DNA of 52,136 nt, taken from contig NZ_JADPUN010000128.1 of NCBI RefSeq assembly GCF_015690345.1, forward strand, positions 1-52,136. Direction: 5' to 3'. The translations under genes and the position numbers were made by a program. This document shows positions 1-52,136 of the stretch, one piece after another. The notes beneath the pieces are model-generated. The model did no database searches. It was given only the letters and a program-made list of their open reading frames with translations, and was not told the origin of the DNA. Within the stretch, counting starts at the first letter, position 1. Every line of letters starts with the position of its first letter. The DNA comes from Plantactinospora alkalitolerans (lineage in GTDB: Bacteria; Actinomycetota; Actinomycetes; Mycobacteriales; Micromonosporaceae).

Positions 1-117
1 GGACAACCTCGGCACGAAGTACCCGAAGATCTCCGAATCCCTGTGGACCGCGGTGCCGACTGCACCGCGGTCCACAGGGATTCGGAGATCTTCGGGTACT
101 TCGTGCCGAGGTTGTCC
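1..117. repeat. Perfect 56-bp inverted repeat (fold-back) at the window edge
   Basis: Bases 1-56 are the exact reverse complement of bases 62-117, with a 5-base spacer (57-61). The right arm is in-frame coding sequence for the C-terminal part of the substrate-binding protein read on the minus strand. The left arm is the same coding sequence turned around. A perfect arm this long, made of protein-coding sequence and sitting exactly at the sequence end, is typical of an assembly or amplification fold-back at a contig end rather than a biological terminator. It therefore probably marks where reliable sequence stops, near base 62. Confidence 0.9.
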
Positions 118-1226
118 CCGGTACGGCCCTTGGCCGCCCGGACCGCCTCCACCCAGACCTTGAGCTTGGGGTCCGCGGCCGCCTGCCGATCCTGGACGGC
201 GGCGACGGGTGCGACGTAGGAGAGCGTGGTGTCGGTGGTGAGGAGGTTGTCGGGGCTGGTCAGGCAGGCGACGAGTTTCTGCGATGTCTCGTACCGGCCG
301 GTGTTCTTCTGCACTGGAATGGAGACGAACTCACCGCCGGTGGGTGCCGGCGCCGCACCGCCCGCGCTGGCCGGGATCGCGATGGTGCCGTACGAGAAGC
401 CGAGTTTCTCCGCGTTGGCCAGCTGCCAGGTGCCGTTCTCGGCGAACGCGTAGTTCCCGGTGGCGAACTCCTGCCAGCTCGTGGTCTGGGTGTTGTTGAT
501 GACGGAGTTCGGGGCGTGGCCCTGCCTCAGCCAATCCGTCCAGAGCGTCAGCGCGGACACCGCCTGCGGCGAGTCCAGGCTGGTCAGTTGGGCGCCCGAT
601 CCCCAGAACCAGGGCAGGAACTGGAAGCTGCCCTCCTCGGTGCCGATCGCGGAGAAGGTGATGCCCTTCTTCCCCTTGGCCTTGACCTTGGTCAGTGCCG
701 CGGTCAGTGTCGTCCAGTCCTTGATCGTGGTCGGATCGACGCCGGCGGCGGTCAGCAGATCCTTGTTGTAGTAGAGGGCGAGAGTGTTCGCCCCGATCGG
801 CACCCCGTACGTCTTGCCCTCGCTCTGGCCGGCGCCGAGCAGGTTCGGCTCCATGGCCGAGACGTCCAGCTTGTTGTCGTCGGTGGTGGTGAGCGCGCCG
901 GCCTCGGCCAGTGTCGAGATGACCGGGTTGTCCACGATCAGCACGTCCGGCGAGTTTCCCTGCTGAGCGGCGAGCAGCGCCTTGTTGGTCAGGTCGGTGG
1001 TGTCGTGGCCGGTCCGCTCGACCGTCACCCCCGCGGAGGTGCCGCACTTCCTGAGCAGCGCGACCCATTCGGAGTCGTCGGCGAACTGCGGGTACGGATC
1101 CCAGATGACGTACGCGCCACCGTCGGTGGGCTCGTCGGCGGACGACGAGCAGGCACTGCCCAGCGCTGCGGCCAGCGCTATCACGGCGACGGCGGCCACG
1201 CGCCGCCGACGACTGAGTCCTGTCAT
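1..1226 (-). CDS. Sugar ABC transporter substrate-binding lipoprotein, C-terminus cut by window edge
   Basis: This is an extracytoplasmic solute-binding protein of the carbohydrate-uptake (family 1) type. The reading frame opens with ATG at 1226 (MTGLSRRRRV...), followed by a hydrophobic signal segment and a lipobox ending LGSAC near residue 27. A typical binding-protein body follows, with segments such as PDVLIVDNPV, YGVPIGANTLALYYNKDLL and WQEFATGNYAFAENG. The frame stays open to base 1, but identity with the family is only meaningful down to about base 62. Beyond that the frame reads through the fold-back arm. About 385 residues are visible and perhaps 30-40 are missing. Its permease genes would lie outside the window. 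The promoter carries the same operator as the two glycosidase genes that follow, so it probably imports an arabinose-containing oligosaccharide. The ligand is inferred. Confidence 0.85.
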   Translation of the reverse strand, partial: MTGLSRRRRVAAVAVIALAAALGSACSSSADEPTDGGAYVIWDPYPQFADDSEWVALLRKCGTSAGVTVERTGHDTTDLTNKALLAAQQGNSPDVLIVDNPVISTLAEAGALTTTDDNKLDVSAMEPNLLGAGQSEGKTYGVPIGANTLALYYNKDLLTAAGVDPTTIKDWTTLTAALTKVKAKGKKGITFSAIGTEEGSFQFLPWFWGSGAQLTSLDSPQAVSALTLWTDWLRQGHAPNSVINNTQTTSWQEFATGNYAFAENGTWQLANAEKLGFSYGTIAIPASAGGAAPAPTGGEFVSIPVQKNTGRYETSQKLVACLTSPDNLLTTDTTLSYVAPVAAVQDRQAAADPKLKVWVEAVRAAKGRTGDNLGTKYPKISESLWTAVQSAPRSTGIRRSSGTSCRGC

Positions 1227-1314
1227 GTGTTGCCTCACTTCAAGTCGATCGTCAGGTGACCAGGTGGGATGTGCGGGTTGACCGTCACGGGCCGGACCGC
1301 AGCCCGACCATGAG

Positions 1315-1374
1315 GCGAATCGGTTCGAGGAATCGGTTCGCACGAAGATAGGTCCGCCCCTGCCCAGTGGTCAA
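1315..1374 (-). promoter_or_regulatory. Promoter with two tandem LacI-type operators for the sugar-binding protein gene
   Basis: Read on the minus strand there is a -35 TTGACC (1369-1374), an 18-bp spacer and a -10 TATCTT (1345-1350). Two near-palindromes follow directly downstream, at 1315-1328 and 1329-1341 (forms of CGAATCGGTTCG). They are close variants of the perfect GCGAATCGATTCGC palindrome found in the next two promoters. Placement just after the -10 suggests repression by a LacI-family protein that is not encoded in this window. Confidence 0.75.
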
Positions 1375-1436
1375 GAGATGGCGGCTGCACGGGAAGACTT
1401 GTCGGGAAACACCGTGTTCATCCCATCGTCACTTCA

Positions 1437-1485
1437 TTGACATCGTTCAGATCCCGGTCCTACGATCCGTGCGAATCGATTCGCA
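1437..1485 (+). promoter_or_regulatory. Promoter with perfect 16-bp LacI-type operator for the ricin-lectin glycosidase remnant
   Basis: A -35 TTGACA (1437-1442), an 18-bp spacer and a -10 TACGAT (1461-1466) are followed by the perfect palindrome TGCGAATCGATTCGCA (1470-1485). The arrangement is the same as at 2423-2471 and at 1315-1374 on the other strand. Confidence 0.8.
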
Positions 1486-1534
1486 AGTACAGCCCTCCGG
1501 GGCGCGTCCCCCACGCCCCAGCAAGGAGCCGCCC

Positions 1535-2355
1535 GTGAAAACCCCGTCCTGCGGCAGGTCAGGACGGGCCCAGGTATTCGTCGCCCGACTCGCGGTCGGC
1601 CTGCTCGCCGCCGGCGGCGTCATCGTCGCCGCGTCTCCGGCCCAGGCCGCCGACGAGTCGATCACCGTCAACTTCGCCACGAACAGCGGTACGCCCACCT
1701 ACCGCGCGTCCGGCTGGATCTACGGCACGACCGAGAACTCAGCTGGCACTCGCTGCCGCGCGACCCGGTCGCGAACGTCGCCGCCGCCAACGCCATCCTC
1801 GACCCGCGCGGCATCGCCCATCCGCGTCCCTACCAGACCTGCCGTACACCAACCAGACCGACACCTACACCGTCGCCCTGCTGCCACCGTCGGACGGCGG
1901 CTTCCAGTCGGTGGCGGTGGCCCAGCACTCCCAGCAGTGCCCGAACAACGCCGGCCCGAGCAGCGCGGACGGCAACGTCCAGCAGCAGAACTACTGCGAC
2001 GGCGGTGACCAGCAGCTCTGGAACTTCGTCCCGGTCGCCGGCGTGGCCGACAGGTACACCGTGGTCAACCAGCAGAGCGGCAGGTGCCTCGACGTCAGCG
2101 GGGTGTCCAGCGCCGACGGCGCGGCCGTGCACCAGTGGACCTGCCTGAACGGCCTCACCAGCAGTTCACCCTGCGCAGGGTGACCTACTCGGGCAACGAT
2201 TCACACGACTGTCAGCTCGTCGCCCGGCACAGCGGCAAGTGCGTCGATGTCAACACGGTCTCCACGGCGGCCGGCGCGCTGGTCCACCAGTGGACCTGCA
2301 AGGCGGTCACCCGGGCAGCCCGTTGAACCAGACGTGGCGGGTCCTGGGGCGGTAG
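1535..2355 (+). pseudogene. Frameshifted, internally deleted secreted glycosidase with ricin B-lectin (CBM13) domain
   Basis: A GTG start at 1535 follows AGGAG (1524-1528) and gives a good signal peptide ending SPAQAA. The mature start contains the segment GTPTYRASGWIYG, seen at the beginning of some secreted glycoside hydrolases (a tentative assignment). From about base 1738 the frame is lost. Pieces in other frames then read DPVANVAAANAILDPRG, TNQTDTYTVALLPPSDGG and a run of ricin-B repeats (CLDVSGVSSADGAAVHQWTC, then CVDVNTVSTAAGALVHQWTC), ending GSPLNQTWRVLGR and a stop at 2353-2355. At least three frame changes are needed to join them, and most of a catalytic domain is absent. The promoter is intact and matches the regulon. 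Either this is a genuine decayed gene or the sequence near the contig end is poor. Confidence 0.75.
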
Positions 2356-2422
2356 ACGTCCCCGGGGGTGTGATTCGCTGGCCGTCCGCCCAGCGGCCAG
2401 CGCATCACCGGACAGTCATTTA

Positions 2423-2471
2423 TTGACATGAATTCAACAAAGGTCATACGATTCGCTGCGAATCGATTCGC
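2423..2471 (+). promoter_or_regulatory. Promoter with perfect LacI-type operator for the GH54 gene
   Basis: A -35 TTGACA (2423-2428), an 18-bp spacer and a -10 TACGAT (2447-2452) are followed by the perfect 14-bp palindrome GCGAATCGATTCGC (2458-2471). An overlapping extra half-site, ATTCGC, lies at 2451-2456. Layout, spacing and operator match the promoter at 1437-1485. Confidence 0.8.
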
Positions 2472-2539
2472 CACCGCCACCACCACCCCCGTGGCGCGTC
2501 GACGAGCCCCGCGCCTCCACAACTCCGAGGAGCCACCTC

Positions 2540-4132
2540 GTGCGAACCCCGTCCCCCATCGCGCCAGGAAAAGCCCCCGATCCCATCCCGAGACGCCATC
2601 GCGCCCGACGTCTGACCGCCCTGGCGGCCGCTCTGGTCGGCGTTGTCGTCGGCATCGGCGCCACCGCCGGTGCCCCGTCGCCGACCGCCGAGGCAGCCGC
2701 GTTGGCGGCCGCCATCGAACCGGGACAGAGCACCAGGATCATCGGTACGCCGTCCGGCCGCTGCATCGAGGTGCCCAACTCCAGCACCACCAACGGCACC
2801 CAGACGCAGCTCTGGGACTGCAACGGCACTGCCGGCCAGACCTGGACGTGGACGTCGACCAAGCAACTCCAGGTGTACGGCAACAAGTGCCTGGACGCCT
2901 CCGGCCGAGGCACCACCAACGGCACCCAGGCGATCATCTGGGACTGCAACGGCCAGAACAACCAGCAGTGGAACGTCAACAGCAACGGCACCATCACCGG
3001 TGTGCAGTCCGGGCTCTGCCTGGACGCCAACGGCGCCGCCACCGCGAACGGCACCAAGCTCATCCTCTGGGCCTGCAACGGCGGCGCCAACCAACAGTGG
3101 GCCTCGCCGACCACCACCCCGCCGCCGACCAACCCACCGACCAACCCACCGACCAACCCGCCGAGCGGCGCGCGCCCGTGCGACATCTACGCCTCCGGCG
3201 GCACCCCCTGCATCGCGGCGCACAGCACCACGCGGGCGCTCTACGAGGCGTACGCCGGCAACCTCTACCAGGTCCGGCGCTCGTCGGACAACACGACCCG
3301 CAACATCGGGCTCACGGGTACGGGCGGCACCGCCAACGCGGCGACGCAGGACTCGTTCTGCACCGGCACGACCTGCGTGATCACCGTCGTCTTCGACCAG
3401 TCCGGGCGCGGGAACGACCTCTGGTACCAGGGGTCCAGCGTGGTTCCGGGGTCACCGCAGAGCAGGCCGGCGACCGCGACGACGGAGTCCCTGACGGTGG
3501 GCGGCGCCAAGGCGTACTCGCTCTACATCAACCCCGGTAACAGCTACTGGCGGGACGGGCACCTGACCGGCGTGCCCACCGGTGCCGCTCCCGAGGGCAT
3601 GTACATGGTCACCAGCGGCACCCACGTCAACAGCGGCTGCTGCTTCGACTACGGCAACAGCGAGACGACGAGGAAGGCCGACGCCGCCGGAGCGATGGAC
3701 GCGATCAACTTCGGCACACAGTGTTGGTTCGGCGGCTGCTCCGGCACCGGACCGTGGGTGCAGGCAGATCTGGAGTGGGGCCTCTTCCCCGGCGGCAGCC
3801 AGACCTGGAACCCGAACCAGCGCGCGTTCACCAGCAAGTTCGTCACCGCGACGCTCAAGAACAACGGCACGTCGCGCTTCGCCATCAAGGGCAGCAACGC
3901 CCAGTCCGGCAGCCTCTACACGCTGTGGGACGGCTCGCTTCCGCCGGGATACAGCCCGATGAAGAAGCAGGGCGCGATCATCCTGGGCAGTGGTGGTGAC
4001 TGCTGCAAGCCCGACGGTGGTGCCAACCTGAGCGCCGGCACCTTCTACGAGGGCGCCATGGTCGCCGGCTATCCGTCAGACGCGACCGAGAACGCCGTAC
4101 AGGCCAACGTGGTGGGCGCCGGTTACCGCTGA
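2540..4132 (+). CDS. abfB: Secreted GH54 alpha-L-arabinofuranosidase with N-terminal CBM13
   Basis: This enzyme removes arabinofuranosyl side chains from arabinan or arabinoxylan outside the cell. The GTG start (2540) follows GAGGAG. A long, arginine-rich signal region leads to a hydrophobic stretch at residues about 26-48. Residues 62-188 are three ricin-B (CBM13) repeats with the QxW-type ends (QTWTW, QQWNV, QQWAS). A P-T-N-P repeat linker occupies about 191-209. From 213 to the end is the GH54 catalytic barrel: it has the vicinal cysteine pair at 367-368, the nucleophile-type Glu412 in ADLEWG and Asp487 in GSGGD as the acid/base candidate. Fungal GH54 enzymes carry a C-terminal CBM42. This one instead ends right after the catalytic domain and has CBM13 in front. 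The LacI-type operator upstream groups it with the sugar-binding protein. Confidence 0.9.
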   Translation: MRTPSPIAPGKAPDPIPRRHRARRLTALAAALVGVVVGIGATAGAPSPTAEAAALAAAIEPGQSTRIIGTPSGRCIEVPNSSTTNGTQTQLWDCNGTAGQTWTWTSTKQLQVYGNKCLDASGRGTTNGTQAIIWDCNGQNNQQWNVNSNGTITGVQSGLCLDANGAATANGTKLILWACNGGANQQWASPTTTPPPTNPPTNPPTNPPSGARPCDIYASGGTPCIAAHSTTRALYEAYAGNLYQVRRSSDNTTRNIGLTGTGGTANAATQDSFCTGTTCVITVVFDQSGRGNDLWYQGSSVVPGSPQSRPATATTESLTVGGAKAYSLYINPGNSYWRDGHLTGVPTGAAPEGMYMVTSGTHVNSGCCFDYGNSETTRKADAAGAMDAINFGTQCWFGGCSGTGPWVQADLEWGLFPGGSQTWNPNQRAFTSKFVTATLKNNGTSRFAIKGSNAQSGSLYTLWDGSLPPGYSPMKKQGAIILGSGGDCCKPDGGANLSAGTFYEGAMVAGYPSDATENAVQANVVGAGYR

Positions 4133-4157
4133 TCCCGGCAACCGCGACCGAACAACC

Positions 4158-4194
4158 CGTGCGCCGGCCACCACCGGATGGTGGCCGGCGCACG
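4158..4194 (+). terminator. Strong hairpin after the GH54 gene
   Basis: A perfect 16-bp stem (4158-4173 with 4179-4194) and a 5-base loop lie 26 bp after the stop codon. There is no U-tract, which is usual for actinobacterial terminators. Confidence 0.75.
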
Positions 4195-4203
4195 CTCCTG
4201 CGC

Positions 4204-4234
4204 GACCACGGTGCCGGGACCTGGCACCGTGGTC
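4204..4234 (+). terminator. Second tandem hairpin
   Basis: A perfect 12-bp stem (4204-4215 with 4223-4234) with a 7-base loop directly follows the first hairpin. Together they probably isolate the GH54 gene from the DNA repair gene downstream. Confidence 0.6.
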
Positions 4235-4309
4235 ATGCCGTGCCCGGGGCCGAACCTTCCCGACAGCCTCGTAGGCTGGGGTCTTCCGTGTGGGTGACAG
4301 GAGGCTGGG

Positions 4310-4996
4310 GTGGCCGAGACAACGCTGACCGGGTCGACGGTGGCCGAGGTGCTGGCCGAGCTGGCCGCGATGGAGGACCCGAAGGCACGCGAGGTGAACC
4401 GGAGACACGGTGACGATCACGGTGTGAACCTCAGCTCGCTGCGCGCGCTCGCGAAGCGGCTGAAAACGCAGCAGGAACTCGCACGCCAGCTCTGGGAAAC
4501 GGCCGACAGCTCGGCAAGACTGCTGGCGATCCTGATCTGCCGCCCGAAGGCGTTCGCGTCCGAAGAGTTGGACATCATGTTGCGCGAGGCGCGGACCCCC
4601 AAGGTGCACGACTGGCTGGTGAACTACGTGGTGAGGAAGAATCCCCACTCCGAAGCGCTGCGCCTGGCCTGGTCCGCCGATCCGGATCCGGTGGTCGCGA
4701 GTGCCGGCTGGGCGCTGACCACCGAACGCGTCGCCAGGAAGCCCGAGGGGCTCGACCTCGCGGGGCTGCTCGACGTCATCGAGGCGGAGATGAGGAACGC
4801 GCCGGACCGTCTGCAGTGGGCGATGAACCACTGCCTGGCCCAGATCGGGATCGAGCATGCCGAGCACCGCGCCCGCGCGATCGGCATCGGCGAGCGCCTG
4901 GAAGTACTCAAGGACTATCCGACCTCGCCGGGCTGCACGTCGCCGTTCGCGCCGATCTGGATCAACGAGATGGTACGCCGACAGCACGGCCAGTAA
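4310..4996 (+). CDS. AlkD-like DNA alkylation repair protein (HEAT-like repeats)
   Basis: The protein has 228 residues and belongs to the AlkD/AlkC-like DNA-alkylation-repair superfamily. These are built of helical HEAT-like repeats and act as glycosylases on alkylated purines. Supporting segments are the N-terminal AVEVLAELAAMEDPKAREVN-like region, HGVNLSSLRALAKRLK, the helix with WETADSSARLLAILIC, and KVHDWLVNYVVRKNP. The C-terminal half (DRLQWAMNHCLAQIGI ... VLKDYPTSPGCTSP) is typical of the actinobacterial branch. The GTG start follows a good AGGAGG. It stands alone, downstream of the two hairpins, and converges on the next gene. Activity on DNA is inferred from family only. Confidence 0.8.
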   Translation: MAETTLTGSTVAEVLAELAAMEDPKAREVNRRHGDDHGVNLSSLRALAKRLKTQQELARQLWETADSSARLLAILICRPKAFASEELDIMLREARTPKVHDWLVNYVVRKNPHSEALRLAWSADPDPVVASAGWALTTERVARKPEGLDLAGLLDVIEAEMRNAPDRLQWAMNHCLAQIGIEHAEHRARAIGIGERLEVLKDYPTSPGCTSPFAPIWINEMVRRQHGQ

Positions 4997-5041
4997 ACAT
5001 CTTCGCGCCCACGACCGCGAACTCGCCTCCTGACGTACGAC

Positions 5042-7942
5042 TCACTCGGGCAACCGTTTGAGGCGGGGCCGATCGGCGGCGAGCCCTTCGCGCCGTATCC
5101 GGGCCACCCTCGCCGGGTCACCCTCCTCTTTCTCAATGAACTCGAGCCACCGCTCCGCCGCACCGTACGTACCGGCACGCACCTCGGCACGCAGGTCGTC
5201 AACGCGTCGATGCTTCAGCAACAGCGCACTCAGATCCCCGCCGGCCTCCCAGTCCCCGGCGTCGGCCCGATCACGAAGGAGCGTCACCGCTTCCTCGACA
5301 CGATCCGTGCGGGCCAGGAGAGCGGCCAGCCAAAGAGCTGCCTCACGATTCTCGGAGACCTCGGCCCTCAGCCTCTCGATTGCGTCATCGATGCGCCCCC
5401 TGTCGATTAGGCCGCCGACGGCCCATGACGTACGCGGCCAGCCCTCGACCGCCATTCCGCTGTTGACCTCGTACTCTTCGATCTCCACATCGGGATCGAT
5501 CGTCAGCTCGGCAAGCAGGTCACTGGCCGGATGGTCGTCGGGCCTCGCTCTGCTCCGCAGGACTGCTATCGCCTTGTCCGGCCGCCACTGTCCCCTGAGA
5601 ACCTCGGCAAGTCGCCGCTCGGGCGACGGTCCGTTGCCATCTGCTCGCAGCCCCAGCACCTCCAGCGCCTCGTCAAACCGGCTCGCCCACGCGAGCAGGT
5701 CGACGAGCAGCCTCGCTGCGCCAGCGTCGCCGTCCCCCACTCGTCCTCGAAGGGCCTGGACCTCACCCTCAAGGCGATCATGCTCGGTGAGCAGCTTGTA
5801 CAGCTTCGACGAGGAGCTGAAGGGAACCTCCGGGTCGTATCGGTCCGTCAACAGCTGTATCGCCTCATCGAGCTGGCCATGTTCGGCCATCAACTCGATC
5901 AAGCGTGCATGCGCGTGCCAGTCCGTGCTGTTCTCGGCCCGATCCCGGGCACGTTCGATCGCCTCTGCGGACCGGTCGTTGTCCGCCAACAGGTTGATCA
6001 GCGTGTTCACCGCGCGGGCATCGCCCGCGTCGGCCTGAACCCGGGCACGTTCGATGGCTTCCACGGACTGGCCGTTGCTCGCCAGTAGGTCAATCAGCCG
6101 CTCTGCGGCACCGGCGACTCCCGCACCGACGCGAGTACGTGCCAGGTCGATCGCCTCGGCAGAACGACCTTCGGCCATGAGAAGTCGGAACAACCGATCC
6201 TCGACGCTCGGATCGCCGTCGTCGAGGCGGTTCCTCAGCAGACCGAGCGCCTCGTCGGGCCTCCGCCCCTCGATCAGAAGGTCAATAAGTTGATCGCTTG
6301 CACTTCTGTTATCGGGATGCGCGGCTGAATGTGCGCGTGCGACCCTGACTGCCTCATCAAGCTCACCAGCGAGCGTCAACAGGTGAACCACCACCGGAAC
6401 GTAACCTTTGCTGCCCGCATCGCAGAGGCGGCGGTACGCCTCGATCGCCTCGGGGTACTGGAGTCGCCGTTCGGCATTCTCCGCGAGCCGTCGCAGATCA
6501 TCCTCGTTGGCGGTCTTCTCGACAAGAGCCCGCCATGTCGCACCAGACAGTTGTACGGTTCGGCGCTCTTTCGTCAACTGCTGCATGAGATAGTCCGTCA
6601 CCGTGTAACCAACGATTGTTCGGCGGTCCGGAGCCGGGATGGGCATGAGGGGTGAGGTCGCTCGATCAATGCGACGTCGACTACTGGTCAGTTCGTCGAG
6701 AACCGGCGGAAACCAAGAATTGTCAGTGTAGATCGCCTGGAGGTAACCACGAGCTGCCTCGCAGAGCAGATCCCCGGAAAGAGGGCTCTGAATTCCCATT
6801 CTGCGAGCGTCGATCGCCGCATGCAGGACGGCAGCCTGGGCGGGAGTGGCTCGGGCGTAGCGCGCGGTCACCTCCCTGGCACCGGCAAGCGCCTCGGTGA
6901 CGTTGTAGTCCCGGTCAGCCAGGGCTGCTGCCAGTCGGGGGTCTTCCACGCCGAGGGTTGCCGCGACGGCCCGCTCGGCGTCCGAGAAGCTGTGCAGACG
7001 GATTTCGTCGACGCGTTCGTACTCAAGGATGTCCAGCGCGGCCGGATAGCGGGGCGGTGGGACAGGAACGTCGGGGAGCAGGTTGCGTGCGCGGAATGTG
7101 GAGGCATATTCCGGCCAGAGCGTGCCGAGGACAACCACCGGCGTCGAAGAGTCCAGTAGTCGACGGATATCGGCCGCCGCAATCGGCGTTGAACCCTCGG
7201 TGAGGTAGGGTCCGGGCAGAAAACGTTGCAACTCGTCGAGCCATACGATCAGATTGGGTGACGTGTCGACGTTGCGCGCGGCTTTTTTTACGGACCCGCC
7301 GTCGCCGAGGTCGGGTGCCAGTAGGGAGAATTCAGCCAACTCCTGCCGGGCTGTCTCGTACAGCAGCCGCGTTTTTCCGACGCACGAATCGCCGATCAGG
7401 ATCAGGAAGCCTCCGTCGGTGCGCGCCCGCCGCATCCATCGGCGCACCTCGGGTCCGACCGTGCGCTCGACGAAGACCACGGGAGTGGCGTCGGTCGTTG
7501 CCCCGCTGCGGTGACGCCTCCCAGGTGCAGAGACGGTGACATCGGACGGACCCGGAGAGGAAAGAGCACGGTGAATACGAAGGCGCGGATCGGCGGCGCA
7601 CCCTGCACCGATCCTGGGCAGCCTGCCGAGGTCGTCAGAACTCTGACGTGGCTCAGCACCGAGGGGCTGCCCCGTACGGGAGTCGTTCCGACCGTCCTCC
7701 CGTCCTCCTCGGTCGACGCTCGACTGGAACCGCCAGACTCCGAAGGCCGCAAGGACGCCAAGTAGCGTCGCGGCCACAATCGACGCGAACGGGTGCTTCC
7801 GAAGGATGTCGAGACCGAACGGCCACGGAGCTTCGAGATCCGAGGCGACGTTCGTGGCCATCCCGGCAGCCGCCGCGGACAGCAGACCCACGACCAGCAT
7901 CGCGGCGACCGCGCTCATCGGCCACCATCTCCGCCGACGCAT
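5042..7942 (-). CDS. Membrane-anchored P-loop NTPase with C-terminal TPR/SEL1-like repeats
   Basis: The start is chosen as ATG at 7942, with GGGAAGGGG upstream. A longer open frame to 8095 would overlap the preceding gene by 68 bp. The protein has 966 residues. Two hydrophobic segments, about 9-30 and 51-71, suggest an N-terminal membrane anchor. A disordered arginine-rich stretch follows, then an NTPase domain with Walker A GDSCVGKT (184-191) and Walker B LIVWLDEL (231-238). From about 470 to the end there are many helical repeats of roughly 32 residues, of the type AxRLIDLLAxxGQSxEAIERAR. The architecture resembles STAND-like signalling ATPases, with the repeats as sensor or scaffold. It lies 85 bp downstream of the SARP gene on the same strand, so the two may be co-transcribed. 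Function unknown. Confidence 0.75.
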   Translation of the reverse strand: MRRRRWWPMSAVAAMLVVGLLSAAAAGMATNVASDLEAPWPFGLDILRKHPFASIVAATLLGVLAAFGVWRFQSSVDRGGREDGRNDSRTGQPLGAEPRQSSDDLGRLPRIGAGCAADPRLRIHRALSSPGPSDVTVSAPGRRHRSGATTDATPVVFVERTVGPEVRRWMRRARTDGGFLILIGDSCVGKTRLLYETARQELAEFSLLAPDLGDGGSVKKAARNVDTSPNLIVWLDELQRFLPGPYLTEGSTPIAAADIRRLLDSSTPVVVLGTLWPEYASTFRARNLLPDVPVPPPRYPAALDILEYERVDEIRLHSFSDAERAVAATLGVEDPRLAAALADRDYNVTEALAGAREVTARYARATPAQAAVLHAAIDARRMGIQSPLSGDLLCEAARGYLQAIYTDNSWFPPVLDELTSSRRRIDRATSPLMPIPAPDRRTIVGYTVTDYLMQQLTKERRTVQLSGATWRALVEKTANEDDLRRLAENAERRLQYPEAIEAYRRLCDAGSKGYVPVVVHLLTLAGELDEAVRVARAHSAAHPDNRSASDQLIDLLIEGRRPDEALGLLRNRLDDGDPSVEDRLFRLLMAEGRSAEAIDLARTRVGAGVAGAAERLIDLLASNGQSVEAIERARVQADAGDARAVNTLINLLADNDRSAEAIERARDRAENSTDWHAHARLIELMAEHGQLDEAIQLLTDRYDPEVPFSSSSKLYKLLTEHDRLEGEVQALRGRVGDGDAGAARLLVDLLAWASRFDEALEVLGLRADGNGPSPERRLAEVLRGQWRPDKAIAVLRSRARPDDHPASDLLAELTIDPDVEIEEYEVNSGMAVEGWPRTSWAVGGLIDRGRIDDAIERLRAEVSENREAALWLAALLARTDRVEEAVTLLRDRADAGDWEAGGDLSALLLKHRRVDDLRAEVRAGTYGAAERWLEFIEKEEGDPARVARIRREGLAADRPRLKRLPE

Positions 7943-8027
7943 CGTCGCCCCTTCCCGGTCCCCGGCGACTTCGCCCTCAACCCTGGGGCTCAGGCCTGCC
8001 CTTCGGCCTGTCTCCGGTAACGCCCCG

Positions 8028-10985
8028 TCAGGGACGATGGAGACCGACTTCGATCGTAGTCGTGCTGGTCGAGACCGGACGGCGAGATGTCGCACCGGAC
8101 GGCGGCACGTCAGGTTTGAGTTTGGCGCGGATGGTGTCGGCGTCGGGATGGTCGAGTTGGTCGAGAATGGTCAGGGCCTGCCGCCAGGCGATGGCGGCGG
8201 CGCCCGTCTGGTCCAGAGCGTGATGGGTATTGCCGAGATGGTGTAGGACATCCGCCTCGTAATAGCGGTCGTCCGCCTGCCGGAGCAGCTCGATCGCCTC
8301 CTCGTAGCAGGAGATGGCGGATTTGTAGTCGCCGAGCTGGTGGTGGATGTAGCCGAGGCTGTCCAACGTGTACGCGACTCCACGATGGTCTCTGCCTTCC
8401 CGTTGCAGCGTCAGTGCCCGCTGGCAGTGGACCAGTGCCTGCCGGTGGTCGCCGAGAAGCGAATAGCACCAGCCGTACGAGTTGAGGGCCCGGGCCTGCC
8501 CTGTGCGGTCACCGGCGTCCCGGAACCCGGCGAGGGCCAGCCGGGCCTGCTCCAGCGCTTCCCGGTGGCGACCTTCCCGTTCCAACACGAAGCCGAGGCC
8601 GAGATGGGTCTTGCCCCGCCCGAGATGGTCGCCGACCGCCCTGTACCGGTCGAGGGCCTGCTGGAACTCGGTGACCGCGGCGTCGCGGCGACGCAGCCGG
8701 GCGTACGCGAAGCCGAGGGTCCGGTGAGCGTCCGCCTGCCTGGCAGGATCGCCGACGCGCTGCGCGGCGGCCAGGGCGATCCGCTGGGTGGCGGCCAGAT
8801 CGGACCAGTGCCCCTGGCGCTGGAGGAAGTCCGACAGGGTCCAGGCCAACTGGGCCGCGAGGTCGTCGAGGCCGTGGTCGGCGGCCTGCCGGATCGCGGC
8901 CAGCAGGACCGGCCGCTCGGCGGCGAACCAGGCGAGCGCCTGATGGTCCTCGGCGACCTCCTCCGGAGTCACCCCGGCCGATGGTGGCGGCACCGTGATC
9001 GGCTCCCGGATCGGATGCAGTACCAGGGCGGCGGTGTACGCGCTGTGCAGGTAGTGGCTGAGTACGCGGTCCAGTGCCGCTCGCCGGTCCACCTCCGGGT
9101 CCACGGTGTCGGTGAGTTCGGTGGCGTACGAGCGGAGCAGGTCGTGGAACGTGTACCGGCCCGAGATGTGTTCGGTGAGCAGGTGCGCCTCGGTCAGTGC
9201 GGCCAGCAGGGGCCCTACCTGGCGTGCCGGGATACCCGCGAGGCTGGCCGCGGCGGGTGCAGCGATGTCCGGCCCGGGATTCGGGCCGAGCATCCGGAAC
9301 AGCCGTGCGGCCGACGACCGCAGGGTGTGGTACGACCAGGAGAAGACGGCCCGTACGTCGGTGGCGGAGTCTCCGCCGGCGAACCGGTCGAGACCGCCGC
9401 GGGCGGCCCGCAGTTGCCCGGCGATGGCGGTGAGCGGGAACTCGGGGTGGATGGCAGCGCGGGCGGCCACGATCGCCAGGGCGAGCGGAAGCCGGGCGCA
9501 TTCGGCGATGATCTCGTCGACGGCCGCGGATTCGGTGGCGGTCCGTTGGTGGCCGAGCCGGCTGGTGAGCATGGCGCGGGCCTCGGCGGGGGTGGGCACG
9601 TCCACGGTGACCGGATGCGCGCCGTCGGTCGCGACCAGTCCAGCGAGTTGGCTGCGGCTGGTCACCACGGTCAGACAGCCGGGGCCACCGGGCAGCAGTG
9701 GGCGGACCTGGGCGGCGTCGCGGGCGTTGTCCAGGACCACCAGGACGCGCCGCCGGGCGAGCAGGCTGCGATACAGACCGCTCTGCGCCGGCAGGTCCGC
9801 CGGGATCCGCTCGGGCGCCACCCCGAGCGCGTCCAGGAATCCGCGGACCGCGTCGGCGGGAACCATCGCGGGCCCGTCCGGGTCGAAGCCGCGCAGATTC
9901 ACGTACAACTGCCCGTCGGGGAACCGGTCGGCCACCTGATGCGCCCAGTGCACCGCCAACGAGGTCTTGCCGACGCCGGCCATGCCCGAGATCGCGGCGA
10001 TCAACACGGTCCGAGGGTCCTGGCCGGAGTCGTCGAGGACTGTGTCGAGCATCTTGATCTCGCTGGCGCGATTGACGAAGCGCACGACGTCGGCGGGCAG
10101 CTGCCGGGGCGCCGCCAGGTCCGAAGTCCGTGCCGATGGTTCAACCCGCGCTTCGACCGGCCGCGCATCGTCCGCGCCTGGCGGCAGGTCGGCCGTGCCC
10201 GGCAGGTGCTCCCAGGGCACGGATGGTCGCACCTCGCCGGCCAGCAGCAGTGCCGGCTCGCGCCGAAGCATCTGCCGGTGAAGCTCATGTAGGGCCGCGC
10301 CGGGATCGATGCCGAGGGCGTCCCGGAGCCGCAGACGGGTGTGCGTGAAGCAGTCCAGCGCCTCGACCGTCCGGCCACATCGGTACAGCGCGACCATGAG
10401 GTGGCCGACAAGTGGCTCCGCCATCGGGTACGCCGACACCAGGGTGGACAGTTCGGCCAGTACCTCTGCGTGGCGGCCGAGTATCAACTCGACGTCGAAA
10501 CGCTCGTGAAGCAACGTCAGCCGTTCCCGCTCCAGGCCGTCGCGGACCCGGGAGGCCCAGTCCCCGTCGATCCCGGTCAGCGGCGCGTCCCGCCACAGTG
10601 CGAGCGCGCGTCGGTAGCCCTCCGCGGACGCACCGATGTCGTCCGCTTCCGCGCAACTGCGCGCCCGCTTCGCGAGGCCACGCGCCCGGTGCAGGTCGAC
10701 CTCTTCAGGATCCACCTCGAGCCGGTAGCCACTGCCGGTCTTACGCAGCGGCACACCGATGTCGCGGAGCAGTCGCCTGAGCCGCGAGACGTGAGCATAA
10801 ACAGAATCACGCGCGTGCACCGGCGGGGCCTCGCCCCACACCCGGTCGATCAACCCCGCCGTGGTCACCGCTTGGCCGGGATGCATCGCGAGAACCGCGA
10901 GCACGCAGCGCTGCTTTGCCGTGCCCGCGGCCACGAACCCATCGGCGCTCGCGATCTCGACTGACCCAAGTACGCGAATTCGCAT
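8028..10985 (-). CDS. AfsR/SARP-family transcriptional regulator with NB-ARC and TPR domains
   Basis: This is a 985-residue regulator of the AfsR type. Residues 1-95 are an OmpR-like winged-helix DNA-binding domain (KQRCVLAVLAMHPGQAVTTA ... VYAHVSRLRRLLRD ... GSGYRLEV). Residues about 96-245 are the bacterial transcriptional activation domain. An NB-ARC ATPase module follows, with Walker A GMAGVGKTSLAVHWAHQVAD near 335 and Walker B RRVLVVLDNARD. TPR repeats fill about 740-950 (GRGKTHLGLGFVLEREGRH, ALNSYGWCYSLLGDHRQALV and similar). Proteins of this class activate secondary-metabolite genes by binding direct heptamer repeats. None of its targets can be proved here. Candidate repeats lie at 13763-13792. 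The 123 bp upstream (10986-11108) should hold its promoter, but no clear -35/-10 pair stands out. Confidence 0.9.
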   Translation of the reverse strand: MRIRVLGSVEIASADGFVAAGTAKQRCVLAVLAMHPGQAVTTAGLIDRVWGEAPPVHARDSVYAHVSRLRRLLRDIGVPLRKTGSGYRLEVDPEEVDLHRARGLAKRARSCAEADDIGASAEGYRRALALWRDAPLTGIDGDWASRVRDGLERERLTLLHERFDVELILGRHAEVLAELSTLVSAYPMAEPLVGHLMVALYRCGRTVEALDCFTHTRLRLRDALGIDPGAALHELHRQMLRREPALLLAGEVRPSVPWEHLPGTADLPPGADDARPVEARVEPSARTSDLAAPRQLPADVVRFVNRASEIKMLDTVLDDSGQDPRTVLIAAISGMAGVGKTSLAVHWAHQVADRFPDGQLYVNLRGFDPDGPAMVPADAVRGFLDALGVAPERIPADLPAQSGLYRSLLARRRVLVVLDNARDAAQVRPLLPGGPGCLTVVTSRSQLAGLVATDGAHPVTVDVPTPAEARAMLTSRLGHQRTATESAAVDEIIAECARLPLALAIVAARAAIHPEFPLTAIAGQLRAARGGLDRFAGGDSATDVRAVFSWSYHTLRSSAARLFRMLGPNPGPDIAAPAAASLAGIPARQVGPLLAALTEAHLLTEHISGRYTFHDLLRSYATELTDTVDPEVDRRAALDRVLSHYLHSAYTAALVLHPIREPITVPPPSAGVTPEEVAEDHQALAWFAAERPVLLAAIRQAADHGLDDLAAQLAWTLSDFLQRQGHWSDLAATQRIALAAAQRVGDPARQADAHRTLGFAYARLRRRDAAVTEFQQALDRYRAVGDHLGRGKTHLGLGFVLEREGRHREALEQARLALAGFRDAGDRTGQARALNSYGWCYSLLGDHRQALVHCQRALTLQREGRDHRGVAYTLDSLGYIHHQLGDYKSAISCYEEAIELLRQADDRYYEADVLHHLGNTHHALDQTGAAAIAWRQALTILDQLDHPDADTIRAKLKPDVPPSGATSRRPVSTSTTTIEVGLHRP

Positions 10986-11108
10986 CGCGACCTTTCCTGA
11001 CAGCGACAGCCATCAGACCAGGTCCATATGGGAACTGCAAGCAGATTTGCGACACCGCGCCACGCCGGGGCCGGCGCACCCGGCCCCCGAGTACCGCCAA
11101 CGGCGGTC

Positions 11109-12635
11109 TCACCGTGGTGAACCCGCCGCCCGGGAATGGAAACCGTCAACCTCGAAGGTCTCGACGGTGTGGGCCGGGATGTCCACCACGAACCGGTGAG
11201 CGCTGCGTCGAAGGTCGGTGCCGGCGACGTACTGCCGGCCGATGGTGCCGTTCGGGTCCGCGTCAGTGGTCCACCTGCGGACCATCCCGTCCGCCGACCC
11301 TCCGATGGCGGCGAACCGGGACAGGTCATATGTGATCCGTTGTGGGGAGTCACCGCAGACCGTGACCAGGACGAGCCGACCGGCGGACGCGTCGTAGGCG
11401 GCGACGGTGGCCTGGTCGCCACTGTCGATGATGACCATCCCCGGACGGATGTGCCGGGTGTACTGCGCGAGGACGAAGTACTTGTTGCTGACCGCCCCCA
11501 GCGTGCCGGTCACGCTCGTCGGATCGGGATAGCCTGCCTCGACCAGCCCCCACGTCAGGCCGTCGACCGGCTGCCAGTAACACCACGCTGTCGGATGGAG
11601 ATAGCGCAGATCGAGGCTGAGGTTGTAGGCGAGGTAGAGACCGTGGTTCCAGCCCTCGCCGTACTCGGACTGCCACAACCGGCGGCGGTCGGCGTGCACC
11701 GCGCGGTACAGCTCACCGCGCGGACCGCCGGTGTTGCCGTACTCGTAGCCGTGCACGTCGACCCGACCGACCAGCGATCTGGTCGCGGGCGGGAAACTGT
11801 TCCAGGTCGTGGTCGCCATCGCGTACGTGCTCTCGTCCGAGGCGGCAATCTCCGTCCGGTCCAGCCCACGGCTGTCGAGTTCGGTACGGAGGTACCGGAG
11901 GACCTGCTGCTGGACGCCCGGGTCCAGATGGCACCCTTCCTGTGGGCCGTCCGCCCGCCACCAGGGCGCCGCCGGCTCGTTGAACGCCGCGACCGAGGAG
12001 AAGTCCACCGCCCAGTTGTCCTGGGCGTACTTCGCGACCGTCGCGAGGTAGATCGCGTGCTGGCGGTAGTTCCAGGACTGCAGGTTGTTTCCGCCGTCTG
12101 CCGCGCCGGACGGGTTGTGGTTGACACACATCCACCACAGCGGCGAGACGGAGAACAATTCGAACACGTCCGCGCCCCGGTCCCGGGCCTTGCTCATCAT
12201 CTGCCGCTGGTTCGCGTCGGCCCGCCAGTTCCAGCTGGCGGACGCCGGGTCGGTGCTGGCCCAGTCCAGCCAGTAGCCGTCGATCTGCTTGTAACGCGGG
12301 ATATTCGGCGACGCGACCATGCTCACCGGGGGCGTCCCGATCGTCCGCGACGTGCAGGCGCCCAGGTTGTAGCGGACGATGTTCAGGCCAAGGCCGGGAT
12401 AGCTCCGGCCGCCGTACGACACGGTGTCGCGGGTGTAGAACAGATCGGCGAGGGTGTCGTTGTCGCCGAAGACGTTCGCCCACCAGGACAGCGAGGCGCC
12501 CCAACCCTCCCAGGGTCCGTAGCTCCGCAACGGGTCGACGGTCGTCGTGTAGTCGGCGTACGCGGGCCCTCCCAGCAGCACGCCACCGACCGACGCCGCT
12601 GCCACACCTCCGATCAGATGCCGTCGGGTCACCAT
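11109..12635 (-). CDS. Secreted GH30 endo-beta-1,6-galactanase-like enzyme
   Basis: The protein has 508 residues. It opens with a twin-arginine signal peptide (TRRHLIGG then a hydrophobic run ending GPAYAD), so export is probably by Tat. The body is a GH30 (beta/alpha)8 barrel with a C-terminal beta-sandwich. The segment GWGASLSWWANVFG is typical of the subfamily containing endo-beta-1,6-galactanases. The acid/base candidate is Glu220 in AAFNEP and the nucleophile is Glu324 in WQSEYGEG. This activity would attack type II arabinogalactan side chains, which fits the arabinofuranosidase at 2.5 kb, but no shared operator is visible here. ATG at 12635 is preceded by GGAGGTAAC at good spacing. Substrate specificity is by family resemblance. 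Confidence 0.85.
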   Translation of the reverse strand: MVTRRHLIGGVAAASVGGVLLGGPAYADYTTTVDPLRSYGPWEGWGASLSWWANVFGDNDTLADLFYTRDTVSYGGRSYPGLGLNIVRYNLGACTSRTIGTPPVSMVASPNIPRYKQIDGYWLDWASTDPASASWNWRADANQRQMMSKARDRGADVFELFSVSPLWWMCVNHNPSGAADGGNNLQSWNYRQHAIYLATVAKYAQDNWAVDFSSVAAFNEPAAPWWRADGPQEGCHLDPGVQQQVLRYLRTELDSRGLDRTEIAASDESTYAMATTTWNSFPPATRSLVGRVDVHGYEYGNTGGPRGELYRAVHADRRRLWQSEYGEGWNHGLYLAYNLSLDLRYLHPTAWCYWQPVDGLTWGLVEAGYPDPTSVTGTLGAVSNKYFVLAQYTRHIRPGMVIIDSGDQATVAAYDASAGRLVLVTVCGDSPQRITYDLSRFAAIGGSADGMVRRWTTDADPNGTIGRQYVAGTDLRRSAHRFVVDIPAHTVETFEVDGFHSRAAGSPR

Positions 12636-12673
12636 CAGCAGTTACCTCCGGATCGATGTTGGACGTCGGGCTT

Positions 12674-12712
12674 CCGCCGCCCCGACGCGGGATGCCGGCG
12701 TCGGGGCGGCGG
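12674..12712 (-). terminator. Hairpin terminator after the lipase-like gene
   Basis: A perfect 15-bp GC-rich stem (12674-12688 with 12698-12712) with a 9-base loop lies between the lipase-like gene's stop and the GH30 start. It would end the lipase transcript before the GH30 gene on the same strand. Confidence 0.7.
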
Positions 12713-12744
12713 TCGTACCGGACTGGACTACGAGCCGGCCGGGC

Positions 12745-13623
12745 CTACCACGCGAAGTACCAGTAGCACCCGTTGTTCGCCACCCGTACGGGGGCCGCCT
12801 GGTTGCCGGACGGGTCGGTCCAGGTATCTCCGTGGTCATTCGAGTACTTGTGGGTCCAGGAGCCGGTGGTCTTCTGATGGATATTGGCGTGGCTGGTGCC
12901 CGGGACGTCGTTGTAGATCACTTTATGTCGGGCGTTCATGTTCGTGGCCACTCTTGACGGGACGATGACGTCGCCCTCGAAGCCGACCACGGTCCAGTCG
13001 GTGCCATGGGTACCCTGTGGATTGTCCTTGAGACTCAACATGAGGGCGGGTGAGGCCATCTCCACGCATTGCTTTACGAGGATGACCGCCCCACAGAGGG
13101 TGGCCAGCGCAGAGCCTGTTCCGTGAGGAGTCGACAACGTGACGACGTCCTCGACGAAGATGAAGGGCGGGTATCCGTCCCGTCTCTCCTGTACGCCGGT
13201 GAGCGCGCTCCGGATGATGAGCCCGCCCATGGAGTGGGCGATCACATCGACCGCGACGCCATTCTGGGAATACCGCTGGTAGATCGTCTCCGCCAACTGC
13301 TTGCCGAGGTCCAGGATCGACGTGAACCGACCCCCGCGGCTGGGGCGCAGAGAGCAGTTCGTATCTCCCGTGTAATAGCCGACGGTGACCAGATCACCGG
13401 TCCATGCCCATCCCCTCATGGCCGATACGGCCGCGCCCCAGTAGCTGTTGCAGTCGTATCCCGGGTCGACATGCTCGCCGTCGAATCCGTGGATGAAGAG
13501 CACCGGCTTGTCAGCGCTGTCATTGCGTACGGGTGTCGCCGCCGCCGGCACGGCCATCGATAGTGCCGCGACCACACCGACTACCACCGCCCCGATAGTC
13601 GGTCGTATCCAGCCTTGTTTCAT
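12745..13623 (-). CDS. Secreted lipase/esterase-like alpha/beta hydrolase
   Basis: The protein has 292 residues. A signal peptide (hydrophobic residues about 8-29, ending PAAATP) directs export. The alpha/beta-hydrolase core shows the oxyanion segment VLFIHGFDG (41-49), the nucleophile elbow AHSMGG with Ser131, Asp218 in FEGDVIVPS and His245 in GTSHANIH. Together these make a complete triad in the right order. The arrangement resembles class I.4-like and LipA/EstA-type secreted lipases of actinomycetes. Several cysteines (in DCNSYW, TNCSLRP and elsewhere) suggest disulfides in the mature protein. It has its own terminator and no obvious partner. Lipid versus small-ester substrate cannot be told from the sequence. 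Confidence 0.8.
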   Translation of the reverse strand: MKQGWIRPTIGAVVVGVVAALSMAVPAAATPVRNDSADKPVLFIHGFDGEHVDPGYDCNSYWGAAVSAMRGWAWTGDLVTVGYYTGDTNCSLRPSRGGRFTSILDLGKQLAETIYQRYSQNGVAVDVIAHSMGGLIIRSALTGVQERRDGYPPFIFVEDVVTLSTPHGTGSALATLCGAVILVKQCVEMASPALMLSLKDNPQGTHGTDWTVVGFEGDVIVPSRVATNMNARHKVIYNDVPGTSHANIHQKTTGSWTHKYSNDHGDTWTDPSGNQAAPVRVANNGCYWYFAW

Positions 13624-13762
13624 GGGCGTACCTGCTCTCCTCCGGGTAGCGGGTACGTCCGTCGCGTGATCGCGGGGCCGACCCGAGGATTCGTCCGTCC
13701 GGGATCCGGACCGGGCAACAAATCCGTGTGCTCGATCGTCCGCGAACGAGCTGGTCGGCCAC

Positions 13763-13792
13763 CTTGCGAGAAGTCTTGCGAAAACCTTGCAG
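13763..13792. repeat. Three direct heptamer repeats (CTTGCGA/CTTGCGA/CTTGCAG) upstream of the lipase-like gene
   Basis: The heptamers start at 13763, 13775 and 13786, so the spacing is 12 and 11 bp. They sit in the 267-bp gap between the lipase-like gene (start 13623) and the HisD-like gene's stop. Direct heptamers on one helical face at about 11 bp are the known form of SARP binding sites, and a SARP gene lies 3 kb away. A TACGAT follows at 13797-13802 on the plus strand, where no gene begins. A link to the regulator is a guess. Nothing else was recognised in this gap. Confidence 0.35.
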
Positions 13793-13890
13793 GACCTACG
13801 ATTTTTGCCGGGGCGTCAGCGGGGCGCGAGCCTCGACTCGTCGACCGCCCCGGCCGGCTGTACGGTCGGCAGGGCCGGCGGTGGCCCGAT

Positions 13891-15201
13891 TCAGACCCCG
13901 GGTGGGGCCCAGGGCAGGGGGTCGGCGGCGTACTTGTGGGCGCGGACGTCGCCGGAGCGGGCGTGCCCCTCGAACAGCTCGACCCGGGCCGCCCGGCCAC
14001 ACAGCCGGCCCAGCTCGACGCTCGCCTCGCGGTTGGTCACCTCCTGGTAGGTGACCGTCTTCAGGTACTTGCCGACCCACAGGCCACCGGTGTAGCGAGC
14101 CGCGCCACGGGTGGGCAGGGTGTGGTTGGTGCCGATCACCTTGTCGCCGTAGGAGACGCAGGTTCCCTCGCCCAGGAACAGCGCGCCGTAGTTGCGCATC
14201 TGGTCCAGGGCGTCGCGCGGCGACTCGGTCAACACCTGGACGTGTTCGGCGGCGTACGAGTCCGCCAGCGAGAACGCCTCGGTCAGGTCCGCCACCACCG
14301 CCACCTCGCCGTGGTCGCGCCACGCGGGTCCGGCGAAGTCCCGGGTGGGCATGCCGGGCAGGATCTGCTCGATCAGTTCCATGACCTGCCGGGCCAGCGG
14401 CTCCGAGTCCGTGATCAGGATGGCCGGCGAGTCGGGGCCGTGCTCGGCCTGACTCAGCAGGTCGACCGCGACCACGAACGGGTCCGCGGCGGCGTCGGCG
14501 ACGACCAGGATCTCGGTCGGGCCGGCGAACAGGTCGATGCCGACCTCGCCGAAGAGCTGGCGCTTGGCCTCCGCGACGTACGCGTTGCCGGGACCGGCCA
14601 GCAGATCGACCTTGCCGATCGTCTCGGTGCCCAGCGCCATCGCGGCCACCGCCTGGGTGCCGCCGAGCAGGTAGATCTCGTCGGCGCCGGCCAGGTGCAG
14701 CGCTGCGACCGTCGCGGCCGGGATCTCGCCGTGGATCGGCGGTGTGCAGGACGCCACCCGCTCGACACCGGCGACCTTCGCCGTCACCACGGTCATGTGC
14801 GCCGACGCCACCAGCGGATAGCGGCCGCCGGGCACGTAGGCACCGGCCGCCGCCACCGGGATGTTCTTCTGGCCGAGGAAGACCCCGGGCTCGACCTCCG
14901 CCTCGAAGTCGTGCAGGGACTCCTTCTGCCGTTGTGCGAAGTCGCGTACCCGGGCCTGCACGGTGGTGATGTCGGCGATCGCCTGTTCGGGAACGGTCGC
15001 GACGATCCGCTCGATCTCTTCGCCGCCGAGCCGGAACGACTCGGGCGACCAGTTGTCGAACTTCTCCGAATACTCCCGGACCGCCGCGTCGCCACGGGAC
15101 CGGACGTCCGCGATCACCGCCGCGACCGTCTCGCGTACGCCCTGGGACCGGGCGTCGTCGTGGGTCACCAGGGGGGCGGACTTGAGGTAACGAGCTGCCA
15201 T
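13891..15201 (-). CDS. Histidinol dehydrogenase-family NAD-dependent dehydrogenase (catabolic paralogue)
   Basis: The protein has 436 residues from ATG at 15201, placed 9 bp after GGAGG. A GTG two codons upstream is the alternative. The HisD fold is clear: YVPGGRYPLVASAHMT, GPGNAYVAEAKRQLFG, AGPTEILVVAD, the metal-site region LLSQAEHGPDS, and AAEHVQVLTES. The C-terminus EGHARSGDVRAHKY differs from biosynthetic HisD and resembles paralogues that oxidise other secondary or primary alcohols, such as sulfopropanediol dehydrogenase. No other histidine gene is nearby. It is the last gene of a two-gene unit with the PIG-L deacetylase, behind an IclR-type operator. It most likely oxidises a polyol or amino-alcohol group of the unknown catabolic substrate. 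Confidence 0.75.
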   Translation of the reverse strand: MAARYLKSAPLVTHDDARSQGVRETVAAVIADVRSRGDAAVREYSEKFDNWSPESFRLGGEEIERIVATVPEQAIADITTVQARVRDFAQRQKESLHDFEAEVEPGVFLGQKNIPVAAAGAYVPGGRYPLVASAHMTVVTAKVAGVERVASCTPPIHGEIPAATVAALHLAGADEIYLLGGTQAVAAMALGTETIGKVDLLAGPGNAYVAEAKRQLFGEVGIDLFAGPTEILVVADAAADPFVVAVDLLSQAEHGPDSPAILITDSEPLARQVMELIEQILPGMPTRDFAGPAWRDHGEVAVVADLTEAFSLADSYAAEHVQVLTESPRDALDQMRNYGALFLGEGTCVSYGDKVIGTNHTLPTRGAARYTGGLWVGKYLKTVTYQEVTNREASVELGRLCGRAARVELFEGHARSGDVRAHKYAADPLPWAPPGV

Positions 15202-15221
15202 GGCCACCAGCCTCCAAGTAT

Positions 15222-16064
15222 CTACAGCGGGTAGGTTGCCCGCAGGTCGAGCCGGCTGTAGGTGATGTGCCGGGTCAGCACGTCCTCGCTGCGCGCGGCC
15301 TCGGTGACCGGGAGCAGGGTGTGGGTTTCGTTGTTCAGCCGGTAGAACGCCTCGGCGAAGTTGACGCCGGCCACCCGGCCGTGCTCGCCGTTGTTGGCCT
15401 CGATGAGCTTGCGGGCGAACAGCCCGGAGTAGCCCTGGCTGTCGAAGCAGTCCATCGCGGCGACCTTCTTGCCGACCACCTCGGTGATGTCGATGTAGAC
15501 GTCGTTGCGCAGCCCGTGGAGGCTCAGTCCGTCGGCGGCGATCACCGGCAGCGACGTGAAGAAGACCTGTTTGACGTGGAACTCCGACCGGCCGTCCAGG
15601 TTGCGCAGGAACATGCCGGCGCGGCCGAGCGCGGCCAGCACGCTCACCGTCGCGACCGTGTGCACGTTGGCGGCCATCACCGGATTGACCGGGTAGTCGC
15701 AGATCACCACGTCGGGTCGCTCGATCGCGAGCTGCTCGGCGATCTGGTCAACGACCGCCTCCTGGAGGGCGGCGTAGTGGTCGTCGAGGTCGAGGGTGAT
15801 CACCCGAGAGATGCCGACGATCTCCGCCGCCCGTTCCAGCTCGCCCTTCTTGTGCGCCGCGATCGCGTCCAGGTCGGCCCCCACGATCGTTTCGTCGGGG
15901 TGCTCCTTGCGCCACTCCTCGGCGTACCGGTTGGCGTGCATCCTGCCGCCGTGGGTGAGGATCAGCGCGACCACCTCGTCACCTGCGGCCGCGTGACGGG
16001 CCAGGGTGCCGCCGCAGTTGGTGATCGTGTCCGCCGGATGAGCGTAGATGGTCAGAACCTTCAT
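15222..16064 (-). CDS. PIG-L family deacetylase with altered AHPAD motif
   Basis: The protein has 280 residues and belongs to the LmbE/PIG-L superfamily of zinc-dependent N-deacetylases that act on N-acetylglucosaminyl and related compounds. ATG at 16064 is chosen because the family starts within a few residues of the metal motif. The longer frame from 16091 would run over the operator. The motif reads AHPAD at residues 8-12 in place of the usual AHPDD. The zinc-ligand His9 and Asp12 are kept, but the aspartate normally acting as general base is alanine. A later zinc-ligand candidate His lies in NPVMAANVHTVATV. The gene is probably co-transcribed with the HisD-like gene 15 bp downstream. It either uses another base or has a changed activity. 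Confidence 0.75.
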   Translation of the reverse strand: MKVLTIYAHPADTITNCGGTLARHAAAGDEVVALILTHGGRMHANRYAEEWRKEHPDETIVGADLDAIAAHKKGELERAAEIVGISRVITLDLDDHYAALQEAVVDQIAEQLAIERPDVVICDYPVNPVMAANVHTVATVSVLAALGRAGMFLRNLDGRSEFHVKQVFFTSLPVIAADGLSLHGLRNDVYIDITEVVGKKVAAMDCFDSQGYSGLFARKLIEANNGEHGRVAGVNFAEAFYRLNNETHTLLPVTEAARSEDVLTRHITYSRLDLRATYPL

Positions 16065-16080
16065 GGCTGCCAAGCCAACG

Positions 16081-16100
16081 TGAAATGCCATTCCATGTCA
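16081..16100 (-). promoter_or_regulatory. IclR-regulon operator upstream of the PIG-L/HisD-like unit
   Basis: TGAAATGCCATTCCATGTCA (16081-16100) matches the shared motif GGAAYGNNRTTYCATGTCA seen at five other places in this block. It lies between the stop of the PLP-enzyme gene and the PIG-L start, so the PIG-L/HisD-like pair probably has its own promoter. Confidence 0.65.
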
Positions 16101-16110
16101 ACAGACCCGG

Positions 16111-17199
16111 TCAGTACCGGGCGGAAATTTCCCAGCGTTCGACCGCCATGTCGCCGCGCACCGCGTACAGGTGGCTCCACATGTTGGTCGTGCCGCAGGC
16201 GTGGTTCGGCACCAGCCGCACCAGGTCGCCGACCGCCAGCGGATCGGCGTCGCCCTCGTGCAGGAAACCGTGCTCCTCGTTGGCCTCGGGAAAGGTGACA
16301 CCCGGACGGTCGAGCACCAGACCGACGCCGCCGGCCACCGCGATCGTGTCGGAACTCATCGCCTTGACCCCGGCGTCGATGATCGGCCGCCCGGCCCGCC
16401 GTACCGACGCCACCCGGGCAAGCACGGTCTGCGCGCACTGGTCGAGCGTGCAGCTGCCGAGCCGGATCTGGTTGCCGTCGAAGTAGACGTAGGTACCGGG
16501 CCGTCCCTCGGTCACCCCGGGCACGAACGGCGCCGACGTGGCACCGGGCGTCGACCCGACCGAGACGACCTCCACCGCGAACTCGGCGGCACGCAGATCC
16601 TCGGCGATCGAGACCAGCAGCGTACCGGCGGCCGCGCCGGCCCTCTCCAGGTCCGAGCGCTCGGCCAGCGCGGAGATGTGCCCCTCGTGGGTCAGTACGC
16701 CGCGCAGCCGCAGGCCGGGCAGCGCGGCGATCCCGGCCGCCGTCGCGATCGCGGCGGACGGTTCCACACCGAGCCGGCCGTGCCCGGTGTCGACCTCGAG
16801 GACGAACGGCACCGTGACCCCGGCGGCTTCCGCCGCGACGGACAACGGCCGCGCCGCCTCGACCGAGTCCAGCGACACGGTCAGCCCGCCGCCGTGCCGC
16901 GCGATCGAGTCGACGACGAACGCGACCTTGCGCGGCCCGATCGGGACGTGTGCCCAGAGCAGGTCGGTAACGCCACGGCTCTGCAGCCAGGCCACCTCGA
17001 CGGCGGTCGAGCAGGTGAACCCGATCGCTCCGGCGTCAAGCTGCCGGCGGGCCACCTCCCAGCATTTCGAGGTCTTGATGTGTGGCCGCAGCCCGACGCC
17101 GGCGGCCGCGAAGGCACCGGCCATCGAGGCGATGTTGCGCTCCAGCCGGTCGAGGTCGACCAGCAGCGTCGGGGTGGGCAGCTCGGCGAGCGGGATCAT
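16111..17199 (-). CDS. D-threonine aldolase / D-serine dehydratase-like PLP enzyme (fold type III)
   Basis: The protein has 362 residues and belongs to the alanine-racemase-fold family that acts on D-3-hydroxy amino acids (DSD1/D-threonine aldolase). The PLP lysine is Lys42 in LRPHIKTSKC. The metal-binding pair near the C-terminus is His333 and Cys335 in PNHACGTTNMW, which marks the metal-dependent D-serine dehydratase/D-threonine aldolase group rather than racemases. The segment VDTGHGRLGVEP is also characteristic. Its start overlaps the stop of the upstream amidohydrolase by 4 bp (ATGA), so the two are translationally coupled. Together with the D-amino acid deacylase this implies release and breakdown of a D-configured hydroxy amino acid. 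Confidence 0.8.
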   Translation of the reverse strand: MIPLAELPTPTLLVDLDRLERNIASMAGAFAAAGVGLRPHIKTSKCWEVARRQLDAGAIGFTCSTAVEVAWLQSRGVTDLLWAHVPIGPRKVAFVVDSIARHGGGLTVSLDSVEAARPLSVAAEAAGVTVPFVLEVDTGHGRLGVEPSAAIATAAGIAALPGLRLRGVLTHEGHISALAERSDLERAGAAAGTLLVSIAEDLRAAEFAVEVVSVGSTPGATSAPFVPGVTEGRPGTYVYFDGNQIRLGSCTLDQCAQTVLARVASVRRAGRPIIDAGVKAMSSDTIAVAGGVGLVLDRPGVTFPEANEEHGFLHEGDADPLAVGDLVRLVPNHACGTTNMWSHLYAVRGDMAVERWEISARY

Positions 17200-18029
17200 G
17201 CCAGCCCCAGCGCCGCGCGCGGGTCACCGTCCAGCAGCCACTCGATCGTCGACGGCTCGATCGCAGGCAGCCCGGACGGCCGCATCTCGGCGAGCGAGCG
17301 CAGCCCCGCCACCGCGCCGGCCGGAGTCCACATCGGAAAGTCGGAGCCGAAGAGCAGCTTCTCCGCCACGCCCCACTCCTGCGCCCGGACCAGCGCCATG
17401 AACCCGTCGAGCGGCCGCGCCCACGAGGCCGACACGTCGCCGAACACGTTGCGATTCTTCCGCAGCACCACGATCGTCTCGCGCTGCCAGGGATGCCCCA
17501 GGTGGGCGACGATCTGCTTGAGGTCGGGGTGCCGGCGGGCCACGTCGTCGACCAGCAGCGGGTTGGTCAGCTCCAACCGCCCCTCGGGGCTGGGCGTCGT
17601 GCCCATGTGCCAGAGCACGATCAGGCCGGCCTCGGTCGCCGCCCGGAAGAACGGGTCGTGCGCCTCGTCGCGCGGGTCGAAGTGGGCCAGCACCGGGTAG
17701 AGCTTCACGCCACGCAGACCACGGGCGATCCCGTCGGCGAGCTGCTCCATAACGTCGGCGTCGGAGAGATCGAGGGCCATGAAGCCGAGCGTGTCGGTCG
17801 AGGTCTGCGCGCAGAACTCCTCGACGTACTCGTTGGGGGTGATCACGCCGGCCCGGGTGGCCCGCATGCCGAAAACGAACGCCAGGTCCACGCCGGCCGC
17901 GGCCATCGCCTCGTCGTACTGCTCCGGGGTGCGGTCGGCGTACTCGTGGCCGTAGACCGGCTGCCAGTTGCGGTGCCACTCGCAGCCCCAGTGCTCGGCG
18001 AGGTGGCAGTGGGTGTGCACGTCGATCAT
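17196..18029 (-). CDS. Amidohydrolase-2 family metal-dependent hydrolase
   Basis: The protein has 277 residues and forms a TIM-barrel of the ACMSD/amidohydrolase-2 superfamily. The metal motif IDVHTHCHLAEHWG is at the N-terminus. FMALDLSDADV, GVKLYPVLAHFDPRD, IVLWHMGTTPSPEG, VAHLGHPWQRE and LLFGSDFPMWTP follow the family order, with the barrel histidines and the terminal aspartate present. Members hydrolyse or decarboxylate small carboxylated substrates. The gene sits between the D-amino acid deacylase (10 bp gap) and the PLP enzyme (4-bp overlap), so it is part of that degradation operon. The substrate cannot be read from the sequence. Confidence 0.8.
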   Translation of the reverse strand: MIDVHTHCHLAEHWGCEWHRNWQPVYGHEYADRTPEQYDEAMAAAGVDLAFVFGMRATRAGVITPNEYVEEFCAQTSTDTLGFMALDLSDADVMEQLADGIARGLRGVKLYPVLAHFDPRDEAHDPFFRAATEAGLIVLWHMGTTPSPEGRLELTNPLLVDDVARRHPDLKQIVAHLGHPWQRETIVVLRKNRNVFGDVSASWARPLDGFMALVRAQEWGVAEKLLFGSDFPMWTPAGAVAGLRSLAEMRPSGLPAIEPSTIEWLLDGDPRAALGLA

Positions 18030-18039
18030 CTGTTGCCTC

Positions 18040-19614
18040 TCACGCTCTGCTGGTTGTCAGGACGTTCCCGGCCCGGCTGCCGGTGTGCGCTCCCCCGTCG
18101 ACGGTGACCACGCCGTTGACCAGCACCAGGTCGATGCCGGCGGCGAACTGGTGCGGCGCGGTGAAGGTGGCCCGGTCGGTCAGCCGCGCCGGGTCGAAGA
18201 CCACCACGTCGGCCGGCGCGCCCGGCCGGAGCAGACCACGGTCGTGCAGCCCGACCCGGGTGGCGGGCGCCGAGGTGCAGCGCCGTACCGCGTCCGGCAG
18301 GTCGGTGGCGTACCGGTGCAGGAACCGCGGAAAGGTGCCGTAGCTGCGCGGGTGCGGGACGCCGGCACCGGTCACGCCGCCCGGGTCGAGCGCGAGCCCG
18401 TCGGAGGCGACCACCGCCGCCGGATGGCCGAGCACCGTGCGCAGGTCGTCGTCGCTGCGCCCGCCGGCCGTCATCAGCACCCCGTTGCCCAGTTCGGCGA
18501 GCAGGTCGAGGACCAGGTCGGCGGCGTCGACGCCGGCGGCCTCAGCGAGCGCGGCGATCGACCGCCCGACGACCGGGTCCGGCGCGGGCCGGCTGGTCCA
18601 GCTCAGGGTCAGCTCGTCCCACCCGGTCGGCCGGTCCAGCCAGGCGGCCCGGATCTCCGCGCGCAGCGCCGGGTCCCGCAGCCGCGGCGCCCACGCCTCC
18701 GGCCCGCCCTCCTGGGCGTACGCCGGCAGCAGTTGCGACAGCGGCGCGTTGCCGTGCAGGTAGGGGTAGATGTCGACGCCGACGTCGAAGCCGTCCGCGT
18801 TGGCGGCGTCGACCAGGTCGAGGGCGCGCCGGACCGCGCCCCAGTTCCGGCGGCCGACGGCGGCGAGGTGGGAGATCTGGGTACGGGCACCGGTCGCCCG
18901 GGCAATCCGGACCGCCTGGCCGACCGAGTCGAGCAGTTCGTCGTCGTAGTTGCGCACGTGCCAGGTGAAGATCCGGTCCCGGTCGGCGACCACGGACGCC
19001 AGGGCCAGCAGCTCGGCGTCGCGCACGTAGGGCAGCGGCGCGTAGACCAGTCCGGTGGAGAGCCCGACCGCGCCCGCGTCGAACGCCTCGCCCAGCAGCC
19101 CGCGCATCCGGTCGATCTCGGCGGGATCCGCGGCCCGGTCGGCGAAGCCCACCACCGAGGCGTGCAGCGCGAGGTGTCCGACCAGGGCGGCCACGTTGAC
19201 TCCGGGGCCGGCGGCGGCCAGCACCGCGAGGTAGCCGTTCAGGTCCGGCCAGGACCAGTCGACCGCCGGATCGAGGTCGAGGTAGCCGACCGCCTGCCGG
19301 ATCGGTCCGACCGGCGCGCCCGGTGCCAGCGGCGCGACGCTCAACCCGCAGTTGCCGACCACCTCGGTGGTCACCCCCTGGTGCACCGCGCTCAGCGCCC
19401 GCGGGTCGGAGAGCAGCGTCAGGTCGGAGTGGGTGTGGATGTCGACGAAACCCGGGCAGACCACGCGGCCGGTGACGTCGCGCACCGCCTGCGCGGACAG
19501 CCCGGAACCGATCGCGGCGACCCGGCCGGCGCGGACCAGCACGTCGGCCGTGACCGTCGGCCCGCCGGATCCGTCGACCACCAGCCCGCCGGCGAGCAGC
19601 AGGTCACCAGGCAT
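18040..19614 (-). CDS. N-acyl-D-amino-acid deacylase family amidohydrolase
   Basis: The protein has 524 residues and belongs to the D-aminoacylase family, which removes acyl groups from N-acyl-D-amino acids. The start is ATG at 19614 (MPGDLLLAGG). The open frame further upstream runs across the operator and is rejected. Motifs in order are CPGFVDIHTHSD, VVGNCGLS, GAVGLSTGLVYAP, the metal/substrate segment TWHVRNYDDELLDS, TQISHLAAVG and VVASDGLALDPGGV. The C-terminal beta-sandwich closes with PGAPADVVVFDPARL. It leads a minus-strand operon with the amidohydrolase, the PLP enzyme and perhaps more. The operon is divergent from the RidA gene, with a perfect operator palindrome between. Confidence 0.85.
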   Translation of the reverse strand: MPGDLLLAGGLVVDGSGGPTVTADVLVRAGRVAAIGSGLSAQAVRDVTGRVVCPGFVDIHTHSDLTLLSDPRALSAVHQGVTTEVVGNCGLSVAPLAPGAPVGPIRQAVGYLDLDPAVDWSWPDLNGYLAVLAAAGPGVNVAALVGHLALHASVVGFADRAADPAEIDRMRGLLGEAFDAGAVGLSTGLVYAPLPYVRDAELLALASVVADRDRIFTWHVRNYDDELLDSVGQAVRIARATGARTQISHLAAVGRRNWGAVRRALDLVDAANADGFDVGVDIYPYLHGNAPLSQLLPAYAQEGGPEAWAPRLRDPALRAEIRAAWLDRPTGWDELTLSWTSRPAPDPVVGRSIAALAEAAGVDAADLVLDLLAELGNGVLMTAGGRSDDDLRTVLGHPAAVVASDGLALDPGGVTGAGVPHPRSYGTFPRFLHRYATDLPDAVRRCTSAPATRVGLHDRGLLRPGAPADVVVFDPARLTDRATFTAPHQFAAGIDLVLVNGVVTVDGGAHTGSRAGNVLTTSRA

Positions 19615-19624
19615 GGGCAGCTCG

Positions 19625-19643
19625 CATGGAATGTGATTCCATG
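19625..19643. promoter_or_regulatory. Perfect 8-3-8 palindromic operator between the deacylase and RidA genes
   Basis: CATGGAAT-GTG-ATTCCATG is exactly palindromic around a 3-bp centre and lies in the 34-bp divergent gap. It is the most symmetrical copy of the regulon motif. A site here could control both directions. The gap is so short that transcripts must be nearly leaderless or start inside the opposite gene. Confidence 0.75.
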
Positions 19644-19648
19644 TTCCA

Positions 19649-20026
19649 ATGATCGAGAGATTCCACCCCGAAGGGCTTCCCACGCCCCCCGTGCCACTGT
19701 CCTCCGCCACCAAGGCGGGCGACTTCGTCTTCGTCTCCGGCCAGGTCGCCACCGACCACGAGAACAACGTCTTCGTCGGCGACTTCACCCGCGAGGTGGA
19801 GAGCACGTTGGACAACGTGGAGGCGGTACTCGCCTCGGCCGGCGCCCGCCCCGACCAGATCGTCAAGATCGGTGCGTACCTGTCGAACGCCATCCTGTTC
19901 GCGCCGTTCAACGAGGTCTACCGGCGCCGCTTCCCGCAGGCTCCGCCGGCCCGCACGACCGTCGTGGTCGATTTCGGCCACCCCAATGTACGAGTGGAGA
20001 TCGAGGCGATCGCCTACCTGGGCTGA
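19649..20026 (+). CDS. RidA family enamine/imine deaminase
   Basis: The protein has 125 residues and is a full-length YjgF/YER057c/UK114 member. Members hydrolyse reactive enamine/imine intermediates made by PLP enzymes. Family marks are FVFVSGQVATD, TLDNVEAVLASAGA, IVKIGAYLSN and the key carboxylate-binding Arg102 in PPARTTVVV, followed by VRVEIEAIAYL. It fits the context well, because D-serine/threonine dehydratase chemistry releases 2-aminoacrylate-type intermediates. The gene is convergent with the IclR gene (5-bp gap) and divergent from the deacylase operon, sharing the palindrome at 19625-19643. Confidence 0.9.
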   Translation: MIERFHPEGLPTPPVPLSSATKAGDFVFVSGQVATDHENNVFVGDFTREVESTLDNVEAVLASAGARPDQIVKIGAYLSNAILFAPFNEVYRRRFPQAPPARTTVVVDFGHPNVRVEIEAIAYLG

Positions 20027-20031
20027 GCGGC

Positions 20032-20883
20032 TCATGAGCGACCGACGACCCGCAGGGAACGGTGCACGATCCGCAGCGCCGTGACGAAGTCCGGGTCGTC
20101 GGTCACCGCCACGGCCGCCTCCCCCAGCGCCGCGACGTACTCGTGCTGCTTGGCCGTGCTGAACTCCCCCGCCGGCCCGGACACGCTCACCGCGGCCAGG
20201 CAGTCGCCGTCGATCCGCACCGGCACCGCGACGCAGCGCAGGCCGACGCTGCGTTCGTTGTCGTCGAGCGCGTAGCCGCGCCGGGTCACCTTCCTCAGGT
20301 CCTTGCGCAGGTCGGTCAGCGTGGTCAGGGTGTTCTCGGTGAACGCCGGGAACGGCTCGGCCGGCACGGCCGAGCCGACCTGGTCGTCGGGCAGTTCGGA
20401 GAGCAGCACCTTGCCCAGGCCGGTGGCGTAGGTGTGGTCACGGGCGCCCAGCGCGGTGGTGAACCGCAGCGGCCGGTCCGGCTCGGCGACGCAGATGTGC
20501 AACACCTGGTCGCCGTCGAGAACGCCGAGGTTCGCCGTCTGCCCGGTGCCCACGGCGACCGGCTGAAGGTAGCGCTCGGCGACCAGGGTCAGGTCCAGGT
20601 TGGACACGTACGCGGCGGCCAGCCGCTGCACCTTGTGGCCGAGCCGGTAGGACGGGCGTTCGTCGACCCGGACCAGATATTCCATTTCGGACAGCACGGC
20701 AAGCAGCCGCACCAGAGTGCTCTTCGGCAGGGCGGTGGCGTTGCTGAACTCGGTCAGGGTCAGCGGCTCCGGTGCCGCCGCCAGCATCTCCAGCAGGGCG
20801 AGCCCACGCGCGAGCGCGTTGGCGTGGTAGTTGGCCGACGCCGGCTTGGCGTCGTCGACGGAGGTGCGGGGTGAACTCGGCAT
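20032..20883 (-). CDS. IclR family transcriptional regulator
   Basis: The protein has 283 residues. The start is ATG at 20883, preceded by GGAGAG. A longer frame to 21033 would overlap the ATPase gene. Residues about 25-85 form the winged helix-turn-helix (ALLEMLAAAPEPLTLTEFSN ... LPKSTLVRLLAVLSEMEYLVR). The rest is the IclR effector domain with YATGLGKVLLSELPDD, RRGYALDDNERSVGLRCVAV and VRIDGDCLAAVSVSGP. It is the last gene of the long ABC-importer operon (12-bp gap). IclR proteins bind short palindromes, and this is the only local regulator in the 14-34 kb block, so it is the best candidate to bind the GGAAYGNNRTTYC sites. Whether it represses or activates is unknown. Confidence 0.9.
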   Translation of the reverse strand: MPSSPRTSVDDAKPASANYHANALARGLALLEMLAAAPEPLTLTEFSNATALPKSTLVRLLAVLSEMEYLVRVDERPSYRLGHKVQRLAAAYVSNLDLTLVAERYLQPVAVGTGQTANLGVLDGDQVLHICVAEPDRPLRFTTALGARDHTYATGLGKVLLSELPDDQVGSAVPAEPFPAFTENTLTTLTDLRKDLRKVTRRGYALDDNERSVGLRCVAVPVRIDGDCLAAVSVSGPAGEFSTAKQHEYVAALGEAAVAVTDDPDFVTALRIVHRSLRVVGRS

Positions 20884-20894
20884 TGTGGACTCTC

Positions 20895-21890
20895 CTACGC
20901 GCCGCCGATGGTGGCTGGGACCTCGGGGAAGTGACATGCGCTGGGATGCCCGACGCCGATCCGGTCGATCAACGCGGGCGCCTCGTGCGCGCACACCTCC
21001 TGAGCCTTCCAGCACCGGGTCCGGAACCGACAACCGGTCGGTGGGTTGCTCGGACTGGGTACGTCTCCGGCCAGGGTGATCCGCTCCCGCTCGTCCCGGC
21101 CGACCGGGTCGGGCACCGGGATCGCCGACAGCAGGGCCTGGGTGTACGGGTGCGTCGGCGCGGTGAAGATGTCGGCGCGGGTACCCGTCTCCACGATGGT
21201 CCCCAGGTACATCACCGCGACCCGGTGCGAGATGTGCCGCACGACCGACAGGTTGTGCGAGATGAACACGTAGGCCAGTCCGAGCCGGTCCTGCAGGCCA
21301 CGGAGCTGGTTGATCACCTGCGCCTGCACCGACACGTCGAGGGCGCTGACCGGCTCGTCGAGCACCAGCAGCCGGGGATCGAGGGCGAGCGCCCGGGCCA
21401 GCCCGATCCGCTGCCGCTGCCCGCCGGAGAACTCGTGCGCGTAGCGGCGGGCGTGCTCCGGCCGCAGCCCGACCAGTTCCAGCAGCGCCCTGACCCGGTC
21501 GGCGCCACCGTCGGCGTACCGGCCCTGCACCCGCAGCGGCTCGGCGACGATCTCGTGCACCGTCATCCGGGGCGACAGCGACGCGTACGGGTCCTGGAAC
21601 ATGATCTGGATCGACTGCCGCTTGGCGCGCAGCTCACGCTGGGACAGCGTGGCCAGGTCGGCGCCCTCGAAGAGGATCTTCCCGGCGGTCGGTTCGAGCA
21701 GTCGGACCAGCAGCCGCCCCGTGGTCGACTTCCCGCAGCCGGACTCGCCGACCAGGCTGAGCGTCTCGCCGGTGTTCAGTTCGAGGTCGACGCCGTCGAC
21801 GGCGCGGATCTCGCCCACCTGTCGGCGCAGCACGCCACGGCGGATCGGGAAGTGCTTGTGCAGGCCCTCGACCTTCAACAGGCTCGTCAT
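20895..21890 (-). CDS. Oligopeptide/dipeptide-type ABC transporter ATPase, second (DppF/OppF-like)
   Basis: The protein has 331 residues from ATG at 21890, which overlaps the stop of the previous ATPase gene as ATGA. The Walker A is GESGCGKST, the signature is [15 protein letters not shown] and the Walker B is [13 protein letters not shown], with the H-loop in [11 protein letters not shown]. The C-terminal oligopeptide/dipeptide extension has the cysteine-rich [17 protein letters not shown] segment of this subfamily. It pairs with the next ATPase to energise a heteromeric importer. The last gene before IclR in the operon. Confidence 0.92.
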
Positions 21891-22873
21891 GCGGTCACCG
21901 CCAGCTCGTCGTGGAAGTGGCACGCACTGCTGCGACCGACACCGATCTCCAGCAGCGGTGGCAGTTCGGTCCGGCAACGGTCGCGGGCCAGCGGACAGCG
22001 CGGGTGGAACGGGCATCCGGCGGGCGGGGCGGCCATGTTGGGCGGATTGCCGGGGATCGGGTCGAGCTGGTCGACGTCGAGGTCCATCCGCGGCAGGCTG
22101 GCCAGCAGACCCTTCGTGTACGGGTGCCTCGGCACCGCGAACAGCTCCCGTACGCCGGCGGACTCGACCACCCGGCCGGCGTACATCACCACCACCCGGT
22201 CGGCAAGCTCGGCGACGACGCCCAGGTCATGGGTGATCAGGATGGTCGCCGCGCCGGTCTCCGCCTGCGCCTTCCGCAGCAGTGCCAGCACCTGAGCCTG
22301 GATGGTCACGTCCAGCGCGGTGGTCGGCTCGTCGGCGATGATCAGGTCCGGGTCGTTGGCGATCGCCATCGCGATCATCGCGCGCTGCCGCATGCCGCCG
22401 GAGAACTCGTGCGGATACTGCTTGACCCGCTCCGCCGGGTCGGGCACGCCGACCAGCCCGAGCAGCTCGACCGCCCGCCGCCAGGCGGCCTTCCGGTCCG
22501 GCCGGCGCTGGTGCAGCAGCACCGCCTCGGCCACCTGCCCACCGATGGTCATCACCGGGTTCAGCGCGGTCATCGGGTCCTGGAAGATCATCCCGACCGG
22601 ACCGCCCCGAATCGCCCGTAGCCGGGCGGCGGAGAGCGTCCGCAGGTCCGTACCCCGGAAGGCGATCGCGTCCGCGCTGACCTCGGCGGCCTTCGGCAAC
22701 AGCCGGAGCACGGACATCGCGGTGACCGTCTTGCCGGAACCGGACTCGCCGACGATCGCGACGATCTCGCCGGGCTGGACGGCCAGGCTGACGTCGGTGA
22801 CGGCGTGCACCACGCCGTCGTCGGTGCGGAAGTCGACGCTCAGGCCCTTGATCTGCAACAGCGGCTCGGTCAT
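21887..22873 (-). CDS. Oligopeptide/dipeptide-type ABC transporter ATPase, first (DppD/OppD-like)
   Basis: The protein has 328 residues from ATG at 22873, overlapping the upstream permease stop by 4 bp. The Walker A is GESGSGKTV, the signature is [16 protein letters not shown], the Walker B is [13 protein letters not shown] and the H-loop is [11 protein letters not shown]. The C-terminal [18 protein letters not shown] motif is typical of OppD/DppD. It forms the ATPase pair with the protein encoded just downstream. Confidence 0.92.
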
Positions 22874-23751
22874 GACGCCGACCTCGGGTCGACCGCGTCG
22901 CGGAGACCGTCGCCGACGAAGTTGACGGCCAGCACGGTCAGGGCCACCGCGATACCCGGCGACAGCCAGAGCCACGGCTCGCTGCGGATGACGGTCAGAC
23001 TCTGCGCGTCGGTGAGCATGTTGCCCCAGCTCGACGCCGGTGGCTGCACCCCGAGGCCCAGGAACGACAGGGTCGCCTCCAGGGCGATCGCCTGCGCGAC
23101 GGCGAGCGTCGCGACGACGCTGACCGGCGGCAGGGCGGCCGGAATGATGTGCTTTCGCATCAGCCACAGTGGGCCCGCGCCGGTCGCCCGGGAGGCCAGC
23201 ACGAACTCCTGTTCGCGCAGCGAGAGGGTGACACCGCGGACGATCCGGCCGCAGACCGGCCACTGGAACAGCCCGATCGCGATCACCATGGTGAGCACGC
23301 TGGGGCCGAGAATGCCGGCGACCACCACGATCACCACCAGCGACGGGAACGACATGAACACGTCGGCCAGCCGCATCACCAGGCCGTCGACCCAGCCGCC
23401 GAGCAGGCCGGCGATGCTGCCGAGCAGGGTGCCGACGACCACCGCGATGACGGCCGAGGCGATGCCGACGCCGAGCGAGATCCGACCGGCGAACAGTAGC
23501 CGGGAGAGCACGTCGCGGCCGGTCGAGTCGGTGCCGAGCAGATGGTCGCCGGACGGGCCGGTGCGGGCACTGAGCAGGTCGATCGCGTTGGGGTCGTGCC
23601 CGGACAGCGGCCGCGCGAAGATCGCGGCGAGCACCACCAGCGCGATGAACAGCACGCTGACCACGGCCGCCGGATGCTTGCGGAAGCGGCGCAGGGCCGC
23701 CGCCGTCGGGGACCGCCCGGCCGGCGCCGCCGCCAGTGTCGTGGTCGTCAT
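22870..23751 (-). CDS. ABC transporter permease, DppC/OppC-like
   Basis: The protein has 293 residues from ATG at 23751, overlapping the upstream permease stop by 4 bp. It carries the OppC_N-type beginning ([23 protein letters not shown]), the signature [24 protein letters not shown], and the membrane-loop segment [20 protein letters not shown] that contacts the ATPase. About six membrane segments are apparent. It is the second permease of the importer. Confidence 0.92.
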
Positions 23752-24707
23752 CGCAGCCTCACTCTCGGGTCGACGACGGTATAGAGCACGTCGGCGAGCA
23801 GGTTCGACAGCAGCACGATGATCGCGATCAGCAGGGCGAACCCGACGATCACCGAGTAGTCGTGCTGGTTGACCGAGCTCACCGCGAGCTGGCCCATGCC
23901 CGGCCAGGCGAAGACCTGCTCGATGACCACCGCCCCGGCGAGCAGTTGCGGCAGGTTGGTGGCGATCACGGTGAGCACCGGAATCAGCGAGTTGCGGAAC
24001 GCGTGCCGCAGCACCACCCGGCGCGGGGACGCGCCCTTGGCGTTGGCGGTCCGCACGTAGTCCGCGTCCAACTCGGTGATCATGCTGCTGCGGACGTACC
24101 GCATGAAGGGGCCGGAGTTGCCGAAGCCCAGGATCAGCGCCGGCAGGACCAGATGGTGCAGGCTGTCCAGCAGGCCCGGGTTGGTCGGATCGGAGATGCC
24201 CGACGACGGGAACCACTGGAACTTCAGCGTGAACACGTAGATCACGATCAGCGCCACGAAGAACACCGGGATCGAGACCGAGCCGAGGCTGACCACGGTG
24301 GCGCCGTAGTCGAGCCAGGAGTTGCGGCGGCGGGCGGCGAGGATGCCCAACGGGAACGCGATCAGCAGCGAGATGAGCAGGCCGACGCCCATCAGCTCGA
24401 TGGTCGGGCCGATCCGCTCGCCCAGCAACTCGGTCACCGGCCGCCCGTTGAGCAGGGAGTAGCCGAGGTCGCCGTGCAGCGCGTTGGTCAGCCAGTGCCA
24501 GTACTGCACCACCAGCGAACGGTCGAGGCCGAGTTCGGCCCGCTTCTGCGCGATGAAGTCGGCGCTGCCGGAGTTGAGCTGGTCGGCCGGGATCTGCATG
24601 GCGATCGGATCGCCGGGCGTCTTGTGCACCAGCGCGAAGACCGCGATGGTGATCAGGAAGAACACCAGCACGTTGATCGACAGTCGCCGGACCAGGAAGG
24701 CCCCCAT
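23748..24707 (-). CDS. ABC transporter permease, DppB/OppB-like
   Basis: The protein has 319 residues with the usual DppB start (FLVRRLSINVLVFFLITIAV), the TPGDPIAMQ segment, GLDRSLVVQYWHWLTNALHGD, and the ATPase-contact loop RTANAKGASPRRVVLRHAFR. About six membrane helices are visible. It is separated from the binding-protein gene by a hairpin at 24735-24774 and is coupled by a 4-bp overlap to the second permease. Confidence 0.92.
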   Translation of the reverse strand: MGAFLVRRLSINVLVFFLITIAVFALVHKTPGDPIAMQIPADQLNSGSADFIAQKRAELGLDRSLVVQYWHWLTNALHGDLGYSLLNGRPVTELLGERIGPTIELMGVGLLISLLIAFPLGILAARRRNSWLDYGATVVSLGSVSIPVFFVALIVIYVFTLKFQWFPSSGISDPTNPGLLDSLHHLVLPALILGFGNSGPFMRYVRSSMITELDADYVRTANAKGASPRRVVLRHAFRNSLIPVLTVIATNLPQLLAGAVVIEQVFAWPGMGQLAVSSVNQHDYSVIVGFALLIAIIVLLSNLLADVLYTVVDPRVRLR

Positions 24708-24734
24708 GCCAACTCCTCTCAGTGATAAGGCGGA

Positions 24735-24774
24735 CCGCGGTCGGGTCGGGCGCCGTTGACCGACCCGACCGCGG
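24735..24774 (-). terminator. Intra-operon hairpin (attenuator) between binding-protein and permease genes
   Basis: A perfect 15-bp stem (24735-24749 with 24760-24774) with a 10-base loop lies in the 76-bp gap after the binding-protein stop. In ABC operons such a hairpin commonly lets the binding protein be made in excess, by partial termination and by stabilising the upstream mRNA. Confidence 0.7.
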
Positions 24775-24783
24775 CGCTCCCGG

Positions 24784-26385
24784 TCAGCCCGTGATGCTCC
24801 AACTCGCCGGGTCCCAGAACACCGCGTCCTGCGAGCCCGGTGCCCGGAAGCCCTGGACCTTCTTGTTGACCGCCCAGAGTCCGTACGGCGAGTACAGCCA
24901 CATCAGGTCGACCTGCTCGTTCTCCAGCTTCGCCGCCTGGTCGTAGAGCGCCTTGCGCTGCGCCTGGTCGGCCGTGGCGTTCGCCTGCGCCATCAGCTCG
25001 TCGAGCTGCGGGTTGCAGAAGAAGTTGATATTGCCACCGGCGGGATAGGCGTTGGCGCACGCGGTGATCCCGTTGATGGTCGACGAGTCGACCGCGTAGT
25101 TACCGCCGCCGTAGAGCACCATGTCGTACGACTTGTTGGCGTACGTCTTGGTGATCTCCGCGGCCTGGATGTTGGTGAGCTTGACCTTCACGCCGACGGC
25201 CGCGAGCTGGCTCTGCACGATCGTCGAGGTGGCGTCCCGGTCCCGTTGGCCCTGCACCCACTGAAGCTGCACCTCACGGTTGCTGTCCCAGCCCGCCTCG
25301 GCCAGCAACTGCTTGGCCTTGTTGACGTCCTGGGCGTACTCGTTGAGTCCGGCCGGCTCGTTGGCCTTGGCGAAGTTCGACAGCCGGACCTCGGCCTTGC
25401 CCGCGAGCACGGTCTGCACGACCTGCTTGCGGTCGATGGCGTACAGGAACGCCTGGCGGACCTTGACGTCCTTGAAGTAGGGCTTCGACTGGTTCAGCGC
25501 GATCCGCACGAAGCCGGCGCCGGGCTTCTCCTGGGTGCTGACGCTGCTGAAGCCGGAGACCGTCCCGAGGTCGGTCGGCGAGTACGAGGCGATGTCGATG
25601 CCGCCGTTGCCGAGCTGGGCGGTGGCGTTGTCGGACGTCATCGGCTTGAGGTAGACGTCCTTGATCTTCGCCGGGCTGCGGTAGTTCGGGTTCGCCGTGA
25701 CGTGCACGTACTGATTGGTCTTGTAGTCCACGAACGTGTACGGGCCCATGCCCACGGTCGGCTTGCGGAAGAACGGGTTCTTCGCGACCGCGTCCGGGCT
25801 GTCCTTGCCGAGGACGTGCTCCGGCAGGATCCAGACGCTGCCGATCAGCGCGAGCAACCCGAAGTTCGGCTTCGTTGCCTTGATGACGAAGGTGTTGTCG
25901 TCCGGCGCGGAGAAGCCCGAGATGCTGGTCGCCTTGCCGGCGGCGAAGTCCGCGACGCCCTCGACTCCGGTGTAGTTGCCGGCGGTCGAGCTGGTGGTCT
26001 TCGGGTTCGCCATCAGGTTGTAGGTGAACAGCACGTCCTTCGCCGTGAACGGCGTGCCGTCACTCCACTTGAGACCCTGGCGGAGCTTGAAGGTGAAGGT
26101 CTTCGCGTCCGCCGAGACCTCGTGGCTCTCGGCCAGCCGGGGCTGGAGCTTGTAGTCGGGGTCGACGCCGAGCAGCCCCTCGAAGATGAAGGACATGACC
26201 TGGCCGTCAGGGCCGTTGATCGGAGCCATCGGGCTGAACACCCCGGCCGGCTCCTGGTAGAGGTAGATGTTGAGCGCCTTGTCGGGGGTCGTTCCACTGC
26301 TGGTCGACGGCCCGGTGCAGCCGCCGACCGCGAGAGCGGCGACCGTCAGCCCGACGACCGCCACCCGTATCCGGTTTCTGAACAT
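24784..26385 (-). CDS. Family 5 extracellular solute-binding lipoprotein (dipeptide/oligopeptide/glycoside type)
   Basis: The protein has 533 residues. The signal peptide ends in the lipobox LAVGGC near residue 22, so it is a lipid-anchored surface receptor. The SBP_bac_5 signature is clear: GLKWSDGTPFTAKDVLFTYN, MGPYTFVDYKTNQYVHVTAN, FVRIALNQSKPYFKDVKVRQ and AKQLLAEAGWDSN. Family 5 proteins bind peptides, nickel, opines and, in actinomycetes, oligosaccharides or glycosylated compounds, so the ligand is open. It is the first gene of the importer set, 26 bp after the FAA-hydrolase-family gene. Confidence 0.9.
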   Translation of the reverse strand: MFRNRIRVAVVGLTVAALAVGGCTGPSTSSGTTPDKALNIYLYQEPAGVFSPMAPINGPDGQVMSFIFEGLLGVDPDYKLQPRLAESHEVSADAKTFTFKLRQGLKWSDGTPFTAKDVLFTYNLMANPKTTSSTAGNYTGVEGVADFAAGKATSISGFSAPDDNTFVIKATKPNFGLLALIGSVWILPEHVLGKDSPDAVAKNPFFRKPTVGMGPYTFVDYKTNQYVHVTANPNYRSPAKIKDVYLKPMTSDNATAQLGNGGIDIASYSPTDLGTVSGFSSVSTQEKPGAGFVRIALNQSKPYFKDVKVRQAFLYAIDRKQVVQTVLAGKAEVRLSNFAKANEPAGLNEYAQDVNKAKQLLAEAGWDSNREVQLQWVQGQRDRDATSTIVQSQLAAVGVKVKLTNIQAAEITKTYANKSYDMVLYGGGNYAVDSSTINGITACANAYPAGGNINFFCNPQLDELMAQANATADQAQRKALYDQAAKLENEQVDLMWLYSPYGLWAVNKKVQGFRAPGSQDAVFWDPASWSITG

Positions 26386-26411
26386 GATGGACCTCTCAGT
26401 GGGGGTGGTGG

Positions 26412-27257
26412 CTAGGCCACCGTGTTGCGGAGTTGGCCCAGCTGGCCGACGGCGACGGTCATCACGTCGCCGGCCGTCAGGAATTCACCCGTCGCGGCGC
26501 CCACGCCGGACGGCGTACCGGTGAGGATCACGTCACCGGGCTCGAGGGTCATCAGTCGTGACGCGTGCGCGACCAGCTCCGCCACGCTGAAGATCATGTC
26601 CTTCGTCGACCCGGTCTGCTTGGTGACGCCGTTGACGTCGAGGTGCACGGAGAGCGCCTGCGGGTCGGGCACCTCGTCGGCGGTGACCAGCCAGGGCCCG
26701 AGCGGCGCGAAGCCGTCGAGCCACTTGCCGGCCAGCCAGTCGAAGAACCAGACCGCCTTGTCGTCGGTGTCACGCGGGAAGCCGTAGTCGACCGAGCGGG
26801 CGGAGACGTCGTTGGACGTCATGTAGCCGGCCACCGCGTCGAGCGCGTCCGCCTCGCTGATGTCGCGGACCCGGCGGCCGATCACCACCGCGAGCTCGGC
26901 CTCCCAGTCGACCTCGGTGCTGACGGCCGGCAGCGCGATCGTCGCACCGGGGCCGACGATCGAGGTCGGCGGCTTGAGGAACAGCCGTGGGCTCAGCCGC
27001 GACTTGTCCAGCGGCTCGCCGCCGGTCTCTGTGACGTGGTCCTGGTAGTTCGCGGCCGCCGCCAGCAGCTTGCCGGGACGCAGCAGCGGAGCCAGCAGCT
27101 CGACCTCGGCCAGGGCGACTTCGAGCCCTCCGGCGTCATCGGTCCGGCCGGTCAGGTAACCCTCCAGGTCACCGTCGCCGAACTCGACCACCCGGTCGTC
27201 GTCGGTCAGCCGGCCATGTCGCACCTCGCCGGCGCGGCGATAGGTGACGAGTCGCAT
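26412..27257 (-). CDS. Fumarylacetoacetate hydrolase family protein
   Basis: The protein has 281 residues and belongs to the FAH superfamily. Members hydrolyse, decarboxylate or dehydrate 2-keto acids using a divalent metal. Metal-site features are VDWEAELAVVIGRRVRD and GYMTSNDVSARSVD. The downstream loop DVILTGTPSGVGAATGEFLTAGD is the family hallmark. The N-terminal MRLVTYRRAGEVRHGRL matches the small regulatory domain of the ureidoglycolate-lyase/2,4-diketo-3-deoxy-acid hydrolase branch. Next to two Gfo/Idh dehydrogenases this suggests a late step in a keto-acid sugar pathway. It is 6 bp downstream of the first Gfo/Idh gene. Confidence 0.88.
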   Translation of the reverse strand: MRLVTYRRAGEVRHGRLTDDDRVVEFGDGDLEGYLTGRTDDAGGLEVALAEVELLAPLLRPGKLLAAAANYQDHVTETGGEPLDKSRLSPRLFLKPPTSIVGPGATIALPAVSTEVDWEAELAVVIGRRVRDISEADALDAVAGYMTSNDVSARSVDYGFPRDTDDKAVWFFDWLAGKWLDGFAPLGPWLVTADEVPDPQALSVHLDVNGVTKQTGSTKDMIFSVAELVAHASRLMTLEPGDVILTGTPSGVGAATGEFLTAGDVMTVAVGQLGQLRNTVA

Positions 27258-27263
27258 CGTTGC

Positions 27264-28154
27264 TCACTCCCCTGTCTCGACCGGCTGGCCGATCGCCACC
27301 GGCTGGCCGACTGCCATGGACCGCTGTGCGGCCTCGATCACGCGCTGCGCCTGCACCGCGTCGTGTGGGCCGAGCGCCGCCCGGCCGGCGGCGATTCCCG
27401 CCGCCAGCACGTCGAGCAGCACGTCGACCGTGCCCGGTCCGGTCCAGACCGGGCCGAAGGTGTCGGTGGTACGAACCTGGAGGGCCGGTTTCCTGGCGTC
27501 GACCGCGAGCACACCGTGCGAGCCGCTGATCCGGTAGCGGTGCACCGCCAGCCCGCCCGGGGGTACGTCGCGCAGCGCCGGCACCCGGCCGCAGACCACC
27601 GTGCTGGTCACGCCGTGCTCGTGGTCGAGCAGCAGGGTGACCAGGTCCGGCGTGCCGGTCGCGTGCACCCGGTGCACCTCGAGGCCGAGCAGCGCGCGCA
27701 GCACGTCGACCGGGTAGAGGCCGAAGTTGACAAGTTCTCCGGTGGGCGCGGGGTCACCGCCGGCCACGACGAAGTCGCACTGCACGTTCCACGGCAGGCC
27801 GACCCGGCCGGCCCGGACCGCCGCGATCGCCGAGCGCAGGGCCGCGCCGAACCGCTGGTGGTGCGCCGGTACGACGACCACGCCGTGTGCGGCCGCGAGG
27901 CGTTCGATCTCGGTCGCCTCGGCCAGCGTCGCCGCCAGCGGCTTGTCGGCGAGGACGTGCTTGCCGGCCCGGATCGCGTCGGCGACGGCCGTGCCGCGCT
28001 CCGCCAGCGGCACCGCGATGCTGAGCACCTCGGCCTCTTCCGCCGTGTCGACAAGCTCGAACCGCGGATGCCGCTCGAACGCCGGCCGGTACATCGAGTT
28101 CTGGTGGTCCTGGCTGCCGATGCCGGCGTTGCCGACCAGCGCAACGCGGATCAT
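27264..28154 (-). CDS. Gfo/Idh/MocA family oxidoreductase (first)
   Basis: The protein has 296 residues. The N-terminal Rossmann start is VALVGNAGIGSQDHQNSMYR, a variant of GxGxxG. The segment HVLADKPLAATLAEA contains the catalytic-lysine region in place of the usual EKP, and AHHQRFGAALRSAIAAVRAG follows. Members oxidise or reduce sugar-type alcohols with NAD(P). Its start overlaps the stop of the second Gfo/Idh gene by 4 bp, so the pair is coupled and may act in sequence. Confidence 0.85.
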   Translation of the reverse strand: MIRVALVGNAGIGSQDHQNSMYRPAFERHPRFELVDTAEEAEVLSIAVPLAERGTAVADAIRAGKHVLADKPLAATLAEATEIERLAAAHGVVVVPAHHQRFGAALRSAIAAVRAGRVGLPWNVQCDFVVAGGDPAPTGELVNFGLYPVDVLRALLGLEVHRVHATGTPDLVTLLLDHEHGVTSTVVCGRVPALRDVPPGGLAVHRYRISGSHGVLAVDARKPALQVRTTDTFGPVWTGPGTVDVLLDVLAAGIAAGRAALGPHDAVQAQRVIEAAQRSMAVGQPVAIGQPVETGE

Positions 28155-29143
28155 GCGGTCACCGCCACCGGCTTGCCGGTCGCGATCGACTCCTCGACAG
28201 CGACACCGAGAGCCACCGCCCGGACCGCGTCGGCGACCGGCATCGCTGGTGCGGCACCGCCGATCGCATCCAACCAGGCACCGAGCTGCGCGGCGAAACC
28301 GTTGCCACCGGCGGCCGGTACGGTCGTCGTACCGGCCTCGCCGAAGACCAGCGAAGACTCGCCGTCCCAGCCCTGCTCGACGATGCCGGCGGTGCCGGCG
28401 ACCAGCAGCTCACGCTGCGCCAGCGAACCCGGCCGGTGGGCCCGGCTCATCTCGCATACCGCGGTCGCGCCGTCGGCATAGCTCACCACCATCTCCAGGT
28501 AGTCGTAGATGCGCAGCTCGGCGGCGGTCTGCTTGCGGCCGCGGGCGTAGACCCCGGTCGGCTCCCCGCCGAGCCACCAGGTGGCCAGGTCCAGCAGATG
28601 TACGCCGTTGTGCAGAGCGTGGCCGCCAGAGCGCTCCGGGTCACCGACCCAGGCACTCCAGTCCGGCCAGATCCAGCCACCGAGGATGGCCAGCCGGACC
28701 AGCACCGGACGCCCGATCGCGCCCGAGGAGATGGTCTGCTTGACCGCGCGGCCGTAGTCGTAGAAGCGGTGCGTGTGCGCCGCGACCAGCACCCGGTCGG
28801 CCGCCTCGAACGCGTCGGCCAGCCGGTGCGCGTCGGCGAGCGTGGTGGCCAGCGGCTTCTCCACCAGCAGGTGCTTGCCGGCAGTGGCGACCGCGAGCCC
28901 GAGCGGCGCGTGGGTGTCGTTGGGCGTGCAGAGGATGACCGCGTCGACCCCGGGCCAGCGCAGCGCGGTGTCGAGGTCGGGGGCGTACCGGATGCCCCCC
29001 TGCTTGCGGGCGAACGCCGCGGCGCGGGCCGGATCGGCGTCGACGATCCCGATCAGGGTGGCCCGGGGGTCGGCGTCGATCGCGCCGCTGTGCGCGTCGG
29101 CGATGAAGCCGGCGCCCACCAGCACGATGCCGATCCGATCCAT
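28151..29143 (-). CDS. Gfo/Idh/MocA family oxidoreductase (second)
   Basis: The protein has 330 residues from ATG at 29143, preceded by GGGGAGG. The open frame to 29179 would start inside the operator and is rejected. It has the NAD-binding start IVLVGAGFIADAHSGAID, the catalytic motif HLLVEKPLATTLADAHRLAD (EKP intact) and AHTHRFYDYGRAVKQTIS. A possible membrane or secretion signal is absent, so it is cytosolic. It is the first gene of the long operon 29143 to 20032, behind the operators at 29165-29254. Confidence 0.88.
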   Translation of the reverse strand: MDRIGIVLVGAGFIADAHSGAIDADPRATLIGIVDADPARAAAFARKQGGIRYAPDLDTALRWPGVDAVILCTPNDTHAPLGLAVATAGKHLLVEKPLATTLADAHRLADAFEAADRVLVAAHTHRFYDYGRAVKQTISSGAIGRPVLVRLAILGGWIWPDWSAWVGDPERSGGHALHNGVHLLDLATWWLGGEPTGVYARGRKQTAAELRIYDYLEMVVSYADGATAVCEMSRAHRPGSLAQRELLVAGTAGIVEQGWDGESSLVFGEAGTTTVPAAGGNGFAAQLGAWLDAIGGAAPAMPVADAVRAVALGVAVEESIATGKPVAVTA

Positions 29144-29164
29144 CGACACAACCTCCCCAGGCAC

Positions 29165-29254
29165 GGAACGATGTTTCATGTCCGGTCATCCTGTGGTCGG
29201 CGGGCAGCCCTGTCAAGGTCGCATTCGTCAAACATGGAACACCTTGCCACGTTG
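29165..29254. promoter_or_regulatory. Two IclR-regulon operator sites in the divergent gap
   Basis: GGAACGATGTTTCATGTCC lies at 29165-29183 and a weaker copy, GGAACACCTTGCCACGTTG, at 29236-29254. They sit in the 164-bp gap between the importer/dehydrogenase operon (minus) and the aminotransferase gene (plus), one near each start. The rest of the gap shows nothing recognisable beyond probable promoters. Confidence 0.55.
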
Positions 29255-29307
29255 CCGAGGTTGTTCTAGCGTCGGCTCGGCCAGCCCAATTGGATACGAG
29301 GTCGCTC

Positions 29308-30645
29308 ATGCCAACCCCTCCGTCGTCCCCCGAATCACCGCGCGCGTTGTCTGCCGAGTCCCCCCGGGGACGTGCGATCGCGGACGCCGCCGCGACCGTC
29401 ATCCCCGGTGGCGTCAACTCGTCGACCCGCTACATCGGCGCGCCGTACGCGTTCGTCGCCGCCGACGGCGCCTACCTGACCGACGCCGACGGCCGGCGCT
29501 ACCTCGACTACCACGCCGCGTTCGGCGCGATCCTGCTCGGTCACAACGCGCCGGTGGTCAACGACGCGATCCGCACCGCACTCGACGGCGTCGACCTGAC
29601 CGGCATCGGGGTCACCGAGGCCGAGGTACGCCTCGCGCAGCGGATCGTCGAGGTCATCCCCTCGGCCGAGTCGATGATCGCGACGATGAGCGGCTCGGAG
29701 GCGACCGCGCAGGCGATCCGGCTGGCCCGCGCGGTCACCGACCGGGACCTGATCGTCAAGTTCCAGGGTGGTTTCCACGGCTGGCACGACGCGGTGGCCC
29801 GCAACGTGATCTCCGCGCCCGACAAGGCGTACGGCCGGGACCCGCTCTCCAGGGGCATCCTCGACCAGGCGGTCGACGCCACGCTGATCGCGGAGTTCAA
29901 CGACCTCGACTCGGTCGCGGCACTGTTCGACACGCACCGCGACCGGATCGCCGCCGTCATCCTCGAACCGATCCCGCACAACGTCGGCGCACTGCTGCCC
30001 ACCACCGAGTTCGTCGAGGGCCTGCGCAAGCTCACCGAGCAGCAGGGCGCGCTGCTCATCTTCGACGAGGTGATCACCGGCTTCCGGCACGCGCTGGGAG
30101 GCTACCAGCAGGTGATCGGGGTGACCCCGGACCTGACCACGTTCGGCAAGGGCATGGCCAACGGCTTTCCGGTCGGCGGACTCGCCGGACGGCGCGACCT
30201 GATGGAGCACTTCAACGGCCGCACCGGCGACGTGCTGCTGGCCGGCACCTTCAACGGCAACCCGCTCGGCTGCGCCGCCGCGCTGGCCACCATCGACTAC
30301 CTCGCCGACCATCCGGAGTTCTACACGCGTACACACGCCCTGGGTGCGCGGATACGCACCGGCCTGCGCGGCATCCTGGCCGAGTTCGGTATCGAGGCCA
30401 CGGTCGCCGGCTTCGGCGGCGTGTTCGCGGTCTACTTCCTGTCCGGCCCGGCCCTCGGCTACCGTGACCTGCTCCGCAACGACAACGGGGCCTACGTCGA
30501 CTTCCACCGCGGTATGACCGAGCGTGGCTTCCTGATGCTCCCGATGGCCCTGAAGCGCAACCACGTCTCGGGCGCCCACACGGAGGAGGAGATCGACCAG
30601 ACCCTCGAGGCCGCCCGCGAGGTCCTCAAGACCCTGGCCCGCTAG
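29308..30645 (+). CDS. Class III (glutamate-1-semialdehyde aminomutase-like) aminotransferase
   Basis: The protein has 445 residues from ATG at 29308, 6 bp after GAGG. A TTG seven codons upstream is the alternative. It is a PLP fold-type I enzyme with PGGVNSSTRYIGAP, MSGSEATAQAIRLARA, KFQGGFHGWHD, Asp253 in FDEVITGFR and the Schiff-base Lys281 in TTFGKGMANGFPVGG. The resemblance is to HemL, but with no other heme genes and catabolic neighbours it is more likely a transaminase or mutase of the unknown substrate. It is transcribed alone and divergently from the dehydrogenase/importer operon, with regulon operators in the gap. Confidence 0.85.
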   Translation: MPTPPSSPESPRALSAESPRGRAIADAAATVIPGGVNSSTRYIGAPYAFVAADGAYLTDADGRRYLDYHAAFGAILLGHNAPVVNDAIRTALDGVDLTGIGVTEAEVRLAQRIVEVIPSAESMIATMSGSEATAQAIRLARAVTDRDLIVKFQGGFHGWHDAVARNVISAPDKAYGRDPLSRGILDQAVDATLIAEFNDLDSVAALFDTHRDRIAAVILEPIPHNVGALLPTTEFVEGLRKLTEQQGALLIFDEVITGFRHALGGYQQVIGVTPDLTTFGKGMANGFPVGGLAGRRDLMEHFNGRTGDVLLAGTFNGNPLGCAAALATIDYLADHPEFYTRTHALGARIRTGLRGILAEFGIEATVAGFGGVFAVYFLSGPALGYRDLLRNDNGAYVDFHRGMTERGFLMLPMALKRNHVSGAHTEEEIDQTLEAAREVLKTLAR

Positions 30646-30716
30646 CCCCCGAGAACTCCCCGACCGCCGAGGCCCGTGCGGTGCCCGGGTGCCATGGTGC
30701 GGCAGTCAGTTCATTT

Positions 30717-30769
30717 GGAACGTCATTTCATGTCAGTGCCGGACAGACATTGACATGGAATGACGTTCC
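30717..30769. promoter_or_regulatory. Paired operators forming a 19-bp inverted repeat
   Basis: GGAACGTCATTTCATGTCA (30717-30735) and the reverse complement of GGAACGTCATTCCATGTCA (30751-30769) face each other across 15 bp, with one mismatch. Each arm is a full copy of the regulon motif, so two dimers could bind. The pair lies between the aminotransferase stop and the first Asp-box protein. The RNA could also fold as a hairpin and serve as that gene's terminator. Confidence 0.7.
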
Positions 30770-30826
30770 GAATAACTTCGGCCCGACCGCCGAAATCCCG
30801 CCGTACGCCCGATGGGAGTGGTTCTC

Positions 30827-31981
30827 GTGCGTTTCATCCTGCGCCGCGCCACCGCAGCTCTCGCCACCTCGACCCTGGCTCTCGCCGCCGCACCAGCCGC
30901 CGCCACCGCAGCCGAGCCGCCACCGACCGGTACGCCCACCAACCCGGTCATCGTCGCGGCCGCCGAGAGCGGCAAGCGCGCCTTCTTCGGCGACATGATC
31001 AAGCTCCGCGACGGGCGACTCCTGGTCGCGTACCGGGAGTCCGTCGCCCACATCAACCAGGACGGCCGCATCATGGTCGTGCAGAGCCGGGACCAGGGTC
31101 GCACCTGGACCGCCCCGCTGGTGGCGATCGACACCCCGATCGACGACCGCGACCCGAAGCTGATGCAGATGCGCGACGGCACGGTGCTGATGAACTTCTT
31201 CCGCACCGACTGGACCGGCTACCCGGGCAAGCCAATCACGCTGGTCGGCACGTTCGTCACGCGATCGACCGACCAGGGCGGCACCTGGAGCACGCCGAGC
31301 GAGGTCGGCACCGCGATGGAGGGACCGTCCGACGTGGTCGTCGGCGCCTACTACGCCGGCCACGCCGCGACCCACGGCCCGATCCTGCAGCTGCGCAACG
31401 GCGACCTGCTCGTCCCCCTCTACGGCAGGCTGCCCGAGGGCGGTACCGGGCCGGCGACGGTCGTCCGCTCGACGGACGGTGGACGTACCTGGCCGCGGGA
31501 GAACGAGTCGGTGATCGGCAGAGCCGACACGTTCGACTTCCAGGAGCCGAACCTCAGCCTGCTCAAGGACGGCTCGATCCTGTCCGTCATCCGCACGTCG
31601 ATCAACGTCGCGTACGTGTCCCGGTCGTACGACGGCGGTCGCGTCTGGACGACGCCGGTGTCGACGGGCCTGCCCGCGTCGTCGCACCACCAGCTCGTCC
31701 TGCACAACGGAGACCTGCTGCTGACCTACGGTGACCTGTCCGGGACGTTCGGCCCCGGCCGTCCGACCGTCGGCCGCCTGCTCCAGCACCCGGAGCGCGA
31801 CCTCGACGCCCAGCGCGACATCCTCATCTACGACGCCGCCGTCCACGGCCCGGCCACCGCCGACCAGGCCAACCCGTCCAGCGTCGAGCTACGGCCGAAC
31901 CGCTTCTTCACCATCACCAGCGACCCGCACCTGGCCGCCATCGTCGGCGTCTACACCGGACGCCACGACTACCTTCGCTGA
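30827..31981 (+). CDS. Secreted Asp-box (BNR) sialidase-like glycosidase
   Basis: The protein has 384 residues from GTG at 30827, with GGGAG 8 bp upstream. A signal peptide (FILRRATAALATSTLALAAA ... AAATAAE) directs secretion. The mature protein is a six-bladed-propeller type with four Asp-boxes: SRDQGRTW (87-94), STDQGGTW (147-154), STDGGRTW (215-222) and SYDGGRVW (267-274). Segments such as LLVAYRESVAHI and the aspartate in DDRDPKL resemble GH33 sialidases. A full arginine triad cannot be confirmed by eye, so the glycosidic target is uncertain. The paired operator upstream puts it in the regulon as the extracellular substrate-releasing step. Confidence 0.75.
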   Translation: MRFILRRATAALATSTLALAAAPAAATAAEPPPTGTPTNPVIVAAAESGKRAFFGDMIKLRDGRLLVAYRESVAHINQDGRIMVVQSRDQGRTWTAPLVAIDTPIDDRDPKLMQMRDGTVLMNFFRTDWTGYPGKPITLVGTFVTRSTDQGGTWSTPSEVGTAMEGPSDVVVGAYYAGHAATHGPILQLRNGDLLVPLYGRLPEGGTGPATVVRSTDGGRTWPRENESVIGRADTFDFQEPNLSLLKDGSILSVIRTSINVAYVSRSYDGGRVWTTPVSTGLPASSHHQLVLHNGDLLLTYGDLSGTFGPGRPTVGRLLQHPERDLDAQRDILIYDAAVHGPATADQANPSSVELRPNRFFTITSDPHLAAIVGVYTGRHDYLR

Positions 31982-32046
31982 GTTCGCCTCGATCTGGCGG
32001 CGCCGTTCCAAGCGACGACGGGACGCCGCCGCCAGGTCGAAGCGAT

Positions 32047-32092
32047 GTGGACAGACGGTGCGCCGCAGTGTGGACAGACGGTCCGCCGCAGT
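32047..32092. repeat. Perfectly abutting 23-bp tandem repeat
   Basis: Two 23-bp units at 32047-32069 and 32070-32092 differ at one base. The shared core is GTGGACAGACGGT followed by CGCCGCAGT. They lie in the 214-bp gap between the two Asp-box genes, 30 bp before the operator at 32122. A recent small duplication or a protein-binding element are both possible. Confidence 0.6.
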
Positions 32093-32121
32093 TTCCCCCA
32101 AATGACACGACGCCAACTAGT

Positions 32122-32138
32122 GTGGAACGGCGTTCCAC
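32122..32138 (+). promoter_or_regulatory. Palindromic operator before the second Asp-box protein
   Basis: GTGGAACG-G-CGTTCCAC is a perfect 8-1-8 palindrome and matches the core of the IclR-regulon motif (GGAACGNCGTTCC). It lies 57 bp upstream of the start codon, so repression by occlusion is plausible. Confidence 0.7.
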
Positions 32139-32195
32139 GTCGCTATGATCCTCGATATGATCGCAATTGATGTTTATCGATCAAGGGGGTCCGTC

Positions 32196-34505
32196 ATGGC
32201 TAGACGCACACACATGGCTGTCAGGCTCGTCGCGGCGGGTGCCGTCATCGCCGGGGCGGCAGTGGTCGCGCCCGGCGGCAGACCCGCGCAGGCCGCGCCC
32301 ACCAACGACCCGACCTGTGGCACGCAGGTCAACGGCACGCCCGCCGGACCGTCCGGACAGCCCGCCAACTCCTACGCGTTGAACGTCGGCGGCGCCAGCG
32401 AGTTCGGCACCGTCTGGGATCCGCCGAGCAACACCCAGGTGGCGTTCCCCCACCTGATCGCCGCGGACACCACAGGTGCGAACGGCACCGCCGTGCGGCG
32501 ACTCGCGGGGCGGTTCGGGCTCAACCCGGACTCCGTGTCCGCGCCGGCGCGCGGTGGGCAGGTCGTCTCGGTCGACGGTGGCGCGACCTTCCCCGCCGGC
32601 ACCTACACCGAGGACCAGGCCGTGGCACCGCCGGTCGTCGGCGCCACCCGGCTACGAAACGGCACACTGCTCGGCTACAGCTTCAAGCCCAGCGCCACCA
32701 GCGGATCCACCGCCACCTACTCGGCCTACCGATCCACCGACGACGGCGTGAGCTGGACGGCCCAGACGTCGACGTTCGGACTCGGCGCGACCGCCAACGG
32801 AAGCCGGTTGACCGGCCAGCCGCTCGAGCTGGCCGACGGCACGATCCTGGTCGTCCTCTACGGCACGTTCACCGACGGCACCAACGACCGGGCGCAACTG
32901 CAGGCCAGCACCGACGGCGGTCGCACCTTCACCCGCCGGGCGATCCTGGCGAACGGCAACGCCACCAACGACTACAACGAGGGCTCGATCGCCGCCCTGC
33001 CCAGCGGCAAACTCATCGCCGTGATCCGGCACCACGTGTCGGAGGCGCTGGCCACCCCGGTCTACGTGACCTCCACGAACAACGGTGCCACCTGGACCTC
33101 GCCGCAGGCACTGAGTGTGTCGTTCCCCAACGGCTACGACCCCTACAACGACACCAGCAAGGCACTGCTCGCCGTCGCGCCGGACCTGAAGCTGATGCCC
33201 AACGGCGTCCTGGTCCTGCGCAGCGGACGACCGGACAACTGGGTGGCGATCTCCACCAACGGCGAGGGCACCGGCTGGGTGGGTCAGCTGACCTACCGCA
33301 ACTGCCCGTCCGACGGCGTACGCACCCACGGCTCCACCGGATACGGCGGCATCGAGTACCTGTCCGCCAACCGCGCCATCGTCATCGGTGACAACTGCGA
33401 GCTGACCTGGGGCTGCGTCACCGCCGCCGAGACGGACTTCACCGTCGACAAGCAGACCCGCGCGTGGCGGCGCTGGATCGACGTGCTCACTCCGGACGTC
33501 GGCCGGATCGACCTGGCGACCAAGTACCGGACCGGCACGATCACCGTCGGCGGCACGATGACCACCCCGGTCACCGGCCACCCGCGTGCCCGGGCCGACG
33601 GCGCGTTCGACGGCAGTACCGAGTACTGGTCCAGCGCCGTGGACGCCGACAGCGCCGGCACCTTCGTCCTGAACCTCGACCGGGCGTACCCGCTCACCAA
33701 GGTCGGCCTGAGCCTGCGCAACGGCCGTGCCGCCAGCGGTCGCGTCTACGCCTCCACCGACGGGGTGAACTGGGGCCAGCCGATCGCCACCGCTACCAAC
33801 CGCACGCATCTCGCGATGGAGTACTTCCCGCAGACCACCCCGGTGTCCGCCCGGTACGTCAAGGTGGAACTCGACGCGACCACCGGATGCGACTCGGGCC
33901 TCGGTTCAAGCTGCGCGTTCCTCAACGAACTGGAGCTGTACTCGTCGATCAACTCGTTCGAGAACGACCCGGTGAACAACCGGCCCCGTGGATACACCAA
34001 CATCGTGCAGAGCTGGGCAACCCAGCGCAGCGGCGACCTGGCCGGTAACGACAGCGCTTCGGCCCTGCGAATCGTGGACACCAACCCCGACGCACACTCC
34101 CAGGTGACCTGGAACGGCACCGCCGCCGCCAGCAAGACACTCGAATTCCGACTCAAGCCGGTCAGTCTGCTCGGGTTCCTGTTCCCTGTGCTGGGCCGGA
34201 ACTCGGCCGGGTCGACGGTGAACGCCTACCACCTGGCGGTCGCGGCAGACGGCAGCATCCGCCGCTACAACGGCAGCCAGTGGATCGCCCTGACCGCGGC
34301 CGGTGTGGTCGCCGAGGGCCGCTGGCACACGATCCGGGTGACGGCCACCACCTCGGCGGCCACGATCGCGCTGAACGGCGTGACCGTTGCCAGCAACGTG
34401 CCGGTCACCGCGGCAGCCACCACGCTGACCGGATACACCTTCGCCAGCAACGGCACGGGCACGAGCGGGGACGACTACCTGGTCGACGACGTGTTCATGT
34501 CCTGA
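32196..34505 (+). CDS. Secreted Asp-box (sialidase-like) protein with F5/8-C-like and LamG-like C-terminal domains
   Basis: The protein has 769 residues from ATG at 32196, after AAGGGGG. The signal peptide ends GGRPAQAA. Residues about 35-450 form a propeller with Asp-box-like motifs (STDDGVSWTAQ, STDGGRTFTRR, STNNGATWTSP). The next domain (HPRARADGAFDGSTEYWSSA ... YVKVELDATTGCDSG ... AFLNELELYSS) looks like a coagulation factor 5/8 type C carbohydrate-binding module. The last about 190 residues (INSFENDPVNN ... EFRLKPVSLLG ... GRWHTIRVTA ... GDDYLVDDVFMS) resemble a laminin-G/concanavalin jelly roll. This is a multimodular enzyme for large or insoluble glycans. Exact glycosidase family unknown. 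It is under the palindrome at 32122-32138. Confidence 0.75.
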   Translation: MARRTHMAVRLVAAGAVIAGAAVVAPGGRPAQAAPTNDPTCGTQVNGTPAGPSGQPANSYALNVGGASEFGTVWDPPSNTQVAFPHLIAADTTGANGTAVRRLAGRFGLNPDSVSAPARGGQVVSVDGGATFPAGTYTEDQAVAPPVVGATRLRNGTLLGYSFKPSATSGSTATYSAYRSTDDGVSWTAQTSTFGLGATANGSRLTGQPLELADGTILVVLYGTFTDGTNDRAQLQASTDGGRTFTRRAILANGNATNDYNEGSIAALPSGKLIAVIRHHVSEALATPVYVTSTNNGATWTSPQALSVSFPNGYDPYNDTSKALLAVAPDLKLMPNGVLVLRSGRPDNWVAISTNGEGTGWVGQLTYRNCPSDGVRTHGSTGYGGIEYLSANRAIVIGDNCELTWGCVTAAETDFTVDKQTRAWRRWIDVLTPDVGRIDLATKYRTGTITVGGTMTTPVTGHPRARADGAFDGSTEYWSSAVDADSAGTFVLNLDRAYPLTKVGLSLRNGRAASGRVYASTDGVNWGQPIATATNRTHLAMEYFPQTTPVSARYVKVELDATTGCDSGLGSSCAFLNELELYSSINSFENDPVNNRPRGYTNIVQSWATQRSGDLAGNDSASALRIVDTNPDAHSQVTWNGTAAASKTLEFRLKPVSLLGFLFPVLGRNSAGSTVNAYHLAVAADGSIRRYNGSQWIALTAAGVVAEGRWHTIRVTATTSAATIALNGVTVASNVPVTAAATTLTGYTFASNGTGTSGDDYLVDDVFMS

Positions 34506-34545
34506 CCGCCGCCGCTGGACCCGCACCGGCGCACCCCGGCCGGGC

Positions 34546-34580
34546 GGCCCGACGGTGACCTTCCCGGCCACCGTCGGGCC
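34546..34580. terminator. Bidirectional hairpin between convergent genes
   Basis: A perfect 12-bp stem (34546-34557 with 34569-34580) with an 11-base loop lies between the stop of the Asp-box protein and the stop of the PASTA protein. It suits termination from both sides. Confidence 0.7.
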
Positions 34581-34600
34581 ACGGCCGTACGCCCGGCCTT

Positions 34601-35128
34601 CTATCCCTCTTTCGTGCACGTCAACACGATCAGAGTGTCCGGAGACACCTTCCGGCCCGCCTTCGCGGACTGTTTCGTCACCGTCCAGTTCGCTGGCAGT
34701 ATCACCAACGTGTCGTTCTTGTCCTGCGACCCGAACTGGACCTTCGTGAAGCCGAGGGCGCGGAGTTTGTCCTCCGCGACTGCCGCGTTCTCCCCCACCA
34801 GGTTTGGCATGGTCACGGTCGGCGCCGCGACGGGCGACGGTGGCGCTGCGGGCGTGGTCGGTGCCAGTGTTGTCGGTGCCAGTGTTGTCGGTTCCGGCGC
34901 TGGACTGCCCGCCGTGTCCGCCGGCCTCTCGGCGACCCGTGATGTCGCCGGAAGGGTTGCCGGTTTCTCCTCGCCCGCGAACATGCCGACGATGGCGCAT
35001 AACCCGCAGAGCAGGACGAGCACTCCGCCGACGGCACCGAGCACGATCAGAAGGGTCCGGTTGTTCTTCGCCGGTCCCGTCGCTGGTGGCATGGACGGAC
35101 CTTGCGTTGGGTGGTGGGGGTAGGTCAC
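34601..35128 (-). CDS. Membrane-anchored PASTA-domain protein
   Basis: The protein has 175 residues. The cytoplasmic start is MTYPHHPTQGPS (GTG at 35128). An ATG 12 codons later at 35092, with AAGG upstream, is the alternative. One membrane helix covers about 25-49. A Thr/Pro-rich linker (about 60-100) contains a short TLAPTTLAP repeat. A single PASTA domain at about 106-175 includes MPNLVGENAAVAEDKLRALG and a C-terminal beta strand. PASTA domains bind peptidoglycan or beta-lactam-like ligands in serine/threonine kinases, but no kinase domain is present. Small proteins like this are common in Micromonosporaceae with unknown roles. The 161 bp upstream shows no clear features. Confidence 0.75.
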   Translation of the reverse strand: MTYPHHPTQGPSMPPATGPAKNNRTLLIVLGAVGGVLVLLCGLCAIVGMFAGEEKPATLPATSRVAERPADTAGSPAPEPTTLAPTTLAPTTPAAPPSPVAAPTVTMPNLVGENAAVAEDKLRALGFTKVQFGSQDKNDTLVILPANWTVTKQSAKAGRKVSPDTLIVLTCTKEG

Positions 35129-35289
35129 CGGGGCAGTCTGGCGACCGGCTGTGACGGCGGGCAGCGGTCGTTTGGTGGATCTTGGTGTCGCCTGCGCCGC
35201 ACGATCTGTCCAGTCGTTGAACCTTCCTTGGCCGGCTGTTCAGGCTGCTTGCGCCGTTCGTACGTCGCCGGGTGTCGGGGCAGCGACGA

Positions 35290-36855
35290 TCAGCGAGCAG
35301 GCCCGGACCGCCGTCGGACGTACCACCGGTCGCCCACCACCATGTCATCCACACCGCGCGCTTCGCAGTAGCTGACCAGGTCCGACATGGAGTTGATGAA
35401 CCCCAGGCCGTTGAAGTTCAGCGACGTGTTGCACAGGATGCCCACGCCTCGTTCCGCCGCGAACGCCGACAGCAGCTCGTGCAGCGCGGCGTTGTCCCGC
35501 CGGCTCACGGTCTGCACCCGCGCCGTGCCGTCGACATGGGTGACCGCCCCGAGGTCCGGCGAGACAACCCTCCGGAAATAGAGCATGTACGGGTCTTCGA
35601 AGTCCTCGTCGAACAGCTGACCAAGGTCCTCCACCCGGCAGCACGGCGCGATGGGACGGTAATCCTCGCGCTGCTTGATCTCATTGAGCCGGTCCTTGGT
35701 CTCGCGATGGAACGGTTCGGCCAGGAGCGAGCGGTTGCCCAACGCGCGGGGCCCGATCTCCCAGCGTCCCTGCACCCAGGCCACGACGCGCCGCGCCGAC
35801 AGGACCCGCGCCACCTCACCGGCCGAGTAGCGGCGGGCCTCCCACCGATGCTCGTCGGGCACGACATCCTCGTCGAACGGCAGCCCGCTGTAGACGCTCC
35901 AGTTGATCCGGTACTCCCCGGTCGTCGCCAGCAACGCGTCGATCGCGGTGCCGATGGCCGAGCCGGAGTCGTTCGGGCACGGCGGCACGAAGACCGAGGA
36001 GAAGTGGGACGTCTTCCGCCACAACCCGTTCCAGTCGCAGTTGAGGCCACATCCACCGGATATGCGCAACGGCGTTCCCGGCGGCAGTTCCTGCTCGGCC
36101 TGGCGCACGAAGCTGTCGAAGATGCGTCGGGTGACCAGCGCCGCGGCGGCCTTGGCCGCTGGGCTTTCGACTCCCACGTTGTACAGCGGCGAATCGCGGA
36201 ACTCTGCCTTGGGGACCGGGTAGAGGGTATCGAGCTTGAATATCTGGTCGACCACTTCGACGATCTCGGGATCGGCGTCGGCCGGATCGGCGTACGCGGC
36301 CAACGCCATGAGCTTTCCGCTGTCGCCCAACCGCGGCTCCGGGGCCCGGTCCGGGAAGGTGGGATCGGCCAGGCCGAAGATGAAGGCGTACCGGGCCCCG
36401 GGTTGGGACATGACCGGCACGGTCTTCACCACGCGACCACGACGGTCCACGAGGAAGTACGACCCCGCAGCGCCCTCCCAGACCAGCACCGTCTGGAGCG
36501 GATGGTCGGACTCCGGCGCCATGCCGAGTGCGTTCATGATGTGCGAACGCTCGTGCGACGACGAAAAGAACTGGACAGGCTTGCCGAAGAAGGTGCCGGA
36601 CTCCGACAACAGTTTATCGCCGAGATAGCCGGAACCGATGTCGCCGACACCCGGGTCGGGCTTGTTCCACCCACCCAGCGCGATGACGTCCGGAAGGCCG
36701 TCGCACCGCCGCGCCGCTTCCAGAAGGGTGGTTGGGGTCAGGCTCGAATAACGCTGAAAGGAGTCCTTCTCCGCCTCGAGCGAGAAAAGCAACTCGTTGT
36801 CCCGGAGGACGGCGATCCCACCGTCATGAGCGGGTTTCAACGCGAAAATCAACAT
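35290..36855 (-). CDS. NodU/CmcH-family O-carbamoyltransferase
   Basis: The protein has 521 residues and transfers carbamoyl from carbamoyl phosphate to a hydroxyl, as in tobramycin, cephamycin or Nod-factor tailoring. ATG at 36855 matches the family N-terminus (HDGGIAVLRDNELLFSLEAE). The Kae1-like domain has His10-Asp11 and the metal pair His101/His105 in SSHERSHIMNALGM. Where the family has an aspartate after the beta strand there is Glu127 in VLVWEGAAGSY. The YrdC-like second domain has the strongly conserved GRWEIGPRALGNRSLLAEP and KDRLNEIKQREDYRPIAPCC, and NTSLNFNG near the end. It lies next to the cyclitol operon on the opposite strand and 139 bp behind the HAD gene. It probably decorates the cluster's product. 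Confidence 0.88.
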   Translation of the reverse strand: MLIFALKPAHDGGIAVLRDNELLFSLEAEKDSFQRYSSLTPTTLLEAARRCDGLPDVIALGGWNKPDPGVGDIGSGYLGDKLLSESGTFFGKPVQFFSSSHERSHIMNALGMAPESDHPLQTVLVWEGAAGSYFLVDRRGRVVKTVPVMSQPGARYAFIFGLADPTFPDRAPEPRLGDSGKLMALAAYADPADADPEIVEVVDQIFKLDTLYPVPKAEFRDSPLYNVGVESPAAKAAAALVTRRIFDSFVRQAEQELPPGTPLRISGGCGLNCDWNGLWRKTSHFSSVFVPPCPNDSGSAIGTAIDALLATTGEYRINWSVYSGLPFDEDVVPDEHRWEARRYSAGEVARVLSARRVVAWVQGRWEIGPRALGNRSLLAEPFHRETKDRLNEIKQREDYRPIAPCCRVEDLGQLFDEDFEDPYMLYFRRVVSPDLGAVTHVDGTARVQTVSRRDNAALHELLSAFAAERGVGILCNTSLNFNGLGFINSMSDLVSYCEARGVDDMVVGDRWYVRRRSGPAR

Positions 36856-36993
36856 ACAGTGAAACCTGCCATCGAAGCCCCCGTTACACATCGACGCCGA
36901 ACACTTGTTTGGACCCTACCGTACATCGATGGATGTGGAGCGACTGCGGCGCATCCCGCATCCAACGCCTCGATATCGACGAAATCCGGACGT

Positions 36994-37623
36994 TCAGCCC
37001 GCCGAGCGGAAGCCCTGGATGATCTCGACGGCGTGCGCAAGGGTGGGTAGACACATGTCGGCCGCACCGAGCTCGGCCGGGTCGTGGGTGCTGGCTATCG
37101 CCAGCACCGTGCAGCCGGCTCGCTTCGCGGCGAGAATGCCGGCCGGGGCGTCCTCGACCGCCAGGCAGTCGGCCGCCGAGATGCCCAACCGCTCGGCGGC
37201 CATCAGGTAGCAGTCGGGGGACGGCTTACCGGCCGGTACCTCCTCGCCGTACACCTGCACCTGCGGTAGCGGCAGTCCGCACGATTCGAAGCTCAGCCGC
37301 ACCGACCACCGGTTGCCCGAGGTCACGATTGCCCATGGCCGGTCGTGCAGGCTCTCGAGCAGTACGCGGGCGGTCGGCGCGGGTCGGACCAGCTCGATCC
37401 GCTCGCGCATCAACCCGTCCAGTTCGGCGCACTCGGTGGCGACGTCCAACTGCGGCGCGACCCGGGACAGGAGGTCTTCGGTGCGGCGGCCGTGCATGAG
37501 GCCCAGGACGTGCGCCACGTCGAGCGAACGACGTCTCGCCCACGTGCCCCAGATGTCCTGGTAGATCTCCACCGTGTCCAACAGCACACCGTCCACGTCA
37601 AACAGTACGCCGGAGGTCGCCAC
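36994..37623 (-). CDS. HAD family sugar phosphatase (beta-phosphoglucomutase-like)
   Basis: The protein has 209 residues from GTG at 37623, with AAGGGCAGGGG upstream. All four HAD motifs are present: FDVDGVLLDT with nucleophile Asp9 and acid/base Asp11, TSGN (motif II), GKPSPDCY with the lysine (motif III), and VEDAPAGI (motif IV). The helical cap between motifs I and II is the small C1 type of phosphoglycolate phosphatase or beta-phosphoglucomutase. In cyclitol pathways a phosphatase removes phosphate from a C7-cyclitol intermediate, which fits its position divergent from the cyclase operon. The carbamoyltransferase gene follows on the same strand. The 139-bp gap between them holds no clear hairpin. 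Confidence 0.85.
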   Translation of the reverse strand: MATSGVLFDVDGVLLDTVEIYQDIWGTWARRRSLDVAHVLGLMHGRRTEDLLSRVAPQLDVATECAELDGLMRERIELVRPAPTARVLLESLHDRPWAIVTSGNRWSVRLSFESCGLPLPQVQVYGEEVPAGKPSPDCYLMAAERLGISAADCLAVEDAPAGILAAKRAGCTVLAIASTHDPAELGAADMCLPTLAHAVEIIQGFRSAG

Positions 37624-37664
37624 GGTGCCCCTGCCCTTCGATGCCGTCGACGGTCGCGCCGGCG

Positions 37665-37694
37665 CCTATACTTCGGGATCGGTCGATCTGTCAC
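37665..37694 (-). promoter_or_regulatory. Probable promoter of the HAD (and carbamoyltransferase) unit
   Basis: On the minus strand there is GTGACA (37689-37694), an 18-bp spacer and TATAGG (37665-37670), about 40 bp upstream of the HAD start. It lies back to back with the promoter of the cyclitol operon. Confidence 0.5.
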
Positions 37695-37698
37695 AAGG

Positions 37699-37726
37699 TT
37701 GCCAAGACTGATCTCAGGGTGATAAT
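37699..37726 (+). promoter_or_regulatory. Probable promoter of the eight-gene cyclitol operon
   Basis: TTGCCA (37699-37704), a 16-bp spacer and GATAAT (37721-37726) lie within an AT-rich patch that is rare in this GC-rich window. Transcription starting here would give an approximately 85-base leader before the MFS gene. Confidence 0.5.
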
Positions 37727-37742
37727 CAATTAACGATGGCCG

Positions 37743-37820
37743 ATGAATACGGGGGGCTCGACTCTGTCTGCTGTGGTTGCGTTACTGACTGACGAATCGA
37801 CCGCCTGGTCGATCCGGTGA
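37743..37820 (+). CDS. Possible 25-residue leader peptide with a TTA codon, coupled to the MFS gene
   Basis: An ATG at 37743 opens a 25-codon frame (MNTGGSTLSAVVALLTDEST then AWSIR) whose TGA at 37818-37820 overlaps the GTG start of the transporter (GTGA). The transporter start has no good ribosome-binding site of its own, so coupling through this leader is plausible. Codon 14 is TTA (37782-37784), a leucine codon that is rare in such genomes and often ties translation to the bldA tRNA. The leader's own ribosome-binding site is weak, so it could be a chance frame. Confidence 0.35.
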   Translation: MNTGGSTLSAVVALLTDESTAWSIR

Positions 37821-39037
37821 CCTCGGCGCAGGGTTCGCGGGCGCACATCGCAGTGGGTGCGGGCATATTCGTCGGGCTGGGGCTGCAGATCGGGGTGTGG
37901 TCGGTGCTGGTCGCCGACCTGGCCACCACGCTGCGGCTGAGCCCGGGCACGCTCGGCGCGGCACTGATCGCGTCGACCGCCGCCGGAATCGTGGCGATCA
38001 TCGTGGGCGGCTCCGTGGCAGACCGGATCGGGCGCCGACCGGTCGCGATCCTCGGCTTCGCGTCGGCCTGCCTGGCCTTCCTGCTGTTCGCCCGGATCGA
38101 GACCGTGACCGGGCTGATAGGCGTACTCATGATCTTCGGGATTGGCGGCAGCCTGATCGACATCTCGGCGAACGCCATCGGTGCGGACATCGAGCGCCAG
38201 CACGAGACCCAGGTCATGAACTGGCTGCACGTCGGCTACAACGTCGGACTGGCGCTGGGCGCCGGACTGACCGTGTTCGCATTCGTCCTGGACTGGTCGT
38301 ACCGGTCGATCTTCGTACTCCTGGCCGTGATTCTGGGCGCGTTCGCGCTGGCCATGACCCGGCTGCCGATGCCGGTCCCGATCGGCCGGGTCCGGGCCGG
38401 GCGAGCCGGCGGCGACGAAGGGCGCCTCGGCTACCGGGTGCTCGCCGCGCCGGCGCTGCTCCTGCTCACCGGCGCCGTGATCGCGGCCTATCTGATCGAC
38501 GGCTCGTTCAACAGCTTCCTCTCGCTCTATCTGCGGTCGGTGTTCTCGTCCGGCGCGGCCCTCGCCGCCAGCGGCGTCCTGGCCGTCGCGCTCGCCGGCA
38601 TCGCGGGCCGTCTGATCGGCGGTGGCGTGGTCCGTCGGGTCGGCCCGCGTCGCACGTTCCTGCTGGCCGCCGCGCTGACCCTGGTCGGCCTGGCCGCCGC
38701 GGTCGCCACCGAGAGCCCGCTGGTGACGCTGATCGGGCTGCTCCTGGTCGCGTTCGCGCTGGCACCGGTCGTGCCGACCGCACTGTCGGCGGTGGCCCGG
38801 GCGGCGCCGGGGAGCGCCGGACGCGCGGTGGGCGCGGTGGGCGCGGTGGGTTATGTCGCGCTCGTCGTCGGTCCGGCGCTGGTCGGAGCGCTGGCCGACC
38901 GGACCAGTCTGCGCTTCGCGATCGGCTCGCTGATGCTGGCCGCCGTCGCCATCGCGGCCGGAGGATCGATCGCCACCGGGACTCGGACCCACGTGGTGGA
39001 CACACCCGACGGGACGTTATCCGCAATGGACTGCTGA
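37817..39037 (+). CDS. Major facilitator superfamily transporter
   Basis: The protein has 406 residues and about 12 membrane helices. Motif A (GGSVADRIGRRPVAILGF) lies in the loop between helices 2 and 3, and a second copy-like segment GGGVVRRVGPRRTFLL lies in the C-terminal half, as in two-domain MFS proteins. The segment HVGYNVGLALGAGL is typical of the sugar-type fucose permease/YfkF-like branch. It is first in the plus-strand operon, 27 bp before the GH5 gene, and either exports the cyclitol product or imports a precursor glycoside. The GTG start is weak in ribosome-binding sequence. Confidence 0.85.
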   Translation: MTSAQGSRAHIAVGAGIFVGLGLQIGVWSVLVADLATTLRLSPGTLGAALIASTAAGIVAIIVGGSVADRIGRRPVAILGFASACLAFLLFARIETVTGLIGVLMIFGIGGSLIDISANAIGADIERQHETQVMNWLHVGYNVGLALGAGLTVFAFVLDWSYRSIFVLLAVILGAFALAMTRLPMPVPIGRVRAGRAGGDEGRLGYRVLAAPALLLLTGAVIAAYLIDGSFNSFLSLYLRSVFSSGAALAASGVLAVALAGIAGRLIGGGVVRRVGPRRTFLLAAALTLVGLAAAVATESPLVTLIGLLLVAFALAPVVPTALSAVARAAPGSAGRAVGAVGAVGYVALVVGPALVGALADRTSLRFAIGSLMLAAVAIAAGGSIATGTRTHVVDTPDGTLSAMDC

Positions 39038-39064
39038 GCTGCGAAGACAACGGGGAGATGCAAC

Positions 39065-40570
39065 ATGACGACCGAACAAGGCGAAAACATCCTGCGCGTC
39101 GATGGTGACCGATTCGTCAACGGGCGCGGCGAGGAGGTACGGCTGCGCGGCATCGGCCTGGCCGGCTGGCTCAACATGGAAAACTGGATGACCGGCTTTC
39201 CGGCGCACGAGCAGGGGCAGCGCGACGCCGTCCGGGACGTGCTCGGCCCGGAGCGGACGCGGTTCTTCTTCGACCGCTTCCTCGACCACTTCTTCACCGA
39301 GGCGGACGCGGCATTCATCGCGTCGCTGGGGCTGAACTCGGTCCGCATCCCGATCCACTACCGTCACCTGGAGAGCGACGCCCGTCCGTTCGAGATCATC
39401 GAGGACGGCTTCCACCACCTGGACCGGGCGATCGACCTGCTCGCCGCGCACGGCATCTACTCGATCATCGATCTGCACACGCTGCCCGGCTGGCAGAACC
39501 AGGACTGGCACTGCGACAACCCGACGCACACCGCGCAGTTCTGGCAGCACCGCCACTTCCAGGACCGCACCCTGCACCTGTGGCGGATCATCGCACAGCG
39601 CTACCGGCACAACGACTGGGTCGCCGGATACAACGCGCTCAACGAGCCGTCGGACCCGACCGGTCAACTGGTCGGCCCGTTCAGCCGGGAACTGGTCGAG
39701 GTCATCCGCGACGTCGATCCGAACCACATCATCTTCCTGGACGGCAACCGGTACGGCAACGACTTCGAGATGTTCGACGCGTCCATGCCGAACACGGTGT
39801 TCTCGGCCCACGACTACGCCCCGCCCGGCTACATGCCGGACGGCCAGTACCCGGGCGTCACCCACCTCACCCACGTCTGGGAACCGGTCGACGGCAAGAC
39901 CTACGCGTTCGGCGTGCTGCGCCGGACCGACTCGCGCGACCAGTATTTCGACCGCGAGGCGCTGCACCGGATGTTCGAGAAGCGCAGCGAGTTCATGCGC
40001 CGGACCGGCACACCGGTGTGGGTCGGCGAATTCAACGCCATCTTCACCGGCGACCCGCAGGTCGACGAGATGCGCCTCCGTCTGCTCGGCGACCAGTTCG
40101 AGCACTACGAGAAGACGAACTCCAGCTGGGCGTTCTGGCCGCTGAAGGACATCGGCCTGTGCGGCCCGCTGTCCGTCGCCCCGGAGAGTCCATGGATGCG
40201 CCGGATCGAGCCCGTGCTGCGGCGCAAGGCCAAGTTCGGGGTGGACCTGTGGGGTGGCACCCACGACGGGATCCGGCATGTGATGGACCCCCTGAAGCAG
40301 CTCTTCGCCACGGAGTTCCCGGACTACCAGCCGTACCCGTTCGGCGCCGAGTTCTTCGTCAACCGGCTGGTGCCGCAGATCCTGCTCGCCGAGGCGCTGC
40401 TCCCCGAGTTCGGCGAGGTCTTCCGGGGCATGGACGAGACCGCCATCGACGAGATGATGCAGTCGTTCCGGTTCGAGAACTGCCGTTCGCGGGAGCCGCT
40501 GGTCGAATTGATCCGCAAGACCACCGGCGCCGACACGAAGGACGCCGGCGAACCGGTGGCAACGCCGTGA
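39065..40570 (+). CDS. Cytosolic GH5 (cellulase-fold) glycoside hydrolase
   Basis: The protein has 501 residues with GGGAG upstream of ATG at 39065. GH5 barrel features are the start GxGLAGWLNMENWMTG, NSVRIPIHYRH, LHTLPGWQNQDWH, the acid/base Glu194 in YNALNEPSD, HDYAPPGY and the nucleophile Glu322 in VWVGEFNAIF. There is no signal peptide, which is unusual for a GH5 enzyme and suggests an intracellular role on a small glycoside. The C-terminal about 100 residues (HVMDPLKQLFATEF and onward) extend past the barrel. It is coupled to the cyclase gene by a 1-bp overlap (TGATG). It could process or activate a glycosylated intermediate, or cleave an imported one. Confidence 0.85.
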   Translation: MTTEQGENILRVDGDRFVNGRGEEVRLRGIGLAGWLNMENWMTGFPAHEQGQRDAVRDVLGPERTRFFFDRFLDHFFTEADAAFIASLGLNSVRIPIHYRHLESDARPFEIIEDGFHHLDRAIDLLAAHGIYSIIDLHTLPGWQNQDWHCDNPTHTAQFWQHRHFQDRTLHLWRIIAQRYRHNDWVAGYNALNEPSDPTGQLVGPFSRELVEVIRDVDPNHIIFLDGNRYGNDFEMFDASMPNTVFSAHDYAPPGYMPDGQYPGVTHLTHVWEPVDGKTYAFGVLRRTDSRDQYFDREALHRMFEKRSEFMRRTGTPVWVGEFNAIFTGDPQVDEMRLRLLGDQFEHYEKTNSSWAFWPLKDIGLCGPLSVAPESPWMRRIEPVLRRKAKFGVDLWGGTHDGIRHVMDPLKQLFATEFPDYQPYPFGAEFFVNRLVPQILLAEALLPEFGEVFRGMDETAIDEMMQSFRFENCRSREPLVELIRKTTGADTKDAGEPVATP

Positions 40571-42216
40571 TGGTCGCGTCGACGGGCCACAACACCGGTT
40601 CCAGCATCGAGGTCGGACGGATCGAGGCCCGGCTGGACTGCGAGGTCGAGGTCGAGGTCGTGCCCGGACTGTTCGACCCCGGCAGTACCGCGCTGCTGCG
40701 GCATCTGCGCGGGGCCCAGCGGCTGCTGGTGGTCGCCGACGCGGACCGCGCCGGCCCGCTCCGGGCCTACCTCGACCGGCAGGTGTGGCGCGGCCGGCTC
40801 GACCGGTACATCGAGGTGGACATCGCGACCCTCGACCGGCTGTCCCCGCTTGCGGCGGTGGAGCGGATCGCCGAGGAGGCGGCCGCGGCAGGCCTGGGTC
40901 GGCGCGACGCCTTCCTGAGCTATTGCGGCCCGGTCATGTCCGACTACGTGGCGATCACCGCTGCGTTGTTCCGCCGGCACACCCGGGCGGTCCGGCTCGT
41001 GACCGGCCCGTCCGGCACCGTGAGCCCCTGCCCGCGTACCGCGCTGCCGGACGCCGGGCTGACGGTGCGGCACCGGGAGGTCCGGGTGGTGGTGCCGGGG
41101 ACGGCACCCGGCGGAACGTCGCAGCGCGGCGTCATCGAACAGTCGTACCGGGTCGAGCTGGCGCCGTCGATCTTCACCGATCCCGCCGATCCGCTGCGTG
41201 CCTGGCTGCCCGAGGGCGCCAGGGTACTGGCCGTGGTGGATGCGTTCTCGCCGGAGGTGGTGGCCGACGTCCGCCGCTACTTCCACCGGCACTCCGTGGT
41301 GCCGGTGGTCAGCTCCGCGCACGCCAAGACGCTCAGCCAGGTCGGCGAGTTGCTGACGACCGCCCGGCGGCTGGGCCTGGGGCCGGACGACCGGATCGTG
41401 GCGGTGGGCGGCGGCACGCTGCTCGACCTGGTCGGCACGATGGCCCTGCTGTACCAGGGCGAGACGCCGTACGTGCGGGTGCCCACCACACTGGTCGGCC
41501 TGATCGACGCCGGCGTCGGGCTCAAGGTCGGGGTCGACGTGAACCAGCGGCGCAACCTACTGGGCGGCTACCAGCCACCGCTGGCCTGCCTCTGCGACAC
41601 GACCTTCCTACGGACGCTTCCACCGGCCGAGATCCGCTGCGGTATCGCCGAGGCCATCAAGATCGCAATGGTCGCCGACGGGCCTCTGCTCGACCTCCTG
41701 GAGGAACGTCACGACGACCTCTTCCAGCGGCCGGACGGTCCGGTGGCCGAGGAGATCGTCCGGCGGTCGATCGCCGCGATGATGCGGCAGTTGGCCGGGA
41801 ACCCGTACGAGAAGGAACTGCGGAGACTCCCCGACTTCGGCCACGAGTTCGGGCACCTGCTCGAGACCGCGTCCGGGTACGCGCTGCGGCACGGCGAGGC
41901 GGTCTCGATCGGCATGGCGCTCGCCGGCCATCTCGGCGTACAGACCGGCCGGCTGCCGGCCGCCGCGTACGAGCAGATGATGGGGATGTTGTTGCGCGTC
42001 GGGCTGCCGGTGTACAGCCCGCTCTGCCGGCCGGAGCAGTTGTGGCGCTGGCTCGGTGGCGCCATCTCGGCGCACAAGGGCGGCCTGCCCCATCTCGTCG
42101 TGCCGACCGGAATCGGCCAGGGCGGCTTCATCGACTCGATGACCGAGCTCAACCCCGACCTGCTCCGCCGGGCCTGCGCCGACCTCGCCCGCCGCCGCCC
42201 GGCGGTCGCGCCGTGA
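40570..42216 (+). CDS. Sugar-phosphate cyclase (dehydroquinate synthase/EEVS superfamily) with duplicated N-terminal Rossmann unit
   Basis: The protein has 548 residues, compared with about 360-410 for the family. The C-terminal about 350 residues are a complete cyclase: NAD loop VAVGGGTLLD (277-286), VRVPTTLVGLIDAGVGLKVG, the basic RRNLLGGYQPP loop (328-337), AEAIKIA with metal-ligand Glu361, FGHEFGH (423-429) and Arg-His-Gly-Glu with His441. Residues about 31-146 are a second, degenerate copy of the same Rossmann half: LFDP, LLVVADADR, AAGLGRRDAFLSYCGPVMSD, ALFRRHTRAVRLVTG. GGG is replaced by CGP in that copy. Such cyclases make the ring of C7-cyclitols (2-epi-5-epi-valiolone) or deoxy-inososes. 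The product here is not assignable by eye. Translation is coupled to both neighbours. Confidence 0.85.
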   Translation: MVASTGHNTGSSIEVGRIEARLDCEVEVEVVPGLFDPGSTALLRHLRGAQRLLVVADADRAGPLRAYLDRQVWRGRLDRYIEVDIATLDRLSPLAAVERIAEEAAAAGLGRRDAFLSYCGPVMSDYVAITAALFRRHTRAVRLVTGPSGTVSPCPRTALPDAGLTVRHREVRVVVPGTAPGGTSQRGVIEQSYRVELAPSIFTDPADPLRAWLPEGARVLAVVDAFSPEVVADVRRYFHRHSVVPVVSSAHAKTLSQVGELLTTARRLGLGPDDRIVAVGGGTLLDLVGTMALLYQGETPYVRVPTTLVGLIDAGVGLKVGVDVNQRRNLLGGYQPPLACLCDTTFLRTLPPAEIRCGIAEAIKIAMVADGPLLDLLEERHDDLFQRPDGPVAEEIVRRSIAAMMRQLAGNPYEKELRRLPDFGHEFGHLLETASGYALRHGEAVSIGMALAGHLGVQTGRLPAAAYEQMMGMLLRVGLPVYSPLCRPEQLWRWLGGAISAHKGGLPHLVVPTGIGQGGFIDSMTELNPDLLRRACADLARRRPAVAP

Positions 42217-44456
42217 CCGTGCCACGCCGCCACGTCGCCATCGTGGTCGACGTCGGTGGCACCGCCACGAGGCTGGCCCTCGCCGAGGACGGCCGGCTCA
42301 CCGACACGATCGTGCGGGTACCGACGCCGAGTCCGCGCATCGGCGTCGCCGACCCGGTCGGACAGTTGCTCGACCTGATCGCGGAGCAGAGCGACCGGCT
42401 GCGCGAGGCGCTGCCCGACCGGCACGTCGACGCGATCGGCGTGGCGTTCGGTGCGGTCGTCACCAACGCCGGGGTGGTGCGCAACGCGTCCACGCTGTGG
42501 CTGGCGCCGTCGACCGGTCTGGACGTCGCCGCCGCGCTGCGCGACCGGCTGCCGTGGGCACCGGTCACCGTGGTCAACGACGTGGCCGCGGCCCCCTGGC
42601 ACTACCGGGAGCTGGGACGGTTCCTGTACGCCACGGTCAGCACCGGCATCGCGATCAAGGCCTTCGACGCCGGCCTGCCCGGGGCGCGCAAGGTGCTGCT
42701 CGACCCGGAATGGCTCGGTGGCGAGTCGGGGCACACCATCGTGGATCCGACGGCCCTGGACGCGGTGCCCGGCGGGGCGGCCGCCGCCGTACGGCTGGGT
42801 CGGGCCGCGGCGGGTGGTGACCCGGACGCCCGGGCGGATCTTGATCGGCTCGGCCTGCCCTGGTGCGAGTGCGGCGCGGTCGGTGACCTGTGCGCGTACG
42901 CCAGCGGGCCGGGCACCATCCGCGTGGCGGCCGCCGAGGCCCGGCGGCTCCCGGAGTCGTTCGCCGGCTCGGTCCTCGCCGAGCTGACCGGATCGGACCC
43001 CGACCGGATCGACGGTGCGGCGCTGGCGCGGGCCGCCGCCCGTGGCGACGCGTTCACCGCGACCGTCCTGCACCGGGTGACCCGGCCGCTGGCGGCCCGG
43101 CTGTTGCAGCTCTGCGCGGACCTGGGCCTGGACCGGGCGGTCATCGCCGGTGGCTTCGCGCACGGGGTCGGCGCGCCGTGGTTCGACGCGCTGCGGGCCA
43201 ACGTGGACGAACTCATGGTCGATGCCGGTTGGTTCACCGGCTGGACGGCAGAGCAACGCGCCGGCCTGCTCGTCCGTCCGCCGGACACCGGCGACGCGCC
43301 GCTCGGCGGTATGGCCGCGCTGCTGGCCGAGGGCCACCGGCGGTACCTCAGCCTGGTGAAGCCGGTGGGCGATGGAGGGCTCGTCGTCCACGAGCGCGAG
43401 GTGCCCGGCTGCGGGCGGGAGCAGTTCCAGTTGCGCATGCGGTACGCCGGAATCTGCGGCACCGATCTGCGGATCCTGCGCGGCGATGTCGGGTGCGAGC
43501 CCGAGATCCCGGGTCACGAATGCGTGGCCGAGGTGGTCGCGGTCGGTGATTCGATCACCGGCCTGACGGTCGGCCAGGTGGTCACCCTCAACCCGAACAA
43601 CCCGTTGGATGACAGCGACAAGCTGGGGCACAACCGTCCAGGCACATTCACCCAGCTGTTGACGCTGGACCACGGCGTCCTGAGTCGGGGCCAGGTCGTC
43701 GACGTACCGGAGATCGCGGGACCGGAGTGGGTGCTGGTCGAGCCGTTGGCCGCGGCGTTGCGGGCCAACCGGGCCACAACGGAGTTCGTGCCGGGCGAGC
43801 GGGTGCTGGTGGTCGGTGGCGGGCTCTCCGGTCTCATGCTCGCCGGCCTGGCCCGGCTGCGCGGCGCGGCGACCGTGCTGCTGGCCAGCCGCACGCCGGC
43901 CACCGTGGAGCGCGCCGTACAGCTGGGATTCTGTTCCCCGGAGCACGGCCTGCCGTTGAACGACGAGCTGGGAAGCGCCGTCTTGGCCGCGACCGGCGGG
44001 TTCGGCGTCGATGCCGTGTACGTGGCCGTGGGGTCGAACGCCGGCACCGCGACCGTTGCCACGCTCTGGCCGGCGCTGGCCAAGACCGCCGCGGTCAACC
44101 TGTACGGCGGATTCCCGGCCGATTCCCGACTGCCCGTCGGTGATGGTGACGTGATCGCTGTCGGTCCGTTGCGCTCCGCCGCGGCCCACCAGTGGGTGGA
44201 CAATCCGGCCGGTGGCAAGGTGGTGGTCCTCGGCAACCGCGGTGGCCGCCGCGAACATCTGCTGGCCGCGGTCGAACTGTTCCGTGGCGCCGGGTCCGAG
44301 CTGGGCCTGGATCGTCTGGTGACCCACATCGTCTCGCTGCCGGCCGCGCCCAGGGTGGCGGCCGAGCTGGCCCGCCACGGCACCGTCGACGGCCGGCCGG
44401 CGCTCCGCGTGGTGATCGATCCCTGGCTGCCCGGGACGGTGGTGCGGGTGTGCTGA
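42213..44456 (+). CDS. ROK-family kinase fused to zinc-type (MDR) alcohol dehydrogenase
   Basis: The protein has 747 residues in one uninterrupted frame from GTG at 42213 (GTGA overlap with the cyclase stop). Residues 1 to about 378 are a ROK kinase: phosphate motif VVDVGGTATRLAL (11-23), catalytic Asp123 in VVNDVAAA, and a variant zinc motif CECGAVGDLCAYASG (218-232). Residues about 390-747 are a medium-chain dehydrogenase: Cys415 in GICGTD, His435-Glu436 in GHE, Glu510 in LVEPLA as catalytic-zinc ligands, and NAD loop VVGGGLSG (533-540). The four-cysteine structural zinc loop is missing and replaced by a loop NPNNPLDDSDKLG. In acarbose/validamycin pathways the kinase (AcbM/ValC) and dehydrogenase (AcbL-type) are separate proteins. 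Here they are joined. Confidence 0.88.
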   Translation: MTVPRRHVAIVVDVGGTATRLALAEDGRLTDTIVRVPTPSPRIGVADPVGQLLDLIAEQSDRLREALPDRHVDAIGVAFGAVVTNAGVVRNASTLWLAPSTGLDVAAALRDRLPWAPVTVVNDVAAAPWHYRELGRFLYATVSTGIAIKAFDAGLPGARKVLLDPEWLGGESGHTIVDPTALDAVPGGAAAAVRLGRAAAGGDPDARADLDRLGLPWCECGAVGDLCAYASGPGTIRVAAAEARRLPESFAGSVLAELTGSDPDRIDGAALARAAARGDAFTATVLHRVTRPLAARLLQLCADLGLDRAVIAGGFAHGVGAPWFDALRANVDELMVDAGWFTGWTAEQRAGLLVRPPDTGDAPLGGMAALLAEGHRRYLSLVKPVGDGGLVVHEREVPGCGREQFQLRMRYAGICGTDLRILRGDVGCEPEIPGHECVAEVVAVGDSITGLTVGQVVTLNPNNPLDDSDKLGHNRPGTFTQLLTLDHGVLSRGQVVDVPEIAGPEWVLVEPLAAALRANRATTEFVPGERVLVVGGGLSGLMLAGLARLRGAATVLLASRTPATVERAVQLGFCSPEHGLPLNDELGSAVLAATGGFGVDAVYVAVGSNAGTATVATLWPALAKTAAVNLYGGFPADSRLPVGDGDVIAVGPLRSAAAHQWVDNPAGGKVVVLGNRGGRREHLLAAVELFRGAGSELGLDRLVTHIVSLPAAPRVAAELARHGTVDGRPALRVVIDPWLPGTVVRVC

Positions 44457-45037
44457 GCGATTCGAGCCCGGACGCGTTGCTGGCCACGTTCCGCGACGCC
44501 GCCGCCGGTGGGCGTGGCGGCGCGGCCGGCGAGGTCGCGCGGTTGGCCACCGAGGGCGGTACGCCCCGGCTGGGTTGGCTGGATCCGCCCGCCTGGCCGT
44601 CGGTCGCCGAGCTGCTGGCGGGGTACGCCGTCGCGGCGGACGGCCGGCTGCTGCTGATCGGCACCGGAGGCTGGGCGTTCGGCGCCCGGGCGGTGCGGGA
44701 GATCGACGGATCTCGACTGGACGTCCTGGACGCGCTCGATCCGGATGCGCTGCACCGCGCGGTCAATGGACCCGCCGGCCCACCCGACCTGGCAGTGGCG
44801 GTGTCCGAGTCGGGGACCACGCTGGAGACGCGACTGCTCGCCGACGCGGCTCGCGACCGGTTCGGCGTCGATGTCCGGTGGCTCACCGGGCCGCAGCTGA
44901 CCGGCCAGGTGGCGTTGTTCGCGGCGCCGTTGAGCGTGCTGTTCCTGCTGTGCGCCCAGGCGGGCATCGCGGTGGCCACCAGCCGGTCCCTGCGGCCGCG
45001 CAGCGCCCTGCTCCGGCCGATCGGAGCCGAGCGATGA
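44450..45037 (+). CDS. Mini phosphoglucose-isomerase-like SIS-domain protein
   Basis: The protein has 195 residues from GTG at 44450, overlapping the fusion gene by 7 bp. It shows only the first sugar-isomerase (SIS) half of a phosphoglucose isomerase: LLLIGTGGWAFGARAVRE (68-83), the following LDVLDALDPDALHRAV (90-105), and the phosphate-binding motif AVSESGTTLETRLLA (117-131). A region resembling the next PGI helices follows (TGPQLTGQVALFAAPLSVL). A full PGI has 430-550 residues. The catalytic Glu, His and C-terminal Lys of PGI would lie in the missing part, so it is unlikely to be a classical PGI. The ORF is fully coupled on both sides and well coded, not a decaying fragment. It could be a sugar-phosphate-binding subunit. 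Confidence 0.75.
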   Translation: MLSDSSPDALLATFRDAAAGGRGGAAGEVARLATEGGTPRLGWLDPPAWPSVAELLAGYAVAADGRLLLIGTGGWAFGARAVREIDGSRLDVLDALDPDALHRAVNGPAGPPDLAVAVSESGTTLETRLLADAARDRFGVDVRWLTGPQLTGQVALFAAPLSVLFLLCAQAGIAVATSRSLRPRSALLRPIGAER

Positions 45038-46431
45038 GCCTGGCGGTCGCCCACCGCATCCTCGGCCTCGATCCGGGCACCCGGCCGCAGTTCGAGCCGC
45101 TGCGGTCGTGCCGTCCGGGCGTGACCGTGCTGATCCCGACGCACAGCGACCGGGCGCACGACGGTGGCGGCACCGGCCGGCTGGACACCCTGGCCCGCTG
45201 CCTCGAGTCGCTGGCGGGGCAGCCCCGCCACGCCGGTCCGCCACTGTCCGTCGTGATCGTCGACGGTGGACTGACCGACGACGACGCGGACCGGATCCGC
45301 GCCGCGCTGTCGACGACCGGCCTGCCGCACGAGCTGGTGCCGGCGCCGGTCGCCGCCAGGTCCGCCGCCGCCACCCGCAATGCCGGCCTGGCCTGGCTTG
45401 CCGAGCAGCCGGACGGATCACCGCTGGTTCGCCGGCACCTGCTCTTTCTGGACGACGACACCGCGCTCGCCCCCGGCGGCCCGGCCGCGTTGGCGGACGT
45501 GCTCGACCGGGATCCGGGTGCGGTGGCCGTCTGCCCGAAGATCGTCACCGTCGCCTCGGTCACCGACTGGCTCGACCGGGAGCCGCCGGCGCCGGTCGCC
45601 CCGGTCAGCAGTCGGGTGCTTCCCGGCAGTCTGCACGACGGGCGGTACGACCTGCTCACCGTCACGTCGCACGGCAGCCTGGTGGCCGGCCGGGTGGTCG
45701 GCCTTCTGGTCCGGGCCGACCTGGTGCTCGGCTGGCTGCGCCACGGCGGCCGGCTGTTCTACCCCGGCACCCCGCGCGGTAGCAGCGAGGACATGCTGGC
45801 GATGGCGACACTGTCCCGGCTGGGCCAACTACGTACGGCGCCCGACGTGCGGGTGGCCGATCTGGTCCGGCGTACCCCGGTGGACACCCGGCGACAGCAG
45901 TTGGCCTGGGGGTACGACCACGGCTGGCTGCCCGGCGAACTCGGCGCGGCCGGCCTGCTCGATCCGGGGCTGCACGTCCTGACCTGGGACGAGGCGACCG
46001 GGTGGTGGCAGCATCACCGCCCCGACCCGCACCGGTACGGGTACCTGGTCAATCCGCAGGAGCTCGCGGTGCTCGGTGCGATGCTGGCCGCGACTGCCCG
46101 GGACGACACGACGGTGCGGGCACTCTTCGGGGTGTCCGCCGCCGAGTTGGCCGCGGCCACGGCGGCGCTGACCGGGCTGCTCATCCGACTACCCGACCTG
46201 CTACGGAGTGCGGAGGTCAGCCACCGGCCCGACCTGCCGCCGCTCGTGCCGCGAGGTTTCGAGACGTTGCGGGAGGGACTCGACGGGCTGCTCGCGCACC
46301 TGGCCGGCAACGCCCTGGCCAGCCTGACCCACGGGTTGGCCGACGACGGCCTGCCCGCCCGGTTCCTGTACGGCCTCCGCCAGGGCGCGGCCGGCGCAAT
46401 CACACCTCGCGGAAACGGTACGGTGGTATGA
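45034..46431 (+). CDS. GT-A fold (GT2-like) glycosyltransferase
   Basis: The protein has 465 residues from ATG at 45034 (ATGA overlap upstream). The nucleotide-sugar fold begins at VTVLIPTHSDR (31-40), continues with PLSVVIVDGGLTDDDADRI, and has the metal-binding aspartates in LFLDDDTAL (Asp140-142). A later acidic segment GSSEDMLAMATLSRLG could supply the catalytic base. The C-terminal about 150 residues are a helical extension (LAVLGAMLAATARDDTTVRA...) without clear homology. No membrane segment is seen, so it probably glycosylates a soluble cyclitol in the cytoplasm. It resembles the family of the validamycin glucosyltransferase only in fold. Confidence 0.8.
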   Translation: MSLAVAHRILGLDPGTRPQFEPLRSCRPGVTVLIPTHSDRAHDGGGTGRLDTLARCLESLAGQPRHAGPPLSVVIVDGGLTDDDADRIRAALSTTGLPHELVPAPVAARSAAATRNAGLAWLAEQPDGSPLVRRHLLFLDDDTALAPGGPAALADVLDRDPGAVAVCPKIVTVASVTDWLDREPPAPVAPVSSRVLPGSLHDGRYDLLTVTSHGSLVAGRVVGLLVRADLVLGWLRHGGRLFYPGTPRGSSEDMLAMATLSRLGQLRTAPDVRVADLVRRTPVDTRRQQLAWGYDHGWLPGELGAAGLLDPGLHVLTWDEATGWWQHHRPDPHRYGYLVNPQELAVLGAMLAATARDDTTVRALFGVSAAELAAATAALTGLLIRLPDLLRSAEVSHRPDLPPLVPRGFETLREGLDGLLAHLAGNALASLTHGLADDGLPARFLYGLRQGAAGAITPRGNGTVV

Positions 46432-47444
46432 GCATTCGGATCGGCCTGGCCGGGGCCGGCTTCCTGAGCAGGGCCGCGCTGCTGCCAGCCCTCGACGGCC
46501 TGGACGAATTCGAGGTCGCCGCGGTTCTCGACCCGGATCCCGACGTCCGGCGGGTGGTCGCCGGCGTCGTGCCCGGCGCCGTGGTGACCGGCGACGAGGA
46601 GGCGTTCTTCGGCGTAGACCTGGACGCGGTGCACGTGGCCACGCCGAACCACCTGCACGCGTCGATCGCCTGCCGGGCACTGGCCGACAACCTCGCGGTC
46701 GTGGTGGACAAACCCCTGGCCGGTACGGTGGCGGACGCGTTGGAGATCCACCGGAACGCGGAGAAGTCCACGGCGCCGCTGCTGGTCGGGTACATGTCCC
46801 GGTACAACGCGAACAACGAGGCCGTCCGGCGGCTGGTGGCCGACGGCGCGATCGGCGTACCGCTGGCGATGAGTGCCACGCACCTGGGGCACCGGACCGG
46901 CGACTGGCGCAACTACCGCGCCTACTCCGGCCTCGGCTGCGCGGCAGACCTGGCCATCTATCCGCTGCTGACGGCGGGTGACGTCTTCGACTCGCCGGCC
47001 ACCGGGTGCCAGGCGGTCGCCTATCCGTCGGGCGATCCGGAGCTGACCGACATCTATCTGGACGCCACCGTGTGGTTCGGCGACCGGCGCCTGCACGTCG
47101 AGTCGTCGTTCACCGAGGCGCCGGAGGTCGGGGTGTCCCGATACAGCGTGGTCGGCAGCGGGGGCGTTCTCGTCGCCGTCGACACGTGGGCGATGAACGG
47201 CGACGGCAGCGTGCTGCTCTGCGACGACCACGGCCGTCGTCTGGTCACGGTGCCGTCGGTCGACCCGTACGCCCGGCAGTACCGGCTGCTCGCCGAGTGC
47301 ATGGCGGGCCGACCGGTGCCGGCCGAGGTCGGTTCGGCCCGGGGCCTGCGGGACGTCGCTGTGCTGCACCAGTTGGACCGCAGTGCCGCCACCGGCGGAC
47401 AGCGGCTCGCCATACCTGACCTGGAGCCGCCATGGACCTCGTGA
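46428..47444 (+). CDS. Gfo/Idh/MocA family oxidoreductase in the cyclitol operon
   Basis: The protein has 338 residues from ATG at 46428 (ATGA overlap). Rossmann start RIGLAGAGFLSRAALLPALDG. The catalytic-lysine segment is VVVDKPLAGTVADALEIH, with DKP in place of EKP. Further on are YMSRYNANNEAVRRLVADGAIG and a C-terminal domain with an aspartate-rich active face. Members oxidise inositol, cyclitol or sugar hydroxyls with NAD(P). In this operon it is a likely candidate for redox adjustment of the carbocycle. The next gene starts 13 bp before its stop. Confidence 0.85.
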   Translation: MSIRIGLAGAGFLSRAALLPALDGLDEFEVAAVLDPDPDVRRVVAGVVPGAVVTGDEEAFFGVDLDAVHVATPNHLHASIACRALADNLAVVVDKPLAGTVADALEIHRNAEKSTAPLLVGYMSRYNANNEAVRRLVADGAIGVPLAMSATHLGHRTGDWRNYRAYSGLGCAADLAIYPLLTAGDVFDSPATGCQAVAYPSGDPELTDIYLDATVWFGDRRLHVESSFTEAPEVGVSRYSVVGSGGVLVAVDTWAMNGDGSVLLCDDHGRRLVTVPSVDPYARQYRLLAECMAGRPVPAEVGSARGLRDVAVLHQLDRSAATGGQRLAIPDLEPPWTS

Positions 47445-48295
47445 TGCACAGCTACTCGCTGCGCGACTACCCGCTGGAGCATGTGTTCGCGGTCGCCGCG
47501 CACTACGGCTTCGACAGCATCGAGGTGTCCACCTGGCACCTCGACCTGCGCGGGAACCCCGACGTGGTGCCGGGCGAGGTGGCCAGGGCCGTCGCGCTGG
47601 GCGACAGGTACGGGGTGCGGGTGCACTGCGTCGGGTACGAGGGCGACTTCACCGTGGACGACCCGGATCGGCACGCGCGGTCCGTCACGCTCGTCGGCCG
47701 GATCGTCGAGGCCTGCGGCGGCCACGGCATCGAGTTGGTGAACGGCTGCGGCGGATGGTTGCAGGGCGACCCGGACGACTGGAGGAACAACGGCAGCGTC
47801 CGCGCCGACGACGGGCACTACGCCCGAACCGGCGACGCCTACCGGACGCTCGGCGCGATCGGTGCCCGCGAGGGCGTGCGGGTGGCCGTCGAGGTGCATC
47901 CGAACACCGTCCACGACACCGTGACGACGACCGCGCGACTGCTCGACCTGGTCGACCATCCCGCGGTGATCGCCACCGTCGACCCGGCGAACTCCGCGCT
48001 GCTCACTCCTGAGGACCGGAATCCGGCGGTGCTCGACCGGCTCGGCAATCGGGTGGGCTATTTCCACATCAAGAACTACGTTCCGGCCGGCGGACGGGCC
48101 GACTTCAGTGTGGACACCGCGCACGGCGTGATAGACAACCTGCGCTGGCTGGAGAAGTTGGCCGAGCACGGCGGCGTGCCGGCCATGGCGCTGGAGTACT
48201 GCGGCGTGGGCGACCCGCACCCACGGTTGCAGGCCGCCCTCCGCTACGTCCGCGAGTGCGAGGCGTTGCTCGATGTGGTCGCCGCCCGCCGGTGA
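47432..48295 (+). CDS. Sugar phosphate isomerase/epimerase-like (xylose-isomerase TIM barrel)
   Basis: The protein has 287 residues from ATG at 47432 (13-bp overlap). It has the AP-endonuclease-2/xylose-isomerase fold: FDSIEVSTWHLDLRG, GIELVNGCGGWLQGD, the metal Glu in VAVEVHPNTVHD, TVDPANSALLT, VGYFHIKNYVPAGG with His, and MALEYCGVGDPHPRL with the last Glu. These supply the usual acidic and histidine metal ligands. Members epimerise ketoses or inososes (IolE, IolI, ketose 3-epimerases). AcbO/ValD-type steps in C7-cyclitol pathways are epimerisations, so this is the natural epimerase of the operon. It is the last gene, and its end overlaps the convergent GT2 gene by 52 bp. Confidence 0.82.
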   Translation: MDLVMHSYSLRDYPLEHVFAVAAHYGFDSIEVSTWHLDLRGNPDVVPGEVARAVALGDRYGVRVHCVGYEGDFTVDDPDRHARSVTLVGRIVEACGGHGIELVNGCGGWLQGDPDDWRNNGSVRADDGHYARTGDAYRTLGAIGAREGVRVAVEVHPNTVHDTVTTTARLLDLVDHPAVIATVDPANSALLTPEDRNPAVLDRLGNRVGYFHIKNYVPAGGRADFSVDTAHGVIDNLRWLEKLAEHGGVPAMALEYCGVGDPHPRLQAALRYVRECEALLDVVAARR

Positions 48296-49188
48296 CGGGC
48301 CAGCGACCGCAGCAGCAGCCACGCGGGACGCGGCTCGAACGGTCGAGCCAGCCACCAGCGCCACAGGTGGAACCGGGCCTCGCCGACGCGGCCGTGCCGG
48401 AGCAGCATGTCACCGAACAGGCGGTCGAAATCCAGGCCCCGGCGGCGGATCGCCGACGGATGCCTGCGGCCGTGGTGCTTCCACACCGCGTACGCGCCCA
48501 GCATCAGCTCGTCGAAGTCGGCGGTGATCTGTTCCTCGGTCGCCACGTCTCCGGCGCTGGACGCCCGGTATTCGGCCAGCGGCTCGGGATTGGGCACGCA
48601 GTGGTGGCCGGCCTCCACGAACCGCCACATGAACTCCTGGTCGTCGCCCAACCGGAATGCCTCGTCGAACCGGATCCGGCGGGCCACCTCGGTCCGGACC
48701 ACTGTGAACGTCGGCTGGATCCACGATCCGGCGCACATCGCCTCGATCGAGGTCGGCATCGTGAAGTTCGGGTTGTCGAACAGGTTGTGCCACGAGCCGT
48801 CCTGATCCTGGCGGCGCCCGTTGCACAGCACCATGTCCGCGCCGGGGTTGTCGGCGAGCACCGCGAGCTGGCTGCGCAGGTACGTCGGCTCCCACCAGTC
48901 GTCGCTGTCCAGCAGGGCGGTCCACTCGGCGCGGGCGACGTCGATGCCGGTGTTCCGGGCGGCCGGCGGGCCGCCGTTGGCCCGGGTGATCACCCGCAGC
49001 CGCGGCTCGGTGCCGTAGCGGCGGCCGAGTTCGGCGACCGTGTCGTCGACGGATCCGTCGTCCACCACGATGACCTCGAACTCGCAATCCACCTGCGCCA
49101 GCACGCTGTCGATCGCGATCGGCAACACGGCCAGGCGGTTGTACGTCGTGATCACTACGGAAACGGCCGGGGCAGCGGGCATCGACAT
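48244..49188 (-). CDS. GT2 family glycosyltransferase
   Basis: The protein has 314 residues and is a classical GT-A enzyme. Its N-terminal signature is VSVVITTYNRLAVLPIAIDS, followed by VIVVDDGSVDDTVAELGRRY, NGGPPAARNTGIDVARAEW, the DXD-type LLDSDDWWEP and a second acidic motif LGDDQEFMWRFVEAG (ED-type base region). There is no membrane helix. The C-terminal region is rich in W and R (HLWRWWLARPFEPRPAWLL). It is on the opposite strand to the operon but between it and the aldo/keto reductase, so it is probably a second sugar transferase of the same product. ATG at 49188 follows AACAAGGG. Confidence 0.88.
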   Translation of the reverse strand: MSMPAAPAVSVVITTYNRLAVLPIAIDSVLAQVDCEFEVIVVDDGSVDDTVAELGRRYGTEPRLRVITRANGGPPAARNTGIDVARAEWTALLDSDDWWEPTYLRSQLAVLADNPGADMVLCNGRRQDQDGSWHNLFDNPNFTMPTSIEAMCAGSWIQPTFTVVRTEVARRIRFDEAFRLGDDQEFMWRFVEAGHHCVPNPEPLAEYRASSAGDVATEEQITADFDELMLGAYAVWKHHGRRHPSAIRRRGLDFDRLFGDMLLRHGRVGEARFHLWRWWLARPFEPRPAWLLLRSLARHRRAATTSSNASHSRT

Positions 49189-49247
49189 ATCCCTTGTTCT
49201 CGATCAATTGGTCAAATCGTACAGTAGAGAAAGAGAGAGGTCCTGCC
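49189..49247. promoter_or_regulatory. Short divergent promoter region with a CAATTG-centred palindrome
   Basis: The 59-bp gap between the GT2 and aldo/keto reductase genes contains GATCAATTGGTC (49202-49213), a 10-of-12 palindrome. TACGAT on the minus strand (49216-49221) and TACAGT on the plus strand (49220-49225) are -10-like. GAGAGAGAGG precedes the reductase start. The palindrome may be an operator, but no matching copy was found at the main operon promoter. Confidence 0.4.
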
Positions 49248-50201
49248 ATGGCTGGCTCGGTACGGTACTCACCGCTCATTCTCGGAGGCTTGTTCGGCAT
49301 CGAGGAGGAGGCCGTATCCCGCTCCCGTCTGGACGCGTACGCCGGAGGCGGCGGCCGGACGATCGACACCGCGCCGATGTACGCCGACGGCCTCGGCGAG
49401 GAGGTCATCGGACGGTGGCTGGCGGATCAGCGGCCGGCGGTACCCCGGGAGGATTGGCAGATCATCTCGAAGGTCTGCCATCCGGAGGACGGGCGGTCCC
49501 GAGTCCGACCGGACGTGATCCGGGCCGAGGTCGCCGGGTCGCTGCGCCGCCTCCGAACCGACTATCTGGACGCCGTGCTGTTGCATCGCGACGACCCGGA
49601 CGTACCGGTGAACGCGATCACCGACACGCTGCTCGAACTCCATGACCGGGGCACGGTCCGGCAGCTCGGGGTGTCGAACTGGAGCGCCGGACGACTCGCG
49701 GACTTCGCCGACGCGGTGGCGCCGCTGAAGCCGATCGCCAGCTACCAGTTCAGCCTCGCGGTGCCCACCGGGCCGATCTGGCCGGACACCCGGCACGTGA
49801 CCGCGGACGTGCTCGAGGTGGTCGTCGAACGCGGGCTCTGCCTACAGGGGTGGACCGCGCTGGCCCGGGGCTGGTTCGCCGGGCGGAACCCGGACGACCG
49901 CACCGGAATCGACCGGAAGTTGCTGCTCCTGTTCGATACGCCGGCCAACCGAGCCGCCCGCGAGGTGGTTTTCTCCATTGCCCGGAAACGCGATGTGGCA
50001 CCGATCGCCGTCGCATTGAGTTGGATGCTCTCGGCGAGCCTGGATGTACACGCGGTACTCGCCCCACGATCGGCCGAGCAGTTGCGGGAATGCTTCGGCG
50101 GCCTGGAGTTCACATTGACGTCGGCTGAATGGGCCGAGCTGTCCAGGGCGGCCGGCGTGACCTCGGTGCCGGGCCCGGCGTCCGAGCGTGTCAGGGGCTG
50201 A
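49248..50201 (+). CDS. Aldo/keto reductase
   Basis: The protein has 317 residues. The start ATG at 49248 has GAGAGAGAGG 8 bp upstream. An ATG further up overlaps the divergent gene. The catalytic tetrad is in place: Asp40 and Tyr45 in TIDTAPMYADG, Lys75 in IISKVC, and His113 in VLLHRDDPD. The usual QFSLAV strand and C-terminal cofactor loop (VLAPRSAEQLRECFGG) follow. AKRs reduce keto groups of sugars and cyclitols with NADPH, and the enzyme may finish the cyclitol or make a sugar for the glycosyltransferases. It is monocistronic and at the far edge of the cluster. Confidence 0.88.
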   Translation: MAGSVRYSPLILGGLFGIEEEAVSRSRLDAYAGGGGRTIDTAPMYADGLGEEVIGRWLADQRPAVPREDWQIISKVCHPEDGRSRVRPDVIRAEVAGSLRRLRTDYLDAVLLHRDDPDVPVNAITDTLLELHDRGTVRQLGVSNWSAGRLADFADAVAPLKPIASYQFSLAVPTGPIWPDTRHVTADVLEVVVERGLCLQGWTALARGWFAGRNPDDRTGIDRKLLLLFDTPANRAAREVVFSIARKRDVAPIAVALSWMLSASLDVHAVLAPRSAEQLRECFGGLEFTLTSAEWAELSRAAGVTSVPGPASERVRG

Positions 50202-50399
50202 CCGGCACGAGCCGGTGCGGGCGTGTACGGCGCCAGATCCAAGGAACGATCAGCCTGCGGCGGTTGGAATTGCGGTTGCAGTTGGACGCCGCTTGCACCA
50301 TCGGATCGATTGCTGTTGTATCCCGTGAATGCACGGCTTTCCGTTCCGGATCATTATTCGGTGCGGCTCCAGCTACCGTCCAGAAAGGATGGCAGGAGG

Positions 50400-50798
50400 A
50401 TGAAGACCATCGTTCGTTTCGCCACGGTGATCGTCGCAATCGGTGCACTCGTACCGATGTCCGCCACCGCTTCCCAGGCCGCTCCGGCCGCGACGTCGGC
50501 GTGCGTGACCGCCAGCAATTCGTACGACTGGGGGGTCGGCGAGATCTCTCTGTGTCCGCAGAGCGACGGGACCTACCACGTCACCGGTTGGACCGACGAC
50601 CTGAAGCCCGGAGACTGGCTGGCACCCGACGGCGCCTGCGTGGGCTGGGCCGTCTACGACGCGCAGGGCTACAGTGGCTCCACCGGGTGGAACTGCGCGC
50701 AGTTCCACCCGGAGCGCCCGACGAGGCTCGAATTCGACTTCGTGACGACGTTCCGGGCTCCGGTGACGGGCGCGAAGCTTTCGAAGGGCTACTTCTAG
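50400..50798 (+). CDS. Small secreted protein of unknown function
   Basis: The protein has 132 residues. The signal peptide is MKTIVRFATVIVAIGALVPM through ATASQAAPA. The mature about 100 residues contain four cysteines in pairs (SACVTAS ... ISLCPQ ... GACVGWA ... GWNCAQF), consistent with two disulfides and a small beta-rich secreted fold. Tryptophan/glycine-rich segments such as YDWGVGE and HVTGWTDDL give no family I can name. The ATG at 50400 directly abuts AGGAGG, an unusually short distance. An AAAGG 14 bases upstream could serve instead. The 198-bp gap before it shows no clear promoter. It converges on the cyclophilin gene through a hairpin. Confidence 0.7.
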   Translation: MKTIVRFATVIVAIGALVPMSATASQAAPAATSACVTASNSYDWGVGEISLCPQSDGTYHVTGWTDDLKPGDWLAPDGACVGWAVYDAQGYSGSTGWNCAQFHPERPTRLEFDFVTTFRAPVTGAKLSKGYF

Positions 50799-50809
50799 AC
50801 ACCCGCAGT

Positions 50810-50861
50810 GCTTCCGGACAGATTCCTGTCGATGGCGCTCGCAGGATCCCTGTCCGGAAGC
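50810..50861. terminator. Hairpin between convergent secreted-protein and cyclophilin genes
   Basis: A perfect 12-bp outer stem (50810-50821 with 50850-50861) encloses a 28-base loop that itself partly pairs (TTCCTG with CAGGAT). It lies 12 bp past the secreted-protein stop and could terminate both genes. Confidence 0.65.
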
Positions 50862-50894
50862 TCTACCGGGCAGCAGCCACCTTGCCGCACCTAC

Positions 50895-51608
50895 CTAGAG
50901 CGCCAGGCAGATTTCCGTGCGCAGGGCCGGGGCGCCGTCGACCGGGGCCGGATCCTCGGCCGTCGGCGCCACGCCGCCCGCGGCGATCCGGTCGAGGGTA
51001 CGCAGGCCGAGTGGCCGTACGCTGCCGAAGATCGTGTAGTTCGGTCGCAGTGCCGAGTCGGCAAAGACCAGGAAGAACTGGCTGCCGTTGGTGTCCGGTC
51101 CGGCGTTTGCCATCGCGAGCACCCCGCGGGCGTAGACCTTCCGCGCGCCGGTGGGGTCGGTGGGAGCGGGCGGCAGGTCCGTTGGCAGCTCGTCCTTGTA
51201 CCGGTATCCAGGGCCACCCTCGCCCGTACCCGTCGGGTCGCCGCACTGCAGCACCTTCAGCGTGGGGTAGGTGGTGAGCCGGTGGCAGACGGTCCGGTTG
51301 TAGAACCTGTTCCGGACCAGATGCAGGAAGCTCTGCACGGTGCATGGCGCCTGAGCACGGTCGAGAGTCAGCGGTACGAGGCCGAGGTTCGTGATCAAAG
51401 TGGTCGTCACCGTGCCACGGTCCGGCGTGTGGCGAGGGTCGCGCGGCAGCGTGACCGGTCGCGCCGCCGGATCCTCCGGAGTCTCCGTGTACTGGCAGGG
51501 CCCCGTCGTCACCTTCGGCGGCGCGGCGGCGGCGTGTGCCGGAGCAGCGCCGCCGCCGAGGAGCAGGCCGGCGGTGAGCACCGTGACAGCGATGCGGCGT
51601 GGGGTCAC
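50895..51608 (-). CDS. Secreted cyclophilin-type peptidyl-prolyl isomerase
   Basis: The protein has 237 residues. GTG at 51608 is chosen, because GGAGG lies 6 bp upstream. ATG starts further up give the same frame with a poor signal. The signal peptide VTPRRIAVTVLTAGLLLGGG ends APAHA. The cyclophilin core has APCTVQSFLHLVRNRFYNRT, the catalytic-site region with TVCHRLTTYPTLKVLQCGDP, GPGYRYKDELP, GVLAMANAGPDTNGSQFFL and NYTIFGSV. The family's first active-site phenylalanine/arginine is mostly retained in the CHRL variant. It helps fold or isomerise prolines in exported proteins. It stands apart from both clusters. Confidence 0.9.
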   Translation of the reverse strand: MTPRRIAVTVLTAGLLLGGGAAPAHAAAAPPKVTTGPCQYTETPEDPAARPVTLPRDPRHTPDRGTVTTTLITNLGLVPLTLDRAQAPCTVQSFLHLVRNRFYNRTVCHRLTTYPTLKVLQCGDPTGTGEGGPGYRYKDELPTDLPPAPTDPTGARKVYARGVLAMANAGPDTNGSQFFLVFADSALRPNYTIFGSVRPLGLRTLDRIAAGGVAPTAEDPAPVDGAPALRTEICLAL

Positions 51609-51726
51609 GTTGTCCTCCATCGACCGGTAGAAGTCTTCCCACATGGTTTAACGGAGATCAATGTTTCCGTCAAGCGTCAGGGCCCGGGCCTCGCATGATC
51701 AACCGATCGGTTGGCGTGCGTGCTGG

Positions 51727-52136
51727 TCAGCGGAGGCTGGCGAAGAACTCCTGGATGTCGGTGACCAGCACCTCGGTCGCCTGGTGGGCGGCGTAGTGAC
51801 CGCCGACGTCGCCCCGCCCCTCGACGTCCGTCTCGTACGCCGTCCAGCGGACGATGTTCGAGTGGTCCCGCTCCGCGAAGCGACGGATGGACTGGAAGTC
51901 GCCGGGAAACATGGCGAGCGCGGTCGGCACGGTGGTCGGATCGGCCGGCGCCTGGCCGGCGTGGGCGTCCTCCCAGTAGAACCGGATCGCCGAGGCGGCG
52001 GTGCCGGTAAACCAGTACAGCGCCACGTTGGCCAGGACGAAGTCGGCATCCAGGCTCTCGTCGAACAGCTGCGCGTTCCAGGCCAGCAGCCCGACCGGTG
52101 AGTCGGTCAGCGCGAACGCGAGGGTCTGCGGCTGCT
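51727..52136 (-). CDS. Epoxide hydrolase (alpha/beta-hydrolase with EHN-type family), C-terminal part only
   Basis: The gene runs off the right edge of the window, so only the last 136 residues are visible. The frame continues upstream of the internal ATG at 52026 to the end of the window: LAFALTDSPVGLLAWNAQLF, VALYWFTGTAASAIRFYWED, ALAMFPGDFQSIRRFAERDH, and the family's C-terminal His segment VGGHYAAHQATEVLVTDIQE. These match the C-terminal half of epoxide hydrolases with the N-terminal EHN domain. The His in GGHYAA is the triad histidine and the aspartate nucleophile would lie outside. The gap between it and the cyclophilin (118 bp) shows no clear signal. Confidence 0.85.
   Translation of the reverse strand, partial: QPQTLAFALTDSPVGLLAWNAQLFDESLDADFVLANVALYWFTGTAASAIRFYWEDAHAGQAPADPTTVPTALAMFPGDFQSIRRFAERDHSNIVRWTAYETDVEGRGDVGGHYAAHQATEVLVTDIQEFFASLR

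Follow-up and report, generated by a model that had tools for sequence, protein, structure and literature searches.

What does the soil bacterium Plantactinospora alkalitolerans, an actinomycete, make with a gene cluster in which a sugar-phosphate cyclase lies among kinase, dehydrogenase, glycosyltransferase and carbamoyltransferase genes? We analysed a 52,136-nucleotide stretch of its genome (the window), where the cluster, taken from the carbamoyltransferase gene to an aldo/keto reductase gene, occupies exactly positions 35290-50201. Our best reading is that the locus represents an uncharacterised family of C7-cyclitol-type pathways, with both substrate and product deduced from sequence comparison.

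Gene content and related loci

Every function listed in the original prediction (cyclase, ROK kinase, zinc-type dehydrogenase, Gfo/Idh enzyme, isomerase/epimerase, phosphatase, aldo/keto reductase, two glycosyltransferases, carbamoyltransferase and MFS transporter) was found, but the kinase and this dehydrogenase, listed as separate genes, are a single open reading frame of 747 aa at 42213-44456. The list also lacked a conserved GH5 protein, an internally deleted phosphoglucose-isomerase (PGI)-like protein and a decayed paralogous locus. The features are as follows.

35290..36891, minus strand: NodU-type carbamoyltransferase, accessory (Pfam Carbam_trans_C 1.4e-53, Carbam_trans_N 1.7e-19)
36994..37623, minus strand: HAD phosphatase, conserved in type A clusters (Pfam HAD_2)
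37817..39037, plus strand: MFS transporter, operon gene 1 (Pfam MFS_1)
39065..40570, plus strand: GH5 glycoside hydrolase, conserved core gene (Pfam Cellulase 1.5e-30; NEP and GEF motifs)
40570..42216, plus strand: sugar-phosphate cyclase, 548 aa (profile, fold, tree and motif comparison)
42213..44456, plus strand: AcbM-like ROK kinase fused to an AcbL-like MDR dehydrogenase, 747 aa (reading frame uninterrupted from one domain to the other)
44450..45037, plus strand: PGI-like protein, 195 aa, lacking a large internal stretch (alignment, family profile, fold of a relative)
45034..46431, plus strand: family 2 glycosyltransferase, conserved in type A clusters (Pfam 2.1e-6; 43-49% identity to relatives)
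46428..47444, plus strand: Gfo/Idh/MocA oxidoreductase, conserved core gene (49-58% identity to relatives)
47432..48295, plus strand: xylose-isomerase-like TIM-barrel protein, conserved core gene (Pfam AP_endonuc_2 2.7e-25)
48244..49188, minus strand: second family 2 glycosyltransferase, accessory, on the opposite strand (Pfam 3e-30)
49194..50201, plus strand, start at 49194 or 49248: aldo/keto reductase, accessory (Pfam 2.6e-48)

The plus-strand genes from the MFS transporter to the TIM-barrel protein (37817-48295) look like a single operon, with a gap of 27 nt between the MFS and GH5 genes and overlaps of 1-13 nt at the next six junctions. As predicted, no PLP aminotransferase is present among the genes called inside 35290-50201, and the locus thus falls outside the C7N aminocyclitol clusters, which are recognised by an aminotransferase in the cluster. 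The nearest one, a class III enzyme at 29290-30645, lies beyond two BNR-repeat genes and is 27-38% identical, over 124-379 residues, to aminotransferases of three other loci (L035-L037). It resembles glutamate-1-semialdehyde aminomutase, and we judged it separate from the pathway.

The grouping reflects more than chance: Plantactinospora, Micromonospora, Actinoallomurus and two other genera also have the genes in the order GH5-cyclase-fusion-isomerase, with protein identities of about 38-70%. A cyclase of the same clade, a fused kinase-dehydrogenase and an isomerase-like gene occur, as in the window, in Plantactinospora (L004, L005 and the same-genus L030, L032 and L034), Micromonospora KC606 (L003), Actinoallomurus (L006), further family members (L029, L031, L033), S. 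lincolnensis L4 (L002) and Nostoc calcicola (L007). Most of these loci also share the GH5, Gfo/Idh and TIM-barrel genes. The window's GH5 protein is 53-70% identical to its relatives, and a search of the genome at E<=1e-10 gave no second copy. Among solved structures it matches 9ku5 (named GE32) best, but we took no function from this, since the GE32 that one paper counts with the Geobacillus endoglucanases may be a different protein. The HAD phosphatase is 50-52% identical to its counterparts in L003, L006, L029, L031 and L033, and the MFS transporter has distant relatives only in other loci (26-31%), one of them adjoining the S. lincolnensis cluster. Type A relatives differ from the window by an ABC-2-type transporter pair (assigned by Pfam for L006 and by BLAST for the others).

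Unlike the window, the related loci lack its carbamoyltransferase, which found no match at 1e-8 among their called proteins; the aldo/keto reductase likewise had no match at 1e-8 in them, and the second glycosyltransferase had one (L030, 28%). Of 354 family genomes, 7 (the window genome included) have a relative of the carbamoyltransferase, and no other window-cluster gene lay near it in the four neighbourhoods examined from the six other genomes. The prediction of carbamoylation is weak: with neither the carbamoyltransferase nor the aldo/keto reductase having a counterpart in related loci, the word "carbamoylated" rests on proximity.

A second, genus-typical locus in the same genome (C154) retains the cyclase, a full-length isomerase-like gene, Gfo/Idh and TIM-barrel genes, but its fusion is gone and hardly any of its GH5 gene is left. 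We argue against an assembly artefact because C154 lies on a single contig without N runs, its adjoining stretches are 88-92% identical to L032, and a 30-residue GH5 remnant persists. It is possible, if doubtful, that the window locus is itself a decaying or partly working copy and that the product depends on genes of both loci: the window's isomerase-like protein has 195 aa rather than the 379-559 aa of its relatives (gene-caller lengths), with an internal deletion seen in the alignment. The window cyclase is also short (548 aa versus 595-774 aa), with a reduced N-terminal region, and carries Arg where the remaining 14 members of its clade have Lys. Against this, the window's reading frames are all open and tightly packed, and the nearest cyclases in the tree, from S. 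lincolnensis L4 and a MAG (L001), are equally of the short type at 595 aa.

The cyclase

The original prediction depended on the cyclase not being a plain shikimate-pathway dehydroquinate synthase (DHQS), and it is not one. It scores 201.8 bits against NCBIfam TIGR01357 (AroB), below the cut-off of 305; a canonical aroB with the motif NYGHTLGH lies elsewhere in the genome, at C339; and in a tree that held only two AroB rows, and no EVS, aminoDHQS, DOIS or EboD sequences, it falls in a supported clade of 15 sequences (98/96), apart from the AroB rows and outside EEVS plus DDGS.

The protein has a complete catalytic domain (residues ~184-542) preceded by an extra half (~17-142) that is a degenerate copy of its own NAD-binding half. 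Its closest solved match, by sequence (7.1e-56) and by fold (7.4e-24), is the validamycin EEVS ValA (PDB 4P53), to which it is 36% identical over the fold alignment; the extra half falls outside the match (residues 188-530) and the active-site motifs differ. The GGG and Glu/His/His metal-ligand motifs are kept. At the positions of ValA D281 and H360, which we take to be diagnostic of EEVS, all 15 clade rows have Asp and His, where DDGS has Ala and Thr. All 15 also have GHEFGH where ValA has GHSFSP, KNRLG occurs in none, and the NG of EEVS is replaced by CG. By motifs and by clade the cyclase is therefore not an EEVS in the strict sense, although it may work like one; lying outside EEVS plus DDGS, it may use a different substrate or give a different product.

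We think it unlikely that only the neighbourhood is new and that the cyclases of the clade are 2-epi-valiolone synthases (EVS) or members of some other sugar-phosphate cyclase group already described. In the available part of PMC5133447, confirmed EVS enzymes sit where DHQS would be expected, and the DHQS-like GHxxGH seen here would fit such a placement; what speaks to the contrary, Asp and His at both EEVS positions and a branch distinct from the two AroB rows, counts only against a plain DHQS.

The fused kinase-dehydrogenase and its partners

Of the 15 loci examined, 13, that of Nostoc included, have the whole ROK-MDR fusion, and the window has the only fused copy in its genome. A search across the phylum at 1e-50 found it in one of 396 genomes, the window genome itself; because the Nostoc, S. 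lincolnensis and Actinoallomurus fusions came from a separate search, this sample understates its spread.

By BLAST, the ROK half is 32% identical to AcbM (8e-18) and the MDR half 29% identical to AcbL (9e-16). In a quick tree, some of whose long branches were flagged, five ROKs from other cyclitol-type clusters and the 13 fused ones together split from 13 ROKs of the window genome (SH-aLRT 95), with the AcbM group as sister to the fused ROKs at a support of 90, below the starred level; in a second quick tree the fused MDRs join the AcbL group (SH-aLRT 99). The motif NPxx...GHN replaces the structural-zinc lobe in all 13 fused MDRs and in the three AcbL-group MDRs, and is absent from L063_9 and from 15 aligned MDRs of the window genome (of 34 ADH_N matches). 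At the EEVS locus L063 the MDR falls among general MDRs, which means that the fusion is not tied to every cyclitol-cluster MDR. The domain order mirrors the kinase-then-dehydrogenase gene order of L056, which, judging by the arrangement of its genes and by how its proteins begin, compared by eye, we take to be the acb cluster of Actinoplanes sp. SE50/110. Within the limits of quick trees, the ROK half thus lies closer to AcbM-type cyclitol 7-kinases than to general ROKs, and the MDR half belongs, by grouping and motif, with AcbL-type dehydratases/dehydrogenases. Since AcbM and AcbL are the nearest relatives among the sequences compared, this part of the predicted parallel holds.

The predicted parallel to AcbO, a 2-epimerase, did not hold up. 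The TIM-barrel protein and AcbO have Pfam PF01261 in common and nothing more specific, with no BLAST match at 1e-4 and an hhalign probability of 1.8 on shallow alignments. The best solved relative of the TIM-barrel protein is AsbF (4.6e-9), a dehydratase acting on a cyclic hydroxy-ketone.

These partners also bear on whether the cyclase might act on another sugar phosphate, such as an isomer of sedoheptulose 7-phosphate supplied by the PGI-like enzyme, or a hexose phosphate, to give a non-valiolone cyclitol. Counting the window's deleted copy, 14 of 15 loci have a PGI-like gene as well as the cyclase; the family profile of this protein matches PGI (7e-8), a full-length relative from L005 has a PGI-like fold, and in NCBIfam the window protein weakly matches sedoheptulose-7-phosphate isomerase (7.7e-4). 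Scyllo-inosose and inositol dehydrogenases are among the dehydrogenase profiles matched. We nevertheless consider another substrate quite unlikely, as the affinity of the fusion to AcbM and AcbL points to a C7 cyclitol with a 7-OH, and as most of the isomerase-like gene is missing from the window, in an operon that is otherwise open.

Proposed pathway and known systems

Sequence comparison thus supports the prediction in part, with a non-AroB sugar-phosphate cyclase beside a putative AcbM-like kinase and AcbL-like dehydrogenase, and we hold it rather likely that the operon product is a C7 cyclitol (carbasugar). The non-standard EEVS motifs, the deleted isomerase-like gene and the unmatched AcbN-type SDR and AcbO (by BLAST) are points against this assignment. 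The pathway would probably start from sedoheptulose 7-phosphate, which the cyclase, judged by homology, would convert to a valiolone-type ketone. Like AcbM, the fusion's ROK half would phosphorylate this ketone at its 7-OH, and the MDR half would turn the 7-phosphate into an enone or another redox product in the manner of AcbL. The Gfo/Idh and TIM-barrel proteins could then adjust the ketone and stereochemistry, and the HAD phosphatase could remove the phosphate. The operon's glycosyltransferase would add a sugar, perhaps to be trimmed or transferred by GH5, and the MFS transporter would export the product; in the window strain only, the carbamoyltransferase, second glycosyltransferase and aldo/keto reductase may decorate it. 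That the operon instead serves cyclitol or sugar salvage or catabolism is very improbable: ROK kinases, Gfo/Idh enzymes, TIM-barrel isomerases and GH5 proteins are common in catabolic operons, but the cluster also holds a cyclase, two glycosyltransferases and a carbamoyltransferase, no solute-binding importer is among the genes called in 35290-50201, and type A relatives carry the ABC-2-type transporter pair.

More tentatively, and with real doubt about the whole, the C7-cyclitol reading could be extended to a conserved, previously uncharacterised pathway class in Actinomycetota and one cyanobacterium. Its marks would be a new cyclase subfamily whose second NAD-binding half has degenerated, and a 7-kinase/dehydratase fusion through which a reactive cyclitol phosphate is channelled; in this strain its genes would be divided between the decayed native locus and another that adds carbamoyl tailoring, giving a new glycosidase-inhibitor-like compound. 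A ValA query at a chosen threshold of 1e-65 recovered two of the ten clade-holding family genomes (G253 and G306); a looser threshold would find more. A cyclase clade with its own motifs, conserved beside the fusion, may thus mark a product family missed by EEVS-based searches with strict cut-offs.

In line with the prediction that no known cluster shares this gene set, none turned up in text searches of open-licence papers. The ebo cluster (EboD, EboE), as far as the available descriptions go, likewise has a sugar-phosphate cyclase that is not AroB, together with further accessory enzymes, but it has a different gene set, with a UbiA-superfamily protein (EboC) and a putative phosphodiesterase (EboF). 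Streptol and its beta-glucoside, from leaf-nodule Burkholderia, are a precedent by product description rather than by gene sequences. Streptol beta-glucoside is described in the accessible parts of PMC8599487 and PMC10131216 as a nitrogen-free glycosylated C7 cyclitol, so a product of that kind would not itself be new. Acarbose and validamycin derive from C7 cyclitols (available text of PMC8599487 and PMC9200736), and functions of AcbC, AcbM, AcbO and AcbL are given in the accessible parts of PMC9200736 and PMC7081202, the latter with an m/z of 253.01 for valienone 7-phosphate in the case of AcbL. In the 19.5-kb L056 stretch, neither a GH5 nor a carbamoyltransferase was matched, and the proteins read as the SDR AcbN, the nucleotidyltransferase AcbR and the large glycosyltransferases AcbI/AcbS had no BLAST match at 1e-4 to the window cluster. 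L056 resembles the window in its cyclase superfamily, in having a ROK kinase and an MDR akin to the fused protein side by side, and in a PF01261 TIM-barrel protein; it differs in that the kinase and dehydrogenase are separate genes and the cyclase is an EEVS with GHTFSP. The gene set of the window cluster is rare yet conserved, and it probably encodes a route akin to that of acarbose, a diabetes drug, but differing from it in the enzyme that closes the ring and in the fusion of kinase and dehydrogenase.

Organization of the cyclitol-type cluster

Codon-usage gene calling combined with Pfam recovered every function named in the original prediction, which had proposed a carbamoylated, glycosylated C7-cyclitol cluster, and these genes span exactly 35290–50201. 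We conclude that the cluster is real, conserved and of cyclitol type, and that it is apparently uncharacterised so far; its substrate, product and carbamoylated structure are inferred. The relevant features are:

12745–29179 (-), ABC peptide-type importer, IclR regulator, amidohydrolases, histidinol dehydrogenase-like, D-serine dehydratase-like, two Gfo/Idh, FAA hydrolase
29290–30645 (+), class III aminotransferase
30812–34505 (+), two BNR-repeat (sialidase-like) genes; F5/F8 type C and laminin-G-like domains in one of them
37817–48295 (single strand), MFS, GH5, cyclase, kinase-dehydrogenase, isomerase-like, GT2, Gfo/Idh and TIM-barrel genes

In the main gene run, 27 nt separate the MFS and GH5 genes and the remaining six junctions overlap by 1–13 nt. 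The HAD and carbamoyltransferase genes, spaced by 102 nt, lie on the opposite strand, and the second GT gene is antiparallel to the TIM-barrel gene, with a 52-nt overlap. Outside the cluster, the long minus-strand set looks catabolic and is adjoined by the aminotransferase gene; the BNR-repeat genes sit between this set and the cyclitol cluster.

Carbamoylation of the product is inferred from proximity, because the carbamoyltransferase had no match in related loci and its relatives, present in 7 of 354 family genomes (the window's own included), had no other window cluster genes nearby in the four of six other genomes that were read out. The aldo/keto reductase also had no match in related loci. 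The second GT has one 28% relative, in the Plantactinospora locus L030, and the MFS protein has 26–31% relatives in other loci, one adjoining the Streptomyces lincolnensis cluster.

A distinct clade of cyclases

The possibility that the cyclase is a plain shikimate-pathway dehydroquinate synthase is contradicted by its score of 201.8 bits against an AroB cut-off of 305, and by a separate aroB elsewhere in the genome. ValA is its nearest solved structure, both by sequence (7.1e-56) and by the fold of a predicted model (pLDDT 76.6). In a careful tree of 30 rows, the window cyclase falls within a clade of 15 (support 98/96), outside all other rows: nine EEVS, with ValA and AcbC among them, three single-domain relatives, two AroB and a single DDGS. 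EVS, aminoDHQS, DOIS and EboD were not among the rows, and the clade is set apart only from EEVS, DDGS, AroB and the single-domain proteins.

All 15 clade members share GLKVGV, DFGHEFGH, RHGEAV and an HK pair in the alignment, and all carry Asp and His at the positions corresponding to ValA D281 and H360. By hhalign (probability 97.8, E 9e-13), the N-terminal part duplicates the NAD-binding half in degenerate form. The window cyclase (40570–42216) is 548 aa long, versus 595–774 aa as called in the other 14 loci, and has Arg in K-N-x-L/M-G where those 14 have Lys.

A third cyclase clade (L035, L036 and L037), with a GHTFGP motif and RR at the His site, may be another distinct group. L035 encodes a starch-synthase-like GT (Pfam) and a cupin; L036 and L037 have 715- and 699-aa proteins, outside the Pfam scan. 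L035 and L036 contain a class III aminotransferase.

Conserved core and distribution

We compared 15 loci: the window, L001–L007, L029–L034 and C154, a second cyclitol locus in the window's genome. GH5 adjoins the cyclase in 11 of these (just 180 aa were called in L031); it was unmatched in the stretches of L001, L002 and L007, and C154 keeps a remnant. The isomerase-like gene occurs in 14, L001 being cut off. Profile comparison (7e-8) and, remotely, fold (best TM about 0.5) link its family to phosphoglucose isomerases; in alignment, the window protein keeps the first part and C-terminal tail, with the middle gone. The Gfo/Idh and TIM-barrel genes occur in 12 loci; L001 and L002 end at contig ends, and neither gene lies within the L007 stretch.

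Two arrangements were apparent. Type A (Micromonospora KC606, Actinoallomurus, L029, L031 and L033) has HAD, an ABC pair and GT2 between the isomerase-like and Gfo/Idh genes, whereas type B, from Plantactinospora, lacks these and ends in a second Gfo/Idh. The window has HAD and GT2 as in type A, but no ABC pair; by identity, type B is the closer match for its GH5, ROK, Gfo/Idh and TIM-barrel proteins (GH5, for example, 68–70% versus 53–57% to type A).

The host belongs to Plantactinospora: in its genus-mates G332 and G333, 400-base cores are identical to the records L004 (P. endophytica) and L005 (P. mayteni). Type B clusters with shared flanking genes occur in five of six genus-mates (L004, L005, L030, L032 and L034). 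The corresponding place in the window's genome is C154 (26000–44000), which, relative to L032, has no kinase-dehydrogenase fusion, an incomplete histidine kinase and a GH5 reduced to about 30 codons; the window holds the sole fusion and sole GH5 found in its genome. The cyclophilin beside the window cluster is 88–92% identical in five of six genus-mates and 54% in the sixth. In three genus-mates no cluster lay beside it on the matching side read out; its neighbours there differ from the window's, and no empty site was mapped. The window cluster likely arrived by insertion.

Across the family, 13 of 354 genomes match the cyclase at 1e-60; in three of them (G136, G338 and G287) the match is a single-domain relative that falls outside the clade, so 10 remain. 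The fusion was found in 1 of 396 genomes of a phylum sample, and one scan of genome contigs yielded seven loci, Nostoc calcicola among them. That cyanobacterial locus (L007, 9110–17710) has the corresponding cyclase-fusion-isomerase set plus a PhyH dioxygenase and a glucokinase. The S. lincolnensis L4 locus (L002), cut by a contig end, contains GH31, MFS, a cytidylyltransferase-like gene and an NAD epimerase (4990–8540 and 15389–16494), a content that suggests a nucleotide-activated cyclitol.

The kinase-dehydrogenase fusion and the acarbose pathway

Kinase and dehydrogenase form one ORF of 747 aa, complete in 13 of the 15 distinct cyclase-clade loci; the exceptions are L001, where a contig end cuts it, and C154, where it is absent. 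For comparison, an acarbose-type cluster was located with a ValA query, matched at 1e-65 in 25 of 354 family genomes, in some of them through other cyclase clades; the cluster's gene names (AcbM, AcbL and so on) follow our own reading of the locus. A text search of open-licence literature (including PMC9200736, PMC7081202, PMC10717218, PMC5133447, PMC4426668, PMC9946207, PMC8599487, PMC10131216 and PMC6020330) found, in the passages covered, no description of the window gene set. A predicted C7-cyclitol cluster with an AcbL/SalM-like gene, SLCG_5041, is reported for S. lincolnensis in PMC10717218.

In quick trees, the fused MDRs group with the AcbL group (support 99), and one MDR from an EEVS locus, L063, places among general MDRs, not with AcbL. 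The fused ROKs and five cyclitol-cluster ROKs stand apart from the window genome's own ROKs (support 95), with the AcbM group as sister of the fused ROKs (support 90). Finally, fused and AcbL-group MDRs have one stretch in common that replaces the structural-zinc lobe.
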